64,000 bases of DNA from assembly GCF_001857965.1 (NCBI RefSeq), contig NZ_CP017774.1, positions 2,170,001-2,234,000 of the forward strand, read 5' to 3'. The notes under the pieces were generated by a model. That model was not told the DNA's origin. It did no database searches and was given only the letters and a program-made list of their open reading frames with translations. Below are positions 1-64,000 of this stretch, one piece after another; within the stretch, counting starts at the first letter, position 1, and each line of letters begins with the position of its first letter. This DNA is from Flavobacterium commune. Its GTDB lineage: Bacteria; Bacteroidota; Bacteroidia; Flavobacteriales; Flavobacteriaceae. Made by a program: the position numbers and the translations under genes.

Positions 1-383
1 TAGTCGGACCGGTGTTAGACTGGCTGGAAGAAATTAATATAAACAACTTACCGAGCGATGCACATTTATTTACCAACTTAGGTTCTTATTTTGTGTGGAC
101 GGCCACCGAAAAATCTAAAGTTGACCATTTTGGAAACCGTTTTGCCAAGGTAAAAGAGAAGCTTAAATTTAACGGTGATTATGGTATTTACAGTTTCAGG
201 CATACGGCAGCAATGGACTTGTTTCACGCCTTTATGAAACAAGGAATGACGGAACATGAAAGTATTTTAAAACTGATGCCGATTACCGGACACGCCAGCG
301 AAACAGCATTAAGAAATTATCTTAGAGATATTGGCGGGATGCTGCCAAAAGACTACGGAGAGGATTATACGTTAGAATTTTAG
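1..383 (+). CDS. Tyrosine recombinase (integrase), C-terminal part
   Basis: The reading frame is open from the window edge (frame starts at base 3), so the N-terminal arm-binding and core domains are missing. The visible part holds the catalytic core: YSFRHTA matches the HxxR box (with Tyr at the His position), GHAS matches the conserved GH of box II, and RNYLRDIG supplies the nucleophilic Tyr. The enzyme would integrate and excise the element at the tRNA-Leu site. It points into the element, as expected for an integrase next to its attachment site. Confidence 0.9.
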   Translation, partial: VGPVLDWLEEININNLPSDAHLFTNLGSYFVWTATEKSKVDHFGNRFAKVKEKLKFNGDYGIYSFRHTAAMDLFHAFMKQGMTEHESILKLMPITGHASETALRNYLRDIGGMLPKDYGEDYTLEF

Positions 384-403
384 CCTTTACTGTAATAATT
401 TTA

Positions 404-718
404 ATGATTTTCGTAATACAAATGATAACAAGCGATACATTATCACAAATAGAATCCCTTTTTAGAACTTTACAAATGTTGAGTTGCCCCAGTGTTCAAA
501 TTTATGACGAAAGGCAGGAATACCGATGTTATTGTTTATGGGCTAAAGGTTGGAATTGGAAAAGAGAATCATCTTCAGTACACATCAATTTCCCAAAAGA
601 AAAAGTAAACGCCTGGCTTTTGAAAAATTGGGAGAAACGAAAAACCAAAATTCCGCACGAATCTTTTATGATTGAGTTTCCAAATGAAGAAATTGTACGT
701 TTTGGCTTCAAGGTATAA
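404..718 (+). CDS. Hypothetical protein, 104 aa
   Basis: I do not recognise a family. The gene follows the integrase by 20 bases on the same strand and ends at an intrinsic terminator, so it is probably co-transcribed with it. A second Met at codon 7 (position 422) is an equally good start. The C-terminal half alternates charged and aromatic residues (WNWKRESSSVHINFP), suggesting a small soluble alpha/beta protein. No membrane segment or signal peptide is visible. Confidence 0.55.
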   Translation: MIFVIQMITSDTLSQIESLFRTLQMLSCPSVQIYDERQEYRCYCLWAKGWNWKRESSSVHINFPKEKVNAWLLKNWEKRKTKIPHESFMIEFPNEEIVRFGFKV

Positions 719-719
719 A

Positions 720-748
720 AAAACCGCCTACAGATAGCAAGCGGTTTT
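720..748 (+). terminator. Hairpin terminator after the integrase unit
   Basis: A perfect 8-bp stem AAAACCGC/GCGGTTTT lies directly behind the stop codon at 718. The loop contains an inner CTA/TAG pair. Confidence 0.65.
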
Positions 749-825
749 CAAGTGGTATTCTTAGGAATGAACTTATTTTCATCAAATATACAAAACTTAT
801 GAGAAAAGCCAATCAAATATGCCTA

Positions 826-996
826 CTACTTTTTTTTTACAGCCGTTTTCTTTTTAGCAGCCACTTTCTTTTTAACTGGTTTTTTTGCTGATGCGACTTT
901 GACTACTCCACCGCCTTTTACGTATTTGTAACCTTTTTTTAAATGTGTTCCACAAGCTGTTGTTGCTTCTTTCTTCGATACTTTTTTTGTTGCCAT
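826..996 (-). CDS. Lysine-rich basic protein, 56 aa
   Basis: Reading back from the ATG at 994-996 gives a 56-residue protein that starts MATKKVSKKEATTACG and ends VKKKVAAKKKTAVKKK. About 20 residues are Lys, with Ala, Val and Gly making up most of the rest and almost no acidic residues. The C-terminal K/A/P tail resembles histone H1-like tails, so a DNA-binding or DNA-condensing role is possible. It is the last gene of the late-type operon. The start is supported by a copy of the CACCATTAAACC motif nine bases upstream. Function is inferred from composition only. Confidence 0.7.
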   Translation of the reverse strand: MATKKVSKKEATTACGTHLKKGYKYVKGGGVVKVASAKKPVKKKVAAKKKTAVKKK

Positions 997-1005
997 GATA
1001 ATTTT

Positions 1006-1017
1006 GGTTTAATGGTG
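1006..1017 (-). promoter_or_regulatory. CACCATTAAACC leader motif, copy 1
   Basis: Exact 12-base copy on the minus strand, 9 bases before the start codon of the lysine-rich protein. Confidence 0.8.
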
Positions 1018-1029
1018 ATTAATTGGTGA

Positions 1030-1278
1030 TTATAGTTGACTTCTTAATTTCTCAACTACTTTTATTTCTGTTTTAATTTTAGAAATTCTAATTGCTGTAA
1101 TTGGTTCGCCATGTAAATAAGCATATTTCATACCTCCGGAAGCTCCTTTCTTTTGGTAATTTAATAGATCTTTTAAATGCGAACTAAGTTCGTTGAATGT
1201 TTTCGTTAAAAATGTTTTTTTAGCTGCTGTTGTTTTTTTAGTGGCTAATTCTGATTTATAATATTCAAATGCGTTCAT
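1030..1278 (-). CDS. Hypothetical protein, 82 aa
   Basis: No family recognised. The protein is basic and largely helical by composition (MNAFEYYKSELATKK...), with a central GASGGMKYAYLHG turn region. It sits in the terminal cluster of the late-type operon between the lysine-rich protein and a 63-aa protein, and starts 7 bases after a leader motif copy, which supports it as a real gene. Confidence 0.65.
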   Translation of the reverse strand: MNAFEYYKSELATKKTTAAKKTFLTKTFNELSSHLKDLLNYQKKGASGGMKYAYLHGEPITAIRISKIKTEIKVVEKLRSQL

Positions 1279-1285
1279 AACGGTT

Positions 1286-1297
1286 GGTTTAATGGTG
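1286..1297 (-). promoter_or_regulatory. CACCATTAAACC leader motif, copy 2
   Basis: Exact minus-strand copy, 7 bases before the start at 1278. Flanking bases ATTAATCACC are shared with copy 1. Confidence 0.8.
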
Positions 1298-1302
1298 ATT
1301 AA

Positions 1303-1494
1303 TTATTTATGATATTTTGATTTTGGTTGCTCGAATGGTTTACCTTTTTTATCGAACAATTCTTTTACTATTGGCAAAAATGGTTGTGGTTCAAATTTTA
1401 TAGGTTCAGGTATTAAAGCCTTGAAATGCTTTTCATTTTGTAATTCTTGCAAACGCATTAGTATTGCATATATCCTTAATTTTCGTACTAGCAT
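1303..1494 (-). CDS. Hypothetical protein, 63 aa
   Basis: Small basic protein of unknown function, starting 12 bases after the stop of the large ArdC/RadA-like gene and so almost certainly co-transcribed. The N-terminal half (MLVRKLRIYAILMRLQELQNEKHF) could form a helix; the rest is Pro- and Lys-rich. No leader motif precedes this start. Confidence 0.5.
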   Translation of the reverse strand: MLVRKLRIYAILMRLQELQNEKHFKALIPEPIKFEPQPFLPIVKELFDKKGKPFEQPKSKYHK

Positions 1495-1506
1495 TTTTGT
1501 CCTTTT

Positions 1507-4500
1507 TTAAATTCTCTCTACTTCTTCAAATTGCAAATCTTCTTCCTCTTCTTCGGGTTGAACTAATTTTGCGGTGGCAATGTTATAATGCAGTTCGTCT
1601 AACGAACGATTTTGATAACGGTTTTTGTCGGCATAAACATAGTTGTCTTTGAAATCAGGAAATTTTTCTACAAACAGAATTACATCGCCATCAAATTGAC
1701 TGGATGAACCTCCACGCATTTTGCCGTCTGTAGTCAACTGGTAAATAATAACAAACAGTTTGCCGTCATATTTTTTCCTGAAAGTTTCATCTAAGGAAAT
1801 TTTATTGTCCATTGATAACAATTTGCTAAAACTATCAATTACAATTACGTCATTGCGTAGAATTAAATCTTTAATATCCTGCATCGAATTAATTTCAGGG
1901 CTATCAATAGTAGCCTTTGCATTTTCATTCCAAAAACGTTCTGCTTTGTCTTCATACAAAGCACTCTCAGGATGTTCTTCTATGGAAGCGTGACCTACTT
2001 TATAATGCTTTGAAAAGGCGTTCATTAATTGAAAGACAAAGCTTGTTTTTCCGCTTCCTTGTCCTCCGGCAATCGTAATGGCTACACTTTCTTTTTTCTT
2101 TTTTTCGATTTTACCTAAAAAAGTGGCAATATCAGGATTTTCAATCGTGTAGTATTCATGTACGGTATTGCTTCGGTTTTGTTTGCGGTACGCTAACGAA
2201 TTTCGATTTAAAGGAGTAATTACCCTTTCTTCTTCAGGGTCTTCAATTTCTTCCATAGGGACATGAACGATAGTCTGTTGAACGGCCGGAACTTGTGCCG
2301 GAACTTCCTGATAAATGGTTTCGATTTCGGTAACATCGGGAGCATTCAAAGAACCAAATAGAGCTACCTGACCGTTTTTATCAACTTTTTGTTGGTTTTC
2401 TTTTGCTTTTAAACTGTCTATTGTGGCTTCGTCCGTCCAAATTTCGGTATTTCCTGAAATTAGTAAATATTTCATCGAGGAAGCTGCCGTACTCATGTTA
2501 ACCGAGTTGCCCACTTCATAAATTACACCGTCCCAATTGACAACCGTACCGTTTGGATATTTGGCTGCTGTTTTGGTGTTTTTTTTGTCTTTATCCGTGT
2601 TATTTTTGGTCTTTTCTTGATCTTTAGCTTCATTTGCTGAAACCTCTAAAAACTTAAATAAATCCTCTCTATTTAATCGATAATAAGTGTTTAGCTGTCT
2701 TTGCCATGCCCCATTATTAGGTGACCATTTAAAAGCCTGACCGCTTTTCTTTAAAAAAGAACGTGTTTTTTCATCAGGTTTGTTGTCAAATAATACTTGG
2801 ATTTTGTTAAGCTCGTAGTTATCTAATACCTTACCATTTTTAAATGAATATTCTTTGTTTCCTGTTTGGCTTTTACGTTGGTTTAGTTTTTCTTCTAATG
2901 CAATTTGGTCTTTAATTCTTTTAACCTTTGCGTTGGAATTGGCAGTATGAAATCCAGCATAGGTATATTTCATAAAATAATCTGCTTCTTTTTTGGCTAC
3001 TTCTTCATTGAAACCAATTGCTATAAGTCCGTCCACTAGGTCTTTGGTTGTTGCTTTTGGATTAGAACGTATTTTTTTTAGGAGCTTGTTTCCTTCTAGG
3101 TTTTTCTTATGGTTTTTTTCAGCTTCTTTTAGCTTTTCCTGTAAAATTTCCAAAGTTCCTTTTGCTCCTGTTTTAATTGGTTTTTCGGCTTCAGGTGTAA
3201 TGCTGGCTAAAAGCCTTTTTTGCCCTATTTTACCATATTCAACAAGTTCGTTAAGTTTGTCGTTGGCTATACGGTTTTTCTTTTCCATTCGAGCGACTGG
3301 GAATCTTGCAGAACCAGCAATCATTGAGGAAAAGATACCGTGTTTTGAGCGTAAGTAGTCTAGGGAACGTTTTAAATATCCCTCTTTGAACTTCAAAAAA
3401 TTAGTTTCAAAGATTTCTAATTTGTCCGAAGCTTTGGCTTTTTTATGATTTTCGTCATAAACCGATTTCAAAAAATCAAAATAGCCATTTTGTTCTGAGA
3501 CAGCTCTTTTTTCGGGTGTAAACGAAATACCAGTATAAGCCCTGTATGCAACATCATAAGGAATTTCTTCTTTAAAAAAAGGATAGTTTTCTTCTTTTTC
3601 TACAGCTTTTTTAATTTCTTTTTTATCGGTTTTTTTTGCCTCTTTTTTCAAAAACTTAAAAATACCGTCGCTATCCGGTTGTAGAATAAAATCGGCTGCT
3701 TTTTGTGCTGCTGAACTGGCGCGCATTAAGAAACGATTGTCTTTTTTTAGTTGTGGAACAAGCACTTCATTCCAGCCTTTTAAATAGCCAGCATGATTTT
3801 TATTGGTGTAAAACATAATTCCCGCCTGTGCTGATAAAAACACGGCTCCAAATTCGGCAGTTAGTTCCTCGAATGCGTATTCAGGCGAACCAAACGCACC
3901 CGAAAAATCACGCTTCAAACGGTTTTCGTGTCCTGTGCTATGGCTGAGTTCGTGAAATAGTGTTCTGTAAAAATCCTGTGAACTTTTGAATTTATCAATA
4001 GGCGGCATACTAACCAAATCCTTACTTGGAGCAAAGAAAGCTTTGTTTCCTTTGTACTCAATTTTAGGGTTTGGTTTTGGATAATGCGTAACTATTTTTT
4101 CGGCAATATCTATGGTTTGATTGTTGCCTGCTTTTACATCGTTTGTGACTTTTCCAAGTAACTTAAAGTTATCTAAATCAAAATCGATTCCCTCAATATC
4201 AGAAGCACTAAAAACGTTATAATACTTTAAGAAGAAAAATTCTTTCTTGTCTCCTTTTTTGGCTGTTTCGCTTCCTGCTGCCTTATTAATTCTTTCAATT
4301 TCGGCATCACTGTATTCTTTTTCAGTTCTTGAAAAGTAAACAACCTCCTGTCCTTTACTGCCTTTTTTTAACTTACCGCCTTTTTCTTTTATTTGCGTAA
4401 AAGTTAAAAAATAGGGGTTATCCAGTGTACCAAATAAAGGGGTTAACATCATGCTGTTAATTCCTCTGTATGGTTTTTTTGAAACAAAATTGTACGGAAT

Positions 4501-5064
4501 TAAATAGCCTTCGTCATTCCAAGCTCTTTCATAATCGCCTTTATTGGCTTTTTCAATTAAATCCAGCATTCGCTTAGTAACCATATCATAAATAGCATCG
4601 GGAGAAACTGCCTTACCCAAACCATAAATTTGTTCGTGGTTTTCGGTTTCCATATCGATACCGTGCAGCATTCCGTTAAAATCTTCGGGATTAGGGCAGC
4701 CAAGACCTACCACTCTCGCAGCTTTTCTAATTTGGTAGCGTTCTTTGCTTGGGATTCCTTTTTTATGCCAGGTTATTACTCCATGCTTATTGATGCTGGC
4801 TACTTTCACGTTGTCCTGCATATAATGCAGTTCTTCACCTTTTTTTTTAGGAACAACGGGAACGCTTAAACCCCTAGTCTCACGAGCAGGGGTATCTATT
4901 TCTATTTCGAATTTTTTATCGTCCGGGTAGTTGGCTAAAAACTTCGAAACTCGTTCGTAAACTTCTTTATGATTTTCGGCTTTGGCTTTGGCTTGCAATT
5001 CGATTAAGTATTCACGAGTTACAGTAGTGCCTGCCAATCCATTGAATTGTTTGGTAACTGACAT
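1507..5064 (-). CDS. ArdC-like zincin protease fused to RadA/RecA-like ATPase, 1185 aa
   Basis: Residues about 155-290 resemble the ArdC ssDNA-binding domain. Residues 371-375 are HELSH, followed by ELTAEFGA near residue 404, the zinc-protease signature of the ArdC-associated zincin domain. Long Lys-rich linkers follow, with a segment QAFKWSPNNGAWQRQL common in plasmid polyproteins. The last 190 residues are a P-loop ATPase: GGQGSGKT at 1000-1007, Walker B VIVIDS near 1073, QLTTDGK near 1110 and KNRY at 1147, the pattern of RadA/KaiC-type RecA folds. ArdC proteins guard incoming DNA in plasmids; a DNA protection or recombination role is likely. It shows none of the A32/HerA hallmarks of a packaging ATPase. 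Confidence 0.75.
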   Translation of the reverse strand: MSVTKQFNGLAGTTVTREYLIELQAKAKAENHKEVYERVSKFLANYPDDKKFEIEIDTPARETRGLSVPVVPKKKGEELHYMQDNVKVASINKHGVITWHKKGIPSKERYQIRKAARVVGLGCPNPEDFNGMLHGIDMETENHEQIYGLGKAVSPDAIYDMVTKRMLDLIEKANKGDYERAWNDEGYLIPYNFVSKKPYRGINSMMLTPLFGTLDNPYFLTFTQIKEKGGKLKKGSKGQEVVYFSRTEKEYSDAEIERINKAAGSETAKKGDKKEFFFLKYYNVFSASDIEGIDFDLDNFKLLGKVTNDVKAGNNQTIDIAEKIVTHYPKPNPKIEYKGNKAFFAPSKDLVSMPPIDKFKSSQDFYRTLFHELSHSTGHENRLKRDFSGAFGSPEYAFEELTAEFGAVFLSAQAGIMFYTNKNHAGYLKGWNEVLVPQLKKDNRFLMRASSAAQKAADFILQPDSDGIFKFLKKEAKKTDKKEIKKAVEKEENYPFFKEEIPYDVAYRAYTGISFTPEKRAVSEQNGYFDFLKSVYDENHKKAKASDKLEIFETNFLKFKEGYLKRSLDYLRSKHGIFSSMIAGSARFPVARMEKKNRIANDKLNELVEYGKIGQKRLLASITPEAEKPIKTGAKGTLEILQEKLKEAEKNHKKNLEGNKLLKKIRSNPKATTKDLVDGLIAIGFNEEVAKKEADYFMKYTYAGFHTANSNAKVKRIKDQIALEEKLNQRKSQTGNKEYSFKNGKVLDNYELNKIQVLFDNKPDEKTRSFLKKSGQAFKWSPNNGAWQRQLNTYYRLNREDLFKFLEVSANEAKDQEKTKNNTDKDKKNTKTAAKYPNGTVVNWDGVIYEVGNSVNMSTAASSMKYLLISGNTEIWTDEATIDSLKAKENQQKVDKNGQVALFGSLNAPDVTEIETIYQEVPAQVPAVQQTIVHVPMEEIEDPEEERVITPLNRNSLAYRKQNRSNTVHEYYTIENPDIATFLGKIEKKKKESVAITIAGGQGSGKTSFVFQLMNAFSKHYKVGHASIEEHPESALYEDKAERFWNENAKATIDSPEINSMQDIKDLILRNDVIVIDSFSKLLSMDNKISLDETFRKKYDGKLFVIIYQLTTDGKMRGGSSSQFDGDVILFVEKFPDFKDNYVYADKNRYQNRSLDELHYNIATAKLVQPEEEEEDLQFEEVERI

Positions 5065-5070
5065 AGTTTT

Positions 5071-5082
5071 GGTTTAATGGTG
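5071..5082 (-). promoter_or_regulatory. CACCATTAAACC leader motif, copy 3
   Basis: Exact minus-strand copy, 6 bases before the start of the ArdC/RadA-like gene at 5064. No TAnnTTTG box is near it, so it does not look like a promoter. Confidence 0.8.
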
Positions 5083-5087
5083 TTTGT

Positions 5088-5579
5088 TTATTGCTTTACA
5101 ATCCAGCTTTTTCCCAAGGCATCTACAACGGTATGAATTTGGTAATTATTTACATTGGTGTCTAGTCCGCCTGTTAAAAACTGCTGAACCACATTTACCA
5201 ACGACAATTGCACCGTAATTCCCTCAATAACATAGTTAGAATAGGCTGGTAACTCGAATTTGTTTTCGCCTTCTCCTTTTGGTAAAGCATTGCCTATAAG
5301 AACTCCCTTGTACAGCAACTGTATTTGTTTTACGGTTATCAATCCCGCACTATAAATAGTCATATCGAACTTGGTAGGATTGTGAAAGGCAATATCCAAG
5401 TCTAATAATACCCGGGCTTGCGGTGTGCCAAAATCACGAAGTCTCAAATTGCGCAAATTGCGCAAATCCATTGTCATGTTTTCAATGACTTTTGAAAATT
5501 CATTTTTTTTCTTAAAAGCAAAAAGTGTGCTTACAACTGCTGCACCGCCTAACCATGCTAAAATAGTTTTTCCCTCCAT
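5088..5579 (-). CDS. Membrane-anchored LEA type 2-like protein, 163 aa
   Basis: An N-terminal hydrophobic segment (about residues 5-21, ending FAFKKK) anchors a beta-rich domain. The stretch LDLDIAFHNPTKFDMTIYSA followed by a YKGVLIGNALP turn fits the water-stress/LEA type 2 fold (NPt/NPn motif, small fibronectin-like sandwich). It stops 23 bases before the next leader motif region and follows the peptidoglycan-binding protein by 4 bases. One of a series of single-span membrane proteins in this operon; a role in the virion membrane is inference. Confidence 0.65.
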   Translation of the reverse strand: MEGKTILAWLGGAAVVSTLFAFKKKNEFSKVIENMTMDLRNLRNLRLRDFGTPQARVLLDLDIAFHNPTKFDMTIYSAGLITVKQIQLLYKGVLIGNALPKGEGENKFELPAYSNYVIEGITVQLSLVNVVQQFLTGGLDTNVNNYQIHTVVDALGKSWIVKQ

Positions 5580-5583
5580 GATC

Positions 5584-6198
5584 TTAAATTTTTTCTACAT
5601 CCGAAGCCTTTACAAAGCCTTTTCTTAGAGCGTTAAACATTCCATAATAATAAATCAGATAGTAACCGCTGGCGTTCATAGTCGATTTTATTAAGCCTAC
5701 TTTTTCGCCATAGTCAAAGGTGCTTACTACATTTCCGCTGGAGTAGTAACTTCCATCGGCTTTAGCAACAGCTCCATATACTTTGACTCCTTGCGGATTT
5801 TTTGCCTGAATATTAGTATTTAACGGTAGAACAGGAACAATTATTAATGTAGGCAATGTAGGGTATTGCGCTAGTGTAACTTGTTTTACTCCTTTGGTAG
5901 TAAGTAGTTTTTTTTCGGTTATTGGCCCAAAAATACCGTCCACCTCGCTACCACTCATTCCCATTAAAAGCTGTAGTTTACCCACTTCTAAACCTCTTGA
6001 ACCAAGAGAAAGAACTTTGTTTAAATCGGGTTTAGCTGCTGCCGGAGTAGAGGATGGAGTATCGGTAGTTAAATCGTCTGTTGGTTCGGTATTACTGTTA
6101 CCGTTCATAGCGTATAAGCCTACACCTGCCAGTAATGCAATGCCGAGATACAAATACGTATTATCCCCTTTTTTTGGGGTTGTGGTGGTTGTTTTCAT
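5584..6198 (-). CDS. Membrane-anchored peptidoglycan-binding protein, 204 aa
   Basis: Residues about 14-31 (YLYLGIALLAGVGLYAM) form one membrane segment after a short basic N-terminus. A Thr/Ala/Pro linker leads to LGSRGLEVGKLQLLM...VDGIFGPITEK, the pattern of the PG_binding_1 domain. The C-terminal 80 residues look like an SH3-type beta module (GVKVYGAV...YGEKVGLI). It probably tethers a membrane to the cell wall, as an entry or lysis component. Its start is preceded by a leader motif 9 bases upstream. Confidence 0.75.
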   Translation of the reverse strand: MKTTTTTPKKGDNTYLYLGIALLAGVGLYAMNGNSNTEPTDDLTTDTPSSTPAAAKPDLNKVLSLGSRGLEVGKLQLLMGMSGSEVDGIFGPITEKKLLTTKGVKQVTLAQYPTLPTLIIVPVLPLNTNIQAKNPQGVKVYGAVAKADGSYYSSGNVVSTFDYGEKVGLIKSTMNASGYYLIYYYGMFNALRKGFVKASDVEKI

Positions 6199-6207
6199 TT
6201 GGTGGTT

Positions 6208-6219
6208 GGTTTAATGGTG
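6208..6219 (-). promoter_or_regulatory. CACCATTAAACC leader motif, copy 4
   Basis: Exact minus-strand copy, 9 bases before the start at 6198. Confidence 0.8.
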
Positions 6220-6229
6220 TTTTAAAGTC

Positions 6230-6763
6230 TCAGACTTTTGGTTTGATAAAAGTAATAAATTTTAGCAATAAATAACCTATTGTTACTGCTCCAATTTGCA
6301 TTAAAATTATTTGCCATTTAGGAAGAGGTTTATCTACCGGGATTTCTTTAGTTTTATAAAGCGTTACTGTTTTGGTAATGCGGTAATACACTTTATAAAT
6401 TTTATTCTCAGTAGCTCCAATTTTGCTGTTAAAATTCAGGCTTTTGTCTTTCGAATTGTAATTGACGTTATACGAATTGGCTCCCGATTTTTTAGAGGTG
6501 TTCAATTGGCTTAATAATTTATCAATTGCAATTTGACAAACGGAATCGCACTCTTTTTTTTCGGTTTTGATACTGCCAATGATGATCTTCAAACTGTCCA
6601 CAATTGCCTGATTGCGAATAGTAAATTTCACTAAATTGATGCTGTCATGGTTAACGATGGTGGTTTCTTTAACTTCGTTAATCGGTTGGGTAGTTTTGCA
6701 GCTAAATAACATCAGCAGCAAAATCAATATTGCGAAAAGATTTAAAAGGAAATACTTTTTCAT
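6230..6763 (-). CDS. Probable single-gene spanin (u-spanin-like), 177 aa
   Basis: The protein begins MKKYFLLNLFAILILLL and has a lipobox LFSC with Cys at residue 22, so it should become an outer-membrane lipoprotein. A single C-terminal span (WQIILMQIGAVTIGYLLL) near residues 150-170 would anchor the other end in the inner membrane. A lipoprotein signal plus a C-terminal span is the architecture of u-spanins, which fuse the two membranes at lysis. The start at 6763 is chosen because it overlaps the upstream stop as ATGA and gives a clean signal peptide; an ATG ten codons earlier exists. It lies next to a holin-like gene. Confidence 0.7.
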   Translation of the reverse strand: MKKYFLLNLFAILILLLMLFSCKTTQPINEVKETTIVNHDSINLVKFTIRNQAIVDSLKIIIGSIKTEKKECDSVCQIAIDKLLSQLNTSKKSGANSYNVNYNSKDKSLNFNSKIGATENKIYKVYYRITKTVTLYKTKEIPVDKPLPKWQIILMQIGAVTIGYLLLKFITFIKPKV

Positions 6764-6954
6764 GGCTTGCGGTTTTTTTTGTTCGTTTTCCATTCGTCGT
6801 GCATGATGTACCAGCGTTGCAATTGGTAGCCTACGTAAATGATGAAACCTATTAATTTAAAAGCAAAGTCTATGTTTATGGTACTAAATAGGGCTATCAT
6901 AATGGAGAATATGGCGGTTGATTTAATTTCTATAATTTCGGCTAGTAGTTTCAT
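6760..6954 (-). CDS. Holin-like small membrane protein, 64 aa
   Basis: Two hydrophobic segments (about residues 11-28 and 30-46) and a charged tail HDEWKTNKKNRKP fit a class II holin-like protein. It overlaps the spanin start by ATGA and the upstream gene by one base, so the three form a tightly coupled lysis block. No specific holin family is recognised. Confidence 0.6.
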   Translation of the reverse strand: MKLLAEIIEIKSTAIFSIMIALFSTINIDFAFKLIGFIIYVGYQLQRWYIMHDEWKTNKKNRKP

Positions 6955-7511
6955 TATGGCATAGGGTTAAGGTTAGACAATGTTTGTTTGAAGTTGAAAT
7001 AGGTAAACAAAAAATAAATAAATATTCCTGCTGTTTTTATGGTAGCTTCTGTTTTTGGTTCTAATCCAAATCCTGCTATTATGCTAAAATTTTCATTTAG
7101 CAAGGCTATTAATCCATAGAAAAATGTACCTATTTTCCATAGTAAGGTGTTTCTTTTAGGTGTAGGTTGGTTTAGTTTTCCCATAATGCTAATGTCTATT
7201 GAATTGATACTGTGGTTTTCGTCTATTGTGTCTAGTAGTTCTACTAAAAATTTACCTCTTTTGGTTAGTGTGCCTTTGAGTTGGTTTTTTCCCAAGGCAC
7301 TCGAAATGGTTTCTCCCGGAACGCCAAACGCATAACCGTCTTCTGTAATTAATACTTTGTTCCAAAATGCCCTAAACTCCCTGTTTGCAAAAACATCTAT
7401 ATTTTTTGCTGTGTCTCTGAAATAACCTTTTGTTTTTTCCACATAAAACAGATTCACAAACGTTAATGGGAATAAAAGGATATATGCGATTATGAATAGA
7501 AAAAAGCCCAT
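6954..7511 (-). CDS. Phage-type membrane protein of the lysis block, 185 aa
   Basis: One N-terminal span (FFLFIIAYILLFPLTFVNLFY), a soluble middle with ETISSALGKNQLKGTLTKRGKFLVELLD and ENHSINSI, and two weaker hydrophobic stretches near the C-terminus. The TISSxLGKNQ..GTL..GK..V..LD pattern recurs, as I remember it, in small proteins beside lysis genes of Bacteroidota phages. The exact role is unknown. It shares one base with the holin-like gene downstream and directly abuts the gene upstream. Confidence 0.65.
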   Translation of the reverse strand: MGFFLFIIAYILLFPLTFVNLFYVEKTKGYFRDTAKNIDVFANREFRAFWNKVLITEDGYAFGVPGETISSALGKNQLKGTLTKRGKFLVELLDTIDENHSINSIDISIMGKLNQPTPKRNTLLWKIGTFFYGLIALLNENFSIIAGFGLEPKTEATIKTAGIFIYFLFTYFNFKQTLSNLNPMP

Positions 7512-7994
7512 TTACTCTACAAATTCAAAACCTTGGTTTTCCAAGGTGTCGCCGTTAATAACGCATTTCTTAAGGATGAACATTCTAGCCAAAGGATTAG
7601 TTACAATAATCTCAGGCAATTGAATTGAACCACCTTCAAAATATTGTTGAACATCTGTAAAATTTGGATAACCGATTTCAGTAATAACAGCACCTTCGGG
7701 CAAAGCTCCTGCATTAGCCATTAATACAGGAAGCATAGGTACTGGTTCTGTCTCTCCTTCAAGCAAGCACATCATGGTTTGATTAGTAGATTCAGCCGTA
7801 AAATCAATACCTTTGAACGGCAAAAATGCCTCAGCTATAATTTGTTTTTCACCATTATCAACCCAGTACATAATGAAATCTACTTTTAAATAATTAGAGT
7901 GGCGGTCTAGTTGTCCTATTCTTTCTTCAACAAACATTTCAGGATATAATCCTTTTGTAAATGGATGGGTGTAGTTTAATTTTTTTAGTTTCAT
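7512..7994 (-). CDS. Hypothetical beta-rich protein, 160 aa
   Basis: No membrane segment. Many short beta-like stretches (YLKVDFIMYWVDNG, QLPEIIVTNPLARMFILKK) suggest a structural or fibre-associated protein. It begins 10 bases after the stop of the 787-aa fibre-like protein, as a chaperone or accessory fibre protein often would. No family recognised. Confidence 0.65.
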   Translation of the reverse strand: MKLKKLNYTHPFTKGLYPEMFVEERIGQLDRHSNYLKVDFIMYWVDNGEKQIIAEAFLPFKGIDFTAESTNQTMMCLLEGETEPVPMLPVLMANAGALPEGAVITEIGYPNFTDVQQYFEGGSIQLPEIIVTNPLARMFILKKCVINGDTLENQGFEFVE

Positions 7995-8004
7995 TTTATA
8001 TCTT

Positions 8005-10368
8005 TTAAGTTAACCAATTAGTACCGTCATAAGTAACCATACATTTTTCAGAACCACCACCTGTAACAATCCCTCTATAAGTAGGTGTCAAAGCATCAGT
8101 AACAAAAGCTACCATTCCAGAAACAGGTGTAGCAGGTAAATTAGCAACTGTAGTGTTTTTTAATACTACATAAGCTGCTCTAAATCCGCCATTAGAGTCT
8201 ATCGAAGCAATTAAAGGACTTGTTTGAGGATTAGTTGTTCCTTTTCTAAATTCTAAATAATTGGCAGTAGCATTAGAATTTTGAAGATTATAAATTATAA
8301 AAGGTTTAGAATGTCCTGAAGTACCAGCAAACATAACAGCACCAGCTATAACTGAAGCGTCATTTTGTACATTTGTCTGAATACCTATACCTCCGTAAAC
8401 TTCTAACGCCAACCATTTATGTGCGTTTTGAAAATTTACAGCATAAATAGCTGCATTAGCATAACCCGAAGAAGTGTCATAATTTTGTATGACGAACCTT
8501 CCATTTGTGCCCGTTGAAGACCTGGTTAAATTCACATTACCAGTATGTGTTTTAGTCCCTGAAATTGTTTGATTTGTCGATAAAGTGACAACATCATTTA
8601 CAGTTAAATTATCCCCATAAACCGCCCATGTATCAGTTCCAACTTTTTCCAAAAAGAAAGTTTTACCTGTAGAAAAAATTAAATTTATATTTATAAAAGT
8701 AACACCAGCCCCTTGAACAGTCACAGTACCACTACCTTGCACCGTAAATGATTTTTTAGTACCTATAGCAATTGCTACGGTAGCATCAGTAGGAACGTTT
8801 AAAGCAATTGGATTAGTTGCTGTAAAAACGGTTTTCTTTTTTATATCGGCAATAGATAAGGTATAGTTTACTGATGCTGTGGTTTCAATATCGAGAATCC
8901 ATGTTTTGTATAAGTTGTCGAAAAACGTTTTTAAATTCGTTTTAATCGTTGAAAATTTCCAAAACTTGGTTTTGTTACTGTCTTCACTATCAGCATTACC
9001 TATTTTATCATCGTCATGGATAGTCAATTTCTCTTCGGCTGTAGCGATTAAATTACCTAAATCAACCACCTTACCCACAAACTCCAAAGTCCCACCGTTG
9101 TAATCCGTCATTATCGCTTTGAAATGGATAATTTCTTTAGGTTGTATTTCTAAGTCTTCTTCATTTGGGAATAAGAAAACGTATCTTTCCTGCTCAATTA
9201 CTCCCGAATTGTGTTTGATAATAAAAGGCGTTGCCTGATCGTTTTTGATGTAAAAATCCTGTCCGTAAAAATATTTAGGGATCAGGTTCGAATTATGTAA
9301 AGAGTGTAATTCGGTAACTGTTCCTATAAAAGTAAATCCACTACCTTCTTTAGTCGAAATATCTAAATCGGTAATTACTCCAGTTGTATCAATTGGATTA
9401 AAATGGAAAGAATCTTTACGGACAAAATAACTGGTATCTATAGTATTGTTCGAACTTACAACATGAACAGATTTAGCAATCAAAACTACATTATCAATCA
9501 AAGAAGCACCTGTAAAACGAGCTGGTTTTATAGGAGTGATTTCGATGCTGTTAAAATCATTGCTGGTAAATGCAAAACGGTTAAAATCGACTAAAACGGT
9601 CTCATAAACCGCAGGATTTTTAAAAAAAGGATAATCAATACCCGATGTTATGGTTTCGGAACTGGAAACTACCGTGTCATTCAATAAAAACTTAAAAGTA
9701 AATCCTGAGTAGCCTGAGCCTTGGTAATTTTGCAATAGCTTTAAGCGTAAAGCATCAAATTGAGAGGCATCGTGAATGTTTACAGTATCTTTGAATTTAA
9801 TGATACTAACAAGTCTTATTGCTTTAGTTCCTTCAAATGGTTCTCCTGTATGGTTAAAATTAGTTCCCGCACTTGTTGCAGTTGTTTGCCACTCAACATT
9901 TTGTTTGTACACCACCACATCAGCAACCGGAGTAGGGTTTGGGTCGGCTTCCGGTTCTACGGTGTTGGCTTTAACGTCTCTTGTGGTTATAAAAATTTCG
10001 TTAGCCGTGTCAACAGTAGGTGCAATGGGTTCGGCTGCCGGATTTCCTGCAATAGCAAAAGCACCTGAAGCATTTAAACCAAAGGTGTCTGTTCTGTCTA
10101 AGGTAGCGTGTGAGCCTTCAAGTGTTATTTTTTTAGAACCTGCCGGGAATGCCTGACCGTTGATATAGTATAACGGATAGGTTACTTCGTACTCATAACC
10201 TATGCGAGTCCACACTACAAAGATTTTTCCCGGTGCTCCTGTTTTAATTCCCTGGGCGTTTTCTACAGCTGTAAGGCGTTGCTCTAAATCAACGTTGTTT
10301 TCGTTTACAATTGTAGTGCTTCCGTTAGGTTTTACAACACCTATAGTTATGTTTTGTTTTCCGCTCAT
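8005..10368 (-). CDS. Fibre/spike-like receptor-binding protein, 787 aa
   Basis: The N-terminus is a short extended region with a coiled stretch (NNVDLEQRLTAVENAQG), followed by several hundred residues of Thr/Asn/Gly-rich beta-type sequence. The C-terminus contains LPATPVSGMVAFVTDALTPT and a GGGSEKCMVTYDGTNWLT ending, a pattern typical of fibre tips in phages of Bacteroidota. Its ATG overlaps the stop of the membrane extension of the lysozyme gene as ATGA. It most likely binds the host surface. No hydrolase motif is visible. Confidence 0.75.
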   Translation of the reverse strand: MSGKQNITIGVVKPNGSTTIVNENNVDLEQRLTAVENAQGIKTGAPGKIFVVWTRIGYEYEVTYPLYYINGQAFPAGSKKITLEGSHATLDRTDTFGLNASGAFAIAGNPAAEPIAPTVDTANEIFITTRDVKANTVEPEADPNPTPVADVVVYKQNVEWQTTATSAGTNFNHTGEPFEGTKAIRLVSIIKFKDTVNIHDASQFDALRLKLLQNYQGSGYSGFTFKFLLNDTVVSSSETITSGIDYPFFKNPAVYETVLVDFNRFAFTSNDFNSIEITPIKPARFTGASLIDNVVLIAKSVHVVSSNNTIDTSYFVRKDSFHFNPIDTTGVITDLDISTKEGSGFTFIGTVTELHSLHNSNLIPKYFYGQDFYIKNDQATPFIIKHNSGVIEQERYVFLFPNEEDLEIQPKEIIHFKAIMTDYNGGTLEFVGKVVDLGNLIATAEEKLTIHDDDKIGNADSEDSNKTKFWKFSTIKTNLKTFFDNLYKTWILDIETTASVNYTLSIADIKKKTVFTATNPIALNVPTDATVAIAIGTKKSFTVQGSGTVTVQGAGVTFININLIFSTGKTFFLEKVGTDTWAVYGDNLTVNDVVTLSTNQTISGTKTHTGNVNLTRSSTGTNGRFVIQNYDTSSGYANAAIYAVNFQNAHKWLALEVYGGIGIQTNVQNDASVIAGAVMFAGTSGHSKPFIIYNLQNSNATANYLEFRKGTTNPQTSPLIASIDSNGGFRAAYVVLKNTTVANLPATPVSGMVAFVTDALTPTYRGIVTGGGSEKCMVTYDGTNWLT

Positions 10369-10457
10369 CGATTGTGTTCTTTATATTTTTTGTATCCTAA
10401 ATAAGCTGCAATTCCTATCAATATTAAGCCACCTGTCCCGATGGCAATGCGTTTTTT
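10365..10457 (-). other. Out-of-frame membrane anchor of the GH108 enzyme
   Basis: In the -1 frame relative to the lysozyme gene, codons from the A6 run encode KKRIAIGTGGLILIGIAAYL followed by GYKKYKEHNR and a TGA at 10365-10367. There is no ATG, GTG or upstream TTG start suited to independent translation. The A6 run reads A AAA AAC in the lysozyme frame, a classic -1 slip heptamer. Slippage would give a 206-aa enzyme with a C-terminal span. The TGA overlaps the next ATG by four bases, which suggests the frame is used. A one-base sequencing or mutational indel is the main alternative. Confidence 0.6.
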
Positions 10458-10984
10458 GAGAATGAAAAGCTTTTTAATCGGTTAAGCCACCCGCCTAAAA
10501 ATTCGCCTCCAAGGCTATAGTAATAACTTGCTCTTGCGGTTTTGATTTTTGTAAAAAGGGATTGCTGGTTAACCGAGTTAATGGCTCGGGCGGTTACGGG
10601 TCCAATATCACCATCGACTACAATGTTTTTATTGAAATCATTTTTCAAAATACGTTGTACGATGGTACCTATAGGACTTTCGCCTGAATTGACAGCATGA
10701 TCTGCAATTAAGTTGGCTACTGATTGATTTGTAAGTGAATCCCCTTGTACGTCGTCCCAAAAGTATTTTTTGTACAAAGCTTCGGCTTTAGATTTAGTAA
10801 TAGCTTTCATATCAGCTACTGTAGGCGGTCTCCCGATAATATCCTCATAAAAACGAGCCGAAATACCGTGATTTGTTCCTACTCTTTGACCTAATGAGTT
10901 ATAATTGCCATTGTCTCCGGACAGGTTTTGATAACCGCCCTCTATTTTTTGAAGTATTGGAATAAAAAGTTTGAAGTTTGCCAT
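10424..10984 (-). CDS. GH108-family muralytic enzyme (endolysin-like), 186 aa
   Basis: The start MANFKLFIPILQKIEGGYQN carries the EGGY signature of glycoside hydrolase family 108, with E15 the expected catalytic acid. GDIGPVTARAINSV near residue 125-140 fits the C-terminal peptidoglycan-binding PG_binding_3 domain. In the zero frame the protein ends FSKNALPSGQVA. It would cut peptidoglycan at entry or lysis. See the separate entry on a -1 frame membrane tail. It lies between the fibre gene and the carboxypeptidase-regulatory-like membrane protein. Confidence 0.88.
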   Translation of the reverse strand: MANFKLFIPILQKIEGGYQNLSGDNGNYNSLGQRVGTNHGISARFYEDIIGRPPTVADMKAITKSKAEALYKKYFWDDVQGDSLTNQSVANLIADHAVNSGESPIGTIVQRILKNDFNKNIVVDGDIGPVTARAINSVNQQSLFTKIKTARASYYYSLGGEFLGGWLNRLKSFSFSKNALPSGQVA

Positions 10985-11068
10985 GGTGTTTGGTTTTTAA
11001 TTAAAATTGCCGTTTACCACTCTTTATGGCTTAGAGTGGCAAGGGCAATTTCACGCAATGAGTAATTA

Positions 11069-11527
11069 TTAAATTTTTGCTTTTACGGTTGCTTTTGCGC
11101 TGTGTATTTTGTAGGCTATTAAACCTAAACCTGTGCCTATTCCCAACCATAAAAGCCAGTTTGTTTTGTTTTTTGGTTTTGCGTAAACGGTTACTTCATT
11201 TAAAGCTTCCGCAGAGGAAAGCATATTGATTGCCTTTGGTAAATCGGCTGCTTTGCTTTCGTAATCTTCATAACCTATGTATGATACTTTGATAATATCC
11301 GTTGATAAAATATTTGTTAGAGAAAAATAGCCGTTTCCGTTAGTTTGAATTTTAGCCACACCGTTAACGCTTATGTTTGCACCCGGTAAACTCTCTCCGT
11401 CATCGGCAATAACAACTCCTGATACATTAATTCTAGTAGCTGCCGGGGTTGCAGTATTAAATGAAGTTGTAAGAGGAGTATAAAGCGACTGGGAGTCGTG
11501 TAATAATTGAGTAAAATAATTAGCCAT
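11069..11527 (-). CDS. Tail-anchored CarboxypepD_reg-like protein, 152 aa
   Basis: Residues about 30-115 (VSGVVIADDGESLPGANISV...NGNGYFSLTNI...IIKVSYIGYEDYE) match the carboxypeptidase regulatory-like domain that host SusC receptors use as an N-terminal module. A linker leads to one C-terminal span LLWLGIGTGLGLIAYKI and a basic tail. The combination of a surface Ig-like domain and a C-terminal anchor is like its neighbours. There is no signal peptide, so the N-terminal domain would face away from the membrane after tail insertion. Function unknown. Confidence 0.7.
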   Translation of the reverse strand: MANYFTQLLHDSQSLYTPLTTSFNTATPAATRINVSGVVIADDGESLPGANISVNGVAKIQTNGNGYFSLTNILSTDIIKVSYIGYEDYESKAADLPKAINMLSSAEALNEVTVYAKPKNKTNWLLWLGIGTGLGLIAYKIHSAKATVKAKI

Positions 11528-11543
11528 GGTACGGTATTTTTAG

Positions 11544-11792
11544 TTAATCGATACTTTCTTCTTTTTTGTTTTCTGCCATCAGTAAAGCGGTTACGGCTAC
11601 AGCTGCCCAAATCCATAACACCGATTTCTTTTTAGGAGCGGTTGGCGTTGCAGCGGTTGGTGTTGTTGCGCTTGCCGTTTCACCAACAGGAGGTGTATAA
11701 AATTCTTCGTAAATCCTTTCTTTAACTGCGGTTTTAGCAGTCAGGCTGTTTTCGGTTTCGTAAAATGAAACACAGTTGTTGTCTAGTGCCAT
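11544..11792 (-). CDS. Small tail-anchored membrane protein, 82 aa
   Basis: A soluble N-terminus is followed by a Thr/Ala/Pro-rich linker (SATTPTAATPTAP) and a single span VLWIWAAVAVTALLMA after a KKK stretch, ending in an acidic tail. It sits 16 bases from the next gene in the series of membrane proteins. No family recognised. Confidence 0.65.
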   Translation of the reverse strand: MALDNNCVSFYETENSLTAKTAVKERIYEEFYTPPVGETASATTPTAATPTAPKKKSVLWIWAAVAVTALLMAENKKEESID

Positions 11793-11794
11793 AA

Positions 11795-12226
11795 TTATAG
11801 ATGATAAGGGTATTTTAATCTTAGTATAGCGTATTCTTTGCCCGATAATTCGTTGAATAACCAGTCTTTTAGACCTAATAGGGGTAAGCTTGAAAATGGG
11901 TCAAAGCTATATTGATTGCCTGTTACCGTGTTGTAGCTTTTTCTTCCAAATGCAGTAACTACCTGAGCAAACTGGGTTTGATTTACAGGTTTTAGAATCT
12001 CGATTATGGCTTCTTCATCTGTACCCATATCTTTCATGGCGTTGTATAAACTACCCGCTACCGATTTTGCATTAAAAGCCACTTGTCCCGGTATGTAAGT
12101 TCCGTTTCCGGTAGGATCAGCAAAAGACTCTGTTTTGGGACGTAAAACAGTGTACAATACTATACCTCCTATAGCAACAGCTATTCCTATAGTCAGGTTT
12201 TTCTTTTCTTGTTCTGTTATTTTCAT
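11795..12226 (-). CDS. Membrane protein with annexin-like segment, 143 aa
   Basis: One N-terminal span (LTIGIAVAIGGIVLYTVL, residues about 10-27) is followed by AGSLYNAMKDMGTDEEAIIE, which closely follows an annexin repeat (helix, G-x-GTDE loop, helix) including the Ca2+/phospholipid-binding loop residues. The rest (NQTQFAQVVTAFGRKSYN) continues the repeat. The start at 12226 is chosen because an ATG there begins MKITEQEKK just before the span; the longer frame overlaps the upstream gene. The upstream gene encodes a diverged relative. Confidence 0.65.
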   Translation of the reverse strand: MKITEQEKKNLTIGIAVAIGGIVLYTVLRPKTESFADPTGNGTYIPGQVAFNAKSVAGSLYNAMKDMGTDEEAIIEILKPVNQTQFAQVVTAFGRKSYNTVTGNQYSFDPFSSLPLLGLKDWLFNELSGKEYAILRLKYPYHL

Positions 12227-12239
12227 AGCCTTGTTTTTT

Positions 12240-12680
12240 TTATTGGAAAAATGCACCTCCCAGTAAAAAGGAAAGTTGTTGTACTTGGTAATCCGTAAAC
12301 TGGTCGTAACACCATTCTTCAAGGTTGAGTTGTCCTTTTAAAAGCGTTCCTCTGCGGTGTCCGAAAGCATTGTACACCCGAACAAAACCGTTATAGTTTA
12401 ATCCGGTTAACTGGCGGGATACGTTGTCAAAATCATTCGATACCCAACCTAAGGAACTATAAATAGCATCGGCTCGGGATTGTGCCTGGGCTAAACTGAT
12501 ATTGGCAGCAGGATAAGAGGTGTTTTCTTTGCGTTTAACAAAGCGGTTCGTGTACTTGTTGTAAGCCCAGTAACCTAATCCAAGGAAAACGGCAGTTTTA
12601 ATCAAAAAAGGAATTACCTCGACTGTTTTTTCGATTGCTACTTCTGCCGGACTTCCTAATTTTGATTTTTTTGGTTTCAT
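12240..12680 (-). CDS. Membrane protein, diverged relative of the annexin-like protein, 146 aa
   Basis: A single span near residues 22-42 (IPFLIKTAVFLGLGYWAY) is followed by SRADAIYSSLGWVSNDFDNV and LNYNGFVRVYNAFGHRRG, then LNLEEWCYDQFTDYQVQQL. The order of helices and the conserved AFG and L..W..dqL positions parallel the neighbouring 143-aa protein, but the GTDE loop is replaced by VSNDFD. The two look like an ancient tandem duplication. Confidence 0.6.
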   Translation of the reverse strand: MKPKKSKLGSPAEVAIEKTVEVIPFLIKTAVFLGLGYWAYNKYTNRFVKRKENTSYPAANISLAQAQSRADAIYSSLGWVSNDFDNVSRQLTGLNYNGFVRVYNAFGHRRGTLLKGQLNLEEWCYDQFTDYQVQQLSFLLGGAFFQ

Positions 12681-12872
12681 TTATAAAAATTTTTGTAAAA
12701 CGGCAAATTTTAAATCACTGGATAAATATTCTTTTGCTTTAGGCGATTCGATTAATTTTAGAACTCTTTTTAGTTGGTCTGTTGTGAGTTCGTTTACTTT
12801 TTCGACTGCATTTTTTCTAGTCAGTAATTCAATTTCCGTTTTAGCGGTTACGGTTATATTAGTTTGAGGCAT
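12681..12872 (-). CDS. Hypothetical protein, 63 aa
   Basis: Short soluble protein (MPQTNITVTAKTEIELLTRK...) with predicted helices in the C-terminal half. It overlaps the coiled-coil gene upstream by 14 bases and abuts the gene downstream. No family recognised. Confidence 0.6.
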   Translation of the reverse strand: MPQTNITVTAKTEIELLTRKNAVEKVNELTTDQLKRVLKLIESPKAKEYLSSDLKFAVLQKFL

Positions 12873-13725
12873 AGCGTTGGATTAAAAGTTTTAAGTCATT
12901 TTGAAATTCAGGATTATTCATAAATCCGCAAATTGAACCCAAATAGTTAATTTGATTTTCATTCAAATTATCGGCTGCATAGTCAAAGAATTCAGCGTGG
13001 GTGTCGGACACATTCGGACGACCTAATCCGGCTGCCTGTGGTAATGGTGCGGCTCCTTTCATAGCAGCTATCCCGCTTAATAATTCAGGGGCTCGCTCGA
13101 TAAGTGACTGAAAAACGGGGCTATCGGCAAAAGACTTGTTCTCATTTTTAGCCAGCATTACCGCCATTTCTTTTTGACTTTCGGCAATAGCTAATTTTGA
13201 AAGCAATTCGCGATTTTCAACTTCCTTTAAATTGTAGTTGTGTTTTAAATCTTTGTATTCCTCCTTAAGATCAGCTAACTGCTCTTTTTTGTCTTCCAGC
13301 TGGTCGCTTTTCCTTTGCATATTCATAATTTCAGGAAATCCAAGTCCGAAAATATTATTGTTTAAAGCGGGTGTGCCTAAAAAATTAGGTTGCGGGGCTT
13401 GTTCCTGAACAGCAGGACTATAATTTTGAACGGCTGGCAATTGTACTGCCTGCTCCTGATAATTAGGAGGCATTACTTCTATTTTTGCTGTATCTTCTTT
13501 TTTAGAAGTAGGTCCCTGCTTAGAACGAAGTTCTATCCAAACTAAAGTTGGTTGAGTGATTTCACCCAGCTGATATTTGAGATAATGCGCTAAATCTTCG
13601 TTAGGAATGTCTGTTAAATATGTATCTTTTTTACCTACAAGTTTGCCATTTTCCTGATTGGTAATAGTGATAAAACGTTTTTCACTCCCTTTTAAAAATT
13701 GTATTATTTTTAATATGTTACTCAT
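12859..13725 (-). CDS. Coiled-coil structural protein, 288 aa
   Basis: The ATG at 13725 (MSNILKIIQFLKGSEKRF) is preferred over an extension into the upstream gene. Residues 95-135 are a Pro/Gln-rich linker, followed by a strong heptad region (QRKSDQLEDKKEQLADLKEE and onward) of about 60 residues and a helical C-terminus. Such proteins act as scaffolds or minor virion components; no specific family is recognised. Confidence 0.65.
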   Translation of the reverse strand: MSNILKIIQFLKGSEKRFITITNQENGKLVGKKDTYLTDIPNEDLAHYLKYQLGEITQPTLVWIELRSKQGPTSKKEDTAKIEVMPPNYQEQAVQLPAVQNYSPAVQEQAPQPNFLGTPALNNNIFGLGFPEIMNMQRKSDQLEDKKEQLADLKEEYKDLKHNYNLKEVENRELLSKLAIAESQKEMAVMLAKNENKSFADSPVFQSLIERAPELLSGIAAMKGAAPLPQAAGLGRPNVSDTHAEFFDYAADNLNENQINYLGSICGFMNNPEFQNDLKLLIQRYASN

Positions 13726-13745
13726 AATTATTGCGTGATTTGAGT

Positions 13746-14006
13746 TTAAATAATAGCCACGTAACCTATCCACAAGGCTCGTGTTTTAGTACTATCGTTT
13801 TCAAAAGTGATAGGTACAGCGTTTTGTAGTACAATGGGAGCTTCTACTGAATAGGTTTCTCCCGAAGCAAGAATCCTACCGTCAATTGTTACCGATGCTT
13901 CGCCCTGATTTTGAAAAGTAGGGTTAACCATCCCCTTAAGTGAATAAGCAGAATGGTTTTCCTTTATTAGTTTGTTAACAAGATTACCGCAGTGTAGTAA
14001 TGCCAT
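13746..14006 (-). CDS. Small beta-rich protein, 86 aa
   Basis: Composed mainly of short beta-like stretches (QGEASVTIDGRILASGETYS, PIVLQNAVPITFEND, RALWIGYVAII). It sits 5 bases after the 120-aa beta-rich protein and may be a minor capsid or spike-base component. Family unknown. Confidence 0.6.
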   Translation of the reverse strand: MALLHCGNLVNKLIKENHSAYSLKGMVNPTFQNQGEASVTIDGRILASGETYSVEAPIVLQNAVPITFENDSTKTRALWIGYVAII

Positions 14007-14011
14007 GGTTA

Positions 14012-14374
14012 TTAATATTTAGGTTTTTCAATCATGAAAATGATTTGAATTTGTACCGACTTGGTTGTAGATGCTGCCGAAGCCACAATTTTAACTTCAT
14101 AAGGTCTCCCTCCGGGTAAATCAACAGGTCGCATACTTTCAAGGAAAGAACCTCCGTTGTTTTTTTGGGTAAAGCGCACGTCGGCTGGTCTTACTACTTC
14201 GTTGTTGTTTTGTAACAATGAGAGGTTAATGATTCTGTCTTCGGTATCTCCTGCTATAATTGCTCCAATTGCTACTATAGTTCCGTCAGGAATTGCAATT
14301 CTTTCGCTATCAACTGTTTCATTAATTGCCAGGCTAACTGTAGCCGTTTCGTAATCGTATTTAGCTTTTTCCAT
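14012..14374 (-). CDS. Beta-rich structural candidate, 120 aa
   Basis: The sequence alternates hydrophobic and polar residues over almost its whole length (YETATVSLAINETVDSERIA, YEVKIVASAASTTKSVQIQI) with no cysteine and no membrane span, consistent with a single beta-sandwich. It follows the terminator hairpin behind the 195-aa protein. A minor capsid or vertex protein is possible, by position only. Confidence 0.6.
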   Translation of the reverse strand: MEKAKYDYETATVSLAINETVDSERIAIPDGTIVAIGAIIAGDTEDRIINLSLLQNNNEVVRPADVRFTQKNNGGSFLESMRPVDLPGGRPYEVKIVASAASTTKSVQIQIIFMIEKPKY

Positions 14375-14389
14375 TTTTTTAGAATAATT

Positions 14390-14423
14390 AAAAAAGCCTT
14401 GCCTAATAAGACAAGGCTTTTTT
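14390..14423. terminator. Strong hairpin inside the late operon
   Basis: A 12-bp perfect stem AAAAAAGCCTTG/CAAGGCTTTTTT with a 10-base loop and T-tracts on both strands lies between the 195-aa and 120-aa structural genes. It would raise the relative expression of the 195-aa protein. Confidence 0.8.
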
Positions 14424-14437
14424 GTGGTTATTGGTTT

Positions 14438-14449
14438 GGTTTAATGGTG
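14438..14449 (-). promoter_or_regulatory. CACCATTAAACC motif, copy 5, not at a start codon
   Basis: Exact minus-strand copy 7 bases after the stop of the 195-aa gene and ahead of the hairpin terminator. The nearest downstream start is 63 bases away, so here the motif lies in a 3' untranslated position. Confidence 0.75.
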
Positions 14450-14456
14450 TGTGCTG

Positions 14457-15044
14457 TTAGCTTTTGATAGCAGTTTGCAATCCGTTCAAACGAACATAGA
14501 TGTAGTGTTTGTCTGTAGTGTCGTCCATCACTACTCCGTCAGGAAATACTAATTGCATTTTGATTTCTTTGGCATCCGTCAAGAACTTCAATCCTTTTAG
14601 TGTTGTGAATTGGTCTTTTACGTTTTGTCCGGCTGCTAAGTTGTGTAAGTCGGCAACTGATTTTCTTAAGACTTCTTTTCCGTTTTGGATAATAACAAAA
14701 TCGGCATTTAACAAAGGAGCAGGAGCAACAATGTTATATTTTAACGATCCTTCTTTCCCAAGTGCTGCGTCTTTTGCGTAGCCAATTGAGATTTCGTCAA
14801 AAACAAATACCCTACCTGTTTGCAGGATGTTTTTATCAAAAGAACAGATACCGTCGATACGCTCCGTTGTAGGTGTAATCAAATTGATGATACCACCTCC
14901 TGCGAAGTTTTTCTTGATGTAAAGTGTTTGGTCTTCTAAAGTGGCTTTACCGCTTCTGATGTCTCCTTGCAATTGTGCTGACAAGCTATTCCCTACTTGT
15001 TTTAAAAACTCAAGGACGATGTGAAAAAATGGTGTATTGTACAT
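14457..15044 (-). CDS. Candidate major capsid protein, 195 aa
   Basis: After a short N-terminal helix, the protein has about eight beta-like stretches (KATLEDQTLYIKKNF, GRVFVFDEISIGYA, GSLKYNIVA, ADFVIIQNGKEVL, EIKMQLVFPDGVVM, KHYIYVRLNG), enough for a single jelly roll. No cysteine-rich or catalytic motif is present. Position in the late operon, the leader motif 7 bases upstream and the strong hairpin behind it all suggest high expression. This is inference; no known capsid family is recognised by eye. Confidence 0.5.
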   Translation of the reverse strand: MYNTPFFHIVLEFLKQVGNSLSAQLQGDIRSGKATLEDQTLYIKKNFAGGGIINLITPTTERIDGICSFDKNILQTGRVFVFDEISIGYAKDAALGKEGSLKYNIVAPAPLLNADFVIIQNGKEVLRKSVADLHNLAAGQNVKDQFTTLKGLKFLTDAKEIKMQLVFPDGVVMDDTTDKHYIYVRLNGLQTAIKS

Positions 15045-15051
15045 GATGTTT

Positions 15052-15063
15052 GGTTTAATGGTG
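15052..15063 (-). promoter_or_regulatory. CACCATTAAACC leader motif, copy 6
   Basis: Exact minus-strand copy, 7 bases before the start of the 195-aa candidate capsid gene. Confidence 0.8.
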
Positions 15064-15108
15064 TTTTTACTTTTTTTAACTTTTTACTTTTTTAAAACAG
15101 GATTGTTG

Positions 15109-15561
15109 TTACAACCCTGTAAATTCTGCTTCTTGCAATTCTGCGGGTCTGTCCCACATATTTTCCGGCTCTCCTAGCCATGCACCTACACCTACTTGCG
15201 AGGTATCGGCTACTAAGGCGGCATCCGGTGAATGACCTACTACGGCATTAACAAACTTATTTGTAGTAGAACTTCCTGCTGTAACCGGGATAGCACCGGC
15301 TAAGGTTTCGCTTAGTTCGTCATACAATTGTTTTGCTCCTGCACCTATTAAGGCGTTTTGGGCTGCCTGAGCCATAGTTGTTTTTGGTGCTACGCAAGCA
15401 GCTGCAAGAAGGGTCATTCCCGCAACAAGGTATCGTCTGTAACTGGATACTGAGTCAGGCATTACGGCAACAATACCGTCTCCTACTTTTGCACCTGCTA
15501 CAAATGCGCCCGTCTCTATCGCTACGGCTGCAAATGATTTAGTGGTTGGTTTTTGAAACAT
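15109..15561 (-). CDS. Ala/Gly-rich membrane-associated protein, 150 aa
   Basis: Hydrophobic Ala/Gly/Val-rich stretches (FAAVAIETGAFVAGAKVG, YLVAGMTLLAAACVAP) suggest one or two membrane segments, followed by a more polar half ending in acidic residues. Composition is unlike the soluble neighbours. It lies between the transglutaminase-like gene and the candidate capsid gene. No family recognised. Confidence 0.6.
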   Translation of the reverse strand: MFQKPTTKSFAAVAIETGAFVAGAKVGDGIVAVMPDSVSSYRRYLVAGMTLLAAACVAPKTTMAQAAQNALIGAGAKQLYDELSETLAGAIPVTAGSSTTNKFVNAVVGHSPDAALVADTSQVGVGAWLGEPENMWDRPAELQEAEFTGL

Positions 15562-15595
15562 TTTGATTTTAAGATTTAGTGGTTATGATTTGTTT

Positions 15596-17305
15596 TTATA
15601 GTAATAATTTTGCCCCTAAGGCTATTGCCGAACCTATAGTTACTATCGTGCTTAGGTTGGATTTTTTCTCGGCAGCTGCTCCGGTGTTTGTCCCTGTTGA
15701 AGTTCCGGTAGTTCCATTTGTCTGAGTAGCTTTTGCTGCTTGTGGTGAAACAACTTGGTAAGTGTCAAAAGTTACTTTTCCTTTTCCTGAAGCCCATCTC
15801 CAAAGTTTATCGCTTTCTCTTGAACCTTTACCCGGAAATGGCAGTCTAGGCAGTTCCATGGTTTTTTTACCGTTAGGTACAAGCGTAAATCCTTGGTTTT
15901 TAAATTGCTCTAGTGTTTCATTTCTAAAATTGATTATAGCTTTTGCTACAAGGGCGTGTCCTTTTTTAGTACAAGAGGCGTAATTTCTTCTTTTAGGGTC
16001 AATCGCATCCTGATAATAATTTTCCGTAATTGTTAGGAATTTTTCAAGATTATCAGTATTCGAAATTTTATAAATTCCTGACCATTCTTGCATAAAAGGA
16101 AAATCAACCTGCATATCTTTTTTTGCAATAGATTCACTAAAGCTAGAACCCCAGCAGGATAAATCGAATCCGTTAGCAAATACTGCCCCGAAAGTTTTAT
16201 CTATGGGAATTAGTTTAGAAACAGAACTTAAAACTGCTCCGTAATCCCCTGAAACAACTCCGGTAACTCCATCTTTAAGACTAGATGTAATCTCTGTTAA
16301 TGGTTTCCCGTCAATCGAAAATCCTTTTGTTAATTCAGTTGTCCATCCGCCAGACCCCTGAGCAACGTTAATCATTGTTGAAACTGTTCCGGTTGTAGGG
16401 ATACTGTAACTCATAGAACCATAAGTACCACCCGCAGCTGTCAACGAAGAAACGCTTTCAATAACTCCTAAACCTTGTTGCGGTGTAGTCGCTAATGCTT
16501 TTCTAAGGATTTCGCCCATGTTTGGGTCAATACGGTTTTCAATATTCCATTTTACCATTGCAAGCATACGGCTAGTGACTTCTCTCGAAATGCCGTTAGC
16601 TTCCAAAACATTTAAGAAACTGTGAAAGTTTTTGATTGTGTTGGATAATACTGCCGGACTTCCTAAACCAGTGCTTTTTATTGGTGTACCCTGACAGGCA
16701 CAACCTAAGCCGTTGAATGCTTCATAGCCTGTAAACGGTGCTGCTAAACCTATGTGTTTCATAATATGATCGTGTTTTTTAGTGAAACTCACTTCTTTAT
16801 TATTGTGGGTTGTGGCATCAATGGTGTAGTAGTTGTTTCCGTTAGGGACTATTACGTACACATGAGACCACTCTCCCGGCATGATTCCTGCTTGCTGTAT
16901 CATCCTGAACGAATGCGGGATTTGCAAGTTTTGGAGAATTGTACTGGCTAAAATGGAGTAAGTCTTGCAATCAAAACCTGTTTTCCTGAAATGCCATGCA
17001 GCACTGGGAGAATACAGTTTTTGCATTTCGCCATCCAGTTTGTATTGAAAGTGCCAGTACAGAAAACTGTAAATATTGTTTACCGTTTGTTGTAGTGTGC
17101 CAGCTTTCAAAATAGGAGCAACTTTACTCATTTGGTAAGCGTATTTATTAGCCCATAGAGCCATAAAACGCAAAGTGTCGTAAGTAGTAGAGTTGTCCTT
17201 TTTTTTGTCAAACTTGTAACCTACACCTTTGTAAGCGGGAATAAGTCTTTCAAACTCTTGTCCTAACTTTAGCGGGCGATACAATTGACTGTCAACTAGA
17301 TTCAT
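15596..17305 (-). CDS. Transglutaminase-like cysteine protease fold protein with C-terminal span, 569 aa
   Basis: Starting at MNLVDSQLYRPL, residues about 75-165 form a transglutaminase-like domain: Cys113 in GFDCKTYS, His148 in EWSHVYV and Asp163 in YTIDATT give the catalytic triad order. A long middle region of unknown fold follows, and the last 20 residues (TIVTIGSAIALGAKLLL) form a membrane segment. It is the first gene of the late operon. Such domains occur as peptidases or cross-linkers in virion entry proteins; the true substrate is unknown. The ATG at 17305 is preferred to a GTG 26 codons earlier. Confidence 0.75.
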   Translation of the reverse strand: MNLVDSQLYRPLKLGQEFERLIPAYKGVGYKFDKKKDNSTTYDTLRFMALWANKYAYQMSKVAPILKAGTLQQTVNNIYSFLYWHFQYKLDGEMQKLYSPSAAWHFRKTGFDCKTYSILASTILQNLQIPHSFRMIQQAGIMPGEWSHVYVIVPNGNNYYTIDATTHNNKEVSFTKKHDHIMKHIGLAAPFTGYEAFNGLGCACQGTPIKSTGLGSPAVLSNTIKNFHSFLNVLEANGISREVTSRMLAMVKWNIENRIDPNMGEILRKALATTPQQGLGVIESVSSLTAAGGTYGSMSYSIPTTGTVSTMINVAQGSGGWTTELTKGFSIDGKPLTEITSSLKDGVTGVVSGDYGAVLSSVSKLIPIDKTFGAVFANGFDLSCWGSSFSESIAKKDMQVDFPFMQEWSGIYKISNTDNLEKFLTITENYYQDAIDPKRRNYASCTKKGHALVAKAIINFRNETLEQFKNQGFTLVPNGKKTMELPRLPFPGKGSRESDKLWRWASGKGKVTFDTYQVVSPQAAKATQTNGTTGTSTGTNTGAAAEKKSNLSTIVTIGSAIALGAKLLL

Positions 17306-17470
17306 ACTTATTCCGTTTTGCTGTTTTGGATTAGTTAGCAAGAAAGGTGTTGTGATTTTGTACTTTTGAAATACTACACACACGCTACCTTATTCTTGCT
17401 TAATTAACTAACTCAAAACAAATCCTATGAAATGAATGTCAAAGGTTGTGGAGTTTGTTTTTTTACTCGT

Positions 17471-17560
17471 TGGATTCTGTAGGATTGGGTTAGATTCGGT
17501 TAGATTTTGTAAGTTGTTGTATCATTTTGTAAGATTCGGTCGGATTTTGTCGGATTTTGG
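17471..17560. repeat. Nine phased 10-bp direct repeats
   Basis: Nine back-to-back decamers with plus-strand consensus nnGATTYKGT run without gaps: for example TGGATTCTGT, TAGATTCGGT, CGGATTTTGT. Units 5 and 6 are the most diverged. The 10-bp period places each unit on the same DNA face. The array ends one base before the -33 element of the promoter for the gene at 17617 and lies 165 bases upstream of the late operon start. It could bind a multimeric regulator or act as iterons. Confidence 0.85.
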
Positions 17561-17561
17561 T

Positions 17562-17593
17562 TTGTGAAAATTGCAAGTATTTGACTATTTTTG
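17562..17593 (+). promoter_or_regulatory. Bacteroidota-type promoter for 17617 gene
   Basis: TTG at 17562-17564 and TATTTTTG at 17586-17593 match the -33/-7 consensus TTG / TAnnTTTG with 21-bp spacing. Transcription should start near 17600, inside the leader motif copy. Confidence 0.65.
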
Positions 17594-17597
17594 AAAA

Positions 17598-17608
17598 ACC
17601 ATTAAACC
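17598..17608 (+). promoter_or_regulatory. Leader motif on the plus strand, copy 12
   Basis: ACCATTAAACC (first base of the 12-mer is A instead of C) lies 8 bases before the ATG at 17617. It shows that the motif follows gene orientation rather than one strand. Confidence 0.75.
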
Positions 17609-17616
17609 ACCGTTCT

Positions 17617-17829
17617 ATGACTGCTAAAAAACTGTTGCAACCGAAAAGAAAAGCCGAATTACAAAATTTATTACAAGGTTTTGGACGTGAAACCGTAAGA
17701 AAAGAAGTTATTAGTGTTGTAATGGAACTCCGAAAAGTTCCACTTAAGGAGGCGCAGAACATTAAAACTATTTTTCCTGCCGAAGTAAAAGAGATTTTGA
17801 ACCGCTTTGATTATGAGATTGAAGCGTAA
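17617..17829 (+). CDS. Small hypothetical protein, 70 aa
   Basis: The ATG at 17617 is chosen because it follows a good promoter and a leader motif copy. The protein (MTAKKLLQPKRKAELQNLLQ...) is basic and helical, with a possible helix-turn-helix around GFGRETVRKEVISVVMELRK. It is divergent from the late operon and next to the phased repeats, so a regulatory role is conceivable. No family recognised. Confidence 0.65.
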   Translation: MTAKKLLQPKRKAELQNLLQGFGRETVRKEVISVVMELRKVPLKEAQNIKTIFPAEVKEILNRFDYEIEA

Positions 17830-18007
17830 ATAAAACACCGGATTAGGTATTTTTTTTAATTAAATGTTAATTCTATTTTAATATCTTAAAAAAATATAGT
17901 TAAATTCTCAATATATTGTCGTTAGGAACTTATAAATGATTATATTCGTTAGAGTTACAATGTTAAATTGTATTGTATATCTTCAAACAAATTGAATGAT
18001 TTTATAC

Positions 18008-18029
18008 TATTTTGTTATATAACAAAATA
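18008..18029. promoter_or_regulatory. 22-bp perfect palindrome
   Basis: The sequence centred on GTTATATAAC and flanked by ATTTT/AAAAT is a perfect 22-bp palindrome in the AT-rich region upstream of the gene at 18120. A regulator binding site is likely. Confidence 0.55.
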
Positions 18030-18036
18030 TTATAGT

Positions 18037-18054
18037 GTTATCAATTTTGATAAC
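18037..18054. promoter_or_regulatory. 18-bp perfect inverted repeat
   Basis: GTTATCAA-TT-TTGATAAC lies 7 bases after the 22-bp palindrome and shares the GTTAT/ATAAC arms. Probably a second operator for the 18120 gene. The rest of 17830-18119 is AT-rich non-coding sequence with nothing else I can name. Confidence 0.55.
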
Positions 18055-18119
18055 TTAAAACTGTTGTATTGATGGGGTGTTATAATATATATTTGTTCAC
18101 TTTTATTAAAATAATTATC

Positions 18120-18359
18120 ATGGAAAATAAAAATTTAAAATTGGAAACTGGATTTCTGTTTGATAAAACAGGTTTTTGGAAAGGAGTCGGTTCTATTTTT
18201 AGTTTGTATGGAGATTATTATGAGTTTAATTCTTCACGTACAGCTGAAGAAGCCGATCAAAAAGCACTACAATCTGATTGGGAAAATGTTGGAGAAGATT
18301 TAAGAACCGCTGAGAGGCAATTTAAAGAAAAGCATTCAAAAGAACTTTGTCTTAAATAG
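18120..18359 (+). CDS. Hypothetical protein, 79 aa
   Basis: The ATG at 18120 (MENKNLKLETGFLFDKTGFW) is preferred over upstream in-frame starts that run into the palindrome region. The protein is soluble, rich in Glu, Lys and aromatic residues. It shares an operon with the DUF2335 gene 4 bases downstream. No family recognised. Confidence 0.65.
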   Translation: MENKNLKLETGFLFDKTGFWKGVGSIFSLYGDYYEFNSSRTAEEADQKALQSDWENVGEDLRTAERQFKEKHSKELCLK

Positions 18360-18363
18360 CGAT

Positions 18364-18855
18364 ATGTCTACAAAAAAAAACAAACCAACTAAACAAGAAG
18401 TAAAAACTAATGTATCTTCAGATTTAATTCATGTACAACACGAATTAGAAGAAATTAATCCAACTGTTTTTAAGGGTATACCTGTAGAACAAAAAGAAGA
18501 GATTGTAAAAACTATTGTAAGTTTTAAACATCATTCAGGACCATTACCTGATCCTGAAACTTTAACTCAATATAACCAAATTATAACTGACGGTGCTAAT
18601 AGGATAATGCTTATGGCAGAAAAACAACAAAACCATAGGATTGAATTAGAAAAACAGGCAGTTACTTCACAATTAAGTCAATCTAAAAAAGGTCAGATAT
18701 TTGGGTTTATAATAACTTTATTGATTGTGGGTTGTGGTACTTATTTAGCAGTTAATGGACATGAGAAAACAGGTATTGTTTTGATAGGTACAACTTTAGT
18801 CGCGCTAGCAGGTATATTTGTTTTAGGAAAGTTTAAAAAAGAAAAATCAACATAA
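18364..18855 (+). CDS. DUF2335 membrane protein, 163 aa
   Basis: HSGPLPDPETLTQYNQIITD followed by GANRIMLMAEKQQNHRIELE is the DUF2335 signature. Two spans follow (FGFIITLLIVGCGTYLAV and TGIVLIGTTLVALAGIFVLG), with a short basic tail. The family is frequent in prophages and mobile elements but has no known function. Expression together with the 79-aa protein, away from the lytic operons, suggests use during lysogeny. Confidence 0.85.
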   Translation: MSTKKNKPTKQEVKTNVSSDLIHVQHELEEINPTVFKGIPVEQKEEIVKTIVSFKHHSGPLPDPETLTQYNQIITDGANRIMLMAEKQQNHRIELEKQAVTSQLSQSKKGQIFGFIITLLIVGCGTYLAVNGHEKTGIVLIGTTLVALAGIFVLGKFKKEKST

Positions 18856-18881
18856 AAAACCACCTGAAAAGGTGGTTTTTT
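18854..18881. terminator. Bidirectional terminator
   Basis: Perfect stem AAAAAACCACC/GGTGGTTTTTT with loop TGAAAA, between the convergent DUF2335 gene and the early operon. Confidence 0.85.
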
Positions 18882-18883
18882 AT

Positions 18884-19054
18884 TTAATAAATTTCAACGT
18901 CAATAATTTCGGATGTTGATTCTTCATCTACAAAAGGGTTGTTTTGGGATAGACCGCCAAAACCTATTTGGAAGCGAATAAAATCTTTTAATTGTTCTTC
19001 TGTAAAATTTGTTCCGGTTGTGTTTACTGTTATTTCAAATGTGAATGTTGCCAT
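18884..19054 (-). CDS. Small acidic protein, 56 aa
   Basis: Reading back from the ATG at 19052-19054 gives MATFTFEITVNTTGTNFTEE and ends EIIDVEIY, 56 residues. It is acidic, with a beta-type N-terminus. It is the last gene of the early operon, just before a strong terminator. No family recognised. Confidence 0.6.
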   Translation of the reverse strand: MATFTFEITVNTTGTNFTEEQLKDFIRFQIGFGGLSQNNPFVDEESTSEIIDVEIY

Positions 19055-19063
19055 AGTTTTTTA

Positions 19064-19546
19064 TTAGTAATTAATATTAGGATTCCAACAAATTATTTGT
19101 CCTTTGAATGGGAGTACATTAAACCAATCTTCAAAATCTTCATGGCTCAGACCGTCATTATTTGCTATTTTTGTTTCTTTTTGAAATGACAGGCATTTGT
19201 TTTTTATCATGATACATTTGCTTTCGTCTATTTCAATATCCCAAGTTTCTAAAACTTCTGTATCGGGAGCAATGATAATTTGCTTTGATCGATACGGTGT
19301 ACCGCTCCAGACTCTAGGACTAAACAGATCACCTTTTTTAAATCGGTTTCCTGCTCTTATAGTATGTCCTTTTGGATTTAAAAGATACCCAATTTTAGAA
19401 ACATTTATGTAATCATCTTCGAGTAGTTCTGTATTTAGCATTTCTATACCACGATTCGCCCAAAATTTAGCAACAAATTCTGTAACTTCTCCTGCTTTCG
19501 GGTGGTATTTTGGGAATTGTCTTGAAAACATTAATACTTTAGCCAT
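19064..19546 (-). CDS. ASCH/PUA-like phage protein, 160 aa
   Basis: The start MAKVLMFSRQFPKYHPKAGE is chosen because it has the conserved N-terminus. KGHTIRAGNRFKKGDLFSPR followed by VWSGTPYRSKQ is the ASCH-type pattern (basic residues on a small beta barrel) common in Bacteroidota phages. Such domains bind nucleic acid or modified nucleosides; the target is unknown here. The stop lies 9 bases before the 56-aa gene. Confidence 0.6.
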   Translation of the reverse strand: MAKVLMFSRQFPKYHPKAGEVTEFVAKFWANRGIEMLNTELLEDDYINVSKIGYLLNPKGHTIRAGNRFKKGDLFSPRVWSGTPYRSKQIIIAPDTEVLETWDIEIDESKCIMIKNKCLSFQKETKIANNDGLSHEDFEDWFNVLPFKGQIICWNPNINY

Positions 19547-19548
19547 AG

Positions 19549-19740
19549 TTATTGATTTGGATAACAAATTTTCTTTAAATCTTTTTCTACATTACTTTCG
19601 TCTTGCTTAATGTTTTTAGCAAGTTCAGGCTGATGTTTTTCAAGGCAAGGTTCGCACCACCAAATACCGTTAACACCTTTTTCGTTTACACGTTGCAATG
19701 GTGTTTCCATTACTGACGTTCCGCATTTGTTACATTCCAT
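19549..19740 (-). CDS. Zinc-ribbon protein, 63 aa
   Basis: CNKC at residues 3-6 and CEPC at about 30-33 form a four-cysteine zinc site, followed by a charged helical tail. A small nucleic-acid-binding or adaptor protein is likely. It is tightly packed between its neighbours in the early operon. Confidence 0.65.
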   Translation of the reverse strand: MECNKCGTSVMETPLQRVNEKGVNGIWWCEPCLEKHQPELAKNIKQDESNVEKDLKKICYPNQ

Positions 19741-19741
19741 A

Positions 19742-19951
19742 TTATTGACTTTCTAATCGTTCGATTTTTCGTTGTTTGATTTCTATAATTCTGTTAAGCC
19801 GTGCAACATCTTGTTTTAGTTCGTAGTATTGATCTAAGGAGAAAAACAAGATTTCGGGAACGGTTTTTATTTTTTGTTCCTGCTGGACTTGTTCGAGTTG
19901 TGTACGTTGTTTAGGCGTAAAACTTCGTATGTAAGTGCTTTTTTTTATCAT
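19742..19951 (-). CDS. Hypothetical coiled-coil protein, 69 aa
   Basis: Starts MIKKSTYIRSFTPKQRTQLE and ends in a heptad-rich helix (VARLNRIIEIKQRKIERLES). It overlaps the upstream stop by ATGA. Probably a small DNA-associated or regulatory protein; no family recognised. Confidence 0.6.
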   Translation of the reverse strand: MIKKSTYIRSFTPKQRTQLEQVQQEQKIKTVPEILFFSLDQYYELKQDVARLNRIIEIKQRKIERLESQ

Positions 19952-20304
19952 AGATTTTCCATTTCAGCGTCAGAAGCTTTTTTAATTCGATCAATGTAGC
20001 CTTGAATGCCTTTTACAGTGTTTTGATTTCTTGGATAATCATATCTGTTTTTTAAAGCTGAATCTAATTGATGCTGGTAGCCCTCACGAATTGCCCAACG
20101 GTATTGAAGTATTAAATCAGCAGTAAGTAAACGCCTATCGGTGGTTACTTTATCAACTTTTTCTAACGCTACAGTCATGTACCAATCATATTCCTCTTTA
20201 ATATAAACTTTTTCTACTGGAAGTTTTAGAGTAATTGTTTCTTTTAATGTAAAACGAGTTTCTCTTTCTCGTTTGTAAACTTCATTTTCTTTTACTGTTT
20301 CCAT
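19948..20304 (-). CDS. Hypothetical protein, 118 aa
   Basis: Highly charged soluble protein (METVKENEVYKRERETRFTL...) with no membrane segment or known motif. It is translationally coupled to the next gene through an ATGA overlap. A 90-base gap with ACGT-type repeats precedes its start. Confidence 0.6.
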   Translation of the reverse strand: METVKENEVYKRERETRFTLKETITLKLPVEKVYIKEEYDWYMTVALEKVDKVTTDRRLLTADLILQYRWAIREGYQHQLDSALKNRYDYPRNQNTVKGIQGYIDRIKKASDAEMENL

Positions 20305-20349
20305 GTTATTTTTATAAAATGTTATTGATTTGTAGATTTTTTAATAGTA

Positions 20350-20397
20350 TGCACGTGTTTTTTACGTGAATCACGTTAGCGTTTAACGTTGACGTTA
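20350..20397. repeat. Cluster of ACGT-core repeats
   Basis: The gap between two early genes contains CACGTG, TACGTG, CACGTT, AACGTT and GACGTT within 48 bases, including the arms GCACGTG/TTACGTGAA. It may be an operator or attenuator-like site for the downstream genes. Confidence 0.4.
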
Positions 20398-20736
20398 TAC
20401 CATTGCTTTTAGTTGTTCGTCCAGTAGGAGACTAAGTTTTAGCATCACATTGGCTGTATAAGGCGAACGTTGTACTCTGGTCCAATAGCAGCATTTTAAT
20501 AAAACGGCTGCCTGACTGGCTGAAAATGAAATCGTGTATTGCGTTTTATCAGTTTCAAGTTTGTTCCGGAGAAAGAAAAACAAGGAATGCGCAATATCTA
20601 ATGTCATTATAGCATTCAAAAAGTCTTTTCGTAGATCATCAGGAGAAATGTTTTTAGCATACATTTCCAGTTCAAAGTGTATTGCTTCTAGCTGGCTGTA
20701 ATCTACTTTTGTGATAGTTACTTTATTGCGAATCAT
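20395..20736 (-). CDS. Hypothetical protein, 113 aa
   Basis: Mostly helical by composition (YSQLEAIHFELEMYAKNISP, FLRNKLETDKTQYTI, LKLSLLLDEQLKAMV). No family recognised. It stops 1 base before the region of ACGT repeats and begins 2 bases after the DUF2786 gene, so it belongs to the early operon. Confidence 0.6.
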   Translation of the reverse strand: MIRNKVTITKVDYSQLEAIHFELEMYAKNISPDDLRKDFLNAIMTLDIAHSLFFFLRNKLETDKTQYTISFSASQAAVLLKCCYWTRVQRSPYTANVMLKLSLLLDEQLKAMV

Positions 20737-20738
20737 GG

Positions 20739-21458
20739 TTAAGCATTTAAAACAAATTGATTAGCATCATCACAGGATTCTATTCCTTGAATTAAATCGA
20801 TTTTTTTACCTTGTTCTATACCATCTTCAAAAGCTACTTTTTCACCTTTCAATTCTTTTGTTTTTTGTTTGTGTATTTTAAAATTGAGATCAATAAATTC
20901 GTTTTTTACTTTTTCTCTTTTTTCAATTACCATTAAGCCATAGGATTCAGGGATGTTAGATTGACGTTCCTTGTACATCTCTTTCATTTTGCAAACAACT
21001 TCTATCAAAAAGCCTTTAATAAAACTTGATAATAGAGTTTTTCCGTGATGGTAACGCTTAAGATATTTGTAATTTGTAGATTTTGAATATTTTACTTTCT
21101 CTAATAGACAAGTTTTTGTTATCAAATGATAGAAGTAACCACACAATGCTACATCTTGTTCGTGTCCGAAAAAAGTAATTTTACTTTTCGTGTAATAATG
21201 TTCGCAATCAAATAAATGTGCTAAATCTGCATAGAAAATTGATAAATCATAACCACTTTTAGTGAGTTCGAATTGTTCCAAAATACACTTGTTTATTAAT
21301 TCGTTATCTTTTAAATCGTGTTCAGAAATAAAAAAATCTGTCATTAATTGGTTAGCTTTTTTTAATGCTGATTGCATTTCCTCTTTGGTTGCGCCATTAT
21401 CAATTGTTTTAGATAGTAATGCTTTTATTTTGTCTTTAATCTTATCTGTATTTTTCAT
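20739..21458 (-). CDS. DUF2786 protein, 239 aa
   Basis: The N-terminus DKIKALLSKTIDNGATKEEM...ALKKANQLMTDFFI matches DUF2786, a short helical domain seen in phage and plasmid proteins. The middle contains CEHYYTKSKITFFGHEQDVAL, a pattern of the companion domain that usually follows. The ATG at 21458 is preferred to a GTG two codons earlier. The biochemical role of the family is unknown; early-operon position suggests DNA metabolism or host takeover. Confidence 0.75.
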   Translation of the reverse strand: MKNTDKIKDKIKALLSKTIDNGATKEEMQSALKKANQLMTDFFISEHDLKDNELINKCILEQFELTKSGYDLSIFYADLAHLFDCEHYYTKSKITFFGHEQDVALCGYFYHLITKTCLLEKVKYSKSTNYKYLKRYHHGKTLLSSFIKGFLIEVVCKMKEMYKERQSNIPESYGLMVIEKREKVKNEFIDLNFKIHKQKTKELKGEKVAFEDGIEQGKKIDLIQGIESCDDANQFVLNA

Positions 21459-21472
21459 AACCACATGAATTT

Positions 21473-21697
21473 TTACCGTTTAATTTCATAATACAAAGTT
21501 CCATTTTCGTAAAACTGAATGACTTGCACACGTTTTGCAGCATCCTGATTTTGAAACCGCCTAAGCATTCCGTTTACTATATTTTGACTGGGTTTAGCGT
21601 TTTGAGTAATAGGAGAGTACCAGGTTATATTCTTTTCTTTTGGAGGCATTAAAGCGACCATTTTAATTTTGCTTTTTTCTCTTTGAAATACTGGCAT
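21473..21697 (-). CDS. Hypothetical protein, 74 aa
   Basis: Basic soluble protein (MPVFQREKSKIKMVALMPPK...) with a beta-type C-terminus VQVIQFYENGTLYYEIKR. It overlaps the upstream membrane protein gene by 35 bases. No family recognised. Confidence 0.5.
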   Translation of the reverse strand: MPVFQREKSKIKMVALMPPKEKNITWYSPITQNAKPSQNIVNGMLRRFQNQDAAKRVQVIQFYENGTLYYEIKR

Positions 21698-22001
21698 AAT
21701 TCGGGTTTTTAAGGTTCTTAATCGCTGTTTTAGTTTCCTGCTTTAATTTCTTGTAATCCAGTGCTGCACGATGAGAGTTTTCAGCATAGATTACAATGTT
21801 TCCCAGTTCAAAAGAGTAGGGTTTTTTGCCTTCGGATTCCTGCTTTTTGATAAAGGCTTTTTTGTCGATTTCGTTTTGCACTTTTATTTTAGCAATATGC
21901 CAATAGCGAACGAGTACGTTCCATTTTAAGCACCAAATGATAAACAAAACAGTGGTGATTGTGAAAAATCCTGAGATAAAAAATAATAGGTCTAAGTACA
22001 T
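21663..22001 (-). CDS. Single-span membrane protein, 112 aa
   Basis: One N-terminal span (LLFFISGFFTITTVLFIIWCL, residues about 4-24) with a long charged cytoplasmic helix rich in Lys and Glu. The leader motif directly abuts its ATG. Function unknown. Confidence 0.65.
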   Translation of the reverse strand: MYLDLLFFISGFFTITTVLFIIWCLKWNVLVRYWHIAKIKVQNEIDKKAFIKKQESEGKKPYSFELGNIVIYAENSHRAALDYKKLKQETKTAIKNLKNPNYASISKRKKQN

Positions 22002-22013
22002 GGTTTAATGGTG
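22002..22013 (-). promoter_or_regulatory. CACCATTAAACC leader motif, copy 7
   Basis: Exact minus-strand copy with zero spacing to the ATG at 21999-22001, the only copy without a spacer. Confidence 0.8.
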
Positions 22014-22035
22014 TTTAAGGTTGTTTTTTTTTAAG

Positions 22036-22179
22036 CTAGAATATTATTATTCCAAAAATAATTACTAATGCTGTTCTTGATGATGATTCCCATTCTCCGG
22101 GATTAAAATTCCATTCATAAAAAGATAAAATGAGATATAAAAACAAAAGTGTTTTGGCTAATTCTAAGATTTTTTTCAT
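22036..22179 (-). CDS. Very small membrane protein, 47 aa
   Basis: Reading back from 22177-22179 gives MKKILELAKTLLFLYLILSF then YEWNFNPGEWESSSRTALVI and IFGIIIF. Two hydrophobic segments flank a short polar loop. The stop is at 22036-22038. It lies between the winged-helix gene and the 112-aa protein. Small size makes this less certain. Confidence 0.45.
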   Translation of the reverse strand: MKKILELAKTLLFLYLILSFYEWNFNPGEWESSSRTALVIIFGIIIF

Positions 22180-22181
22180 AG

Positions 22182-23927
22182 TTAACATTCGTGTTTAGTG
22201 ACTGAAACTTTCAATAGCGTATCAGACAATTTTTGTAAATAATTAGATGGTAAATTGGTGTTTACGTAGTCGATTAATTCGTTTAATTCGATTCGGTTTT
22301 TGAAAAACTGGTTAATTTTTATGTCGAATTTTTTCGAATGATTGATGTTTTGTTTTCTAATTGTAGATTTTTTAGTGACTGATTGGGCTAATTTTGGCTT
22401 GTTTTCGATGTATTTTAGGTGGTTTTTCCACGCTTTTTTAGTGTATTCGAAGCCAATTTCCTGTTTTTCGGTACGGCTAAAGTCAAAGTAATCAGACGGA
22501 AACAAAGGATTAATTTTAGTTTTTAAGAACCATTTGTGCGCATTATTCACACGCCAAATCATTTCGTCCAGTTTGTCAACCATTAATTGTTTGTTGAATA
22601 AGAAAGGTTCGCCACCGTTATTGACAATAAATTGCTTTTCGGCATAGGCATTAATCGCTTTTTTCCAGCAACCTATGTACACACGTTTACCGCGATAGAG
22701 TTTAGAAGCATTTTTGAAAAATTCCTGTAGAATAAATGTTTTAAAATCGGCACGGCTCATAGTTCCGTACATGGATTCCTGATACAAATATCTCTTATCT
22801 ACTCTTTTATGATTATGAAATGCGCCGCTTGCCAGCTTTTCGGCAAAATCCTGATCGTTCAGGATGGCAGCTTCCATCTTTTCGGATAAAGTTTTTGAAA
22901 CTTTAACATTTTCGCCGCCCCCCCCTTGTTTGGATTTCTCATCTTGCTCAGGGATGTTCTTGTAAAAAACAAATGAAAAACCAGCCGTAGGCGTTCCTTT
23001 CTCAAGAAAATCGGCTTGACCGTTTTCTATTTTCTTAATATTACTTTTAAAAGCTCTTGTAACCTCATTATTATCTGTAAGTTTCTTATTCGTTCGGGAG
23101 GTAAACGCCTGATTTTCAGTATCGGTTAATTTTTGGGTTTTGGCATCAAAAACCACTAAAATTTGGCTTGAAATATTCATTTTAAGCCCTGTTTTATGAC
23201 CTCTAAAAAGATAGTCAACAAATACCCCAGCTTCTTCTAATCGTTCTCTGTGTGCTCTTACAGTGGTGTTGGTTACATTGATTGAAAATGCACCGTTACG
23301 CTTTAAATTGGTAACGTGGTGGGCGTTAATCTCCAATTGACGTACTGGCGAAGCTTCCGAAATGCCTAACTTGATGTATTCGGTAGTAGTTTTTTGAAGT
23401 TGTAACGAATACAGATAAACGATTTGTTGAAATACAATTTCGCTGGCGTATTTTACGGTATGGAATTTCTTTTTTTCGATAATCATTCCACGATCAGTAT
23501 TAAATTCTTCTACCAGTAAATTGTATTCTTTGGTTTTGGCGTTGCGATGTTGTTTTAAAAACAATCCGGAGAATGTTTTTTGAACCTCATTAAGTGTGTT
23601 TTGGCTGGTGAAAGTGCGAACGGCTGCATTGTACTTTTCGGTTTCTTCGTTTAATGCTTTAATCATAGTGTTATAGTGCGCAATGTATAATCGGTAATTA
23701 TCCATTGTGGCTGCAAACGCTGTGGTATCAATAAACGGATGCACGGCTGTAACTGGTGTACAGTTTTCTATCAGTTCGGGAAAAGTGAGTTTTTCCAAAC
23801 GTGTAGCGGGCTTGTTTTTTGGTTTTGCTGTTGGTTTCACGCTAACGGGAGTGTTAGCGTGATTGCCAAATATATTGCCTGAAAACAGCGAGCCTAAAGA
23901 CTGGGCTTGGTGGGTGCGTTTTTGCAT
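22182..23927 (-). CDS. Large winged-helix protein, possible replication initiator, 581 aa
   Basis: The N-terminus is basic and Pro-rich. Around residues 205-245, HVTNLKRNGAFSINVTNTTV followed by RAHRERLEEAGVFVDYL looks like a helix-turn-helix with wing. A Gln/Gly-rich break (KQGGGGENVK) separates a C-terminal half with many aromatic and basic residues. It is the largest gene of the early operon. Bacteroidota plasmids and phages often have an initiator of this size and layout, but no catalytic or ATPase motif is visible, so the replication role is inference. Confidence 0.55.
   Translation of the reverse strand: MQKRTHQAQSLGSLFSGNIFGNHANTPVSVKPTAKPKNKPATRLEKLTFPELIENCTPVTAVHPFIDTTAFAATMDNYRLYIAHYNTMIKALNEETEKYNAAVRTFTSQNTLNEVQKTFSGLFLKQHRNAKTKEYNLLVEEFNTDRGMIIEKKKFHTVKYASEIVFQQIVYLYSLQLQKTTTEYIKLGISEASPVRQLEINAHHVTNLKRNGAFSINVTNTTVRAHRERLEEAGVFVDYLFRGHKTGLKMNISSQILVVFDAKTQKLTDTENQAFTSRTNKKLTDNNEVTRAFKSNIKKIENGQADFLEKGTPTAGFSFVFYKNIPEQDEKSKQGGGGENVKVSKTLSEKMEAAILNDQDFAEKLASGAFHNHKRVDKRYLYQESMYGTMSRADFKTFILQEFFKNASKLYRGKRVYIGCWKKAINAYAEKQFIVNNGGEPFLFNKQLMVDKLDEMIWRVNNAHKWFLKTKINPLFPSDYFDFSRTEKQEIGFEYTKKAWKNHLKYIENKPKLAQSVTKKSTIRKQNINHSKKFDIKINQFFKNRIELNELIDYVNTNLPSNYLQKLSDTLLKVSVTKHEC
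23838..23861. repeat. Perfect 9-bp inverted repeat within the winged-helix gene
   Basis: CACGCTAAC / GTTAGCGTG with a 6-base spacer lies in the first 90 bases of the 581-aa gene. It may be a self-binding site (initiator or operator). The half-site TTAGCG also occurs in the ACGT cluster at 20.37 kb. Confidence 0.5.
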
Positions 23928-23937
23928 GGTGGTCGGT

Positions 23938-23949
23938 GGTTTAATGGTG
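23938..23949 (-). promoter_or_regulatory. CACCATTAAACC leader motif, copy 8
   Basis: Exact minus-strand copy, 10 bases before the ATG of the winged-helix gene at 23927. Confidence 0.8.
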
Positions 23950-23964
23950 GTGGGTGTGGGTTTG

Positions 23965-24657
23965 CTAATCTCTATCCCAATAATTGTTTATTTCTTGGTC
24001 GTAATTGGTGATTTTGACCTGTGCAGAATAAAGCCTGAATATTTTAGCCTCAATACCTCTCATTGCAACTAGTTTTGACGGGGTAATTTCTTCTTGCTTT
24101 TCTCCAAAATATTTTTCTTTTGTTTTTAAAGAAAAAATTTGACCGTCTCTACTGTCTCTAGTAGAAATAATGAATTTGATGCTGCATTTATTTTCTTCTT
24201 TATCAGGTTCAATGTCTGCATAGATTTCACACCAATTGTGTTCTGTTCTTTCTTTTACGATGAATGTTATTTCTCCTGAATAGTCACTGCTATTTTCTTC
24301 TTGCGAAGCTTCAATGAACATATTTGCAATTCCCTGAAGTGTGATTTCTTTTTGTTTTACAAATCCAATTATGTCCTGAGTCATGTCTAAAATTGGCTGC
24401 AAGTTGACTTGTTCGAGAAGATTGTCATTTATAACTTTAGCAATCAGAGCGTTGTAGTCTATTAAATCAAATTCTTGAAGATTTACATTTATTGATTCTT
24501 CAATTTTTTTCTTTATTTTGTCTTTTGTATCGCCCCATCTAAAAATATTACTTACGATATTTTCTACCATTTCGGTAGCTTGTGCCTCAATCATTTCAGG
24601 CATTTTTTCGGATACTACTTTTGCAATAGCTATTTGTGTTTCTTTATTGAAATCCAT
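23965..24657 (-). CDS. Hypothetical protein, 230 aa
   Basis: An N-terminal helical half (MDFNKETQIAIAKVVSEKMP...) is followed by a beta-type half (EITFIVKERTEHNWCEIYAD, NKCSIKFIISTRDSRDG). Acidic overall. No motif or family recognised. Early-operon position suggests a host-takeover or DNA-associated function. Confidence 0.65.
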   Translation of the reverse strand: MDFNKETQIAIAKVVSEKMPEMIEAQATEMVENIVSNIFRWGDTKDKIKKKIEESINVNLQEFDLIDYNALIAKVINDNLLEQVNLQPILDMTQDIIGFVKQKEITLQGIANMFIEASQEENSSDYSGEITFIVKERTEHNWCEIYADIEPDKEENKCSIKFIISTRDSRDGQIFSLKTKEKYFGEKQEEITPSKLVAMRGIEAKIFRLYSAQVKITNYDQEINNYWDRD

Positions 24658-24661
24658 GTTT

Positions 24662-25057
24662 TTAAAAATTAGAGTAGGTTGTTTTTTCTTGTAGCGGAAG
24701 CGAATAAAATACCTTTTCAGGGACAGTAATTTTTAGTTTATTGTCCAAAAGCAGTTCTAAGCGTTCTTTGTTGTGGTGCATTTTAACCAAATGTTTTTCC
24801 ACCGGAACTGCATCTTTAATGAGTTCGAAAAGGTGTTTTTCTTTAGTGTACAATTTGGTTTTCCAGTTTTCATAAGCTACAAAATCACTTAATAGCCTGC
24901 GTTCGCCGTATGAAAGTCGTTTGTTTTCGTACATAAGCCTTTCAACAGTATGCGTGTTGATTGCTTTAGACAAATTTGCGGGAATGGTTTTGACGTGTTT
25001 TTCGTCAATTAATAATCGGATTCCACGCGATTTGTTACGCACTAAACTGTAATTCAT
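24662..25057 (-). CDS. Hypothetical protein, 131 aa
   Basis: Basic protein with a probable DNA-binding surface (RNKSRGIRLLIDEKHVKTIP, YENKRLSYGERRLLSDFVAY). It shares one base with the upstream gene's stop. No family recognised. Confidence 0.6.
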   Translation of the reverse strand: MNYSLVRNKSRGIRLLIDEKHVKTIPANLSKAINTHTVERLMYENKRLSYGERRLLSDFVAYENWKTKLYTKEKHLFELIKDAVPVEKHLVKMHHNKERLELLLDNKLKITVPEKVFYSLPLQEKTTYSNF

Positions 25058-25329
25058 TAGTTGTAAACTAGACGGTGAATGGATTCGGACACAAGCTGGT
25101 CTTGTAGCTCCATTTCTTTAAGTTCCTGAGCTACTTTCAGATTGATGCTGATTTTTCCGCAAATACCCATTACTTTTTCGGGATCAAGATTAAAAGATTC
25201 GATTTTGTCGCCAATAATCACGATAGATTTTTCGGCTTTGATAAGGTTATAAGCTACTCTAAGCTTATTGAAGAAGTTTTGTATAGGTGTTTTGTCAAAC
25301 TCCTGTACGGTGATTTTTGAATTTTGCAT
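25057..25329 (-). CDS. Hypothetical protein, 90 aa
   Basis: Soluble alpha/beta protein (MQNSKITVQEFDKTPIQNFF...) with a central IVIIGDKIESFNLDPEKVMG. Its start follows a leader motif copy by 8 bases. No family recognised. Confidence 0.6.
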   Translation of the reverse strand: MQNSKITVQEFDKTPIQNFFNKLRVAYNLIKAEKSIVIIGDKIESFNLDPEKVMGICGKISINLKVAQELKEMELQDQLVSESIHRLVYN

Positions 25330-25337
25330 AATTCGGT

Positions 25338-25349
25338 GGTTTAATGGTG
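25338..25349 (-). promoter_or_regulatory. CACCATTAAACC leader motif, copy 9
   Basis: Exact minus-strand copy, 8 bases before the ATG at 25329. Confidence 0.8.
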
Positions 25350-25571
25350 TTATTTAATCGATTTACTTTCTAATACATATTCTTGTTTTGATAGTTTTTC
25401 AATTTCTTTTCGTTTGAGTTTGTTTAGGTAAATCTCAACTTCAAACGGTGTGGGTTCTTTGTAATTGTTTACTGGTTTAGCCTCCAGTTCGTCAAGTTTT
25501 TGAATTTCGTTCAGGCACTCCGTGGCGGTTTTGTATAGGTCTATTTTTTTAAGGATGTTGGCTATATCCAT
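25350..25571 (-). CDS. Hypothetical protein, 73 aa
   Basis: The ATG at 25571 (MDIANILKKIDLYKTATECL) is chosen because a leader motif lies 8 bases upstream; an in-frame extension to 25640 would read through that motif. Helical and charged. Its stop touches leader copy 9. No family recognised. Confidence 0.6.
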   Translation of the reverse strand: MDIANILKKIDLYKTATECLNEIQKLDELEAKPVNNYKEPTPFEVEIYLNKLKRKEIEKLSKQEYVLESKSIK

Positions 25572-25579
25572 GGTGGTTT

Positions 25580-25591
25580 GGTTTAATGGTG
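25580..25591 (-). promoter_or_regulatory. CACCATTAAACC leader motif, copy 10
   Basis: Exact minus-strand copy, 8 bases before the ATG at 25571; it decides that start. Confidence 0.8.
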
Positions 25592-25698
25592 TGAAAAAAA
25601 TGCAAAGGACTTGGTATGCGTTGATTCGGTAGATAATCATTTACTAATCGGGGTAAGAACGTAGTTGCCTTTGCATTGGTTTTTGTAACCTTTCAGTA

Positions 25699-25727
25699 CC
25701 GCCACTAAGCTATCACGCTAGCAGCGG
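25699..25727 (-). other. RNA hairpin in a non-coding gap
   Basis: As minus-strand RNA this forms a 9-bp stem CCGCUGCUA/UAGUGGCGG with an 11-base loop; two of the pairs are G-U wobbles that would be mismatches in the opposite transcript. It lies in a 150-base gap without a plausible gene in the early operon. It may be a structured leader or processing site. Confidence 0.4.
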
Positions 25728-25740
25728 AACATCGAGGGAA

Positions 25741-25962
25741 TTATGCACGTTTATTTTGCGCAGGGATGCTGTTTTTAGCTCTAATAATGTTCATGCACTC
25801 TTCGAGTGATGGTATATAAGACTTTGGTTTTATTTTTTTTGGCTTCGTTTTTGCAACTACAGGTTTTTGTAGTTTTTCCAGTCCGTCCATAAAGGCAGCC
25901 ATATCCTCCGGAGAGAACGTTGCTACGATATTTAAGACTGAATTTGCAATTATTGAAGACAT
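25741..25962 (-). CDS. Hypothetical protein, 73 aa
   Basis: A hydrophobic helical N-terminus (MSSIIANSVLNIVATFSPED), a Lys/Pro linker and a short C-terminal helix PSLEECMNIIRAKNS. No family recognised. Its start has no leader motif nearby; copy 11 is 58 bases upstream. Confidence 0.55.
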   Translation of the reverse strand: MSSIIANSVLNIVATFSPEDMAAFMDGLEKLQKPVVAKTKPKKIKPKSYIPSLEECMNIIRAKNSIPAQNKRA

Positions 25963-26001
25963 ATCTGTATCTTTGTATTAGCTGGGGTGGTACCTGGCAA
26001 A

Positions 26002-26187
26002 TTATGCCAAACTTCGGTTTGGTTTAATGGTGTGAAAAGGGGCGTGGTTGCCCCTTTTCTTTTTTTCTAGGGTTTTATCTTTCCACTCTTTCCACTTCAT
26101 TTCGACTATAAAAAATACTGCTATTAAAAACGCTGATACTAAAACAGTTACCATAATTGTATCAAAATTCTTTATAAAAAAATCCAT
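26002..26187 (-). CDS. Small single-span membrane protein, 61 aa
   Basis: Starts MDFFIKNFDTIMVTVLVSAF and has one span (about residues 10-28) followed by a charged tail. Its last codons run through a GC-rich hairpin and leader copy 11, so the true C-terminus could differ. No family recognised. Confidence 0.5.
   Translation of the reverse strand: MDFFIKNFDTIMVTVLVSAFLIAVFFIVEMKWKEWKDKTLEKKKRGNHAPFHTIKPNRSLA
26021..26032 (-). promoter_or_regulatory. CACCATTAAACC motif, copy 11, not at a start codon
   Basis: Exact minus-strand copy, here inside the 3' end of the 61-aa reading frame and directly after a hairpin. Together with copy 5 it shows that the motif can also follow a hairpin or gene end. 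Confidence 0.75.
26034..26059. terminator. GC-rich hairpin with plus-strand T-tract
   Basis: Perfect 10-bp stem GAAAAGGGGC/GCCCCTTTTC with loop GTGGTT. The T-run follows only on the plus strand, although no plus-strand gene precedes it, so on the minus strand it may act as an RNA structure beside leader copy 11. Confidence 0.55.
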
Positions 26188-26200
26188 AATTGGCACGGTT

Positions 26201-26413
26201 TTAAGTGTTGTTTTTCTTGTTAATTGCTTTTTGATAATTTGAATTTGATAAAATCTGTTTTATTGTTCCCGGGGACAATCCCTCGTGTTCGTTTTGCAGA
26301 ATTTTTAAACATTCATCACGGGTTAGTTTTTTGGGTTCTTTTTGAGAACGCAATTGCTTATAACGTGCTTGCATGGTTTCTTTTCTTTTTGCATAAAAGT
26401 CTTGACGTTCCAT
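26201..26413 (-). CDS. Small basic protein, first gene of early operon, 70 aa
   Basis: MERQDFYAKRKETMQARYKQ is a strongly basic helix, followed by LTRDECLKILQNEHEGLSPG, which could be a helix-turn-helix. It is divergent from the XRE repressor gene, the position of a Cro- or antirepressor-type regulator, but the sequence does not place it in a family. Confidence 0.6.
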   Translation of the reverse strand: MERQDFYAKRKETMQARYKQLRSQKEPKKLTRDECLKILQNEHEGLSPGTIKQILSNSNYQKAINKKNNT

Positions 26414-26476
26414 TTTGTTGTTTTTTAAATTCGTTTTGTGTAATTTTCTTGAACAAACTTACTACAAAAAAATGAA

Positions 26477-26508
26477 TTTCAATGAAAAAAAATGAATTTT
26501 CAATGAAA
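26477..26508. promoter_or_regulatory. Repressor operators, two palindromes 21 bp apart
   Basis: TTTCAATGAAA occurs at 26477-26487 and 26498-26508, each a perfect palindrome around a central A, exactly 21 bp (two helical turns) apart. Half-sites TTTCAAT follow at 26523 and 26538. They lie in the 150-base gap between the divergent early operon and the XRE gene. Confidence 0.7.
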
Positions 26509-26565
26509 TAAAATGAATTAATTTTCAATCGCTTGGTTTTCAATGGTTTGCAAAACAATAATTTT

Positions 26566-26955
26566 ATGATTAAAAACTATATTCCTGAAAATATTTTGTT
26601 TCTCGTAAAAAAAATGAATCTTTCCCAAGATGATTTTGGAGCGACTTTTGAAATTGGAAGAGGATTAATAAGCAATTATATTAATGGAAAGGCTTTGCCT
26701 AAAATTGAAGCTATTCAAAAAATCTGTTTACATTTTGAAATTTTAATTGATGATTTCATAAATACTGATTTATCGGAAGCAAAACCTTATGGTATTCAAG
26801 GAGGTAAATTGTTAACTTCGAATGAAAAAAATCCAGAACCTTATGTAATAAGTCCTAAATATGTAGAATTGCTTGAAAAAGCAGTTGAGGATAAAGATAA
26901 AATCATTAAGTCTCTTGAAGAAAAATTAGGAATCGATAAAAGCAAAACTGCATAA
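26566..26955 (+). CDS. XRE-family repressor, 129 aa
   Basis: The start MIKNYIPENILFLVKKMNLS leads into a helix-turn-helix (SQDDFGATFEIGRGLISNYI, residues about 20-40) of the lambda-repressor fold. The C-terminus is a coiled helix (VEDKDKIIKSLEEKLG) likely used for dimerisation. No LexA-type self-cleavage domain is present, so induction must use another route. It faces the early operon across paired palindromic operators and is the probable lysogeny repressor. Confidence 0.85.
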   Translation: MIKNYIPENILFLVKKMNLSQDDFGATFEIGRGLISNYINGKALPKIEAIQKICLHFEILIDDFINTDLSEAKPYGIQGGKLLTSNEKNPEPYVISPKYVELLEKAVEDKDKIIKSLEEKLGIDKSKTA

Positions 26956-27034
26956 TCGCCCCGGATTGATGCAGATAGCCTACAAAAAAAAACAGGATTT
27001 TTAAATTTGAACGAAAATATTGCCTAATGGTTTT

Positions 27035-27063
27035 TTGAAAATAACGGCAAAAGTGTATTTTCG
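27035..27063 (+). promoter_or_regulatory. Promoter of the inner Bor-like gene
   Basis: TTG at 27035-27037 and TATTTTCG at 27056-27063, with 18-bp spacing. The -7 region and the bases after it resemble the promoter of the outer copy at 28.19 kb. Confidence 0.6.
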
Positions 27064-27096
27064 TACTAATTATAAACAATTAATAAATCTTATAAA

Positions 27097-27390
27097 ATGA
27101 AAAAAATGTTTACACGTTTTGCAGTTGCTTTTGGTGCTGCTGTTATGTTGACTTCTTGCTATTCTTACACTAGTGTTGTAGGTACAGGAGCAAAAGGAAA
27201 CAGTCAAACTACAAAATGGAATCATTATTTAATTGGTGGTCTTGCACCGGTTGGCGTTTCAGATTCTAAAGCTATGGCATCAGGAGCAGAGGACTATACT
27301 GTACACACAAGACAAACATTTGTAAACGGTTTGGTTTCGTGGATCACTTTTGGGCTTTATGCTCCATCAACGACAACGGTTACAAAGTAA
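27097..27390 (+). CDS. Bor-family lipoprotein, inner copy, 97 aa
   Basis: The signal peptide MKKMFTRFAVAFGAAVMLTS ends at a lipobox Cys (TSCYSYT). The mature part WNHYLIGGLAPVGVSDSKAM and AEDYTVHTRQTFVNGLVSWI then TFGLYAP follow the phage lambda Bor pattern (HHFFVSGI..., GAEN...QQTFVNALLGFITLGIYTP). Lambda Bor is expressed by lysogens and affects serum resistance in E. coli. It lies inside the element next to the right attachment scar, a typical place for lysogenic conversion genes. A closely similar gene lies just outside. Confidence 0.85.
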   Translation: MKKMFTRFAVAFGAAVMLTSCYSYTSVVGTGAKGNSQTTKWNHYLIGGLAPVGVSDSKAMASGAEDYTVHTRQTFVNGLVSWITFGLYAPSTTTVTK

Positions 27391-27397
27391 TAAATTT

Positions 27398-27426
27398 AAA
27401 AGCTTGTTTCCGGACAAGCTTTTTTT
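27398..27426 (+). terminator. Terminator of the inner Bor-like gene
   Basis: Perfect 10-bp stem AAAAGCTTGT/ACAAGCTTTT with loop TTCCGG and a T-run. Confidence 0.8.
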
Positions 27427-27440
27427 AAGATTTATAAGAT

Positions 27441-27869
27441 ATGAAAAAAATAATTTTATTAGGTTTATTATTAGTTGGTTTTGGTTGTTTTGCGCAAAAT
27501 GAAACAACTGAAAAAGAGTATAATTACTTAACCAAAGGTTTGAAGATTCAAAAAGAAAGCGGTTTAGATGTTATTGCTGGATATGAGTTTAAGAATGAAG
27601 AAATGTTATTTATTGATAAAGGATTTGCTTTTACATTTTCTGATTTTATTGAAAAATCTACTGGTAATTTAAAAGGTGTTTCAGTTGTAATAAGTTCGCA
27701 AATTAGTGGTAACACTTATTACGTTTGTATTCCTGTAAACAAATCAGCATATAATTATGTTTATGAAAAAGTAATTGATTCATTTACAATTGATTTGGCA
27801 AAGGCTTACGCTAAAGCACTTTCAATTCGTTATGCAAAAATAGATCAGCAAATAGTTGATAAAATATAA
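27441..27869 (+). CDS. Secreted hypothetical protein, 142 aa
   Basis: A signal peptide (MKKIILLGLLLVGFGCFAQ) cleaves after AQ or, less likely, uses the GCF cysteine as a lipid site. The mature part is a small alpha/beta protein with no recognised family. It is the last gene of the element, co-oriented with the Bor-like gene, and may be a second conversion gene. Confidence 0.6.
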   Translation: MKKIILLGLLLVGFGCFAQNETTEKEYNYLTKGLKIQKESGLDVIAGYEFKNEEMLFIDKGFAFTFSDFIEKSTGNLKGVSVVISSQISGNTYYVCIPVNKSAYNYVYEKVIDSFTIDLAKAYAKALSIRYAKIDQQIVDKI

Positions 27870-27947
27870 TAAAAAATTAATAATTTGCCGAACCCACAAA
27901 CGAGCCTGTTGGTTTGGTTTTCTTGAAATTTTGATAAATGTAAAGGG

Positions 27948-27975
27948 TTGAAAAACAATTGTTTGTGTTTTTCAA
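27948..27975. repeat. Perfect inverted repeat near the attachment site
   Basis: TTGAAAAACA and TGTTTTTCAA flank an 8-base spacer, 27 bases from the tRNA fragment. It could be an integrase or excisionase arm site, or a terminator of the 142-aa gene. Positions 27870-28001 otherwise hold no gene. Confidence 0.5.
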
Positions 27976-28001
27976 ATTGTACAAAACAGGAGTCGGCAAA
28001 A

Positions 28002-28055
28002 CTTAAAATCCAGTGAACAGCAATGTTCGTGCGGGTTCAAGTCCCGCTCTGAGTA
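28002..28055 (+). other. tRNA-Leu(TAA) 3' fragment, probable attR
   Basis: The sequence reads anticodon loop CTTAAAA, anticodon 3' stem TCCAG, long variable arm GAACA-GCAA-TGTTC, T-arm GCGGG-TTCAAGT-CCCGC and acceptor strand TCTGAGT plus A. The 5' half (acceptor, D-arm, CTGGA stem) is absent: the bases before the loop do not pair. This is a tRNA-Leu(TAA) cut in the anticodon loop, the usual footprint of integration. It is followed by a strong terminator, as a tRNA gene would be. Confidence 0.85.
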
Positions 28056-28060
28056 CAAAG

Positions 28061-28087
28061 AAACCCCTTATTTTTAAGGGGTTTTTT
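28061..28087 (+). terminator. Terminator behind the tRNA fragment
   Basis: Perfect stem AAACCCCTTA/TAAGGGGTTT with a 4-base T loop and T-run; it probably terminated the original tRNA-Leu transcript. Confidence 0.85.
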
Positions 28088-28168
28088 GTTTTAGATTAGT
28101 TTTTCGTGGGTCTGAGATGGTTTGAGGTTTTTTTTGTAGTATTTTCTGTGAAAAAAAATAAATTTGAA

Positions 28169-28199
28169 TTGTGTTTTATTTGTTTTTTATGTATTTTCG
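28169..28199 (+). promoter_or_regulatory. Promoter of the outer Bor-like gene
   Basis: TTG at 28169-28171 and TATTTTCG at 28192-28199 with 20-bp spacing; the GTATTTTCG box is identical to that of the inner copy. Confidence 0.6.
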
Positions 28200-28232
28200 T
28201 GTTAATTACAAATCATAAAAAATTATAAAAAA

Positions 28233-28526
28233 ATGAAAAAAATGTTTACACGTTTGGCGGTAGCTTGTGGAGCTGCAATTATGTTGACTTCTTGTTATTC
28301 ATACACTAGTGTAGTGGGTAATGGTGGTACGGGTAACTCAAAAGTTACTAAATGGAACCATTATGTAATTGGGGGTCTTGCGCCAGTAGGTGTTTCGGAT
28401 TCTAAAGCTATGGCGGCAGGAGCAAATGATTATACTGTATTTACTAGACATTCATTTGTGAATATGCTTGTAGGTGGCTTGACATTTGGTATTTATTCGC
28501 CAACAACAACGACTGTTACGAAATAA
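28233..28526 (+). CDS. Bor-family lipoprotein, outer copy, 97 aa
   Basis: Same length and layout as the inner copy: signal peptide MKKMFTRLAVACGAAIMLTS, lipobox Cys, then WNHYVIGGLAPVGVSDSKAM and TRHSFVNMLVGGLTFGIYSP. The two proteins agree at roughly three quarters of their positions by eye. This one lies outside the tRNA scar, so it is either the chromosomal parent of the phage copy or the relic of an earlier element at the same tRNA. Confidence 0.85.
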   Translation: MKKMFTRLAVACGAAIMLTSCYSYTSVVGNGGTGNSKVTKWNHYVIGGLAPVGVSDSKAMAAGANDYTVFTRHSFVNMLVGGLTFGIYSPTTTTVTK

Positions 28527-28550
28527 AAAAAATAGATTTGTTTAAGTGGA

Positions 28551-28578
28551 AAGGTTGTTCTGTGAACGACCTTTTTTT
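28551..28578 (+). terminator. Terminator of the outer Bor-like gene
   Basis: Stem AAGGTTGTTC/GAACGACCTT (one G-U pair) with loop TGT and a T-run. Confidence 0.75.
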
Positions 28579-28596
28579 ATTAAGGGAGAAATAGAA

Positions 28597-28944
28597 ATGG
28601 GAACTTTTGTTATTAGTAAAAGATTTAGCGGAGATTATAAGTTTGAATTTACTTCTAGAAAAGGAAAAACCATTTTTACGAGCAATGCGTATGAATTGCG
28701 GATGGATTGTGAGGCAGATGCGGAGTATTTGCGATCTGTGTTCGAAAGTTGTTCTTACGTGAAATTTAAAACATCTAAGGGGAAGTTTTTCTTTAGGGTG
28801 GTGGTTGATGGTAAGGTGATTGCAGTAAGCAGAAAATACAGTACTGAGTTGATGGTTCAGAAGGGGATTGATGAGATTGTGAAATATGGCTCAAAAGCGG
28901 AGATATTGGATTTTGCTAATAATGATTTTGAGTTTATTGATTAA
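28597..28944 (+). CDS. YegP/DUF1508-like protein, 115 aa
   Basis: The ATG at 28597 (MGTFVISKRFSGDYKFEFTS) is preferred because the upstream part of the frame runs through the terminator. Two tandem repeats of the DUF1508 fold are visible: FVISKRF..GDYKFEFTSRKG and VKFKTSKGKFFFRVVVDGKV. The family is a small beta-alpha domain of unknown function found as tandem repeats in many bacteria. Confidence 0.75.
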   Translation: MGTFVISKRFSGDYKFEFTSRKGKTIFTSNAYELRMDCEADAEYLRSVFESCSYVKFKTSKGKFFFRVVVDGKVIAVSRKYSTELMVQKGIDEIVKYGSKAEILDFANNDFEFID

Positions 28945-28987
28945 TTTGAGTTCTGATTTTTTATAATCTCGTTTTTGGGTATAAAAA

Positions 28988-29020
28988 AAGCCGTCACAAT
29001 GTGAACGGCTTATTTTTTTT
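28988..29020. terminator. Bidirectional terminator
   Basis: AAGCCGTCAC/GTGAACGGCTT (one bulged base) with T-tracts, between convergent genes. Confidence 0.7.
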
Positions 29021-29034
29021 ACTGTAATTTAAAA

Positions 29035-29244
29035 TTACTCAGCAGCAGCTTCAGCAGCAGGAGCTTCAGTAGCAGCAGCAGCAGAATCAACAGCAACAGC
29101 AGCAGTATCAGCTACAACAGCAGCAGAATCAACAGCTACAGCAGTAGTATCTACAGCTTCTTCAGCAGGAGCCTCTTCAGCTTTTTTACAAGATACAACA
29201 GATAATACAGCAACTACAGCTAAACTTAAAAATACTTTTTTCAT
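29035..29244 (-). CDS. Ala/Val/Asp repeat lipoprotein, 69 aa
   Basis: The signal MKKVFLSLAVVAVLSVVSCK ends at a lipobox Cys. The mature protein consists almost only of Ala, Val, Asp, Thr and Glu in short repeats (DTTAVAVDSAAVVADTAAVA). Proteins like this are common and strongly expressed in Flavobacterium, but their role is unknown. The underlying DNA is a GCA/GCT-type triplet-rich tract that may vary in length. Confidence 0.75.
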   Translation of the reverse strand: MKKVFLSLAVVAVLSVVSCKKAEEAPAEEAVDTTAVAVDSAAVVADTAAVAVDSAAAATEAPAAEAAAE

Positions 29245-29625
29245 CTTACTTTATTATAAAAGGTTAATTATTAATTCGAGGCAAAGATATAAAATTTTTA
29301 ATATGTAAAATATTTTTTCATTTTTTTTTTAAAATATTCTTCGATTATTTTTCTCACCTGGCAAAATATGGATTTTATAGGGAATGTAATAGCTTAAATG
29401 AATATGTGACTTTAAGGAATGGATGCTTTGTTAGTTGGTAATGTGTTGATTGTTAGGTTTTTGTGTTGTTGTAGAGTTGGGTTTTTGTAGATTATGAAAT
29501 TTGAAGCTTTCTTTTTTGAGAATTAAGGTGTTTTAATGCTTGATTTTTAAGATTTGTTTAAAGATTTTGGTCTTTCATTCTTGCGCTAAAATAAGCCGAA
29601 AATCGATTTAATTTTGATCAAATCT
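29245..29625. other. Gap of 381 bases without a gene
   Basis: AT-rich sequence. It should hold the promoter of the Ala-rich lipoprotein near 29,280. No reading frame with a credible start, no repeat and no RNA fold stands out. Confidence 0.6.
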
Positions 29626-30852
29626 TTAGATGCTTTCCAATATCATATTTGTGGCACCTGTATTTGTTTTTACAAAATCCCTGCAAATGGTTCCTTTTTT
29701 GTTTCTTGTAATTTTGTCAGAAATTAATGAATCAAAAGTGTTTTGTAATTCATTTGCATTCATAATACTGATACAGCCTCCTAAATTTACTAAGGCTGTA
29801 GCTTCTGCAAAATGTGAAAAGTTTGGTCCTATAACAATTGGTACGCCAAAAGTAGCCGGTTCCAGTATATTGTGTACACCAGGATTTCCAAATCCGCCAC
29901 CTACGTATGCGATATCGGCATAACTGTATATTTTGGTTAAAATCCCAATAGTGTCAATGATAAATACATCAAAGTCGGCAAGGTTTTTATTTTCTTTTTC
30001 TGAAAAAAGAACCGTTTTCTTAGAGATGCTATTTTTTAATTGTTCTATTTGCTCGGATTTTATGTTGTGAGGCGCTATGATGAATTTTGTGTTTTGGGTA
30101 GTTGAGTTGATGTAATCTATCAATAAATTTTCGTCTTTTGGCCAGGAACTTCCAATAACGATAGTCAATGTGTCGTTTTTAAATTCGGAAATAAAATCCA
30201 AAGTATTGTCTTTTTCTAAAATTGTGGCAACACGATCAAAGCGGGTGTCTCCGGAAACAGCAACATTTGTTTTTCCTAATTGCAGTAATAGTTTTTTTGA
30301 AGCTTCATTTTGTACAAAAAAATAAGTGAAAGTATTTAACGCGTTTCTGTAAAACTGACCATACCATTTAAAAAATAATTGGTTTTCTCTAAAAATGCCT
30401 GAAATCAAATAAGTCGGTGTATTTTCTTTTTTTAGTTCGTTTAGGTAGTTTGGCCAATATTCATATTTGATAAAGAAAGCCATTTCTGGATGAACGAGTT
30501 TTAGGAATTTTTGAGCATTCTCTTTAGTGTCCATCGGTAGATATGCCGTTGCATCAGCTACAATATTGTTTTTTCTAACTTCGTAACCTGAAGGAGAAAA
30601 GAAAGTCAAAATAATTTTATACGAAGGGTATTTTTCTTTTATTTTTTCAATCACAGGCAGGCCTTGTTCGTATTCGCCTAGGGAAGCGGCATGAAACCAA
30701 ATGGTTTTATCGTTAGTATTTATTTTTTGCGAAAGTGTTTCAAAAACGTTTTTTCTTCCAGCAACAAACAGTTTGATTTTTGGGTTGAATAGCGAGATAA
30801 TTTTTAGGAAAAAATCAGCAATCGTAATGATGGTATTGTATAGAAAAAGCAT
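29626..30852 (-). CDS. waaA: 3-deoxy-D-manno-octulosonic acid transferase
   Basis: The protein transfers Kdo from CMP-Kdo to lipid A precursor at the inner membrane, the last essential step before core assembly. The start MLFLYNTIITIADFFLKI is chosen over one nine codons earlier because it opens with the N-terminal anchor helix. Typical blocks include IWFHAASLGEYEQGLPVIEK, IKYEYWPNYL and the C-terminal YVGGGFGNPGVHNILEPATF nucleotide-binding block of GT-B glycosyltransferase family 30. Length (408 aa) is normal. Confidence 0.92.
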   Translation of the reverse strand: MLFLYNTIITIADFFLKIISLFNPKIKLFVAGRKNVFETLSQKINTNDKTIWFHAASLGEYEQGLPVIEKIKEKYPSYKIILTFFSPSGYEVRKNNIVADATAYLPMDTKENAQKFLKLVHPEMAFFIKYEYWPNYLNELKKENTPTYLISGIFRENQLFFKWYGQFYRNALNTFTYFFVQNEASKKLLLQLGKTNVAVSGDTRFDRVATILEKDNTLDFISEFKNDTLTIVIGSSWPKDENLLIDYINSTTQNTKFIIAPHNIKSEQIEQLKNSISKKTVLFSEKENKNLADFDVFIIDTIGILTKIYSYADIAYVGGGFGNPGVHNILEPATFGVPIVIGPNFSHFAEATALVNLGGCISIMNANELQNTFDSLISDKITRNKKGTICRDFVKTNTGATNMILESI

Positions 30853-31003
30853 TGGGATTTTTTTTGGGCTAAAATACATTTTCTTTGGCTTAAAATCATT
30901 GGTTTGAAATCAATAATACCTATTTTTGTTTCCGTTTTGTGAAAGTTTTGTTGAAATTGAGAAGTGTAAAAACAACAACTTTCTAACTATTAATAAAGTT
31001 GAA

Positions 31004-32137
31004 ATGAAGAAAATTCAAATGGTTGACTTAAAAAGTCAATATGATAAAATTGCCACTACGGTAAATACTTCTATTCAGGAAGTTTTAGATACCAATACTT
31101 ATATCAACGGACCTCAGGTGCATCAATTCCAAAAATCTTTGGAAGATTATTTAGGTGTAAAACACGTAATTCCTTGTGCAAATGGGACCGATGCTTTGCA
31201 AATTGCAATGATGGGATTGGATTTAAAGCCAGGGGATGAGGTAATTACTGCCGATTTTACTTTTGCAGCTACAGTTGAGGTAATTGCTTTGTTGCAGTTG
31301 ACTCCGGTGTTAGTTGATGTTGATTTGGACAATATGAATATTTCATTGGAAAGAATCAAAGCGGCTATTACTCCAAAAACTAAAGCAATAGTTCCGGTAC
31401 ATTTGTTCGGTCGCGCAGCTAATATGGATGCAATTATGGCTTTGGCCAATGAACATAACTTGTATGTTATTGAAGATAATGCACAAGCCATTGGTGCCGA
31501 TTTTATTTCAGCTTCAGGGGCAAAAACTAAGGTAGGAACTATTGGTCATGTAGGAGCAACTTCATTTTTTCCTTCTAAAAACTTAGGTTGTTATGGTGAT
31601 GGTGGCGCTATTTTTACTAATGATGATGCGTTGGCGCATACCATTCGCGGAATTGTCAATCACGGAATGTACGAACGTTACCATCATGATGTGGTAGGGG
31701 TGAACTCGAGATTAGACAGTATTCAGGCTGCTGTTTTGAATGCTAAATTACCTTTATTGAACGATTATAATACAGCGCGTCGTGGAGCTGCCGCTAAGTA
31801 TAATACTGCTTTGGCTGGTCACGCTAATATTATTACCCCTTCATTTGATGAAAATGAAAATGATCATGTTTTTCACCAATATACCTTACGAATTATTGAT
31901 GCTGACAGAAACGGATTGATGCAACATTTGTTAGATAAAGGAATTCCATGTGCTATTTATTATCCAATTCCGTTGCATTCGCAAAAAGCTTATGTTGATG
32001 TGCGTTACAAAGAAGAAGATTTTCCGGTGACCAATCAATTGGTGAAAGAAGTGATTTCGTTGCCAATGCACACCGAGTTGGACGATGAGCAAATAAAATT
32101 TATTACTGATAGTGTTTTAGAATTTTTAAATAAATAA
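31004..32137 (+). CDS. DegT/DnrJ/EryC1/StrS-family aminotransferase, 377 aa
   Basis: A PLP enzyme of the sugar aminotransferase family. GTDALQIAMMGLDLKPGDEV, the aromatic-stacking region, IEDNAQAIGA and the PLP lysine in SFFPSKNLGCYGDGGA are visible. Such enzymes make amino sugars for surface polysaccharide. The neighbour waaA is on the other strand, so a shared LPS role is only suggestive. The ATG at 31004 (MKKIQMVDLKSQYDKI) is preferred to an upstream in-frame start. Confidence 0.9.
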   Translation: MKKIQMVDLKSQYDKIATTVNTSIQEVLDTNTYINGPQVHQFQKSLEDYLGVKHVIPCANGTDALQIAMMGLDLKPGDEVITADFTFAATVEVIALLQLTPVLVDVDLDNMNISLERIKAAITPKTKAIVPVHLFGRAANMDAIMALANEHNLYVIEDNAQAIGADFISASGAKTKVGTIGHVGATSFFPSKNLGCYGDGGAIFTNDDALAHTIRGIVNHGMYERYHHDVVGVNSRLDSIQAAVLNAKLPLLNDYNTARRGAAAKYNTALAGHANIITPSFDENENDHVFHQYTLRIIDADRNGLMQHLLDKGIPCAIYYPIPLHSQKAYVDVRYKEEDFPVTNQLVKEVISLPMHTELDDEQIKFITDSVLEFLNK

Positions 32138-32139
32138 AA

Positions 32140-32577
32140 ATGAGAAAATATTTTCTATTGTTAGTTTTGATTTCGGTTTCCAATTGGGCACAAACAAAAG
32201 CAGTTTCTAAAGAAGCAGCAGCTGTTGCTGCTAGAGTTGAAGCTTTTCGCAAAGCATTAATTGATCCAACAGAAAGCAATTTGAAAGCCTTGACTTCAAA
32301 AGATTTAAGCTACGGGCATTCCAGTGGTGTCCTTCAGGATCAAAAAGTTTTTATTGAAAAATTGCTTAACGGAGAATCTGATTTTGTGACGATAGAATTT
32401 CAAAATCAAAGTATTCAAGTTACCGGAGATGTTGCCATAGTGAGACATAATCTTGTAGCACATACTAAGGATAGCGGTGTTGAAAAAGACATAAAAATTG
32501 GAAACGTACTCGTTTGGCAAAAACAAAAAGACAAGTGGTTGCTGATAGCCAGACAGGCTTTTAAATTGCCCCAATAA
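32140..32577 (+). CDS. Secreted DUF4440 (NTF2-like) protein, 145 aa
   Basis: Signal peptide MRKYFLLLVLISVSNWAQ followed by a cone-shaped NTF2-like domain of the DUF4440 type (LKALTSKDLSYGHSSG..., VTGDVAIVRHNL, GNVLVWQKQKDKWLLIARQA). The start is 2 bases after the aminotransferase stop, so the two are co-transcribed. The pocket of such domains often binds small molecules; ligand unknown. Confidence 0.8.
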   Translation: MRKYFLLLVLISVSNWAQTKAVSKEAAAVAARVEAFRKALIDPTESNLKALTSKDLSYGHSSGVLQDQKVFIEKLLNGESDFVTIEFQNQSIQVTGDVAIVRHNLVAHTKDSGVEKDIKIGNVLVWQKQKDKWLLIARQAFKLPQ

Positions 32578-32595
32578 AAAAAATGATAAAAAGTA

Positions 32596-32635
32596 AAAAT
32601 CCCAAATTATCAAAATAGATAGTTTGGGATTTTTT
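32596..32635. terminator. Bidirectional terminator
   Basis: Stem AAAATCCCAAATTATC/GATAGTTTGGGATTTT (one mismatch) between convergent genes. Confidence 0.8.
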
Positions 32636-32641
32636 GTTGGA

Positions 32642-32893
32642 TTATTTTTTAGCGGCTTCTTTTAACTTATTTGCGGCTTCATCCATTTTTTCTGCTCCTT
32701 TTTCAAGGATTTTTCCTGTTTTTGATTGGGTTGAATCAATGGCTTTTTCAACTTTTTCAGCCACAGTATCCATTTTTTGTTCTACTTCGGCTCCAACGGC
32801 TTCTTTAGCATCTTCCAGTTTGTCTTTTGTTTTGTCTTGGCAGGAAACCATCGCAACCAGCATAAAAGCTGCTGCTAAAATTGTTTTTCTCAT
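32642..32893 (-). CDS. Small helical lipoprotein, 83 aa
   Basis: Signal MRKTILAAAFMLVAMVSCQD with a lipobox Cys (VSC), followed by an amphipathic, Lys/Glu/Ala-rich helix over the whole mature length (DAKEAVGAEVEQKMDTVAEK...). It may be an apolipoprotein-like or cell-wall spacer protein. No named family. Confidence 0.7.
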   Translation of the reverse strand: MRKTILAAAFMLVAMVSCQDKTKDKLEDAKEAVGAEVEQKMDTVAEKVEKAIDSTQSKTGKILEKGAEKMDEAANKLKEAAKK

Positions 32894-32946
32894 GTGTAGG
32901 ATATTTAAGATTTGAATTTAAAGCATTGTCTTTCAAATATAAAAAA

Positions 32947-32974
32947 AATCTCCGTAAACTTTCGCTTACGGAGA
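32947..32974. terminator. Hairpin terminator
   Basis: Perfect stem ATCTCCGTAA/TTACGGAGAT behind the DUF3037 gene (minus strand), with an A/T-rich flank. Confidence 0.75.
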
Positions 32975-32997
32975 TGTATTTATAAAAACAATTCTTC

Positions 32998-33381
32998 TTA
33001 CAAGACTAATTCAGAATATAGTTTTTCGAAAGTCTGGTCTAAATCGCTGCTAAATCCCGAATGGGGTCTTGAAGTTTGAATACTCGAACTTTTAACAGCA
33101 GTGAGCCATCTAAATCGTTCGTCTTTTTCAAATTGAGCAATAGGTCCCGCTTCTTTTTTGCCTTCGCAAATGGCTACAAAAGAATCTAAATTGATTTTGA
33201 GTTGGTCTAAATCAAATTCACTGCAAAACAAGCTGATTTTAGCAACAGGAATTTGATATTGAATTCGTAAATATTTCTGACGCTTGGAATAAAGCATCAA
33301 ACCTACATTTATAAATTCTTCGCGTTCTACTCTTGGTACAACACGAATGACAGCATAATCATATAAGTGTTGTTCTTGCAT
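32998..33381 (-). CDS. DUF3037 protein, 127 aa
   Basis: YDYAVIRVVPRVEREEFINV then GLMLYSKRQKYLRIQYQ is the DUF3037 signature. The gene overlaps the end of the HipA-like gene by 23 bases on the same strand. The pair is conserved in many bacteria, but the function of DUF3037 is not established. Confidence 0.85.
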   Translation of the reverse strand: MQEQHLYDYAVIRVVPRVEREEFINVGLMLYSKRQKYLRIQYQIPVAKISLFCSEFDLDQLKINLDSFVAICEGKKEAGPIAQFEKDERFRWLTAVKSSSIQTSRPHSGFSSDLDQTFEKLYSELVL

Positions 33382-34147
33382 CTTGAGCTTGTTTTAAAAA
33401 TATTTCAGCATTTTTCAAGCGTAAGCTTAAAAACTGGAAATAGATGTTTTTAATTTCTTCCGGGCTTATGGATTGATCTTCCCATTGTAGCCAGTCTTCC
33501 GGAATTTGGTTTACAATTTCTTTTAAAATAGCATCGTTTAATAGGTTGGAGTATTGTGAATGAGCTTCTTCTAGTTTTGATGCTTTTGGTAATAAAACAT
33601 GATCTTTAATTAATGTAAATGGAGTAAGGGCTGTTTTCTCCCAATTAATCCAGGAATGATGAAAATAAAAAGATGCCCCGTGATCAATAAGCCAAAGTTC
33701 TTTTTTCCAAATTAAAAGATTAGTGTTTTTAAAGGTTCGGTCAACATTAGTAATAAAAGCATCTAACCAAACAATTTTTGATGCCAATAAAGCTTCGCAA
33801 TCATTTGCAGCGGCATCAAAGGTAATTGCTCCTGATAAATAGTGCAGGCCTAAATTTAAACCCTGACTAAACTTTAATAAATCCTGAATTTCTTCGTCAG
33901 CTTCTGTCCTTCCAAAGGCTTCGTCCAGGTGTGCAAAAACTAATTCAGGAACGGGTAAACCTAATTGTTTTGCTATTTGACCGCCTAAAAATTCAGCAAT
34001 TAATGCTTTTACTCCATGACCGGCTCCTCTAAATTTTAATACATATTTAAAATCATCATCAGCTTCTGCTAAGGCAGGTAAGGAGCCACCTTCCCGAAGT
34101 GGCGTAATGTATCGTATAACGTTTACTGTTCGTAAATCTAAATTCAT
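33359..34147 (-). CDS. HipA-like kinase-fold protein, 262 aa
   Basis: The fold of HipA-type Ser/Thr kinases is visible: VLKFRGAGHGVKALIAEFLG, GLPVPELVFAHLD, and the catalytic and metal motifs WLDAFITNVDRTFKNTNLLI and LWLIDHGASFYFHH. It is shorter than true HipA (about 440 aa) and lacks a HipB partner, and instead pairs with DUF3037. It belongs to the stand-alone HipA_2-type group. Target unknown. Confidence 0.8.
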   Translation of the reverse strand: MNLDLRTVNVIRYITPLREGGSLPALAEADDDFKYVLKFRGAGHGVKALIAEFLGGQIAKQLGLPVPELVFAHLDEAFGRTEADEEIQDLLKFSQGLNLGLHYLSGAITFDAAANDCEALLASKIVWLDAFITNVDRTFKNTNLLIWKKELWLIDHGASFYFHHSWINWEKTALTPFTLIKDHVLLPKASKLEEAHSQYSNLLNDAILKEIVNQIPEDWLQWEDQSISPEEIKNIYFQFLSLRLKNAEIFLKQAQDARTTLI

Positions 34148-34240
34148 AAATTTGGAATTCTTTTAACAAAGATAACTAAAATTAAAGGATGCATTCTTTT
34201 CTGTATTGTTGTGCTTAATTTCCTTTTTTATAAAAATAAA

Positions 34241-34270
34241 AATCCTCAAAAACCGAAGTTTATGAGGATT
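34241..34270 (-). terminator. Terminator of fabD
   Basis: Stem AATCCTCA/TGAGGATT with a minus-strand T-run, 42 bases beyond the fabD stop. Confidence 0.65.
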
Positions 34271-34311
34271 CTATAATGACTGATCACTTAAAACTGATCA
34301 CTGAATACTAT

Positions 34312-35184
34312 TTAAGCATTTGCAGTAGCAGCTTCTTTATTGATTTTTCCAATTAGTCCCGCTAATACTTTTCCAGGACCTACTTCGGTAAATAAAGTAG
34401 CACCGTCAGCAATCATTTGTTGAACTGATTGTGTCCATTTTACAGGAGCAGTCAACTGAATGATTAGGTTTTTCTTAATTTCATCTGCATCCGAAACTGC
34501 GCTTGCTGTTACGTTTTGATATACAGGGCAAATAGGAGCAGAGAAAGTAGTTGCTTCGATTGCAGCAGCCAGTTCTTCTCTTGCAGGTTCCATCATAGGT
34601 GAGTGAAATGCACCACCAACAGGTAATAATAAAGCACGTTTTGCACCTGCTTCTTTCATTTTTTCACAAGCTAATTCAACCGCTTTAAATTCTCCTGAAA
34701 TCACTAATTGTCCAGGGCAGTTGTAATTAGCAGCAACTACAACTCCGTCGATAGAAGCACATACTTCTTCTACAATATTATCCGCTAATCCTAAAACAGC
34801 AGCCATTGTTGAAGGAGTGATTTCGCAGGCTTTTTGCATAGCCAAAGCTCTTTGGGAAACTAATTTTAATCCGTCTTCAAAAGACAAAGCACCATTGGCA
34901 ACCAAAGCTGAAAATTCTCCTAAAGAATGTCCCGCTACCATTTCCGGTTTGAAATCTTCTAAAGTTTTAGCTAAAATTACCGAGTGTAAAAATACGGCCG
35001 GTTGCGTTACTTTAGTTTCTTTTAATTCTTCGGCAGTTCCTTCAAACATAATATCTGTGATGCGGAAACCTAATATTTCGTTTGCTTTTTCAAACAATTC
35101 TTTTGCTAATGGAGAGTTTTCATATAAGTCTTTACCCATTCCTGTAAACTGTGCGCCTTGACCTGGAAATACGTATGCTTTCAT
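34312..35184 (-). CDS. fabD: Malonyl-CoA:ACP transacylase
   Basis: Moves malonyl from CoA to acyl carrier protein to feed fatty acid elongation. The active-site Ser is in GHSLGE (S87), the catalytic His in AFHSPMM, and PGQGAQ begins the protein. Length (290 aa) is standard. It stands alone between terminators here, rather than in a fab operon. Confidence 0.95.
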   Translation of the reverse strand: MKAYVFPGQGAQFTGMGKDLYENSPLAKELFEKANEILGFRITDIMFEGTAEELKETKVTQPAVFLHSVILAKTLEDFKPEMVAGHSLGEFSALVANGALSFEDGLKLVSQRALAMQKACEITPSTMAAVLGLADNIVEEVCASIDGVVVAANYNCPGQLVISGEFKAVELACEKMKEAGAKRALLLPVGGAFHSPMMEPAREELAAAIEATTFSAPICPVYQNVTASAVSDADEIKKNLIIQLTAPVKWTQSVQQMIADGATLFTEVGPGKVLAGLIGKINKEAATANA

Positions 35185-35294
35185 CTGTATTTGTTTTATT
35201 TTTATAATTTAAAGATTGAAAAATTATATTCAATCGGGATGCAAAAGTAGTATTTTTTTAGGATTTATATGAAAAGATAAAAGTGCATAAAAGA

Positions 35295-35329
35295 AAACCT
35301 CCCTGCTTGCTAATGAAGTAGGGAGGTTT
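35295..35329 (-). terminator. Terminator of the YceI gene
   Basis: Perfect 10-bp stem AAACCTCCCT/AGGGAGGTTT 33 bases after the YceI stop, with a minus-strand T-rich tail. Confidence 0.75.
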
Positions 35330-35361
35330 GTATGTGGGAAAAATCAGTTTTGTGAGATTCT

Positions 35362-35889
35362 TTATAGCTTTATTAATTGTAATTCGATGTTCAATTTTAC
35401 ATCTTCGCCTACTAAAACACCACCGGTTTCAAGAGCAGAGTTCCAGTTCAATCCCCATTCTTTACGGTTTATTTTACCGGAAATATTCAATCCTGCTTTT
35501 GTATTTCCCCAAGGATCTTTCATTAATCCGCTGAATTCGGTAGGAAGTGTAACCGTTTTTGTTACCCCTCTCAGACTTAAATCTCCAGTTAATTCATAAT
35601 CATCACCATTTTTAGTGAAGGAAGTAGCTTTGAAAGTGAGTTTAGGAAAGTTTTCAGCGTCAAAAAAGTCGCCACTTTTTAGATGATTGTCCCTGTCAGT
35701 ATTATTGGTATTAATCGAATCGATATTTGCAGAGAATTCGATATTGGCATTTTCAAAGTTGTCGTCTTCGGTGGAAATATTTGCTTCATAGTCGCTAAAA
35801 TTTCCTGAAACATTTGTAAACATCATGTGTTTTACTTTAAATCCAATTTCTGAGTGTGTCGAGTCAATTGCCCATTTTGTAGTTGCCAT
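35362..35889 (-). CDS. YceI-family protein, 175 aa
   Basis: The lipocalin-like YceI fold, known to bind isoprenoid or amide ligands, is clear: WAIDSTHSEIGFKVKHMMFT, FDAENFPKLTFKATSF, GDLSLRGVTKTVTLP. No signal peptide, so it should act in the cytoplasm, unlike E. coli YceI. An operator shared with the pirin operon lies upstream. Confidence 0.9.
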   Translation of the reverse strand: MATTKWAIDSTHSEIGFKVKHMMFTNVSGNFSDYEANISTEDDNFENANIEFSANIDSINTNNTDRDNHLKSGDFFDAENFPKLTFKATSFTKNGDDYELTGDLSLRGVTKTVTLPTEFSGLMKDPWGNTKAGLNISGKINRKEWGLNWNSALETGGVLVGEDVKLNIELQLIKL

Positions 35890-35928
35890 AATTTTATTTT
35901 TTTAAATTGTTATTTCATTTTGATAAGG

Positions 35929-35974
35929 CAAATTTACAGCATCAATACCAGCGTGTCACTTAACCTAGATTAAG
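35929..35974 (-). promoter_or_regulatory. YceI promoter with Crp/Fnr-like operator
   Basis: Minus-strand -7 box TAAATTTG at 35929-35936 and near-palindrome CTTAACCTAGATTAAG at 35959-35974. The operator centre is 34 bases upstream of the -7 box centre, near -41, the class II activator position of Crp/Fnr proteins. The 20 bases CACTTAACCTAGATTAAGAA are identical to those at 41293. Confidence 0.75.
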
Positions 35975-36003
35975 AAATAAAAACCTGATTTTAGTACCAA
36001 AAA

Positions 36004-36726
36004 TCAGGCTGTTTCTTCGTATAAAGACAGAATTGGTAAGCCAAAATTTTCGTTAGCAGTGGCGTTTTCATTTTTGAGTTTAATTTTTTTAGGTTTTCTG
36101 GTTTCGATTAAAAGATTGATGTTGTTTTTTACGATGGCTTCATTTATTAAGGATTCTAAATCTTCAGGGTTTTGGTTGTTAATAATTGTGGTTTTATTTA
36201 TGATTTTAATATCAAAACGGTCCGGAATTAATTCATGCAAATCTTCAATTTGAAGTTTGGGTTTTGTTTTTACAAGATACATCGCTGTAGTTAAATTGTA
36301 CTCTTCGCAATTTGAATTTAGATGTAAAATAGGGCATTTGCAATTACTCAGTATCTGAACAAACTGATTGTGAATTTTTCTTTCGTCTTTTCTGTACGAA
36401 GGGCTAAGGATAGTTAATTCGATTTCAAGGTGTTGGATTAAATTTCGCATCAATGGGGCTGAAATTCCGTATTGATAGTGGATTTTAAGATTGCAGTTTT
36501 GAGAAATAGTAATTAATTCTCTACAGTATTCCAATACTTTTTTTTGTGATGCCGTCATTTCGCTTTTCATGCTTCTTAAAAATGTTGTCGAAGAATAGCT
36601 ATCCGGGATTTCTTCGACTAGGACCAGAAACAGGGTGCATTTTTTACCCTTAGATTGTTGAATGGCTATTTTAACAGCATTTATGGTGTCCGGTTCTAAT
36701 GTTGAAGGTATTAATACGTTTTTCAT
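36004..36726 (-). CDS. Universal stress protein-like, 240 aa
   Basis: The first half (MKNVLIPSTLEPDTINAVKI..., LTILSPSYRKDERKIHNQFV, CKCPILHLN) has the UspA Rossmann-like layout with the late PIL strand. The nucleotide-binding Gly motif is not evident. A second half, more diverged, may be a degenerate Usp domain. The ATG at 36726 is preferred to one eight codons earlier because it starts the first strand. Confidence 0.65.
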   Translation of the reverse strand: MKNVLIPSTLEPDTINAVKIAIQQSKGKKCTLFLVLVEEIPDSYSSTTFLRSMKSEMTASQKKVLEYCRELITISQNCNLKIHYQYGISAPLMRNLIQHLEIELTILSPSYRKDERKIHNQFVQILSNCKCPILHLNSNCEEYNLTTAMYLVKTKPKLQIEDLHELIPDRFDIKIINKTTIINNQNPEDLESLINEAIVKNNINLLIETRKPKKIKLKNENATANENFGLPILSLYEETA

Positions 36727-36824
36727 GTATGTATTGTTTAGATGATACATACAAAAGAAGTTATCGAAAATTAAAAACAGCTTGGATTAAAATTAGAATT
36801 CCCTAAGATTCCGGATTAGAATTC

Positions 36825-38192
36825 CTAATGTTCGTTTTTTTCAAAGGTGATGTTTACAACAGTTCCTTTTCCGGTTTCCGATTGAATTTGAAGTTCTCCG
36901 TTGTGCATTCGGATGATTTTCATGGCCAATGGTAAACCAAGTCCGTAACCGTTGTATTTAGAAGCAATTTTACCCCTAAAAAAAGGTTCGTACAAATAAG
37001 GAATATCTTCAGGTGGTATTCCAATTCCTATATCAGTAATGGCAATTTTGATTTTAGCATCGTCAACAGAAAGATTCACAAAGACCTCGTCGTTGTCAGA
37101 ATATTTTACAGCATTTGAAATAATATTATTCAAGGCTAATTCCAGCAAAGGTCTGTTGCAGGGGATGGTTAACAGCGATTCGTCTTCCGGAATTGCTTTA
37201 ATTTTAATATTGACACGATTGTTAGGGAAAAGAGTATCTATCGATGCTTTTACTTCCAGCAGAATTTCATCAATTCGGGCCATATCCAGTACTTGTTTGG
37301 TACCATCATAGCCTGTTTGGGTTAGTTTTAAAAGGCTTTCGGTAAGATTGCCTAATTTTGAAGCCTGTTTATTGATGTTTTCTAACGAATAAATGTATTC
37401 TTCGGTAGCTCTTTCTTTCAGGAGCATAATTTCGGTTTCGGCAATAATGGTGGTTATTGGCGTTTTTAATTCATGTGAAGCATTGTTGATAAAATTAGCC
37501 TGAATTTCAAATGAAGTTTCTAATCGATCCAGCATGTCGTTGAAGGTTTTGGTAAGATCGCTAATCTCATCTTTTCCGTCAGTATCGGCTAATCTATTAT
37601 GAAGATTTGATGCACTGATTCGGTGTACTTCTTTGGTAATTAATGCGATAGGGTTGATTACTCTTCGGGCTAAAAACTGACCAAAAAAGTAGGCCAGAAT
37701 AATAAAGCCAATTCCTCCAAAGATTAGAATTTGCAAAATATAAATGGTACTGGTATTTCCCCGACGGTCTTTGGCAGTGACAATTACAATGTGTTTTTGT
37801 CCTTCTTCGCCAAAAATTTGCCCATAATAATAGCGGTAATCTTCTTCAAACCAGCTTGATCCTTTTTTCATGATCTCTTTGTAGAATTCCGGAGGAAGAT
37901 GTAAATCGGTGTTGTATTCAAAGGTGTTTTTCCCTTTTACAGACAGAATGTATTCTTTTTCTTCGATAAGTTCTTCCAGTCCGCTTTTTTTGAATTCTTT
38001 AAAATAATTTTTCTTCTCCAGATTTTTTTGAGAATGAGCTGATGAAGCAATTTTAGCGCGGTCCTGAAGTCTTTTTATAAAATAATATTCATTGTTTTGT
38101 TTGAATAGAGAAAAAATGACAATGCACAAAAGCGAGGTGCTAAAACAAGATAGCGCAATGTAAGTGATGGTTATTTTTTTTCTAATTTGCAT
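36825..38192 (-). CDS. Sensor histidine kinase, 455 aa
   Basis: Two membrane spans (about residues 7-27 and 152-172) flank a periplasmic sensor domain. Then come a HAMP domain (RRVINPIALITKEVHRISAS), the HisKA box NASHELKTPITTIIAE with the phospho-accepting His, and HATPase_c motifs NIISNAVKYS, DIGIGIPPED and GYGLGLPLA. It is 3 bases from the response regulator. The signal sensed is unknown. Confidence 0.92.
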   Translation of the reverse strand: MQIRKKITITYIALSCFSTSLLCIVIFSLFKQNNEYYFIKRLQDRAKIASSAHSQKNLEKKNYFKEFKKSGLEELIEEKEYILSVKGKNTFEYNTDLHLPPEFYKEIMKKGSSWFEEDYRYYYGQIFGEEGQKHIVIVTAKDRRGNTSTIYILQILIFGGIGFIILAYFFGQFLARRVINPIALITKEVHRISASNLHNRLADTDGKDEISDLTKTFNDMLDRLETSFEIQANFINNASHELKTPITTIIAETEIMLLKERATEEYIYSLENINKQASKLGNLTESLLKLTQTGYDGTKQVLDMARIDEILLEVKASIDTLFPNNRVNIKIKAIPEDESLLTIPCNRPLLELALNNIISNAVKYSDNDEVFVNLSVDDAKIKIAITDIGIGIPPEDIPYLYEPFFRGKIASKYNGYGLGLPLAMKIIRMHNGELQIQSETGKGTVVNITFEKNEH

Positions 38193-38195
38193 AAA

Positions 38196-38870
38196 TTATG
38201 GTTTTATAATGTAACCCAATCCTTTGATAGTGTGGATTAATTTGTTTTGATAAGGTTTGTCAATTTTGTTTCGAAGATAATTGATATAAACATCAACTAC
38301 ATTAGTATTCATGTCAAAATTAATATCCCAAACATTGTCTAATATTTTTTCTCTGGACAAGATGGTTTGAGAGTTGCTGGCCAGATAGTATAATAGTTTG
38401 AATTCTTTAGCGGTTAGCTGAATAAGTTCTCCATTTCGTTTGACTGATTTGGCTCTTCTGTCAATTTCCAAATCATCAATCTGAATCAGGTCATTGGGTC
38501 TGTGTTCCTGATTTGATCTTCGTGCCAGGGCTGCAATTCGGGCTTCTAATTCCGAAAATTTAAAAGGTTTTGCCAGATAATCATCAGCTCCGGAATTCAG
38601 TCCGGTAACAATGTTTTCGGTAGTTCCCAGAGCGGTTAAGAGTAAGATGGGGACAAAGTTTTTAGCGGCTCTTAGTCGTCTGCAAATTTCAATTCCGTTA
38701 ATATCCGGGAGCATGATGTCGAGAATAACCACATCAAAATTGTGATTCAAAATCATTTCAAGTCCTGTTGTACCATCAAGTGCTACGCTTACTTCGTTGT
38801 TTTTTTCAGAAAGTCCTTTTCGAATAATCGATAAAAGATGGGGTTCGTCTTCAACAATAAGTAGTTTCAT
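38196..38870 (-). CDS. OmpR-family response regulator, 224 aa
   Basis: The receiver domain (LLIVEDEPHLLSII, VVILDIMLPDINGIE with the phospho-Asp, LLTALG, LAKPF) is followed by a winged-helix DNA-binding domain (LTAKEFKLLYYLASN, VDVYINYLRNKID, GLGYII). The ATG at 38870 is preferred to one 19 codons upstream. Operon with the kinase downstream. Confidence 0.93.
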   Translation of the reverse strand: MKLLIVEDEPHLLSIIRKGLSEKNNEVSVALDGTTGLEMILNHNFDVVILDIMLPDINGIEICRRLRAAKNFVPILLLTALGTTENIVTGLNSGADDYLAKPFKFSELEARIAALARRSNQEHRPNDLIQIDDLEIDRRAKSVKRNGELIQLTAKEFKLLYYLASNSQTILSREKILDNVWDINFDMNTNVVDVYINYLRNKIDKPYQNKLIHTIKGLGYIIKP

Positions 38871-38982
38871 AAATGATTTTTTAATTCTTTTTTCAAAAAT
38901 AGAGATTGTCTTCTTAAAATTTTGCAAAATAATGACGAATCTTCTGTTTTATTAAATTGTAGCTTTTGTTAAAAAAAAAGAA

Positions 38983-39003
38983 AGCGCTGCAAACTGCAAC
39001 GCT
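38983..39003 (-). terminator. Terminator of the pirin operon
   Basis: Minus-strand RNA stem AGCGUUGCA/UGCAGCGCU (one G-U pair) followed by nine or more T, 26 bases behind the FMN reductase stop. Confidence 0.75.
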
Positions 39004-39028
39004 CTCTAATAGGGTTTGAATTATTTTT

Positions 39029-39559
39029 TTAAAGTTCGATAGATTGAATAATTTCAAGTAAATCGCCTTTTAGTTTTTCATTTGTAATTCCTTCATTTGC
39101 ATTGAAATTATCATTGAAACTTGGTAGAGAAAAACTTCCTTTTACATTAGCTCCCTGAAAAGGGAAACGGTTTTTTGCAATTTCTAAAACTGTAAGTCCG
39201 CCTCTTGGTCCAGGAGAAGTAGCCAGAATTAGGGTTTGTTTTTCCTGAAAAAACTTAGGATTCACCCTGGAAGTCCAGTCAAAAATATTTTTAAAAGCGG
39301 TTGAATAAGCTCCGTTATGTTCGGCAAGTGATACAATTACCAAATCAGCAGTTCCTATTTTATTGAAAAAGTCTTTTGCTAATTCGGGAATGCCATTTTT
39401 AGATTCTTTATCTAAAGAAAAAATAGGCATTTCATAATCGTTTAAGTCTAAAACTTCTACATCAGTATTTTCAAATTGTGATGCAGCATAAGTGGCTAAT
39501 TGTTTATTGATAGAATTTGTACTTGAAGATGCGCCAAAGGCAATAATTTTTTTAGTCAT
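39029..39559 (-). CDS. NADPH-dependent FMN reductase, 176 aa
   Basis: A flavodoxin-like fold with IIAFGASSSTNSINKQLATY at the phosphate loop and SLAEHNGAYSTAFKNIFDWT plus TSPGPRGG at the FMN site. The start at 39559 overlaps the Fe-S gene stop by one base (TAATG). It closes the redox operon and should reduce flavin or quinones with NAD(P)H. Confidence 0.88.
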   Translation of the reverse strand: MTKKIIAFGASSSTNSINKQLATYAASQFENTDVEVLDLNDYEMPIFSLDKESKNGIPELAKDFFNKIGTADLVIVSLAEHNGAYSTAFKNIFDWTSRVNPKFFQEKQTLILATSPGPRGGLTVLEIAKNRFPFQGANVKGSFSLPSFNDNFNANEGITNEKLKGDLLEIIQSIEL

Positions 39560-39786
39560 TATTTCTTGTTTAAAAAGTAGGTTAAAGCTCCCGAAGGACA
39601 TTTATTTACGGTATCGATAATTTTTTCTGTTGTTGAAGCCTCCGGTTTTATCCAGGGCTTTTCTTTAGGCTGAAATACATCCGGATTATTCCGAACGCAA
39701 TTAGCCGAATGGATACACTTAGCCGATTGCCATACAATGGTAACTTCACCATTGGTATATTCTTTTGTTAGCTCTTTTGGATTCAT
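39559..39786 (-). CDS. YjdI-type mono-[4Fe-4S] protein, 75 aa
   Basis: Cys residues in KCIHSANCVRNNP plus CPSGAL match the divergent 4Fe-4S domain of YjdI. It probably serves as a small electron carrier for the redox operon. Start and stop are tightly packed with neighbours. Confidence 0.85.
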   Translation of the reverse strand: MNPKELTKEYTNGEVTIVWQSAKCIHSANCVRNNPDVFQPKEKPWIKPEASTTEKIIDTVNKCPSGALTYFLNKK

Positions 39787-39788
39787 AA

Positions 39789-40196
39789 TTACAGCATTGT
39801 GTTAATAGTTATTTTTCCTTTTAAGATTTTAGAAACGGGGCATTTGTCAGCAATTAGTAGTAATCGTTCTTTTTGTTCTGTGGTTATATTAGTAGAAAAA
39901 GAAATTTGTCTTGAAAAAATAGTTTCAAATTCGCCATCTAATTCCTGAGTAGCATTGACTGAGATATTAATTTCGGGAATATCCCAGCCTTTTCGGTCAA
40001 TGTACATTCGCAAAGTAGCCAAGGTACAGCCCGCTAAAGATGCTAAAAGAGCTGAAAAAGGATCCGGTCCTAAATCTTTTCCTCCGTTGCTTTCGGGTTC
40101 ATCCATAATTAGTTGACCGTTGCGCCACGAAATAGTGCACAAATATTTTTGAGAACCTATTGTTCCAACAATGTCTTTTTCTAGTAAGTTTCCCAT
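39789..40196 (-). CDS. OsmC-family peroxide reductase, 135 aa
   Basis: The paired catalytic Cys of OsmC/Ohr-like proteins are in LASLAGCTLATLRM and ADKCPVSKIL. OsmC-like enzymes reduce organic hydroperoxides. Within the pirin operon. Confidence 0.87.
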   Translation of the reverse strand: MGNLLEKDIVGTIGSQKYLCTISWRNGQLIMDEPESNGGKDLGPDPFSALLASLAGCTLATLRMYIDRKGWDIPEINISVNATQELDGEFETIFSRQISFSTNITTEQKERLLLIADKCPVSKILKGKITINTML

Positions 40197-40222
40197 TTTT
40201 AAATTATTTTTTTAAAGTCAAT

Positions 40223-40507
40223 TTACAAAACATCACTAAATTCGGGTGTTTTATCGAAAACCTTTTTTGCAAAAGGACACAGAGGAAGAATTTTTAACTC
40301 TTTTTCTCGGGCAAATAAAACGGCTTTTTCAACCATTTTCTTTCCAAAGTTTTTACCGTTGTGTCCCGGATTTACTTCGGTGTGGTCTATAATGATTTTA
40401 TGAGGTCCTGCAAAAACAAAGGTCATTTTTGCCTCTGTTTTGTCATCGATTTTTACATAAAAATAACCTTTCTTTTCGTTGTATTCCAGTCCTATAATTT
40501 CATTCAT
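40223..40507 (-). CDS. YjdJ-like GNAT acetyltransferase, 94 aa
   Basis: A short GNAT domain with the acetyl-CoA loop VNPGHNGKNFGKKMVEKAVL and the end LPLCPFAKKVF. This minimal type (about 90 aa, Acetyltransf_CG) is often found next to YjdI. Acetylation target unknown. Confidence 0.85.
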   Translation of the reverse strand: MNEIIGLEYNEKKGYFYVKIDDKTEAKMTFVFAGPHKIIIDHTEVNPGHNGKNFGKKMVEKAVLFAREKELKILPLCPFAKKVFDKTPEFSDVL

Positions 40508-40517
40508 AACTTTAGTA

Positions 40518-41234
40518 TTAGTATTTCATTGGAATTTCCATTACTAAAAATTTAGCAGCAGTAGTTGCTTTGATTTCAATTTCGGCAGTCTCCCAAATTC
40601 CTAAAGCGTCTCTGGTGTCTAATTGATGTCCGTTAACTTCGATTTCTCCTTCGATATTCATGATGTAGAAACCGTTTCCTTCTTTTTTTTGAGCTAATTT
40701 TTTTGAGAAATCTTTATCAAAATCGCTTAAATAAAACCAGGCATCCTGATGAATCCATACACCGGCATCGTCCGGATTTGGAGATAATATTTGAGCAAAA
40801 TCATTTTTTTCTAATGATTTGTCCAGAGTTATTTGTTGGTAGCGAGGAGTTACATTTCTGGTTTTAGGAAACAACCAAATTTGGAATAATTTAGTTCTTA
40901 AATCTGCATTTGGGTTAAATTCACTGTGTTGAATTCCGGTTCCGGCACTCATTACCTGTACATCACCTGTTTTGATGGTTGCTGCATTTCCCATGCTGTC
41001 TTTGTGTGCTAAATCACCTTCAAGTGGAATAGTAATAATTTCCATATTATCGTGAGGATGTGTTCCAAAACCCATTCCCGGAGCAACGGTGTCATCATTC
41101 AATACACGAAGTGCTCCAAACTGTACTCTGTCCGGATTGTACCAGCTAGCGAAACTAAAACTGTGGTAAGCGTTTAACCATCCGTGATCTGCGTGTCCTC
41201 TTGTGTCTGCTTTGTGAAAAACTGTATTTGCCAT
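40518..41234 (-). CDS. Pirin-family (YhhW-like) protein, 238 aa
   Basis: A bicupin with the metal-site motif HPHDNMEIITIPLEG and GIQHSEFN, as in pirin/YhhW quercetin dioxygenase-like proteins. First gene of the redox operon. The promoter carries the shared Crp/Fnr-like operator. Confidence 0.9.
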   Translation of the reverse strand: MANTVFHKADTRGHADHGWLNAYHSFSFASWYNPDRVQFGALRVLNDDTVAPGMGFGTHPHDNMEIITIPLEGDLAHKDSMGNAATIKTGDVQVMSAGTGIQHSEFNPNADLRTKLFQIWLFPKTRNVTPRYQQITLDKSLEKNDFAQILSPNPDDAGVWIHQDAWFYLSDFDKDFSKKLAQKKEGNGFYIMNIEGEIEVNGHQLDTRDALGIWETAEIEIKATTAAKFLVMEIPMKY

Positions 41235-41264
41235 GATATTTTATGTTTTTTGATTATTACATTA

Positions 41265-41310
41265 CAAAGGTACATCCGTCGTTAGCGTTTTGCACTTAAC
41301 CTAGATTAAG
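41265..41310 (-). promoter_or_regulatory. Pirin operon promoter with Crp/Fnr-like operator
   Basis: Minus-strand -7 box TACCTTTG at 41265-41272 and operator CTTAACCTAGATTAAG at 41295-41310. The gap between the two is 22 bases, identical to the YceI promoter. The Crp/Fnr gene starts upstream on the same strand. Confidence 0.78.
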
Positions 41311-41394
41311 AAGTGTTTAGTATTCAGATTTTTTAGTAATCAGAGAAAAAAAATAGTAGTAAAGACTGATCACTAATTAACTGACCACTGCTAA

Positions 41395-41970
41395 CTATTT
41401 ACGGAGTAACTTGGCTTTCATTTTACTAAAAAACTCCGGTGTTACACCTATATATGACGCAATTTGTTTTTGTGGTATTTTGTGATTGAGATTTAAGTAT
41501 CGTTTCAGAAATTTATCATAGCGTTCTTCGGCCGATAAACTCAAATTATCCATTAATCTTTCCTGATTAGCAACTAATGAGTTTTCGGTAAGAATTCTAA
41601 AAAAGCGCTCCAGTTTAGGAATTTCGGTATAAAGTTGCTCTTGATTTTCTTTCGAAAGTAAAACCAATTCAGCATCTTCTAAGACTTCGATAAAAAGATT
41701 TCCCGGTTTTTGCGAAATTAAACTGTACATATCGCCCATCCACCAGCCTTCGCAGGCAAAACTTAAAACATATTCAACAATGTTATCATTGATATTGAAA
41801 CTTCTTAAAATTCCTGAGTTTACAAAATAAGAATGTTTGCATACTTGTCCTGAACTAAGCAAAATACTTTTGGCTTTGTAATGATGAATTTCAGTTTTGC
41901 TTAAGAAAAGCTCTTTTTCTTCAGCTGTTAGCTGGACGTGTTTTTCTATATTGGTTAAAATCAGAGACAT
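41395..41970 (-). CDS. Crp/Fnr-family regulator, 191 aa
   Basis: An N-terminal cyclic-nucleotide-binding fold (KAKSILLSSGQVCKHSYFVN) is followed by a short winged helix (PQKQIASYIGVTPEFFSKMK). No Fnr-type cysteine cluster for an Fe-S centre is present, so the signal is not oxygen via Fe-S. It is the likely regulator of the YceI/pirin operator. Confidence 0.9.
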   Translation of the reverse strand: MSLILTNIEKHVQLTAEEKELFLSKTEIHHYKAKSILLSSGQVCKHSYFVNSGILRSFNINDNIVEYVLSFACEGWWMGDMYSLISQKPGNLFIEVLEDAELVLLSKENQEQLYTEIPKLERFFRILTENSLVANQERLMDNLSLSAEERYDKFLKRYLNLNHKIPQKQIASYIGVTPEFFSKMKAKLLRK

Positions 41971-42266
41971 TGTTGTTTTTTAAAAAATTGACTCTGCAAT
42001 ATAGCCATTTTGCTTTGTTTGTTCTTTTGTTAATTCGAATAATTCATCAAAACAGAAAAGTTATTAGTAAACTTTTCGAAATAAATCGAAAATCAAAGTT
42101 GGTTTAAGCATCCATTTGTTGTAAAGTTAAATTTGCTAAATTTTGCTTTTTTTACAATTGTTTGATTCAAATTGTTATATTCGTATTGAGCAGGGTTCTA
42201 AAATAGAATTCTCGTATAAAACAGCAAGGATTTGTAATAATTTAATGTGTATAGAGTTTTTTCGTA

Positions 42267-42866
42267 ATGTCTGAAACAAAAGCAATTAATAATAAAATAT
42301 TGGTTACAGAGCTTATGATGGGTAATGAAAAAGCATTTAGTACGCTTTTTAATACCTATTGTAATGATGTGTATGCTTATAGTTTAAGTATGCTTAAAAA
42401 TCAGGCTTTAGCTGAAGAAATTGTCCAGGATGTATTCTTAAATATCTGGTTACATAGAGAGCGACTTAATGCTGATTTATCTTTCAAATCCTATGTGTTT
42501 ACTATTACGCGTAACCTCACCTTTAACCTTATTAGTAAAGTAGCCAATAGTCACAAGCTTAAGGAAGAAGTGTTTTATGTAAGCCAAAAATCCTATAGTC
42601 CAATTGAAGATATTATTGATGAATCGGATTATGATGCCTTAAAGCAAAAGGCTATTGAACAACTGCCTCCTAAACGCAGAGCTATTTTTGAAATGTCCCG
42701 TAATGAAGAAATGAGTTACGAGGAAATAAGCCAGAAATTAAATATTTCGGTTAGTACTGTAAAAGGTCAAATGAGTAAGGCTTTAGCCGATATTAGAAAT
42801 TTTTTAGAAACACATGGCGATGTTACACTTCTAATAACACTTCTTTCATCTCGTTGGCTGGAATAA
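42267..42866 (+). CDS. ECF sigma factor (FecI-like), 199 aa
   Basis: Region 2 (AEEIVQDVFLNIWLHRERLN) and region 4 (MSYEEISQKLNISVSTVKGQ) of the Bacteroidota ECF family are clear. It would direct transcription of the downstream SusC/SusD genes when released by the anti-sigma factor. It is preceded by about 300 bases (41971-42266) with no gene. Confidence 0.92.
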   Translation: MSETKAINNKILVTELMMGNEKAFSTLFNTYCNDVYAYSLSMLKNQALAEEIVQDVFLNIWLHRERLNADLSFKSYVFTITRNLTFNLISKVANSHKLKEEVFYVSQKSYSPIEDIIDESDYDALKQKAIEQLPPKRRAIFEMSRNEEMSYEEISQKLNISVSTVKGQMSKALADIRNFLETHGDVTLLITLLSSRWLE

Positions 42867-43021
42867 TGATTCGTTGATTATTATCTTTTCTTTCTTTTGC
42901 ATTTTCTATTTCTTTTTATTTCGCTTTGTTTTATTATTATTTTTCTATTTTTCGAAAAAAATAATAATACTGAGTAGTACTTTTCATTTTCTCATCTGTA
43001 TTATATATAAGAAAGTATATT

Positions 43022-44206
43022 ATGCAACACGATAGCCATATTCAAAATTTATTAAAAAAGTTCATTCTGAATCAATGTTCCCAGCAAGAAGTTGATGAAG
43101 TGGTGCGCTACATTCAGAATTTAACCGAATCTAGCGGACTACCAACTGTAGAAGAAGTATTGGCAATTTTAGATGAAAAGCCAATGTTGACTGAACTTGA
43201 TGCTATGCGCATTCGGGATAAAATATTAGCTACTCCTCAAAAAGAACAAGATTTGCTATCAAAAAGAAAATACCATTTTATGAAATACGCGGCTGCCGCT
43301 GTTTTTATAGGTGTTTTAGCTACGGCTTATTTTTTCAAGGATGTTCTTTTGAACCAACAAGTTCAAACTACTCCGGCAATTGTGAAACAGGCTGTAAAAG
43401 ACCTTGAACCGGGTACAGATAAGGCGGTGTTAACGTTAGCCAACGGTTCGCAAGTGGTTTTAGCCAACGGGGCTTCGGTGAAAACCCAAAATGCCAAAAG
43501 TAACGGAGAGGAAATTATTTATGAAGCTAAAAAAGGCGATGCCGCCAAGTTGGTCTATAATTATTTAACAATTCCCAGAGGAGGTAAATTCGTTATTAAA
43601 TTGTCTGACGGCACTGAGGTGTGGTTGAATTCTGAAACTAAATTAAAATTCCCGGTAGCTTTTATTGAAGGACAAACCAGAAAAGTAGAATTGGTTTACG
43701 GAGAAGCCTATTTTGATGTTTCACCTAGTACAAAACATAAAGGGGCCCATTTCAAAGTGCTTAACAATAAACAGGAAATAGATGTTATAGGAACCGAATT
43801 TAATATCAAAGCATATAAAGATGAAACCAGTATTTATACAACTCTGGTTGAGGGTAAGGTAGATGTAAATATTGGAAACAGAAAACAAAGATTAATGCCT
43901 AACCAGCAATTAAGTTTAAATATCGCAACCAGTAATTCGCTTATAAAAAATATAGATGTTTATAACGAAATAGCATGGAAAGAAGGGGTTTTTAGTTTCG
44001 AAAATATAACACTTAAGGATATGATGAAAGTTTTATCACGCTGGTATGATTTTGATGTTGTATTTAAAAATAAAGCCATCGAAAATGAGATTTTTGATGG
44101 TGTTATAAGGAAAACCCAAAGCCTGGACGAGATTTTGAAGAGTATTAAGAATTTTAAAATTATAAAAAACTATGAAATAAAAAATAAACAAGTAACCCTG
44201 GAATAA
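43022..44206 (+). CDS. FecR-type anti-sigma factor, 394 aa
   Basis: An N-terminal cytoplasmic helical domain binds sigma; one span (AAAAVFIGVLATAYFF) follows at about residues 92-108; the periplasmic FecR domain contains VPRGG-like IPRGGKFVIKLSDGTEVWLN and a C-terminal STN-like region. It senses the state of the TonB receptor. Confidence 0.92.
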   Translation: MQHDSHIQNLLKKFILNQCSQQEVDEVVRYIQNLTESSGLPTVEEVLAILDEKPMLTELDAMRIRDKILATPQKEQDLLSKRKYHFMKYAAAAVFIGVLATAYFFKDVLLNQQVQTTPAIVKQAVKDLEPGTDKAVLTLANGSQVVLANGASVKTQNAKSNGEEIIYEAKKGDAAKLVYNYLTIPRGGKFVIKLSDGTEVWLNSETKLKFPVAFIEGQTRKVELVYGEAYFDVSPSTKHKGAHFKVLNNKQEIDVIGTEFNIKAYKDETSIYTTLVEGKVDVNIGNRKQRLMPNQQLSLNIATSNSLIKNIDVYNEIAWKEGVFSFENITLKDMMKVLSRWYDFDVVFKNKAIENEIFDGVIRKTQSLDEILKSIKNFKIIKNYEIKNKQVTLE

Positions 44207-44299
44207 AAAAACGGGAGGAGTTATAACCCTCTTTTACTTCATCCCGACTATTTAAATTGATTTAGCTATTGTATAACCAACCAAAACCAACCAAAAATT

Positions 44300-47200
44300 A
44301 TGGAAATTAAAGTACGTAATGTCTTTGTTCTCGTTAGAGAAAGGCTAATTAAAACTGCTATGAGAGCGTTTATCTTTTTATGGTGTACCAATGTTTTTTG
44401 CCTCAATGTAAGTAAGACATTTGCACAAGCGAATGTAACTATTGAAAAAGATCAATCGGTAACCATTTATCAGGTATTTAAAATCATCAAGCAACAGACT
44501 GATTTGAATTTTGTTTATCCCAGAAAGGTTTTTAAAGACATCCCGGATATTGAATTAAAAAAAGGGACAATTGCAGTAACTAAATTACTAGGACAATGCC
44601 TTTCTAAAAATAATCTCAATTTTGAGTTAACAGATGATAATACCATCTTAATTAAAGAAAAAGCTGTAGTTGTAATTAATGAAGTACAGCAAAAAACAAT
44701 AAACGGGAAAATTACTGACGCTTCAGGACAACCTATTCCGGGAGTAAATATTGTTGAAAAAGGAACTACAAATGGAGTTCAAACGGATTTTGATGGTAAG
44801 TTTTCATTAAAACTAAAAAGCGACAAAGCGATATTAGTAGTTTCTTTTATTGGCTTTACAACAAAAGAAATTTCAGTAGGCGGACAAACTAATCTTACTA
44901 TTAAATTAGAAGAAGATTCAGCTAAACTGGAAGAAGTAGTAGTTGTGGGTTACGGTTCTGTTAAGAAAAAAGATTTGACAGGAGCAATCGTTTCTGTTGG
45001 TGCAGAAAAATTGGAAGGCAGGTCGAATTCTAACGTGCTTCAATCGCTGGCAGGTCAGGCTACCGGTGTACAAATTACACAATCCCAAGGTGCTCCTGGT
45101 CTTGCCCCAACTGTAAAAGTACGTGGTGCTTCTTCGATAAACGCAGGAACTACTCCGCTTTATGTTATTGATGGTATTCCGTTGGAAGACAGTTCAACAA
45201 ATTCAACGGATACAGGAATTACTACAGCCAGTAACTTAAGTTTTAACCGAAATCCATTGAATTTTATCAACCCTAACGATATTGAGTCGATTGATATTTT
45301 GAAAGACGCATCTTCAGCAGCTATTTATGGTTCCAGAGGGGCAAATGGTGTTGTTATTATTACTACCAAGCAAGGAAAAGCGGGTAAAACTAAAATTGAT
45401 GCAACTCTGGAAACTGGTTTTTCGCGTGTTAACCGTAAAACTGATTTGATGAATGCCTCAGAATTCATTGCTTTCAATTCGGCTGCAAGAAATAATTCAT
45501 GGGCAACAATTGTTGCTGCCAATCCATCGGCTACAAGAGGAATTAACGTAACTGTTCCAGTGGAGTTCTCTGATCCGGCTTGGCTTGACCGAATTGGTAA
45601 CGGAACGGACTGGCAGGATGTGGTATTTAGAACTGCAAGAAATAATAATTTCCAATTATCGGCTTCCGGTGGTAATGAGAAAACACAATTTATGGTGTCA
45701 ATGGGGTATTTGGATTCAGAAGGTGTTGTTGACAGAAATACTTACGAGCGAATTAATTTAAGATCTAATATTAAGCATAAGTTTAATGATAAAGTTCGCA
45801 TGGGAATGAATATTGGTCTTAGCCGTGCCAATGAAGCGCCTTACGGTACAGGTGGAAAAAGTGACGTGGTGAGTTTGGCTTTACAAAGTGATCCATTTTT
45901 TCCGCTTTATGTTGAAACCGGAAGTTTAGGTTTTAAAGACCCTGCTTCAATTTGGAATACATTTGCAAAATATGGTTTCCAACTTTGGCATCCTTATTCA
46001 TTAACAAGAGAAGCAACTGCTAAAAAAGTAACAAATGTAGCTACAATCACTTCTTTCTTAGAATGGGATATTGTTAAAGATTTAACTTTTAAAACTTCCG
46101 GAAGTTCTAATATTGAAAATACAGTTCATAATTTTTATTGGAATGCAGGTCAAAACTGGGGTTACTCCGGATGGGTGCCGGCTCAGGCTGATTTCAAAAC
46201 GTTACAATCCAATAACTGGATTTTAGAAAATACACTGACTTATAATAAGACATTTAATGAGGCTCATACTTTAAATTTATTGGCGGGTTATTCTGCTCAG
46301 GAACAAGCTACAGATTTGAGTAGTATGACAGCCGGTAATTTTCCAAATGATTTAGTACATACTTTAAATGCGGGTGTGGTGAATGCCGGAAACACTTTTT
46401 CAGAAGAGTGGTCGTTAGTTTCTTATTTGGCTCGTGCCAATTATTCTTATAAAGGTAAATATTTGGCATCTGCGGCAATTAGAGCCGATGGTTCTTCTCG
46501 TTTTGGAGCCAATAATAAATGGGGTTATTTCCCTTCAGGATCACTTGCCTGGCGTATTTCTGAAGAAGCTTTCTTAAAAGATATTTCCTGGATAAGTAAC
46601 CTGAAAGTGAGATTGAGTTATGGGGCAACAGGTAACAATTCGATTCCAAATTATGGATCGATTGGAACATTAGGGTATAGTCCTTATGTAAGTTCAGGTA
46701 CTGTGAACCAGGGGATTTATACCTCAAATTTTGCTGATAAAAATTTGAAATGGGAAAAAACAGGTCAAACTAACTTTGGTGTTGATTTCAGTGTTTTTAA
46801 TGGACGTGTGAAATTTACAGGAGATATTTATTATTCTAAAACAAAAGATTTATTATTGAATGTACCTATTCCAATTCTTTCCGGTTTCTCTTCTACTTTG
46901 ACTAATATTGGAGAGCTTGAAAACAGAGGGATTGAACTTAATCTGAGCACACAAAATATCGACAGCGAATTCAAGTGGAGTACTGATTTTAATATTTCTG
47001 CCAATAGAAATAAAGTGTTGAAACTGGGTGCTAACGATGCTCCGATAGATATTAATATTAGTAGTATGACATCGCGCACAGCGGTAGGACAACCAATAGG
47101 AATGTATTATGGTTATGTTATTGATGGTGTGATTATGTCGCAAGCAGAATTGGATAGTAATGCTTATCCGGTATGGACAGGCAGTGAAGCGGGAGATCCA

Positions 47201-47779
47201 AAGGTAAGAGATGTTAATAAAGACGGTAAGATTGATTCTAATGACCGTACCTATTTAGGAAATTACCAACCTAATTTTCAATGGGGGATGACCAACAATT
47301 TCTCTTACGCAGGATTTGAACTTTCAGTTTTGTTGCGCGGTTCTCAAGGTGGAGAAATTCTGAACCATAATGCCAGATACCTAAAATCAGGTGTTGGTGG
47401 AGGTAACCGTAATATGTATGCTGTGGTAAATAATTACTGGAAATCGGATGCTGAGCCTGGAAACGGAATGATTCCTAAGCCTCGTATGTTGCCAACTACT
47501 GTTCGTGATTTTGGATCCAGTTATTGGGTTGAAGACGGTTCGTTTGTTCGTATCCAAAACATTCGTATGGGCTATAATTTACCAAAAAGATTAGTAGATA
47601 AGATGAAATTAAGTAACATAAAGTTATATGTGAATTTAGAAAATGTACATGTATTCTCTGATTACTTAGGTTATGATCCGGAAGGAAGTACATATCAATC
47701 AGGTGTATTGGTAGGCTTTGATTATGGTGCTTATCCAAATCCTTTTACAGCGACTGCCGGATTAAATATTAGTTTTTAA
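44300..47779 (+). CDS. SusC/RagA TonB-dependent receptor with signalling domain, 1159 aa
   Basis: Signal peptide, then an STN signalling domain (YQVFKIIKQQTDLNFVYPRK, residues about 50-130), a carboxypeptidase-regulatory domain (INGKITDASGQPIPGVNIVE), the TonB box and plug (EEVVVVGYGSVKKKDLTGAI...VRGASSIN), and a 22-strand barrel. A DVNKDGKIDSND loop near residue 970 looks like a calcium site. It imports a large ligand with SusD; the STN domain ties it to FecR. Confidence 0.95.
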   Translation: MEIKVRNVFVLVRERLIKTAMRAFIFLWCTNVFCLNVSKTFAQANVTIEKDQSVTIYQVFKIIKQQTDLNFVYPRKVFKDIPDIELKKGTIAVTKLLGQCLSKNNLNFELTDDNTILIKEKAVVVINEVQQKTINGKITDASGQPIPGVNIVEKGTTNGVQTDFDGKFSLKLKSDKAILVVSFIGFTTKEISVGGQTNLTIKLEEDSAKLEEVVVVGYGSVKKKDLTGAIVSVGAEKLEGRSNSNVLQSLAGQATGVQITQSQGAPGLAPTVKVRGASSINAGTTPLYVIDGIPLEDSSTNSTDTGITTASNLSFNRNPLNFINPNDIESIDILKDASSAAIYGSRGANGVVIITTKQGKAGKTKIDATLETGFSRVNRKTDLMNASEFIAFNSAARNNSWATIVAANPSATRGINVTVPVEFSDPAWLDRIGNGTDWQDVVFRTARNNNFQLSASGGNEKTQFMVSMGYLDSEGVVDRNTYERINLRSNIKHKFNDKVRMGMNIGLSRANEAPYGTGGKSDVVSLALQSDPFFPLYVETGSLGFKDPASIWNTFAKYGFQLWHPYSLTREATAKKVTNVATITSFLEWDIVKDLTFKTSGSSNIENTVHNFYWNAGQNWGYSGWVPAQADFKTLQSNNWILENTLTYNKTFNEAHTLNLLAGYSAQEQATDLSSMTAGNFPNDLVHTLNAGVVNAGNTFSEEWSLVSYLARANYSYKGKYLASAAIRADGSSRFGANNKWGYFPSGSLAWRISEEAFLKDISWISNLKVRLSYGATGNNSIPNYGSIGTLGYSPYVSSGTVNQGIYTSNFADKNLKWEKTGQTNFGVDFSVFNGRVKFTGDIYYSKTKDLLLNVPIPILSGFSSTLTNIGELENRGIELNLSTQNIDSEFKWSTDFNISANRNKVLKLGANDAPIDINISSMTSRTAVGQPIGMYYGYVIDGVIMSQAELDSNAYPVWTGSEAGDPKVRDVNKDGKIDSNDRTYLGNYQPNFQWGMTNNFSYAGFELSVLLRGSQGGEILNHNARYLKSGVGGGNRNMYAVVNNYWKSDAEPGNGMIPKPRMLPTTVRDFGSSYWVEDGSFVRIQNIRMGYNLPKRLVDKMKLSNIKLYVNLENVHVFSDYLGYDPEGSTYQSGVLVGFDYGAYPNPFTATAGLNISF

Positions 47780-47811
47780 CATCGGGATTCAATCATTTAA
47801 AACTTAAGAAA

Positions 47812-49218
47812 ATGAAAAAAATATATATCATCCTTTTTTGCAACTTATTCCTATTGGGATGTAGTTCCGATTTTTTAGATAAAGCGCCTATCTCAAATGC
47901 TAACGAAGCAGAGTTCTATAAATCTCAAAAAGATATTGAAACAGCGATGTGGTCTGCTTATAATTCGCTTTATACCTTGTACGGACCTGAAAGTTTGCCG
48001 TCGTTCTATGGTGAGTTAATGTCTGATAATGCCTATAGTGATAATGCTGCCGGAAGAATACAGGACTATGAAAGCTTTGAGTTGCATACCATGACCATCG
48101 ATAATGAGTTGGTTTTCAATTTTTGGAATAATTATTATAAGGCAATCTATGTTGTAAATAATATTATTGCCAGTGCTGAAAAACTGGATTTTGCCAGTAG
48201 GGATGCTTTAATTGGCGAAGCTAAGTTTTTACGTGCTTTGTATTATTTTGATATGGTTCGTGCCTGGGGCGATGTGCCATTGGTTACAACTCCGCTAAGT
48301 ATTGCTAATGCTTATGCACAAGGACGTACACCAAAGGAGCAGGTTTATGCTCAAATTGTTGCCGATTTAGACTTCGCAGCAGCCAAATTACCGGTAAAAA
48401 CAAGTCAGCGTTTTGTAGGTGCTGCCAGTCAGGAAGCTGCTAATACTTTATTGGGCAAGGTGTATTTAACTATGGGGAATAAACCCAAAGCTGCTGAAAC
48501 TTTGTTGAAAGTGTATGGCAAGTTTACTCTGGTGCCTTATGCTGATTTATGGAATTTAACTAAGAAAAATGGAGCTTCGTCTATTTTTGAAATTCAATAC
48601 AAAGGTGGTGTATCCAGTCCGTACAGTTTGTATTGGGCTATGTTTTCACCGGTTGATAATCGCGTGGTTACAGCCTGGGGAGGAGGATTTAATCAAATTA
48701 CCGATGACTTATGGAATGCCTATGAAACGGGTGACCCAAGGAGAGATATTTCTATTCAAAACGGTTACACAACAGCTAATAATTCTTTTGTTGACGTAAA
48801 ATTCCCAATTAAATGGAAAGATGCAGCTGCACCTGTTGCCGGTTTAAGAGAAGCATCAAACAATAACTTTATTGTTCTTCGTTATGCAGATGTTCTTTTA
48901 ATGCTGACCGAAGCAACTTCGGATCCAAAATACCTAAACGAAGTTCGTGCCCGTGTTAACTTACCGCTTTATGGAAGTGTGGGTTATCCGGCTCAGTACA
49001 ATACGATTGAGTTAGCTTTAGAACATGAAAGGCAGGTAGAATTTGCCTGTGAATTTCACCGTTGGTTTGATTTAATAAGAACCGGAAGAGCAATTACTGT
49101 GATTAAAAATAGTGATAAAAATATAACTATTACAGAAGAAGAATTATTATTGCCTATTCCATTTTTAGTAATTAACCAAAATCCGGATGTGATTACTCAA
49201 AATGAGGCTTATAAATAA
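47812..49218 (+). CDS. SusD/RagB-type surface lipoprotein, 468 aa
   Basis: Lipobox signal (MKKIYIILFCNLFLLGCSSD), then the TPR-like SusD fold (LIGEAKFLRALYYFDMVRAW GDVPLVTTP, ending ELALEHERQVEFACEFHRWF and LPIPFLVINQNP). It caps the SusC barrel. No glycoside hydrolase, sulfatase or peptidase gene follows, so the substrate cannot be predicted. Confidence 0.94.
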   Translation: MKKIYIILFCNLFLLGCSSDFLDKAPISNANEAEFYKSQKDIETAMWSAYNSLYTLYGPESLPSFYGELMSDNAYSDNAAGRIQDYESFELHTMTIDNELVFNFWNNYYKAIYVVNNIIASAEKLDFASRDALIGEAKFLRALYYFDMVRAWGDVPLVTTPLSIANAYAQGRTPKEQVYAQIVADLDFAAAKLPVKTSQRFVGAASQEAANTLLGKVYLTMGNKPKAAETLLKVYGKFTLVPYADLWNLTKKNGASSIFEIQYKGGVSSPYSLYWAMFSPVDNRVVTAWGGGFNQITDDLWNAYETGDPRRDISIQNGYTTANNSFVDVKFPIKWKDAAAPVAGLREASNNNFIVLRYADVLLMLTEATSDPKYLNEVRARVNLPLYGSVGYPAQYNTIELALEHERQVEFACEFHRWFDLIRTGRAITVIKNSDKNITITEEELLLPIPFLVINQNPDVITQNEAYK

Positions 49219-49256
49219 AAATTAGTGGTTAGTTAGTGTGTTAGTTTGGTTAGTTG

Positions 49257-49299
49257 GAAAGACCGCTTGCTTGTTGAATAGACTGGTGAGCGGTCTTTC
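49257..49299 (+). terminator. Terminator of the SusC/SusD operon
   Basis: Perfect 11-bp stem GAAAGACCGCT/AGCGGTCTTTC with 21-base loop. Confidence 0.8.
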
Positions 49300-49332
49300 T
49301 TTATTCCAAAGTCTGTTATTCCATCTGTCAGT

Positions 49333-49376
49333 TCGAGCGCAGTCGAGAACAACTATTACATCTCGACTGCGCTCGA
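49333..49376. repeat. Intergenic inverted repeat, GAGCGCAGTCGAG type
   Basis: Perfect 16-bp arms TCGAGCGCAGTCGAGA / TCTCGACTGCGCTCGA, GC-rich in an AT-rich background; a similar unit lies at 60074-60127. Confidence 0.8.
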
Positions 49377-49421
49377 TGTGAAAAAAAAGTAGATGAGACT
49401 ACATTGTTTTGGAGTTCTTTA

Positions 49422-49784
49422 TTAATTCGAATAATTTTTAAACATATAAATCCATAATAACCTTGATAACCGAATGTTCAATGGAGACAATGCGACTATT
49501 ACAGCCATAATAATGGGGATGATTCTTAAGTCGAAAGTTTCTTGAAAAAAGAAACTACATATAACGTAAGTTGTAATTCCTTGAGCTACTGTTAATCCAT
49601 AATTGACATACATAGCTCCAAAAAAATACCCCGGTTCTTTTTTGAATTTATAATGACAATGCGAACAGTATTCGTTCATTTTTGGAAAACTGAATTTAAA
49701 GAAGATACTTTTTTCATTAAAAACTTTTCCTTGTTGACAATGGGGACAATCGTTGTTCAGGATGTGAAGGATTGTATTTGACAT
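49422..49784 (-). CDS. DUF983 membrane protein, 120 aa
   Basis: Two zinc-ribbon pairs (CPHC near residue 14 and CSHC near 39), a GYFFGAMYVNYG motif and two C-terminal spans fit DUF983. The role is unknown; the family occurs in many Bacteroidota and alphaproteobacteria. Confidence 0.85.
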   Translation of the reverse strand: MSNTILHILNNDCPHCQQGKVFNEKSIFFKFSFPKMNEYCSHCHYKFKKEPGYFFGAMYVNYGLTVAQGITTYVICSFFFQETFDLRIIPIIMAVIVALSPLNIRLSRLLWIYMFKNYSN

Positions 49785-49875
49785 GATTTCTAATTTTTAT
49801 CAAAGGTATTTATTATCAACGTACTGACTATTTTTCTATATTCGCTTATTCTAGGACAAAAAAGACATTTTCAGG

Positions 49876-50742
49876 ATGAAAAAATATCCCGTATATAGTA
49901 TTGAACAGTTTAACTGCAATTCGGTAACGAGTGATTTGTATATTAATACGTTTAAAAATCACCTGATCAATCATAGTTTTGTAGAAAAACCGCATCGTCA
50001 TAATTTTTATCTGTTGGTTTTTTTTACCAATGGTGCGGGAATTCATGAGGTCGATTTTGACCGATTTGATATTCGACCGGGAAGTGTTTTTGTGTTACAG
50101 CCAGGCCAAATGCATCATTGGGTTTTATCCGAAGATATTGAAGGATTTATCGTTTTTTATACAGCCGAAATGTATAATTTGTATTTTGGGAATAAGACTA
50201 TCGAAGATTATCCGTTTTATTTTTCGGTAAAAAATAGTCCGGAAATTGTATTGGATACAGCCGAAATAAACGCTGTTTTGCCTTATTTCGAAAATTTGAT
50301 TGCCGAAATGCAAACCAATAAGGTATTGAAACGCGATAAAATAATGAATCTATTGGATATTATTCACATTGAACTCGCTCGTAAGTACAACGAAATTTAC
50401 ATTCACGAAGCGCATTCTTATAATGTAAAAATTAAAAGTCTGGAGCAGCTTTTAGAGACGAAATTTAAAGAAGAAAAATCGGCGGCGTTTTATGCTTCGG
50501 CATTGAATGTCAGTTTGAAGCATTTGAACCGCATTTGCAATGAAATTCTAAAAAAAACAACCACCGAAGTAATTGTAGATCGAGTGATGCTGGAAGCCAA
50601 ACGAATGTTGCTCGACAAAAACTGGACAGTCAATGAAATTGCAATCGAGTTAGGTTACGAAGATTACTCTTATTTTACGCGTTTGTTTAAAAAACATACG
50701 AGTGTAACACCCACCGCTTTCCGATTATTGAAAAAAGATTAG
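49876..50742 (+). CDS. AraC-family regulator, 288 aa
   Basis: An N-terminal cupin sensing domain (VFVLQPGQMHHWVLS) is followed by two helix-turn-helices (SAAFYASALNVSLKHLNRIC and NEIAIELGYEDYSYFTRLFK). Ligand unknown; the divergent DUF983 gene or distant genes may be targets. Confidence 0.9.
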   Translation: MKKYPVYSIEQFNCNSVTSDLYINTFKNHLINHSFVEKPHRHNFYLLVFFTNGAGIHEVDFDRFDIRPGSVFVLQPGQMHHWVLSEDIEGFIVFYTAEMYNLYFGNKTIEDYPFYFSVKNSPEIVLDTAEINAVLPYFENLIAEMQTNKVLKRDKIMNLLDIIHIELARKYNEIYIHEAHSYNVKIKSLEQLLETKFKEEKSAAFYASALNVSLKHLNRICNEILKKTTTEVIVDRVMLEAKRMLLDKNWTVNEIAIELGYEDYSYFTRLFKKHTSVTPTAFRLLKKD

Positions 50743-50968
50743 GAGTTATTTTTTTTTTAATATAGATTTTCAACCGCAAATTGCGCAAATTTCCGCAGAC
50801 TATTTTATTTAACGAATTCATTGTCCTTAGCTTCCGCAGTCGAGTGTCAAATGTTTGAAGAATACGTAAAAAGAAAAGCTGTTTGATCCGCCGCGGCGGA
50901 GAGTTCTTTTCTTTTAGTATTCGAAAACTAATTTGACCGACGAGGAAGTGTAAGACTTGATTTTTTTG

Positions 50969-50996
50969 TTTCTTTTTTGATCAAGCAAAAAAGAAA
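50969..50996 (-). terminator. purT terminator in a gene-free gap
   Basis: Perfect 11-bp stem TTTCTTTTTTG/CAAAAAAGAAA directly behind the purT stop. The rest of the gap 50743-50968 holds GC-rich pieces such as CCGCCGCGGCGG and no gene. Confidence 0.65.
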
Positions 50997-50997
50997 A

Positions 50998-52158
50998 TTA
51001 GTCTACAATTACTAAACTTGCAGCTTGTATAGCACGTTTCACAACTTCTTCTATTGGAGTTTCTAAAGTATCGTTTGTCAAAGCCACGCCCATTCTTCGG
51101 TAAGGTCTTGAGGATGGTTTGCCAAAGATTCTGAAATCGGTTTTGGGTAATGCAGCAATTTTTTCAATTCCGGTATAAGTTGGATTTGAATTATTTTCAG
51201 AAGCTAAAATTACAGCACTTGCTCCCGTTTTTTCTAAGGTAATTTCGGCAATAGGTAAACTCAAAATCGCTCTGAGGTGTAATTCGAATTCATTGAAATT
51301 TTGCGTTCCGGCCAATGTTACCATTCCGGTATCGTGAGGGCGAGGCGAGAGTTCAGAGAAATAAACGCCATCATCAGCTATGAAAAATTCCACACCAAAA
51401 AGTCCTGCGCCACCTAAGGCTTCGGTCACTTTTTCGGCCATGTCCTGTGCTTCGTATAAATCCTTGTCAGAAATTCGGGCAGGTTGCCAGCTTTCCTGAT
51501 AATCGCCACGTTCCTGACGGTGCCCGATTGGCGCACAGAATAAAGTACGATTGTTGTTTTGTGTTACGGTCAATAAAGTAATCTCCGAATTGAATTTCAC
51601 AAAAGCTTCCACAATTACTTCTATCACATCACCACGCGAACCCGCTACAGCATATTCCCAGGCTTTTTCGATATCAGCTTCGGTTTTTATTGTAGATTGT
51701 CCTTTTCCTGACGAAGACATTAATGGTTTTACCACACAAGGAATGCCTACTTCAAGAACGCCTTTTCGTAACTCTTCGGCTGTTGTGGCATAACGGTATT
51801 CGGCCGTTTTTAATCCTAATTCTTTATCAGCTAAGTCGCGAATGGCTTTGCGATTCATCGTAAAGTTGGCCGCCTTTGCCGATGGAACTACGGTAATTCC
51901 TTGCTTTTCGTAATCATAAAAACGTTCGGTTCTAATGGCTTCTATTTCGGGAACGATAAAATCAGGTTGGTGTTTGGCTACAATTTTATCTAAAGCGTCG
52001 CCGTCTAACATATTAATCACTTCAAAATCATGAGCGACTTGCATAGCAGGAGCATTTGCATAACTGTCCACCGCAATTATAGTTTGCCCGATGCGTTGCG
52101 CAGCTATTACAAATTCTTTACCAAGTTCGCCTGAGCCGAGAAGAAGGATTTTTGCCAT
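50998..52158 (-). CDS. purT: Formate-dependent phosphoribosylglycinamide formyltransferase
   Basis: An ATP-grasp enzyme that uses formate and ATP to make formyl-GAR in purine synthesis. [20 protein letters not shown] is the N-terminal nucleotide fold; [12 protein letters not shown] is the ATP-grasp loop, and [20 protein letters not shown] the metal site. The ATG at 52158 is chosen because upstream sequence is repeat DNA. 386 aa, standard length. Confidence 0.95.
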
Positions 52159-52182
52159 TTTTATGATTTTTATTGCGAGGAG

Positions 52183-52219
52183 TTGCGAGGAACGAAGCAA
52201 AGCAATCTCACTACGAGAG
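52183..52219. repeat. Single arm of the GCGAGGAACGAAGC repeat
   Basis: TTGCGAGGAACGAAGCAA followed by AGCAATCTCACTACGAGAG, close to the left arm and loop of the repeat at 58313 but without the right arm. It lies just upstream of purT. Confidence 0.7.
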
Positions 52220-52310
52220 TTACTAATGAATAATTAAAAAACAAAAATAGTTTAAAATTTGGAGTATTGCGACTTCAAATTTTAAACTATTTATAGGAAA
52301 AGGAGTTGTT

Positions 52311-53399
52311 TTACAACTTAATTTCAGTCATTCGATCATCGATAAAACTGAATCCCCAGCCTGGTAAATCGTGTGGTTTTGCAAAACCATTCTGAACCAC
52401 CATCGGGTTGTCAATTAATGGATCGACCCAGTCAAAAGATTCTACACCCACACCGTTGGAAATGGAGCATACCAAAGGCACATCGTAATCTTTGTAATAA
52501 TGTGGTAATACCGGTAAGTGGAAACTTTTAGCCAAAGCAGCACTTTCACGCCATGCTTCCACACCACCAATTCTCAAAATATCGGGTTGCCAAATGTCCA
52601 AAGCATTTCGGGTAGCTAATTCTCTAAGCGGCAAAGTATCAAATTCTCTTTCTCCCATGGCTAAGGAAATTCCGGTTTGGTTTTTTAGGATTTCGTAACC
52701 TTGGAAATTTTGGTGGTGGATGGGTTCTTCAAACCAGTTGATGTTTAAATCTCTTGCTTCTCTAGCTAATTTCATTGCCGATGGCAAATCCATTCCCTGA
52801 TTAGCATCCATCATGATATCGACTTTGTCACCCACGGCTTCACGCACTAAGCGCAAACGCTCCACATCGGTGCTGACTTTTGGCGAACCTACTTTTATTT
52901 TTACGGCTTTGAAACCTCTATCGGCATAGTTGGTCACTTCTTCAATCAATTCGTCAATCGAATAGGAAATCCAACCACCGCTTCCATAAATGGATACTTT
53001 TTCTTTGTGGGTACCTAAGATTTTATGGATGGGTTGTCCCAAAGTTTTTCCCCAGGCATCCCACATGGCAATATTGATGGCGGCTTGTGCCCAACGCAAT
53101 ACGCCCTGGTTTCCAAAATATTCGGCTAATTCGTCCAGTTTTTGGTAAACTGCTGCAGTTTCGTTGGCTTTATAACCTTTGATAACCGGAATAATATCTT
53201 TTAATGCGCCCACAATCGCATTGGGAGAATATTGAAAAGACAATAAATAGGATTCGCCAATGACTCCATTTTCCAATTGGATTCGCATTACGATAAAAGC
53301 AATTTCGGTTAGCGTGTGCGTGGCATCCGATATTGGTTTTTTTAGTGTAGTGGAAGCCTTGTATAATTTGACGTCTCTGATGGCGGTATCTGTATTCAT
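52311..53399 (-). CDS. Enolase-superfamily (mandelate racemase/muconate-lactonising) enzyme, 362 aa
   Basis: KAVKIKVGSPK supplies the base lysine, DIMMDANQG, NWFEEPI and SLAMGERE the three acidic metal ligands, and LPHYY lies near the catalytic His. The overall layout fits the MR/MLE group acting on acid sugars or dipeptides; the exact substrate cannot be read. It is divergent from an AraC regulator. Confidence 0.88.
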   Translation of the reverse strand: MNTDTAIRDVKLYKASTTLKKPISDATHTLTEIAFIVMRIQLENGVIGESYLLSFQYSPNAIVGALKDIIPVIKGYKANETAAVYQKLDELAEYFGNQGVLRWAQAAINIAMWDAWGKTLGQPIHKILGTHKEKVSIYGSGGWISYSIDELIEEVTNYADRGFKAVKIKVGSPKVSTDVERLRLVREAVGDKVDIMMDANQGMDLPSAMKLAREARDLNINWFEEPIHHQNFQGYEILKNQTGISLAMGEREFDTLPLRELATRNALDIWQPDILRIGGVEAWRESAALAKSFHLPVLPHYYKDYDVPLVCSISNGVGVESFDWVDPLIDNPMVVQNGFAKPHDLPGWGFSFIDDRMTEIKL

Positions 53400-53532
53400 G
53401 CTATGTAGTTTTTAGAATTACAATATTACAACTCTAAAAGCAACACTATTTACACAATAAATGGATTTTTAAACACTATATTGATAAAGAATAGTGTATT
53501 TTTAAAGCCTCTTAAACCATTGTAGTGTAGAA

Positions 53533-54384
53533 ATGAAAGCAGAATACCGAAGTATAAGTCCGTCGCTGGGTAGTTCTTTTAATACGACTCTTTTTGAAGG
53601 CAAAGAATTTATTGCTTCCTGGCACTTTCATCCTCAATATGAACTCACTTATATTCTGGGAAGTAGCGGTATCCGATATGTGGGTGACAATATGGGGAAT
53701 TTTGAATACGGCGACTTGGTTTTGGTTGGTTCGAATTTGCCGCATTGCTGGAAAACCATTGGCGAACAAAAAGAAGAAGTACGCTGCATTATTGTACAAT
53801 GGGATAAAGAAATGCTCGAAGATTGGTTAGAGAAAAAAGAATTTCAGCACATTAAACAACTCCTTGCTTTGGCTTCCAGAGGAATTCGGTTTGATTTTGA
53901 AACGGCTCTGAAGGTCGAGAATCAATTGCTAGCCTTGGTTGATTTGCCGCCTTTTGAACGGCTTTTGTCTTTTTTGCAAATATTACAGGAATTGGCTGTT
54001 AATGGGAGTCATCACTTTTTGGCTGGCGAAGGTTTTACTACCAATTTGACTATTAAAGAAAGTGAGCGTGTGAATTTGATTTACAATTATGTGAAGGAAT
54101 ATTACAACCAACAAATTAGTCTGGACGATGTTTCTAAAAAAATAGCGATGAACAAGGAATCCTTTTGCCGTTTTTTTAAGAAAACTTTCCGCAAGTCTTT
54201 TTTTGAATTTATCAACGAATACAAAATCAGTATGGCGACCAAAATGCTTATCAATACTGATTTAACGGCTTCTGAAATTGGATACCAGGTGGGGTATAAT
54301 AACTTGAGTTTTTTTAACCGGCAGTTCAATAAGTTTGTAAAAATGTCGCCTTCTAAATACCGGAAAATGTATCGGGATATTTAA
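53533..54384 (+). CDS. AraC-family regulator, 283 aa
   Basis: A cupin-like sensor half (FHPQYELTYILGSSGIRYVG, LVGSNLPHCWK) is followed by two helix-turn-helices (ISLDDVSKKIAMNKESFCRF and EIGYQVGYNNLSFFNRQF). It is divergent from the enolase-superfamily gene and is its probable regulator. Confidence 0.9.
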   Translation: MKAEYRSISPSLGSSFNTTLFEGKEFIASWHFHPQYELTYILGSSGIRYVGDNMGNFEYGDLVLVGSNLPHCWKTIGEQKEEVRCIIVQWDKEMLEDWLEKKEFQHIKQLLALASRGIRFDFETALKVENQLLALVDLPPFERLLSFLQILQELAVNGSHHFLAGEGFTTNLTIKESERVNLIYNYVKEYYNQQISLDDVSKKIAMNKESFCRFFKKTFRKSFFEFINEYKISMATKMLINTDLTASEIGYQVGYNNLSFFNRQFNKFVKMSPSKYRKMYRDI

Positions 54385-54390
54385 TAAAAA

Positions 54391-54416
54391 AAAGCCCCAA
54401 GTTTCCTTGAGGCTTT
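54391..54416. terminator. Bidirectional terminator
   Basis: AAAGCCCCAAG-TTTC-CTTGAGGCTTT, one mismatch; almost identical to the hairpin at 55105. Confidence 0.8.
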
Positions 54417-54432
54417 GATATGAGACATGAAA

Positions 54433-55008
54433 TTAGTTGTTTATAGGAATTGAAATTCCTGCAGCAAGAGCACCTGAAATTTGTTTCATCGAAGGATAGA
54501 AATAATAGCTAACTGCGATATCTACACTATGTTTGCGGCCGACTGCTAACCCTAAAGAAACGGGAATATGCATCAAAATACCATTTTTTTTGAGATTAGT
54601 GGATGGCGTATAAGTTTGAAAAGAACCAATAGAAGCCCCAATTCCTGACTCGATAAACGGAGCAATATAAGGGATAGGTGCTGCAACACGAATTTTTCCG
54701 CCAAAAGAAAAAGCTTTAGCACTTATTCTGTATTCGGTTGGATCTCCATTCTCATTAGTTTTGTCCCCTGAGGTGAGTAAAATTCCCGCGTAGGATCTTA
54801 CGCCAATCCATTTTGTTATTCCTTTTGCGTATTCAGCCTGTGCATAAAAACCGCTTCCTCCACCGTCTTCTTCATAATAGGAGGTGCTAAGTCCTAGACC
54901 AATAGAAGCATTGATGTATTCTCCTTTTTTGGGTTGAGCTTTTAATGAATTTGAGGCTAATACGGAAACTAGTATTAAGATTATTATGGAGCGAAAAGGT
55001 GTTGACAT
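54433..55008 (-). CDS. Outer-membrane beta-barrel protein, 191 aa
   Basis: Signal peptide (IIILILVSVLASNSLKAQ) followed by alternating short strands (GEYINASIGLGLSTSYY, GFYAQAEYAKGITKWIG) and a C-terminal strand ending GISIPINN, typical of an eight-stranded OmpA/OmpW-like barrel. Ligand or role unknown. Confidence 0.8.
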   Translation of the reverse strand: MSTPFRSIIILILVSVLASNSLKAQPKKGEYINASIGLGLSTSYYEEDGGGSGFYAQAEYAKGITKWIGVRSYAGILLTSGDKTNENGDPTEYRISAKAFSFGGKIRVAAPIPYIAPFIESGIGASIGSFQTYTPSTNLKKNGILMHIPVSLGLAVGRKHSVDIAVSYYFYPSMKQISGALAAGISIPINN

Positions 55009-55104
55009 GTAAAAGATTAATTTTAAAAATTCGATTGCAAAAATAGAATTAATTCAGATAAATATGTAAATAAATAACTATAAAATTGGTTTCGTTATAT
55101 GAAA

Positions 55105-55130
55105 AAAGCCTCAAGTTTCCTTGAGGCTTT
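55105..55130. terminator. Hairpin terminator
   Basis: Perfect 11-bp stem AAAGCCTCAAG/CTTGAGGCTTT with loop TTTC; a near copy of the hairpin at 54391. Confidence 0.85.
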
Positions 55131-55185
55131 GATATAAAATTTAAGTTAGCGTTCTAACTTCTAATTTCTGACTTCTAACTTTAGA

Positions 55186-56376
55186 CTATCCTGCCAAAGC
55201 GTCTTTAATTCTTTTTAATGCTTCTTTCAACAATTCGTCGCTGGTAGCATAAGAAAAACGGATACAGTTAGGGTTACCAAAAGCATCACCAGTTACAGTA
55301 GCAACATTGGCTTCAGCCAAAAGATACATCGAAACATCGTTAGCATCTTTAATTTCAGTTCCTTTTAATGTTTTTCCGAAGAAAGAAGAAACGTCTGGGA
55401 ATACGTAGAAAGCTCCTTCCGGAACGTTAATTTTTACTCCTGGAATTTCTTTTAATAATCCAACAACTAAATCTCTACGAGAATGGAAAGCCTGAACCAT
55501 GTGGTTTAACACAGACGGATCAGCATCAACAGCAGTAATAGTAGCGCGTTGTGCGATAGAGTTAGCTCCTGAAGTTACCTGTCCTTGAATTTTAGTACAT
55601 GCTTTTGCAATAAATTCTGGTGCTCCAATGTATCCAATTCTATATCCTGTCATTGCGAAAGCTTTAGCAACCCCGTTTACAGTGATAGTTCTGTCGAATA
55701 ATCCTGGTACAGAAGCGATACTACAGAATGTTCCTGAGAAATTAATGTGCTCATAGATTTCGTCAGCAACGATGTATATGTTTGGATATTTTTCTAAAAC
55801 TTTACCAAGTGCAGTTAATTCTTCACGGCTGTAAACAGATCCTGAAGGGTTGCAAGGAGAAGAGAACCACATCATTTTTGTTTTTGGTGTGATAGCAGCC
55901 TCTAATTGTTCTGGTGTGATTTTGAAATCAGTTTCTACAGAAGTTGGAACTTCTACAGGAACACCACCTGATAATTTTACGATTTCAAAGTAAGAAACCC
56001 AGTAAGGAGCTGGTAAGATTACTTCGTCACCGTCGTTTAACATTACCTGTGCAATGTTATATAAAGATTGTTTTGCCCCTGTAGATACTACAATTTGAGA
56101 TGGTTTGTAATCTAAACCGTTGTCTCTTTTGAATTTTCTGCAGATAGCATCTTTCAATTCAGCATATCCGTCAACTGGAGAATAAGTGCTGTAGTTTTCG
56201 TCAATCGCTTTTTTAGCGGCTTCTTTGATGAAATCAGGCGTGTTGAAGTCAGGTTCACCTAAACTTAAACTGATAATGTCTTTACCTTGCGCTTTTAATT
56301 CTCTAGCCAAAGCTGCCATTGCTAATGTTTGTGATGTAGCAAGATTGTTAATTCTGTCTGAAAGTGGATTACTCAT
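55186..56376 (-). CDS. Class I PLP aminotransferase (aspartate type), 396 aa
   Basis: The PLP lysine is in NGVAKAFAMTGYRIGYIG and the substrate arginine in CIRFSYATS. SLGEPDFNTPDFIKEAAKKA at the N-terminus is typical of the AspC/AspAT I-gamma group. It would interconvert aspartate and oxaloacetate. Confidence 0.93.
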   Translation of the reverse strand: MSNPLSDRINNLATSQTLAMAALARELKAQGKDIISLSLGEPDFNTPDFIKEAAKKAIDENYSTYSPVDGYAELKDAICRKFKRDNGLDYKPSQIVVSTGAKQSLYNIAQVMLNDGDEVILPAPYWVSYFEIVKLSGGVPVEVPTSVETDFKITPEQLEAAITPKTKMMWFSSPCNPSGSVYSREELTALGKVLEKYPNIYIVADEIYEHINFSGTFCSIASVPGLFDRTITVNGVAKAFAMTGYRIGYIGAPEFIAKACTKIQGQVTSGANSIAQRATITAVDADPSVLNHMVQAFHSRRDLVVGLLKEIPGVKINVPEGAFYVFPDVSSFFGKTLKGTEIKDANDVSMYLLAEANVATVTGDAFGNPNCIRFSYATSDELLKEALKRIKDALAG

Positions 56377-56479
56377 TAATAAAGTGTTGAAAGCCCCGAA
56401 TTCCTATTAGTGAATTAAGGGAGGTTAATTATTTATTTTAATTAATTATTGTTTAAAAACACCAAAGTGTTTCTTTATT

Positions 56480-57574
56480 TTAAGCCATTTCTGGGTTTGT
56501 TCCTAATTCTTTTAAATGCTTGAAATGTGCAATTACGGCACTTCTCATAGTTTTGTATTCATAATAAGGCAGGTTGCATTCTTGTGCGGTTTCGCGAACA
56601 ATCTTTGCAATTTTGCCATAATGAATATGACTGATATTTGGGAAAATATGATGTTCTATTTGGTGATTTAATCCTCCGGTGTACCAGTTAACCAACCAGT
56701 TTTTTGGAGCAAAATTAGTTGTGGTGAACAATTGGTGAACTGCCCAGGTGTTTTCCATTTCTCCTAATTCATTTGGAGAAGGATTTTCTGTTTCGTCTAC
56801 TACGTGTGCTAATTGGAACACAATACTTAAAATCAATCCGGCGGTGTAATGCATTACGAAGAATCCAATTAATACTTTCCACCAAACGATTCCAATTAGG
56901 ATAGGCATTACAATCCAGATGGAAACATAAATGATTTTGGTAATAATTAAAGTAGTCCATAGGATTTTAGGACTTTTTGGCTCGCCATAAGATAGTTTTC
57001 TTTTGATGTAGTTTCTCATCTGTTTGAAATCAGTCGTAAGCGCCCAGTTGAAAGTCAATAATCCGTAAAGGAAAACAGAATAATAATGTTGAAAACGGTG
57101 GAAACTATGCCATGGGGCACTTTTAGTAAAACGAATAATCCTTCCGGCATCGAGATCCTCGTCGTGACCGGGGATATTAGTGTAAGTATGATGTAAAACA
57201 TTATGTTGTACCTGCCAGTTATAGACATTACCTGCCAGGACATAAATAGTTCCGCCCATTATTTTATTGACCCAGTTTTTATTCGAATACGAACCGTGAT
57301 TGCCATCATGCATCACATTCATTCCTAATCCAGCCATACCAATTCCCATAACGATGGTTAAAAGTAAGTGAGCCCAAAAAGGCATATCCAAAGTAAGGAT
57401 TAAAAAATAGGGAACCAGAAAAACAGTAAAAAGGATGACCGCTTTTAAATGCAGTTTCCAATTACCTGCTTTCGAAATGTTATTTTCTTTGAAGTAGTTG
57501 TTTACCCGCGAGTTAAGCGTTCTAAAGAACTTTAGTTTGTCTTGCTTAGCAAATGTAGGTGCGGTAGTATTCAT
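56480..57574 (-). CDS. Membrane fatty acid desaturase, 364 aa
   Basis: The three His boxes of acyl-CoA/front-end desaturases are present: HDGNH, HNVLHH with HEDLDAG nearby, and QIEHHIFPN. Four hydrophobic spans separate them. The start at 57574 (MNTTAPTFAKQ) is used because the upstream start is a TTG. It makes unsaturated acyl chains, perhaps for cold adaptation. Confidence 0.9.
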   Translation of the reverse strand: MNTTAPTFAKQDKLKFFRTLNSRVNNYFKENNISKAGNWKLHLKAVILFTVFLVPYFLILTLDMPFWAHLLLTIVMGIGMAGLGMNVMHDGNHGSYSNKNWVNKIMGGTIYVLAGNVYNWQVQHNVLHHTYTNIPGHDEDLDAGRIIRFTKSAPWHSFHRFQHYYSVFLYGLLTFNWALTTDFKQMRNYIKRKLSYGEPKSPKILWTTLIITKIIYVSIWIVMPILIGIVWWKVLIGFFVMHYTAGLILSIVFQLAHVVDETENPSPNELGEMENTWAVHQLFTTTNFAPKNWLVNWYTGGLNHQIEHHIFPNISHIHYGKIAKIVRETAQECNLPYYEYKTMRSAVIAHFKHLKELGTNPEMA

Positions 57575-57682
57575 ATAATTCAAAAATAGCGTTCAAAGAT
57601 AATTATTTATAAATTTTAACTCTGCAAAATTGAGTTAAATATTTCAAACTTAAAAATAGTACTTTTGTTAAAAAAATAAACG

Positions 57683-58312
57683 ATGGACGAAATATTGAGC
57701 TATTTTCCGGATTTAACCGATATTCAAAAAGAACAATTCCAGAAACTGGATTTTTTATACCACGATTGGAACGAAAAAATAAATGTGATTTCCCGAAAAG
57801 ATATTGATTCTTTATACACTAAACATGTTTTGCATTCTTTAGGAATTGCTAAAATCATGAAGTTTGAACCCGGAAGTTATGTGCTGGATGTGGGAACTGG
57901 CGGAGGATTTCCTGGGATCCCATTGGCTATTCTGTTTCCTGAAACCCGTTTTTATCTGATAGATGTTATAGCCAAAAAAATAAAAGTAGTACAAGGTGTT
58001 GCTGATGCTTTAGGTTTAAAAAATGTAAAAGCAGAACAAATCAGAGCCGAAAATGTAAAAGGCGATTTTGATTTTATTGTAAGCCGCGCAGTAACAAATA
58101 TGCCTGATTTTGTTTCCTGGGTAAAAACTAAAATCAAGAAACAACAGAAACACGAACTTAAAAACGGAATTCTCTACCTAAAAGGAGGAGATCTGACAGA
58201 AGAGTTAAAGGATTTTCCAAAAGCAACACAATACGACTTAGCCGATCATTTTAAAGATGAATTTTTTGAAACTAAGAAAGTGGTGCATTTGCCACTGAAA
58301 TTTGTGGTTTAA
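57683..58312 (+). CDS. rsmG: 16S rRNA (guanine527-N7)-methyltransferase
   Basis: VLDVGTGGGFPGIPLAILFP is the SAM-binding motif I; LYHDWNEKINVISRKDID and FDFIVSRAVTNMPDFVSW are conserved in RsmG/GidB. 209 aa, normal length. Convergent with pruA through a long inverted repeat. Confidence 0.96.
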   Translation: MDEILSYFPDLTDIQKEQFQKLDFLYHDWNEKINVISRKDIDSLYTKHVLHSLGIAKIMKFEPGSYVLDVGTGGGFPGIPLAILFPETRFYLIDVIAKKIKVVQGVADALGLKNVKAEQIRAENVKGDFDFIVSRAVTNMPDFVSWVKTKIKKQQKHELKNGILYLKGGDLTEELKDFPKATQYDLADHFKDEFFETKKVVHLPLKFVV

Positions 58313-58382
58313 GTCATTGCGAGGAACGAAGCAATCTCATAACGAGAGCAACAAGTGTGATTGCTTCGTTCCTCGCAATGAC
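58313..58382. repeat. 24-bp perfect inverted repeat, GCGAGGAACGAAGC type
   Basis: The 24-base arms at 58313-58336 and 58359-58382 fill the gap between convergent rsmG and pruA exactly from stop to stop. It may serve as bidirectional terminator. A single-arm relative lies at 52183. Confidence 0.9.
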
Positions 58383-58383
58383 T

Positions 58384-60012
58384 CTATTCTCCTAAAAATG
58401 GGTATCTGTAATTTTCCGGAGATACAAAAACCTCCTTAATGGTTCTTGGTGAAACCCAACGCAACAAGTTCATTGCCGAACCTGCTTTATCATTAGTTCC
58501 AGAAGCTCTGGCACCGCCAAAAGGCTGTTGGCCTACAACAGCTCCGGTACATTTATCATTGATATAAAGGTTTCCTGCTGCGTTTTGCAATTTCACGGTA
58601 GCTTCTTCAATGGCATAACGATCCTGGCTAAAGATAGCTCCCGTAAGAGCATATTCTGAAGTTTGGTCGATAAGTTCTAAAGTTTCAATCCATTTGGAAT
58701 CCTCGTAGACATAAATAGTTAGAACAGGTCCGAATAATTCGGTTTCCATCGTAACGTATTTTGGATTTGTAGTCAGGATTACTGTCGGTTCAATAAAATA
58801 ACCAACGGATTTATCATAATTTCCTCCAATGATGATTTCGGCATCAGCATCTTTTTTGGCTCTTTCAATATAAGCTGCTAACTTATCAAAAGAGCCTTCG
58901 TGAATAACAGCTGTAATAAAGTTACCGAAATCTTCCGGCGATCCCATTTTCATCGATTTTATATCAGTGGTTAGTTGCTCTTTAATAGCTGGCCATAAAC
59001 TTTTCGGAATATATACTCTTGATGCGGCCGAACATTTCTGACCTTGGAATTCGAAAGCGCCACGCACAATTCCGGTAACGGCTTGTTTTACATTGGCACT
59101 TGGATGAACTATAACAAAATCTTTTCCGCCAGTTTCGCCTACAATTCGTGGATAGGTTTTGTAATGGTGAATGTTGCTTCCAATTTTTTCCCAAAGGTCT
59201 TTGAATACAAAGGTGGAACCTGTGTAATGCAATCCGGCAAAATCACGGCTTGCTAAAATGGTATTGGTAATCATGGCTGCATCGCCAAAAACAACATTGA
59301 TAACACCATCAGGAAGTCCTGCCTCTTTGAAAATATCGATAATAATTTTTGCCGAAAATACTTGACTGTCGCTGGGTTTCCAAATCACCACATTTCCCAT
59401 CATAGCAGCACTTGCAGGAAGATTGGCAGCAATAGCGGTAAAGTTAAACGGAGTGATGGCATATATAAAACCTTCCAAAGGTCGGTATTCTAATCGGTTC
59501 CAGATAGCGGAGTCGGAGGTAGGCTGGTCAGCATAAATCTGCGTCATGAATTCTACGTTGAAACGCAAAAAATCAATTAACTCACAGGATGCATCAATCT
59601 CAGCCTGATGAATATTTTTAGATTGGCCAATCATAGTTGCGGCATTGATTCTGGCTCTGTAAGGACCGGCAATCAGTTCGGCGGCTTTCAGGAAAATGGC
59701 TGCGCGTTGTTCCCAGGCCATATTTGCCCATGCTGTTTTTGATTCTAATGCATTTGCAATAGCGTTTTCTACATGTTTTTTTTCGGCAAGATGATAGCTA
59801 CCTACAATGTGTTTATGGTCGTGCGGAGGAGTGATGTTTCGGGTGTTTCCGGTTCTGATTTCTTCGCTGCCAATGTATAGGGGGACATCAATGGTTTCGT
59901 CCCACATTTTTTTGTAAGCCGCAAGAAGAGCTTCTTTTTCGGGTGAATTTGGAGCGTAACTTTTTACAGGTTCGTTGATAGCTTTGGGTACTTTAAAAAA
60001 TCCTTTTAGCAT
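58384..60012 (-). CDS. pruA: L-glutamate gamma-semialdehyde dehydrogenase
   Basis: Converts P5C/glutamate semialdehyde to glutamate with NAD+ in proline breakdown. Visible: NFTAIAANLPASAAMMGNVV and WKPSD (NAD site), GETGGKDFVIVH with the general base region, QGQKCSAASRVY with the catalytic Cys, and ELFGPVLTIYVYED. 542 aa, as in PruA of Bacteroidota. Confidence 0.95.
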   Translation of the reverse strand: MLKGFFKVPKAINEPVKSYAPNSPEKEALLAAYKKMWDETIDVPLYIGSEEIRTGNTRNITPPHDHKHIVGSYHLAEKKHVENAIANALESKTAWANMAWEQRAAIFLKAAELIAGPYRARINAATMIGQSKNIHQAEIDASCELIDFLRFNVEFMTQIYADQPTSDSAIWNRLEYRPLEGFIYAITPFNFTAIAANLPASAAMMGNVVIWKPSDSQVFSAKIIIDIFKEAGLPDGVINVVFGDAAMITNTILASRDFAGLHYTGSTFVFKDLWEKIGSNIHHYKTYPRIVGETGGKDFVIVHPSANVKQAVTGIVRGAFEFQGQKCSAASRVYIPKSLWPAIKEQLTTDIKSMKMGSPEDFGNFITAVIHEGSFDKLAAYIERAKKDADAEIIIGGNYDKSVGYFIEPTVILTTNPKYVTMETELFGPVLTIYVYEDSKWIETLELIDQTSEYALTGAIFSQDRYAIEEATVKLQNAAGNLYINDKCTGAVVGQQPFGGARASGTNDKAGSAMNLLRWVSPRTIKEVFVSPENYRYPFLGE

Positions 60013-60073
60013 TGCATTTTGTTTATCTGAGGTTAGAGAATTTTATATTGTTTAGATAATCGAGATGTCATCC

Positions 60074-60127
60074 CGAGCGGAGTCGAGGGACAAGGTTCTA
60101 TATAGACAATGTTTTCGACTTCGCTCG
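60074..60127. repeat. Inverted repeat, CGAGCGGAGTCGA type
   Basis: Arms CGAGCGGAGTCGA and TCGACTTCGCTCG (one mismatch) 28 bases apart, in the gap upstream of pruA; related to the repeat at 49333. Confidence 0.75.
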
Positions 60128-60242
60128 AACTGACATTGGATCAATATAAAATCTAAATGATATACTAACAAAAATACAAAAGGAGAATTTAAAACTTTTA
60201 TAAAGATTTATAAATAAGTTTTAAAAAATGTTAAACGGGGAA

Positions 60243-60629
60243 TTAATTTAAAGCAAAAGGAGCACAAAGCCTGAAAGTAGGAATGATTACTTTAAAATTT
60301 TTGGTATTGGTAAAGTTAATCATATTGAAATGGCCTTTCATGGCTCCGTAAGGAGAAGAAAGGAGGCAACCAGAGCTGTAAGTGTGATTTTCTCCTGGTT
60401 TTAAAACCGGTTTTTTGCCAATGATACCTTCGCCATCAACAATTTCTATATTGTTTAGAGAATCAAAAATTTCCCAGTGACGAGAAGTAAGTTGCACTGA
60501 ATCTTTACTGTGGTTTTCGATGGTGATATGGTAACTAAAGGCAAAGTGAATTTTGTAGTTCTTGAAGTAAGTGCCTTCAAAACTAGTCAAAACGGTAATT
60601 TTTATGCCTCTTGTTATCTGAGAAACCAT
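60243..60629 (-). CDS. apaG: ApaG-domain protein
   Basis: A 128-aa fibronectin-like ApaG domain: HITIENHSKDSVQLTSRHWE, GEGIIGKKPVLKPGENHTYS, and GAMKGHFNMI are the family blocks. The ATG at 60629 is chosen as the conserved N-terminus MVSQITRGIKITV. The E. coli protein has been linked to Co2+ resistance; molecular role unclear. Confidence 0.92.
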   Translation of the reverse strand: MVSQITRGIKITVLTSFEGTYFKNYKIHFAFSYHITIENHSKDSVQLTSRHWEIFDSLNNIEIVDGEGIIGKKPVLKPGENHTYSSGCLLSSPYGAMKGHFNMINFTNTKNFKVIIPTFRLCAPFALN

Positions 60630-60710
60630 ACTAATGTGGTAAATAGTTGTGCTTAACTGGTTCAAAATTACAAAATTTTCATTTGCTTTTGTTTATTTTT
60701 AAATGTTTTT

Positions 60711-61976
60711 TTAATTAATGATGTTCAGGGAATTAGCAGTTCCTTTTCCGATGATTCTGTCGTAGCGTCCGGTGTTTTCTTTATAGTAAACTAAAATGGT
60801 ATATTCGTTTTCAGTTTGATAGAAATTTCCGTCGATTGCATTGGCGTTATCAATGATTCCTTTGCTGTCTGCAACAACATATTGGAAATTGGTAAAACCT
60901 TGTTTGATTAAGACAGCTTTTTCATAGATACCTTTTTTTTCATTATAATCCATCATGTATTCCGGGGAAAGACTGTAATTGTTGAACATTCCGCTGATAT
61001 AGATGTTTTTGTTGAGTCGGAACGTAGGTGCTGAAAGGCTAAAATAGACCCAGGCGTAATCGGCTTCCACTTCGTTATTGCTTGCGTTAGTGTTTTTTAC
61101 AACAAAATTACCGTTGATGTCTTCAAATAGTGTGTAAGGAGAATTGGCTCGAGCATTGCTGGTGTGCAGTAGGCAATTGTAAATGTCTGTGCTAAAATCA
61201 ACACGGGCTATAAAATTGCTTGCAACCCGAATGTCTTTGTTTTCGAAATAAAGAAATTCATTTCCTGCCCAAAATTGGGTTTCTGTGTCATACTTGTAAA
61301 TTAAGTCGTTCCCAATGGTGTATTGTGGTTTGATATTTTTTATTTCAGAATTAAAATTACCGTTTTGAATAAGACGGACATTGATGTTTTTTAATGGATT
61401 TTGAAAAGTAATAGTATTGGATTTTATTGCAAAATCTAAATTGTGCATGTATTCGATATTGCTTACGTTTCGGGCTCTTTTTATTTGTAAAGGAATTGTA
61501 GCGATGTTTTCGTAAAGCATGAATTTTCTCGACAGCACAACTTCCTTGTCCTCATTGAGAATTTTAAGAATATAATTACCGCTTAGACGCAATTGCTGGG
61601 TGAATTGGTTTGGGAGGCTCAGCTTGTAATGAGAATAAATTTGCAGGGTGTTGAAAGAATTAGTGTAGTTCTGAATTCTTTGATTGTCAAATCCTTGTAG
61701 GTATTCGTTTTTTGGGATATTAGTTGGGATCCAGTTATAATCGCAATGAACAATTTCGTAGTAATAATTGGCTTCATTACCAAAAAGGTCGTCAAACTGA
61801 AACTGAAAACTACTTCCTAATTCAAAAATTGGAACCATATTTTGGTCGTTTTGAACAAAGGAAACTGTTTTTATGTTGTATGGGGGAGCTATTTCTTTTT
61901 CGGTTTGAGCTAAAGAAGGATTTATTGAAAGTACTAAAAGAAAAAATAAGATTATTTTGAAAAAAGACTTTGCCAT
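60711..61976 (-). CDS. Type IX secretion plug protein (DUF5103), 421 aa
   Basis: Signal peptide (FFKIILFFLLVLSINPSLAQ), then several beta-sandwich units with the family blocks YYYEIVHCDYNWIPTNIPKN, EYLQGFDNQRIQNYTNSFNT and NIYISGMFNNYSL. In F. johnsoniae the protein of this family closes the periplasmic side of the SprA translocon when no substrate is present. It marks the host as a T9SS-using, probably gliding bacterium. Confidence 0.88.
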   Translation of the reverse strand: MAKSFFKIILFFLLVLSINPSLAQTEKEIAPPYNIKTVSFVQNDQNMVPIFELGSSFQFQFDDLFGNEANYYYEIVHCDYNWIPTNIPKNEYLQGFDNQRIQNYTNSFNTLQIYSHYKLSLPNQFTQQLRLSGNYILKILNEDKEVVLSRKFMLYENIATIPLQIKRARNVSNIEYMHNLDFAIKSNTITFQNPLKNINVRLIQNGNFNSEIKNIKPQYTIGNDLIYKYDTETQFWAGNEFLYFENKDIRVASNFIARVDFSTDIYNCLLHTSNARANSPYTLFEDINGNFVVKNTNASNNEVEADYAWVYFSLSAPTFRLNKNIYISGMFNNYSLSPEYMMDYNEKKGIYEKAVLIKQGFTNFQYVVADSKGIIDNANAIDGNFYQTENEYTILVYYKENTGRYDRIIGKGTANSLNIIN

Positions 61977-62131
61977 TTTGTACTACTTAAGATTTTGTAA
62001 ATATAACGAATACTCCTTGTTTTTATTTATTAAATAATTTTCAAAAATATTTTTCGTGTGTATTTTCTGTTAAATAAAATGTATCTTCGTTAGCTGTTAA
62101 GAATTATCTTATTGTAACTTTATTTGGCTAT

Positions 62132-64000
62132 ATGAAAAAAATCAACAATTTAGTATTCGGAATGATGGTGTTTCCATTGGCTGTTTTTGCACAGCAAATC
62201 GATTTTTCAAAAAAAATTCCTTTTGATCCAACTGTAAAAACAGGAAAACTTGAAAATGGTTTGACCTATTATATCAAGAAAAATACCAAACCAGAGAAAA
62301 AAGTTGACCTTAGGTTGGTGGTAAATGTAGGTTCTATTCTTGAGGATGATGACCAACAAGGATTGGCTCATTTTATGGAACACATGTGTTTTAATGGCAC
62401 AAAACGTTTTCCTAAAAATCAGTTAGTTGATTATTTGCAAAGTATAGGAGTAAAGTTTGGACAACATTTAAATGCTTATACCAGTTTTGATGAAACGGTT
62501 TATTTCCTGCCTATTCCATCAGATAGTCCCGAGAAATTAGAGAAAGGTTTTCAAATTCTGGAAGACTGGGCGTTTAATACTGTTTTGAGTCCTGAAGAAA
62601 TAGACAAAGAAAGAGGTGTTGTTTTAGAAGAATACCGTTTGGGTTTAGGTGCCCAAAAACGAATGTTGAGTCGTTATATTTCTAAATTAATGCACAATTC
62701 GCATTATGCAGAACGTTTGCCTATTGGGAAAAAAGAAATTTTGGAAAAATTCAAATACGAAACTTTAAATCGTTTTTATACGGATTGGTATCGACCAAAT
62801 TTGATGAGCGTAATTGTTGTGGGAGATATTGATGTTAACGAAATGGAGCAAAAAATCATCTCTCATTTTTCGACATATAAAAATCCAACGAACGAGAAGG
62901 TCAGAAAAACTTTCGAGATTCCGAATCACAAAGAAACTTTTGTAGCTGTTGAAACAGATAAAGAGGCTCCATCGGCTCAAATTCAATTATTGTACAAAGA
63001 TTATGAAGCTCCAAAAACAGTTATAAATGTTGGAGATTTTAAAGATGATTTGGTTGAAGGTCTATTTACAACTATTTTGAATACTAGATTAGGCGAATTG
63101 GTTAACTCTCCAGCGCCGCCGTTTACTTATGGCTATTCTTATTATGGAGGTACTTTTGCTCGAAATAAAAAAGCGTTTCAATCGGTAGCGATGTCTCAGG
63201 AAGACAAACAATTGAGTGCTTTGAAAGTATTGGTTACCGAAAACGAAAGAGTTAAGAAATTTGGTTTTACCCAAGGAGAATTAGATCGATCTAAGTCTGA
63301 AATTCTTGCTTCTATTGAGAAAATGTATAACGATAGGGATAAAACCAATTCAGCAAATTTTGTGAGCGAATATCAGTCTAATTTCTTGAATAATAATCCT
63401 GCACCCGGTTTAGAATGGACGTATCAAACCGTAAAAGAAGTATTGCCAGTTATTAATTTGAATGATGTAAATGCTTTAATTAAAAGTTATTTGAAAGAAG
63501 ACAATCGTGTGGTTATCTTAACAGGTCCAGAAAAAGAAGGTCTTAAAAAAGTGGCTGAACAAGAAGTTTTGGACGCTTTAAAAATCAATACAGATGCTAT
63601 TGAGCCTTATCAGGATGCAGCTGTAGCAACTAGTTTGATTCGAAATGAAATTAAGCCGGGTAAAATTGTTAAGCGAGAAAGTAATCCAAAAATTGGAACC
63701 AAGATATTGATTTTGTCCAACGGTGCAAAAGTGATTTACAAGAATACTGATTTTAAAAATGACGAGATTCTTTTTGAAGCGGTTAGTTTTGGAGGGACTA
63801 ATTTGTATTCTGATGCTGATATGAAAAAAGTGGAATTTGCTAACGGTGCATTGAAAGATGCTGGTTTTTCAGGTTTGAAACTAAATGATATCAATAAATT
63901 TATGACAGGAAAAAAAGCAAGTGTGAGACCTTATATTAGTGGTGTAACTGAAGGCTTGAGCGGAAATGCAACGCCTAAAGATTTGGAATATTTGTTCCAA
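62132..64000 (+). CDS. M16-family zinc protease, N-terminal part (cut by window end)
   Basis: Signal peptide (NLVFGMMVFPLAVFA), then the inverted zinc motif HFMEH (HxxEH) at about residues 80-84 with the downstream Glu in EEIDKERGVVLEEYR. Two M16 repeats are already visible over the 623 codons present; the frame is open at the window edge. Secreted M16 proteases of about 930 aa are common in Bacteroidota. Confidence 0.9.
   Translation, partial: MKKINNLVFGMMVFPLAVFAQQIDFSKKIPFDPTVKTGKLENGLTYYIKKNTKPEKKVDLRLVVNVGSILEDDDQQGLAHFMEHMCFNGTKRFPKNQLVDYLQSIGVKFGQHLNAYTSFDETVYFLPIPSDSPEKLEKGFQILEDWAFNTVLSPEEIDKERGVVLEEYRLGLGAQKRMLSRYISKLMHNSHYAERLPIGKKEILEKFKYETLNRFYTDWYRPNLMSVIVVGDIDVNEMEQKIISHFSTYKNPTNEKVRKTFEIPNHKETFVAVETDKEAPSAQIQLLYKDYEAPKTVINVGDFKDDLVEGLFTTILNTRLGELVNSPAPPFTYGYSYYGGTFARNKKAFQSVAMSQEDKQLSALKVLVTENERVKKFGFTQGELDRSKSEILASIEKMYNDRDKTNSANFVSEYQSNFLNNNPAPGLEWTYQTVKEVLPVINLNDVNALIKSYLKEDNRVVILTGPEKEGLKKVAEQEVLDALKINTDAIEPYQDAAVATSLIRNEIKPGKIVKRESNPKIGTKILILSNGAKVIYKNTDFKNDEILFEAVSFGGTNLYSDADMKKVEFANGALKDAGFSGLKLNDINKFMTGKKASVRPYISGVTEGLSGNATPKDLEYLFQ

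Follow-up and report, generated by a model that had tools for sequence, protein, structure and literature searches.

A provirus-like element of about 29 kb lies in the chromosome of Flavobacterium commune and extends upstream past the start of the window, by which we mean the whole 64-kb stretch analysed here. It is integrated in tRNA-Leu(taa): a 92-bp sequence, made up of the 3' part of the tRNA gene and the bases after it, is present in two identical copies, attR (window 28001..28092, plus strand) and attL (contig 2168980-2169071), the latter outside the window, 1,021 bp upstream of it. The preliminary description had the element run from 1 to 28056; its left bound has to be moved out to attL, while its right end does coincide with the 3' end of the tRNA but falls inside attR. 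A tyrosine integrase gene begins outside the window, on its upstream side, and runs in as far as 383, with the C-terminal part at 12..383 (plus strand), and the integrase ORF (locus L002:9103-10383) matches Pfam Phage_integrase (E 9.5e-12) and phrog_1 (E 5.9e-35).

Gene content of the element

The ORF map of the window bears out the gene order described previously. Towards the attR end lie two plus-strand genes, one for an HTH repressor candidate (26533..26955; Pfam HTH_3 E 2.7e-7, phrog_8 E 9.1e-10) and one for a Bor-like lipoprotein, a candidate for lysogenic conversion (27097..27390; Pfam Lambda_Bor E 2.2e-24). A conserved 581-aa protein (22182..23927, minus strand) is a candidate replication initiator without a convincing match in Pfam or PHROGs; 15 of 27 loci have a homolog, in several cases truncated by the end of the retrieved sequence. 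Further down, a small divergent gene (17557..17829, plus strand; 90 aa, later start possible; homologs in 9/27 loci) adjoins an array of tandem repeats with units of about 10 bp (17473..17559), which separates it from the late operon.

This operon is tight and occupies the minus strand, as do all genes described from here on, from 17383 down to 826, with 23 ORFs taken as genes and 22 intergenic gaps of -34 to +84 bp. Several of its products point to lysis. A GH108 endolysin with a PG_binding_3 domain (10424..10984; Pfam E 1.7e-18 and 6.2e-11) belongs to a family that also matches the endolysin of Salisaeta icosahedral phage 1 (SSIP-1; E 2.2e-12), and a protein with an N-terminal hydrophobic segment (5584..6198) has weak endolysin similarity (phrog_17214, E 0.0047). 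The product of 6230..6793, which we take to be spanin-like, combines an N-terminal lipobox-like segment with a C-terminal span, giving two hydrophobic segments, and its family occurs in 29 of 42 loci; two neighbouring small ORFs with hydrophobic segments (6760-6954 and 6954-7511) are holin-type candidates by their place. A variable 787-aa protein (8005..10368), with a homolog in only one of 27 loci and no Pfam or PHROGs match, is a candidate receptor-binding fibre; in a related element, G102, a 768-aa protein matches tail-fibre families. The operon also encodes a CarboxypepD_reg-like protein (11069..11527; Pfam E 4.9e-12) and ends with a small lysine-rich basic protein of 56 aa (826..996; homologs in 15/27 loci), which recurs in this position and for which a DNA-condensing role is our guess.

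In the virion-gene block, a conserved 63-aa protein (12681..12872) is present in 60 of 62 loci and a conserved 304-aa protein (12859..13773) in 58; a small conserved protein of 86 aa (13746..14006) is found in 40 of the 62, and a conserved 150-aa protein (15109..15561), possibly membrane-associated, in 40 of 42 loci and 41 of 62 in the wider set. Related proviruses are common in the host's class, with coat-gene copies in many genera. From a first set of 36 coat places, 19 were taken at 20 kb, 6 as named loci and 1 as the window, 10 being left out; a further 15 places came from 12 of 14 other genomes plus 3 extra places, and the last set comprised 20 of 50 coat places, of which 4 were truncated where the contig stops. 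To count as a family member, a sequence had to cover more than half of the profile (more than 40% in the comparison with 21 profiles). Single-sequence tblastn searches of 50,697 phage records with the 581-aa protein, the coat protein, the 595-aa protein described below and a distant member of its transglutaminase-like family returned nothing credible, nor did profile searches of PDB sequences.

Candidate coat protein and homology to SSIP-1

The 195-aa protein encoded at 14457..15044 is the major capsid protein candidate. Its predicted fold is a vertical single jelly roll, and in a comparison with PDB structures the first five ranks are all taken by proteins of internal-membrane viruses, in agreement with its earlier proposal as a capsid protein. 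A PRD1-like virus, the comparison drawn at that time, was rejected as first choice because only one jelly roll is predicted for the candidate and chains with a double jelly roll score below the single ones (EhV-201 5.7, PRD1 P3 5.0), the fold predictions covering the 195-aa and 120-aa proteins of the block; the nearest lineage is instead the single-jelly-roll one (SSIP-1, SH1, P23-77, SPV1). The second beta-rich candidate, a 120-aa protein (14012..14374), is indeed predicted to be jelly-roll-like, with eight strands, but its matches are non-specific, and it could be a penton, a second coat or a cement protein. The coat family has one member per locus (43 members, query included, in 42 loci; 63 in 62), without detectable paralogy to the 120-aa family (14.0%). 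An internal stop in the coat gene was seen at one of the 15 places of one listing and at none of those of three other listings.

A 595-aa transglutaminase-like protein with a C-terminal hydrophobic segment (15596..17383; span 1.81) is a homolog of the SSIP-1 structural protein gp34: the N-terminal region of its family, found in 61 of 62 loci, matches gp34 with an E value of 2e-22 and at 98.6% in hhalign. In hhalign tests restricted to ORFs of 100-450 aa, with the best 8 rows per profile listed, SSIP-1 gp45 and gp46 came first and second of 697 against the coat family, at 52.4% and 30.7%; a two-sequence gp46 profile gave 3.1%. The two SSIP-1 proteins are paralogous (hhalign 97.8%) and we infer that they are its coat proteins, whereas the elements described here have one coat-family gene. 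SSIP-1 likewise carries an annotated integrase and endolysin, in a genome of 43.8 kb as against 29 kb. Apart from the endolysin and the ATPase domain described below, the other family profiles (in sets of 21, 16 and 10) gave no credible match to SSIP-1, and IMG/VR scans for gp46 and gp34 found only SSIP-1 itself. BFVD entries I1ZBH9 and I1ZBI0, considered as SSIP-1 gp46 and gp47, agree in length only (211 and 256 aa) and were not used as evidence.

Candidate packaging and membrane proteins and the search for tail genes

The largest product of the late operon (1507..5064; 1185 aa) combines ArdC-N, a zincin MPTase-PolyVal domain, a primase-like region and a C-terminal P-loop ATPase domain (aa ~946-1185), which is a candidate packaging ATPase. 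This domain is related to SSIP-1 gp40 (phrog_6891 and profile search), the predicted packaging ATPase of that phage (PMC4124505). ATPases from Mu-like tailed phages are related to the domain too, and it has sub-threshold matches to many folds, including Pox_A32 (0.0044) and KaiC (0.022). As gp40 matches UvsX- and Sak4-like families, we favour a RecA-like class for the domain. It was not taken as proof of packaging or of kinship with SSIP-1, since the tailed Mu-like phages score better; the tailed-phage controls comprised 26,235 of the 42,831 bases of one record and 25,379 of the 33,037 bases of another. A match between the profile of the basic protein at 826 and gp40 was discarded, as the alignment showed that the profile had absorbed fused ATPase ORFs.

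None of 49 ORFs (48 chosen within the window and the integrase) matched a terminase, portal, tape measure, sheath, baseplate or HK97 capsid in PHROGs, nor did the 30 of them compared with Pfam, which bears out the absence of tailed-phage genes noted previously and leaves the element without a match to the terminase large subunit, portal and HK97 capsid that define Caudoviricetes. We regard it as improbable that the element is a divergent tailed phage or a tailed-phage satellite, with these genes too divergent to be recognised or supplied by a helper and with the 195-aa and 120-aa jelly rolls as cement proteins. This reading draws on the relatedness of the ATPase to those of Mu-like phages, on a minor tail protein that came up early among the matches in a viral library, and on the cement-protein matches of both models, the 195-aa model to KHP40 and Pam1 and the 120-aa model to KHP30, KHP40 and Pam1. 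All three are tailed phages. A table in one review lists KHP30 among membrane-containing phages (PMC6356626). The fibre-like protein of G102 points the same way, and among the matches listed for that element (25 of 38 matching families; 42 ORFs called, 37 scanned, 10 of the 37 rescanned singly) all those to tail-fibre and minor-tail families fall on this 768-aa fibre, except that the endolysin matches a fibre family more weakly.

The preliminary description had assigned one membrane span each to seven proteins (5088, 5584, 11069, 11544, 11795, 12240 and 15596), and here the support is weaker than claimed. In a Kyte-Doolittle test with a 19-residue window, only two (11795 and 15596) reach 1.6 and six reach 1.3, the 11069 protein alone staying below; the lower cut-off is unspecific, being passed by proteins thought not to be membrane proteins (14012, 1.43) and by many shuffled sequences. 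The stronger of the two is the annexin-repeat-like protein (11795..12229; Pfam Annexin E 9.5e-6, scoring 26.0 bits where the cut-off is 25), with an N-terminal span of 2.01. Its paralog (12240..12680) also has a hydrophobic segment, and both profiles recruit nearly identical sets of members. The others include a conserved candidate membrane or virion protein with an N-terminal hydrophobic segment (5088..5579; family in 56/62 loci) and an 82-aa protein with a C-terminal one (11544..11792; 1.53). The most hydrophobic segment lies within 10% of its median position in 90% of the 5088 family (n=40; shuffles 24%), 93% of the 5584 family (n=15; 27%), 62% of the 11795 family (n=56; 23%) and 71% of the 15596 family (n=42; 23%), figures to be read against the 70% of the 12859 family (n=40), which has no span. 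The modest spans, only partly above shuffles, would suit a jelly-roll virus that is tailless but has no membrane inside its shell. We nevertheless hold this to be quite unlikely, given the fixed places of the hydrophobic segments across families and the origin of the five closest coat structures, and of SSIP-1, in viruses described in the sources as having an internal membrane (SH1 through its family). We infer that the virion very probably contains an internal membrane.

Place among tailless viruses and implications

Helvetiavirae (realm Singelaviria; P23-77, SH1, HHIV-2) share with the element the vertical single-jelly-roll coat fold, here by prediction only. Members of that group carry a pair of coat proteins and an ATPase of the FtsK/HerA type (PMC8328091); in the present elements one coat-family gene was seen per locus, and the 120-aa jelly-roll-like protein is a possible partner. 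Against the ORFs of P23-77 and SH1 no profile matched above decoys, save the full 595-aa family against one SH1 ORF (E 0.0025), a match that is gone with the N-terminal profile. Portogloboviridae combine a single-jelly-roll hexon gene with a jelly-roll penton. Their member Sulfolobus polyhedral virus 1 (SPV1), for which the absence of a packaging ATPase has been reported (PMC8812541), has an archaeal (Saccharolobus) host while the element resides in a bacterium, and the profile search of PDB chains gave no sequence relative. FLiP (Finnlakeviridae) and the phiCjT23-like prophages are, like the virus proposed here, tailless membrane viruses of Flavobacterium, and phiCjT23 is temperate; they have a double-jelly-roll coat and a small ssDNA genome, the phiCjT23 type integrating by dif/XerCD (PMC9719478), in contrast to the single jelly roll, tRNA integration, own integrase and 29 kb of the present element. 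A Finnlakevirus-like reading was dropped because the coat profile matched no FLiP ORF above decoys, and a match of the annexin-like family to one FLiP structural protein (E 2.8e-4) was set aside because a reversed decoy reached 0.0071.

With a probability of roughly 0.8, we conclude that the element is a complete temperate dsDNA virus in tRNA-Leu, tailless and icosahedral, related to SSIP-1, with a vertical single-jelly-roll coat of the 195-aa protein that very probably encloses a membrane holding several proteins with one span each. The tailless virus proposed originally is thus supported by the missing terminase and portal matches, the predicted coat fold and the homology to an SSIP-1 structural protein. 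If the virus is active, the HTH repressor would silence the late operon, the integrase would excise a circle through the 92-bp att repeat and the 581-aa protein may initiate replication. The late operon would then supply the coat protein, its jelly-roll partner, possibly closing the five-fold vertices, and membrane-anchored virion proteins (transglutaminase-like and annexin-like), the ATPase domain would drive packaging, and the endolysin with the holin- and spanin-like proteins would lyse the cell. That this is a decayed or domesticated provirus that has lost its spread, for instance a gene-transfer or delivery particle, is very improbable: transposase families are among the matches listed for G102, but the att repeat is exact, the core genes are open here and intact coat copies are many, in many genera.

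A wider proposal, which we make tentatively and at somewhat less than even odds, is that these proviruses form a class-wide lineage of bacterial viruses, temperate and tailless, that would merit the rank of a family or higher and have one vertical single-jelly-roll hexon gene, a small jelly-roll penton and a RecA-type ATPase. Such a lineage would match, in bacteria, the portoglobovirus plan with its one coat gene, which is thought to be older than the coat duplication; SSIP-1 would be a relative whose coat gene has been duplicated. An origin of the two-coat design by duplication from a one-coat ancestor has been proposed from SPV1 (PMC8812541).

SSIP-1, for which two coat types and a membrane are reported, was described as having hardly any sequence similarity with GenBank, and extreme environments were the source of P23-77, IN93 and SSIP-1 (PMC6356626). 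It now gains relatives in a large provirus clade that spans Flavobacterium and further genera in its class, and such viruses come within reach in ordinary culturable bacteria. IMG/VR pattern scans, which are of limited sensitivity, found no relative, and virus catalogues may therefore overlook such elements. The duplication origin of the two-coat design from a one-coat ancestor would become testable.

Virion type and gene content

The preliminary description had read this element as a possible tailless, membrane-containing temperate virus, and that virion type is supported as a prediction from the genes: none of the 49 ORFs scanned matched tailed-phage structural families, and one late protein has a homolog in gp34 of Salisaeta icosahedral phage 1 (SSIP-1). 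The host belongs to Flavobacterium: in G270, a genome assigned to the host's genus, the coat gene sits at the coordinates of L004, the F. gillisiae locus. In the 3.85-Mb single-contig genome, tRNA-Gly and tRNA-Leu(taa) genes lie upstream of the window (2170001-2234000), and a full tyrosine integrase comes after them. The 3' part of tRNA-Leu and the bases after it, 92 bp in all, are exactly repeated at 28001-28092, bounding a unit of 29,021 bp. A Bor-like lipoprotein gene lies within the element (27097-27390) and a second copy just outside attR (28233-28526), with 76 of 97 residues identical.

The compact minus-strand operon at 17383-826 encodes a transglutaminase-like protein (ORF 15596), whose profile match is weak in the window copy (E 0.018) and above threshold in a relative, L043 (DUF553, 28.1 bits vs 20.5). 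Profile matches on the same strand identified a GH108 endolysin (10424), a CarboxypepD_reg-like protein (11069), an annexin-like repeat protein (11795) and an 1185-aa late protein that combines an ArdC-N, an MPTase-PolyVal, a primase-like and an ATPase region. Two neighbouring paralogs in the virion-gene block (11795-12680) each contain a hydrophobic segment, and one of them gives the Pfam annexin match. The other arm carries small proteins, a plus-strand HTH repressor candidate found by profile match and a 581-aa conserved protein, for which profile and sequence searches gave no convincing match. Between the late and early blocks, on the plus strand, a DUF2335 membrane protein (18364-18855; phrog_3996, host takeover class) is possibly a lysogeny or exclusion gene.

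Related proviral elements

Profile searches found the coat gene, encoding the candidate single-jelly-roll major capsid protein (14457-15044), in 34 of 398 genomes sampled at genus level, in 15 of 397 at family level, in 8 of 395 at phylum level and in 37 of 395 at class level, where the carriers fall in 26 of 196 genera; these draws overlap, and each includes the element's own genome. One genome of the class draw, G1195, has five coat gene copies on five contigs, three of which were retrieved for locus comparison. In the coat tree the window's element and nine others form one clade (support 100/100).

Across 62 loci chosen by presence of the coat gene, the most conserved families were the transglutaminase-like (61), 63-aa (60), 12859 (58) and 5088 (56) families, followed by 14012 (49), 15109 (41) and 13746 (40). 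The ATPase was present in 34, some loci stopping short of its gene; among the final 20 loci to be included, 13 yielded no ATPase. The GH108 endolysin occurred in 17. Among ten elements with longer flanks, seven, spanning 24.4-33.7 kb, are bounded by exact tRNA 3'-end repeats (Leu, Met, Val; 44-92 bp) and eight have a related integrase, so at least seven are whole proviruses with a common gene block. The element of genome G060 has the integrase and tRNA-Met, with no exact repeat found within the 40 kb taken, and in those of G397 and G821 neither integrase nor tRNA repeat was found. The G102 element matched transposase families, probably through an early-region ORF (14412-15587 of locus L050).

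Tandem repeats of about 10 bp lie immediately upstream of the late operon (17473-17559). Periods of 7-15 were compared over the 400 bases preceding the transglutaminase-like gene in 43 elements. In 17 of them, among which are all 10 members of the close clade, a period of exactly 10 scored best and none of 100 shuffles scored as high; the other 26 lacked this combination. Repeat units are alike inside one element and differ in sequence from element to element, and SSIP-1 lacks a comparable array. The array is possibly a control region, origin or packaging site.

Kinship with SSIP-1 and probable placement in the single-jelly-roll branch

SSIP-1 is described as a phage that contains a membrane, has two coat types and resembles almost nothing in GenBank (PMC6356626); it is about 100 nm across, T=49, with 44 kb (PMC6260650). 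We compared family profiles with the ORFs of SSIP-1, P23-77, SH1 and FLiP plus reversed decoys (1,382 sequences). The transglutaminase-like profile matched gp34, annotated as structural (E 7.4e-17; 2e-22 with 62 loci), the ATPase profile gp40, annotated as a structural ATPase (1.4e-11; 3.7e-20 with 62 loci) and a packaging ATPase by prediction (PMC4124505), and the endolysin profile the SSIP-1 endolysin (2.2e-12). Partial sequences of two tailed Bacteroidota phages, together with 34 kb of host flank, served as controls. They contained no match to the transglutaminase-like profile yet gave better ATPase scores than SSIP-1 (6.1e-26, 1.4e-23), so the specific evidence for kinship is the gp34 match only.

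When the coat profile was compared by hhalign with 697 ORFs, 286 of them reversed, the SSIP-1 proteins gp45 and gp46, paralogs of each other (97.8%), took the top two ranks at 29.6% and 20.1%, ahead of 5.1% for the next ORF, and a deeper profile raised them to 52.4% and 30.7% (next among the matches listed, 4.3%). However, the first coat profile gave at most 3.8%, and a profile of gp46 with its single homolog lowered that match to 3.1%.

Single-jelly-roll viruses are now placed in the realm Singelaviria (PMC12714852). SPV1 has hexamers and pentamers of jelly-roll type and an inner lipid layer (PMC8459092); it is reported to lack a packaging ATPase and has been proposed to resemble a state before coat duplication (PMC8812541). 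The Flavobacterium membrane prophages described so far are of the double-jelly-roll phiCjT23 and FLiP types (PMC9719478; PMC13269007), and the best-ranked literature matches, mainly titles and abstract openings with thin coverage of subscription papers, contained no description of the present lineage. Our results support placing its predicted virion type, with a putative membrane, more exactly, in the single-jelly-roll branch, and add an apparent plan with one coat gene and an apparently RecA-like ATPase with a putative packaging role.
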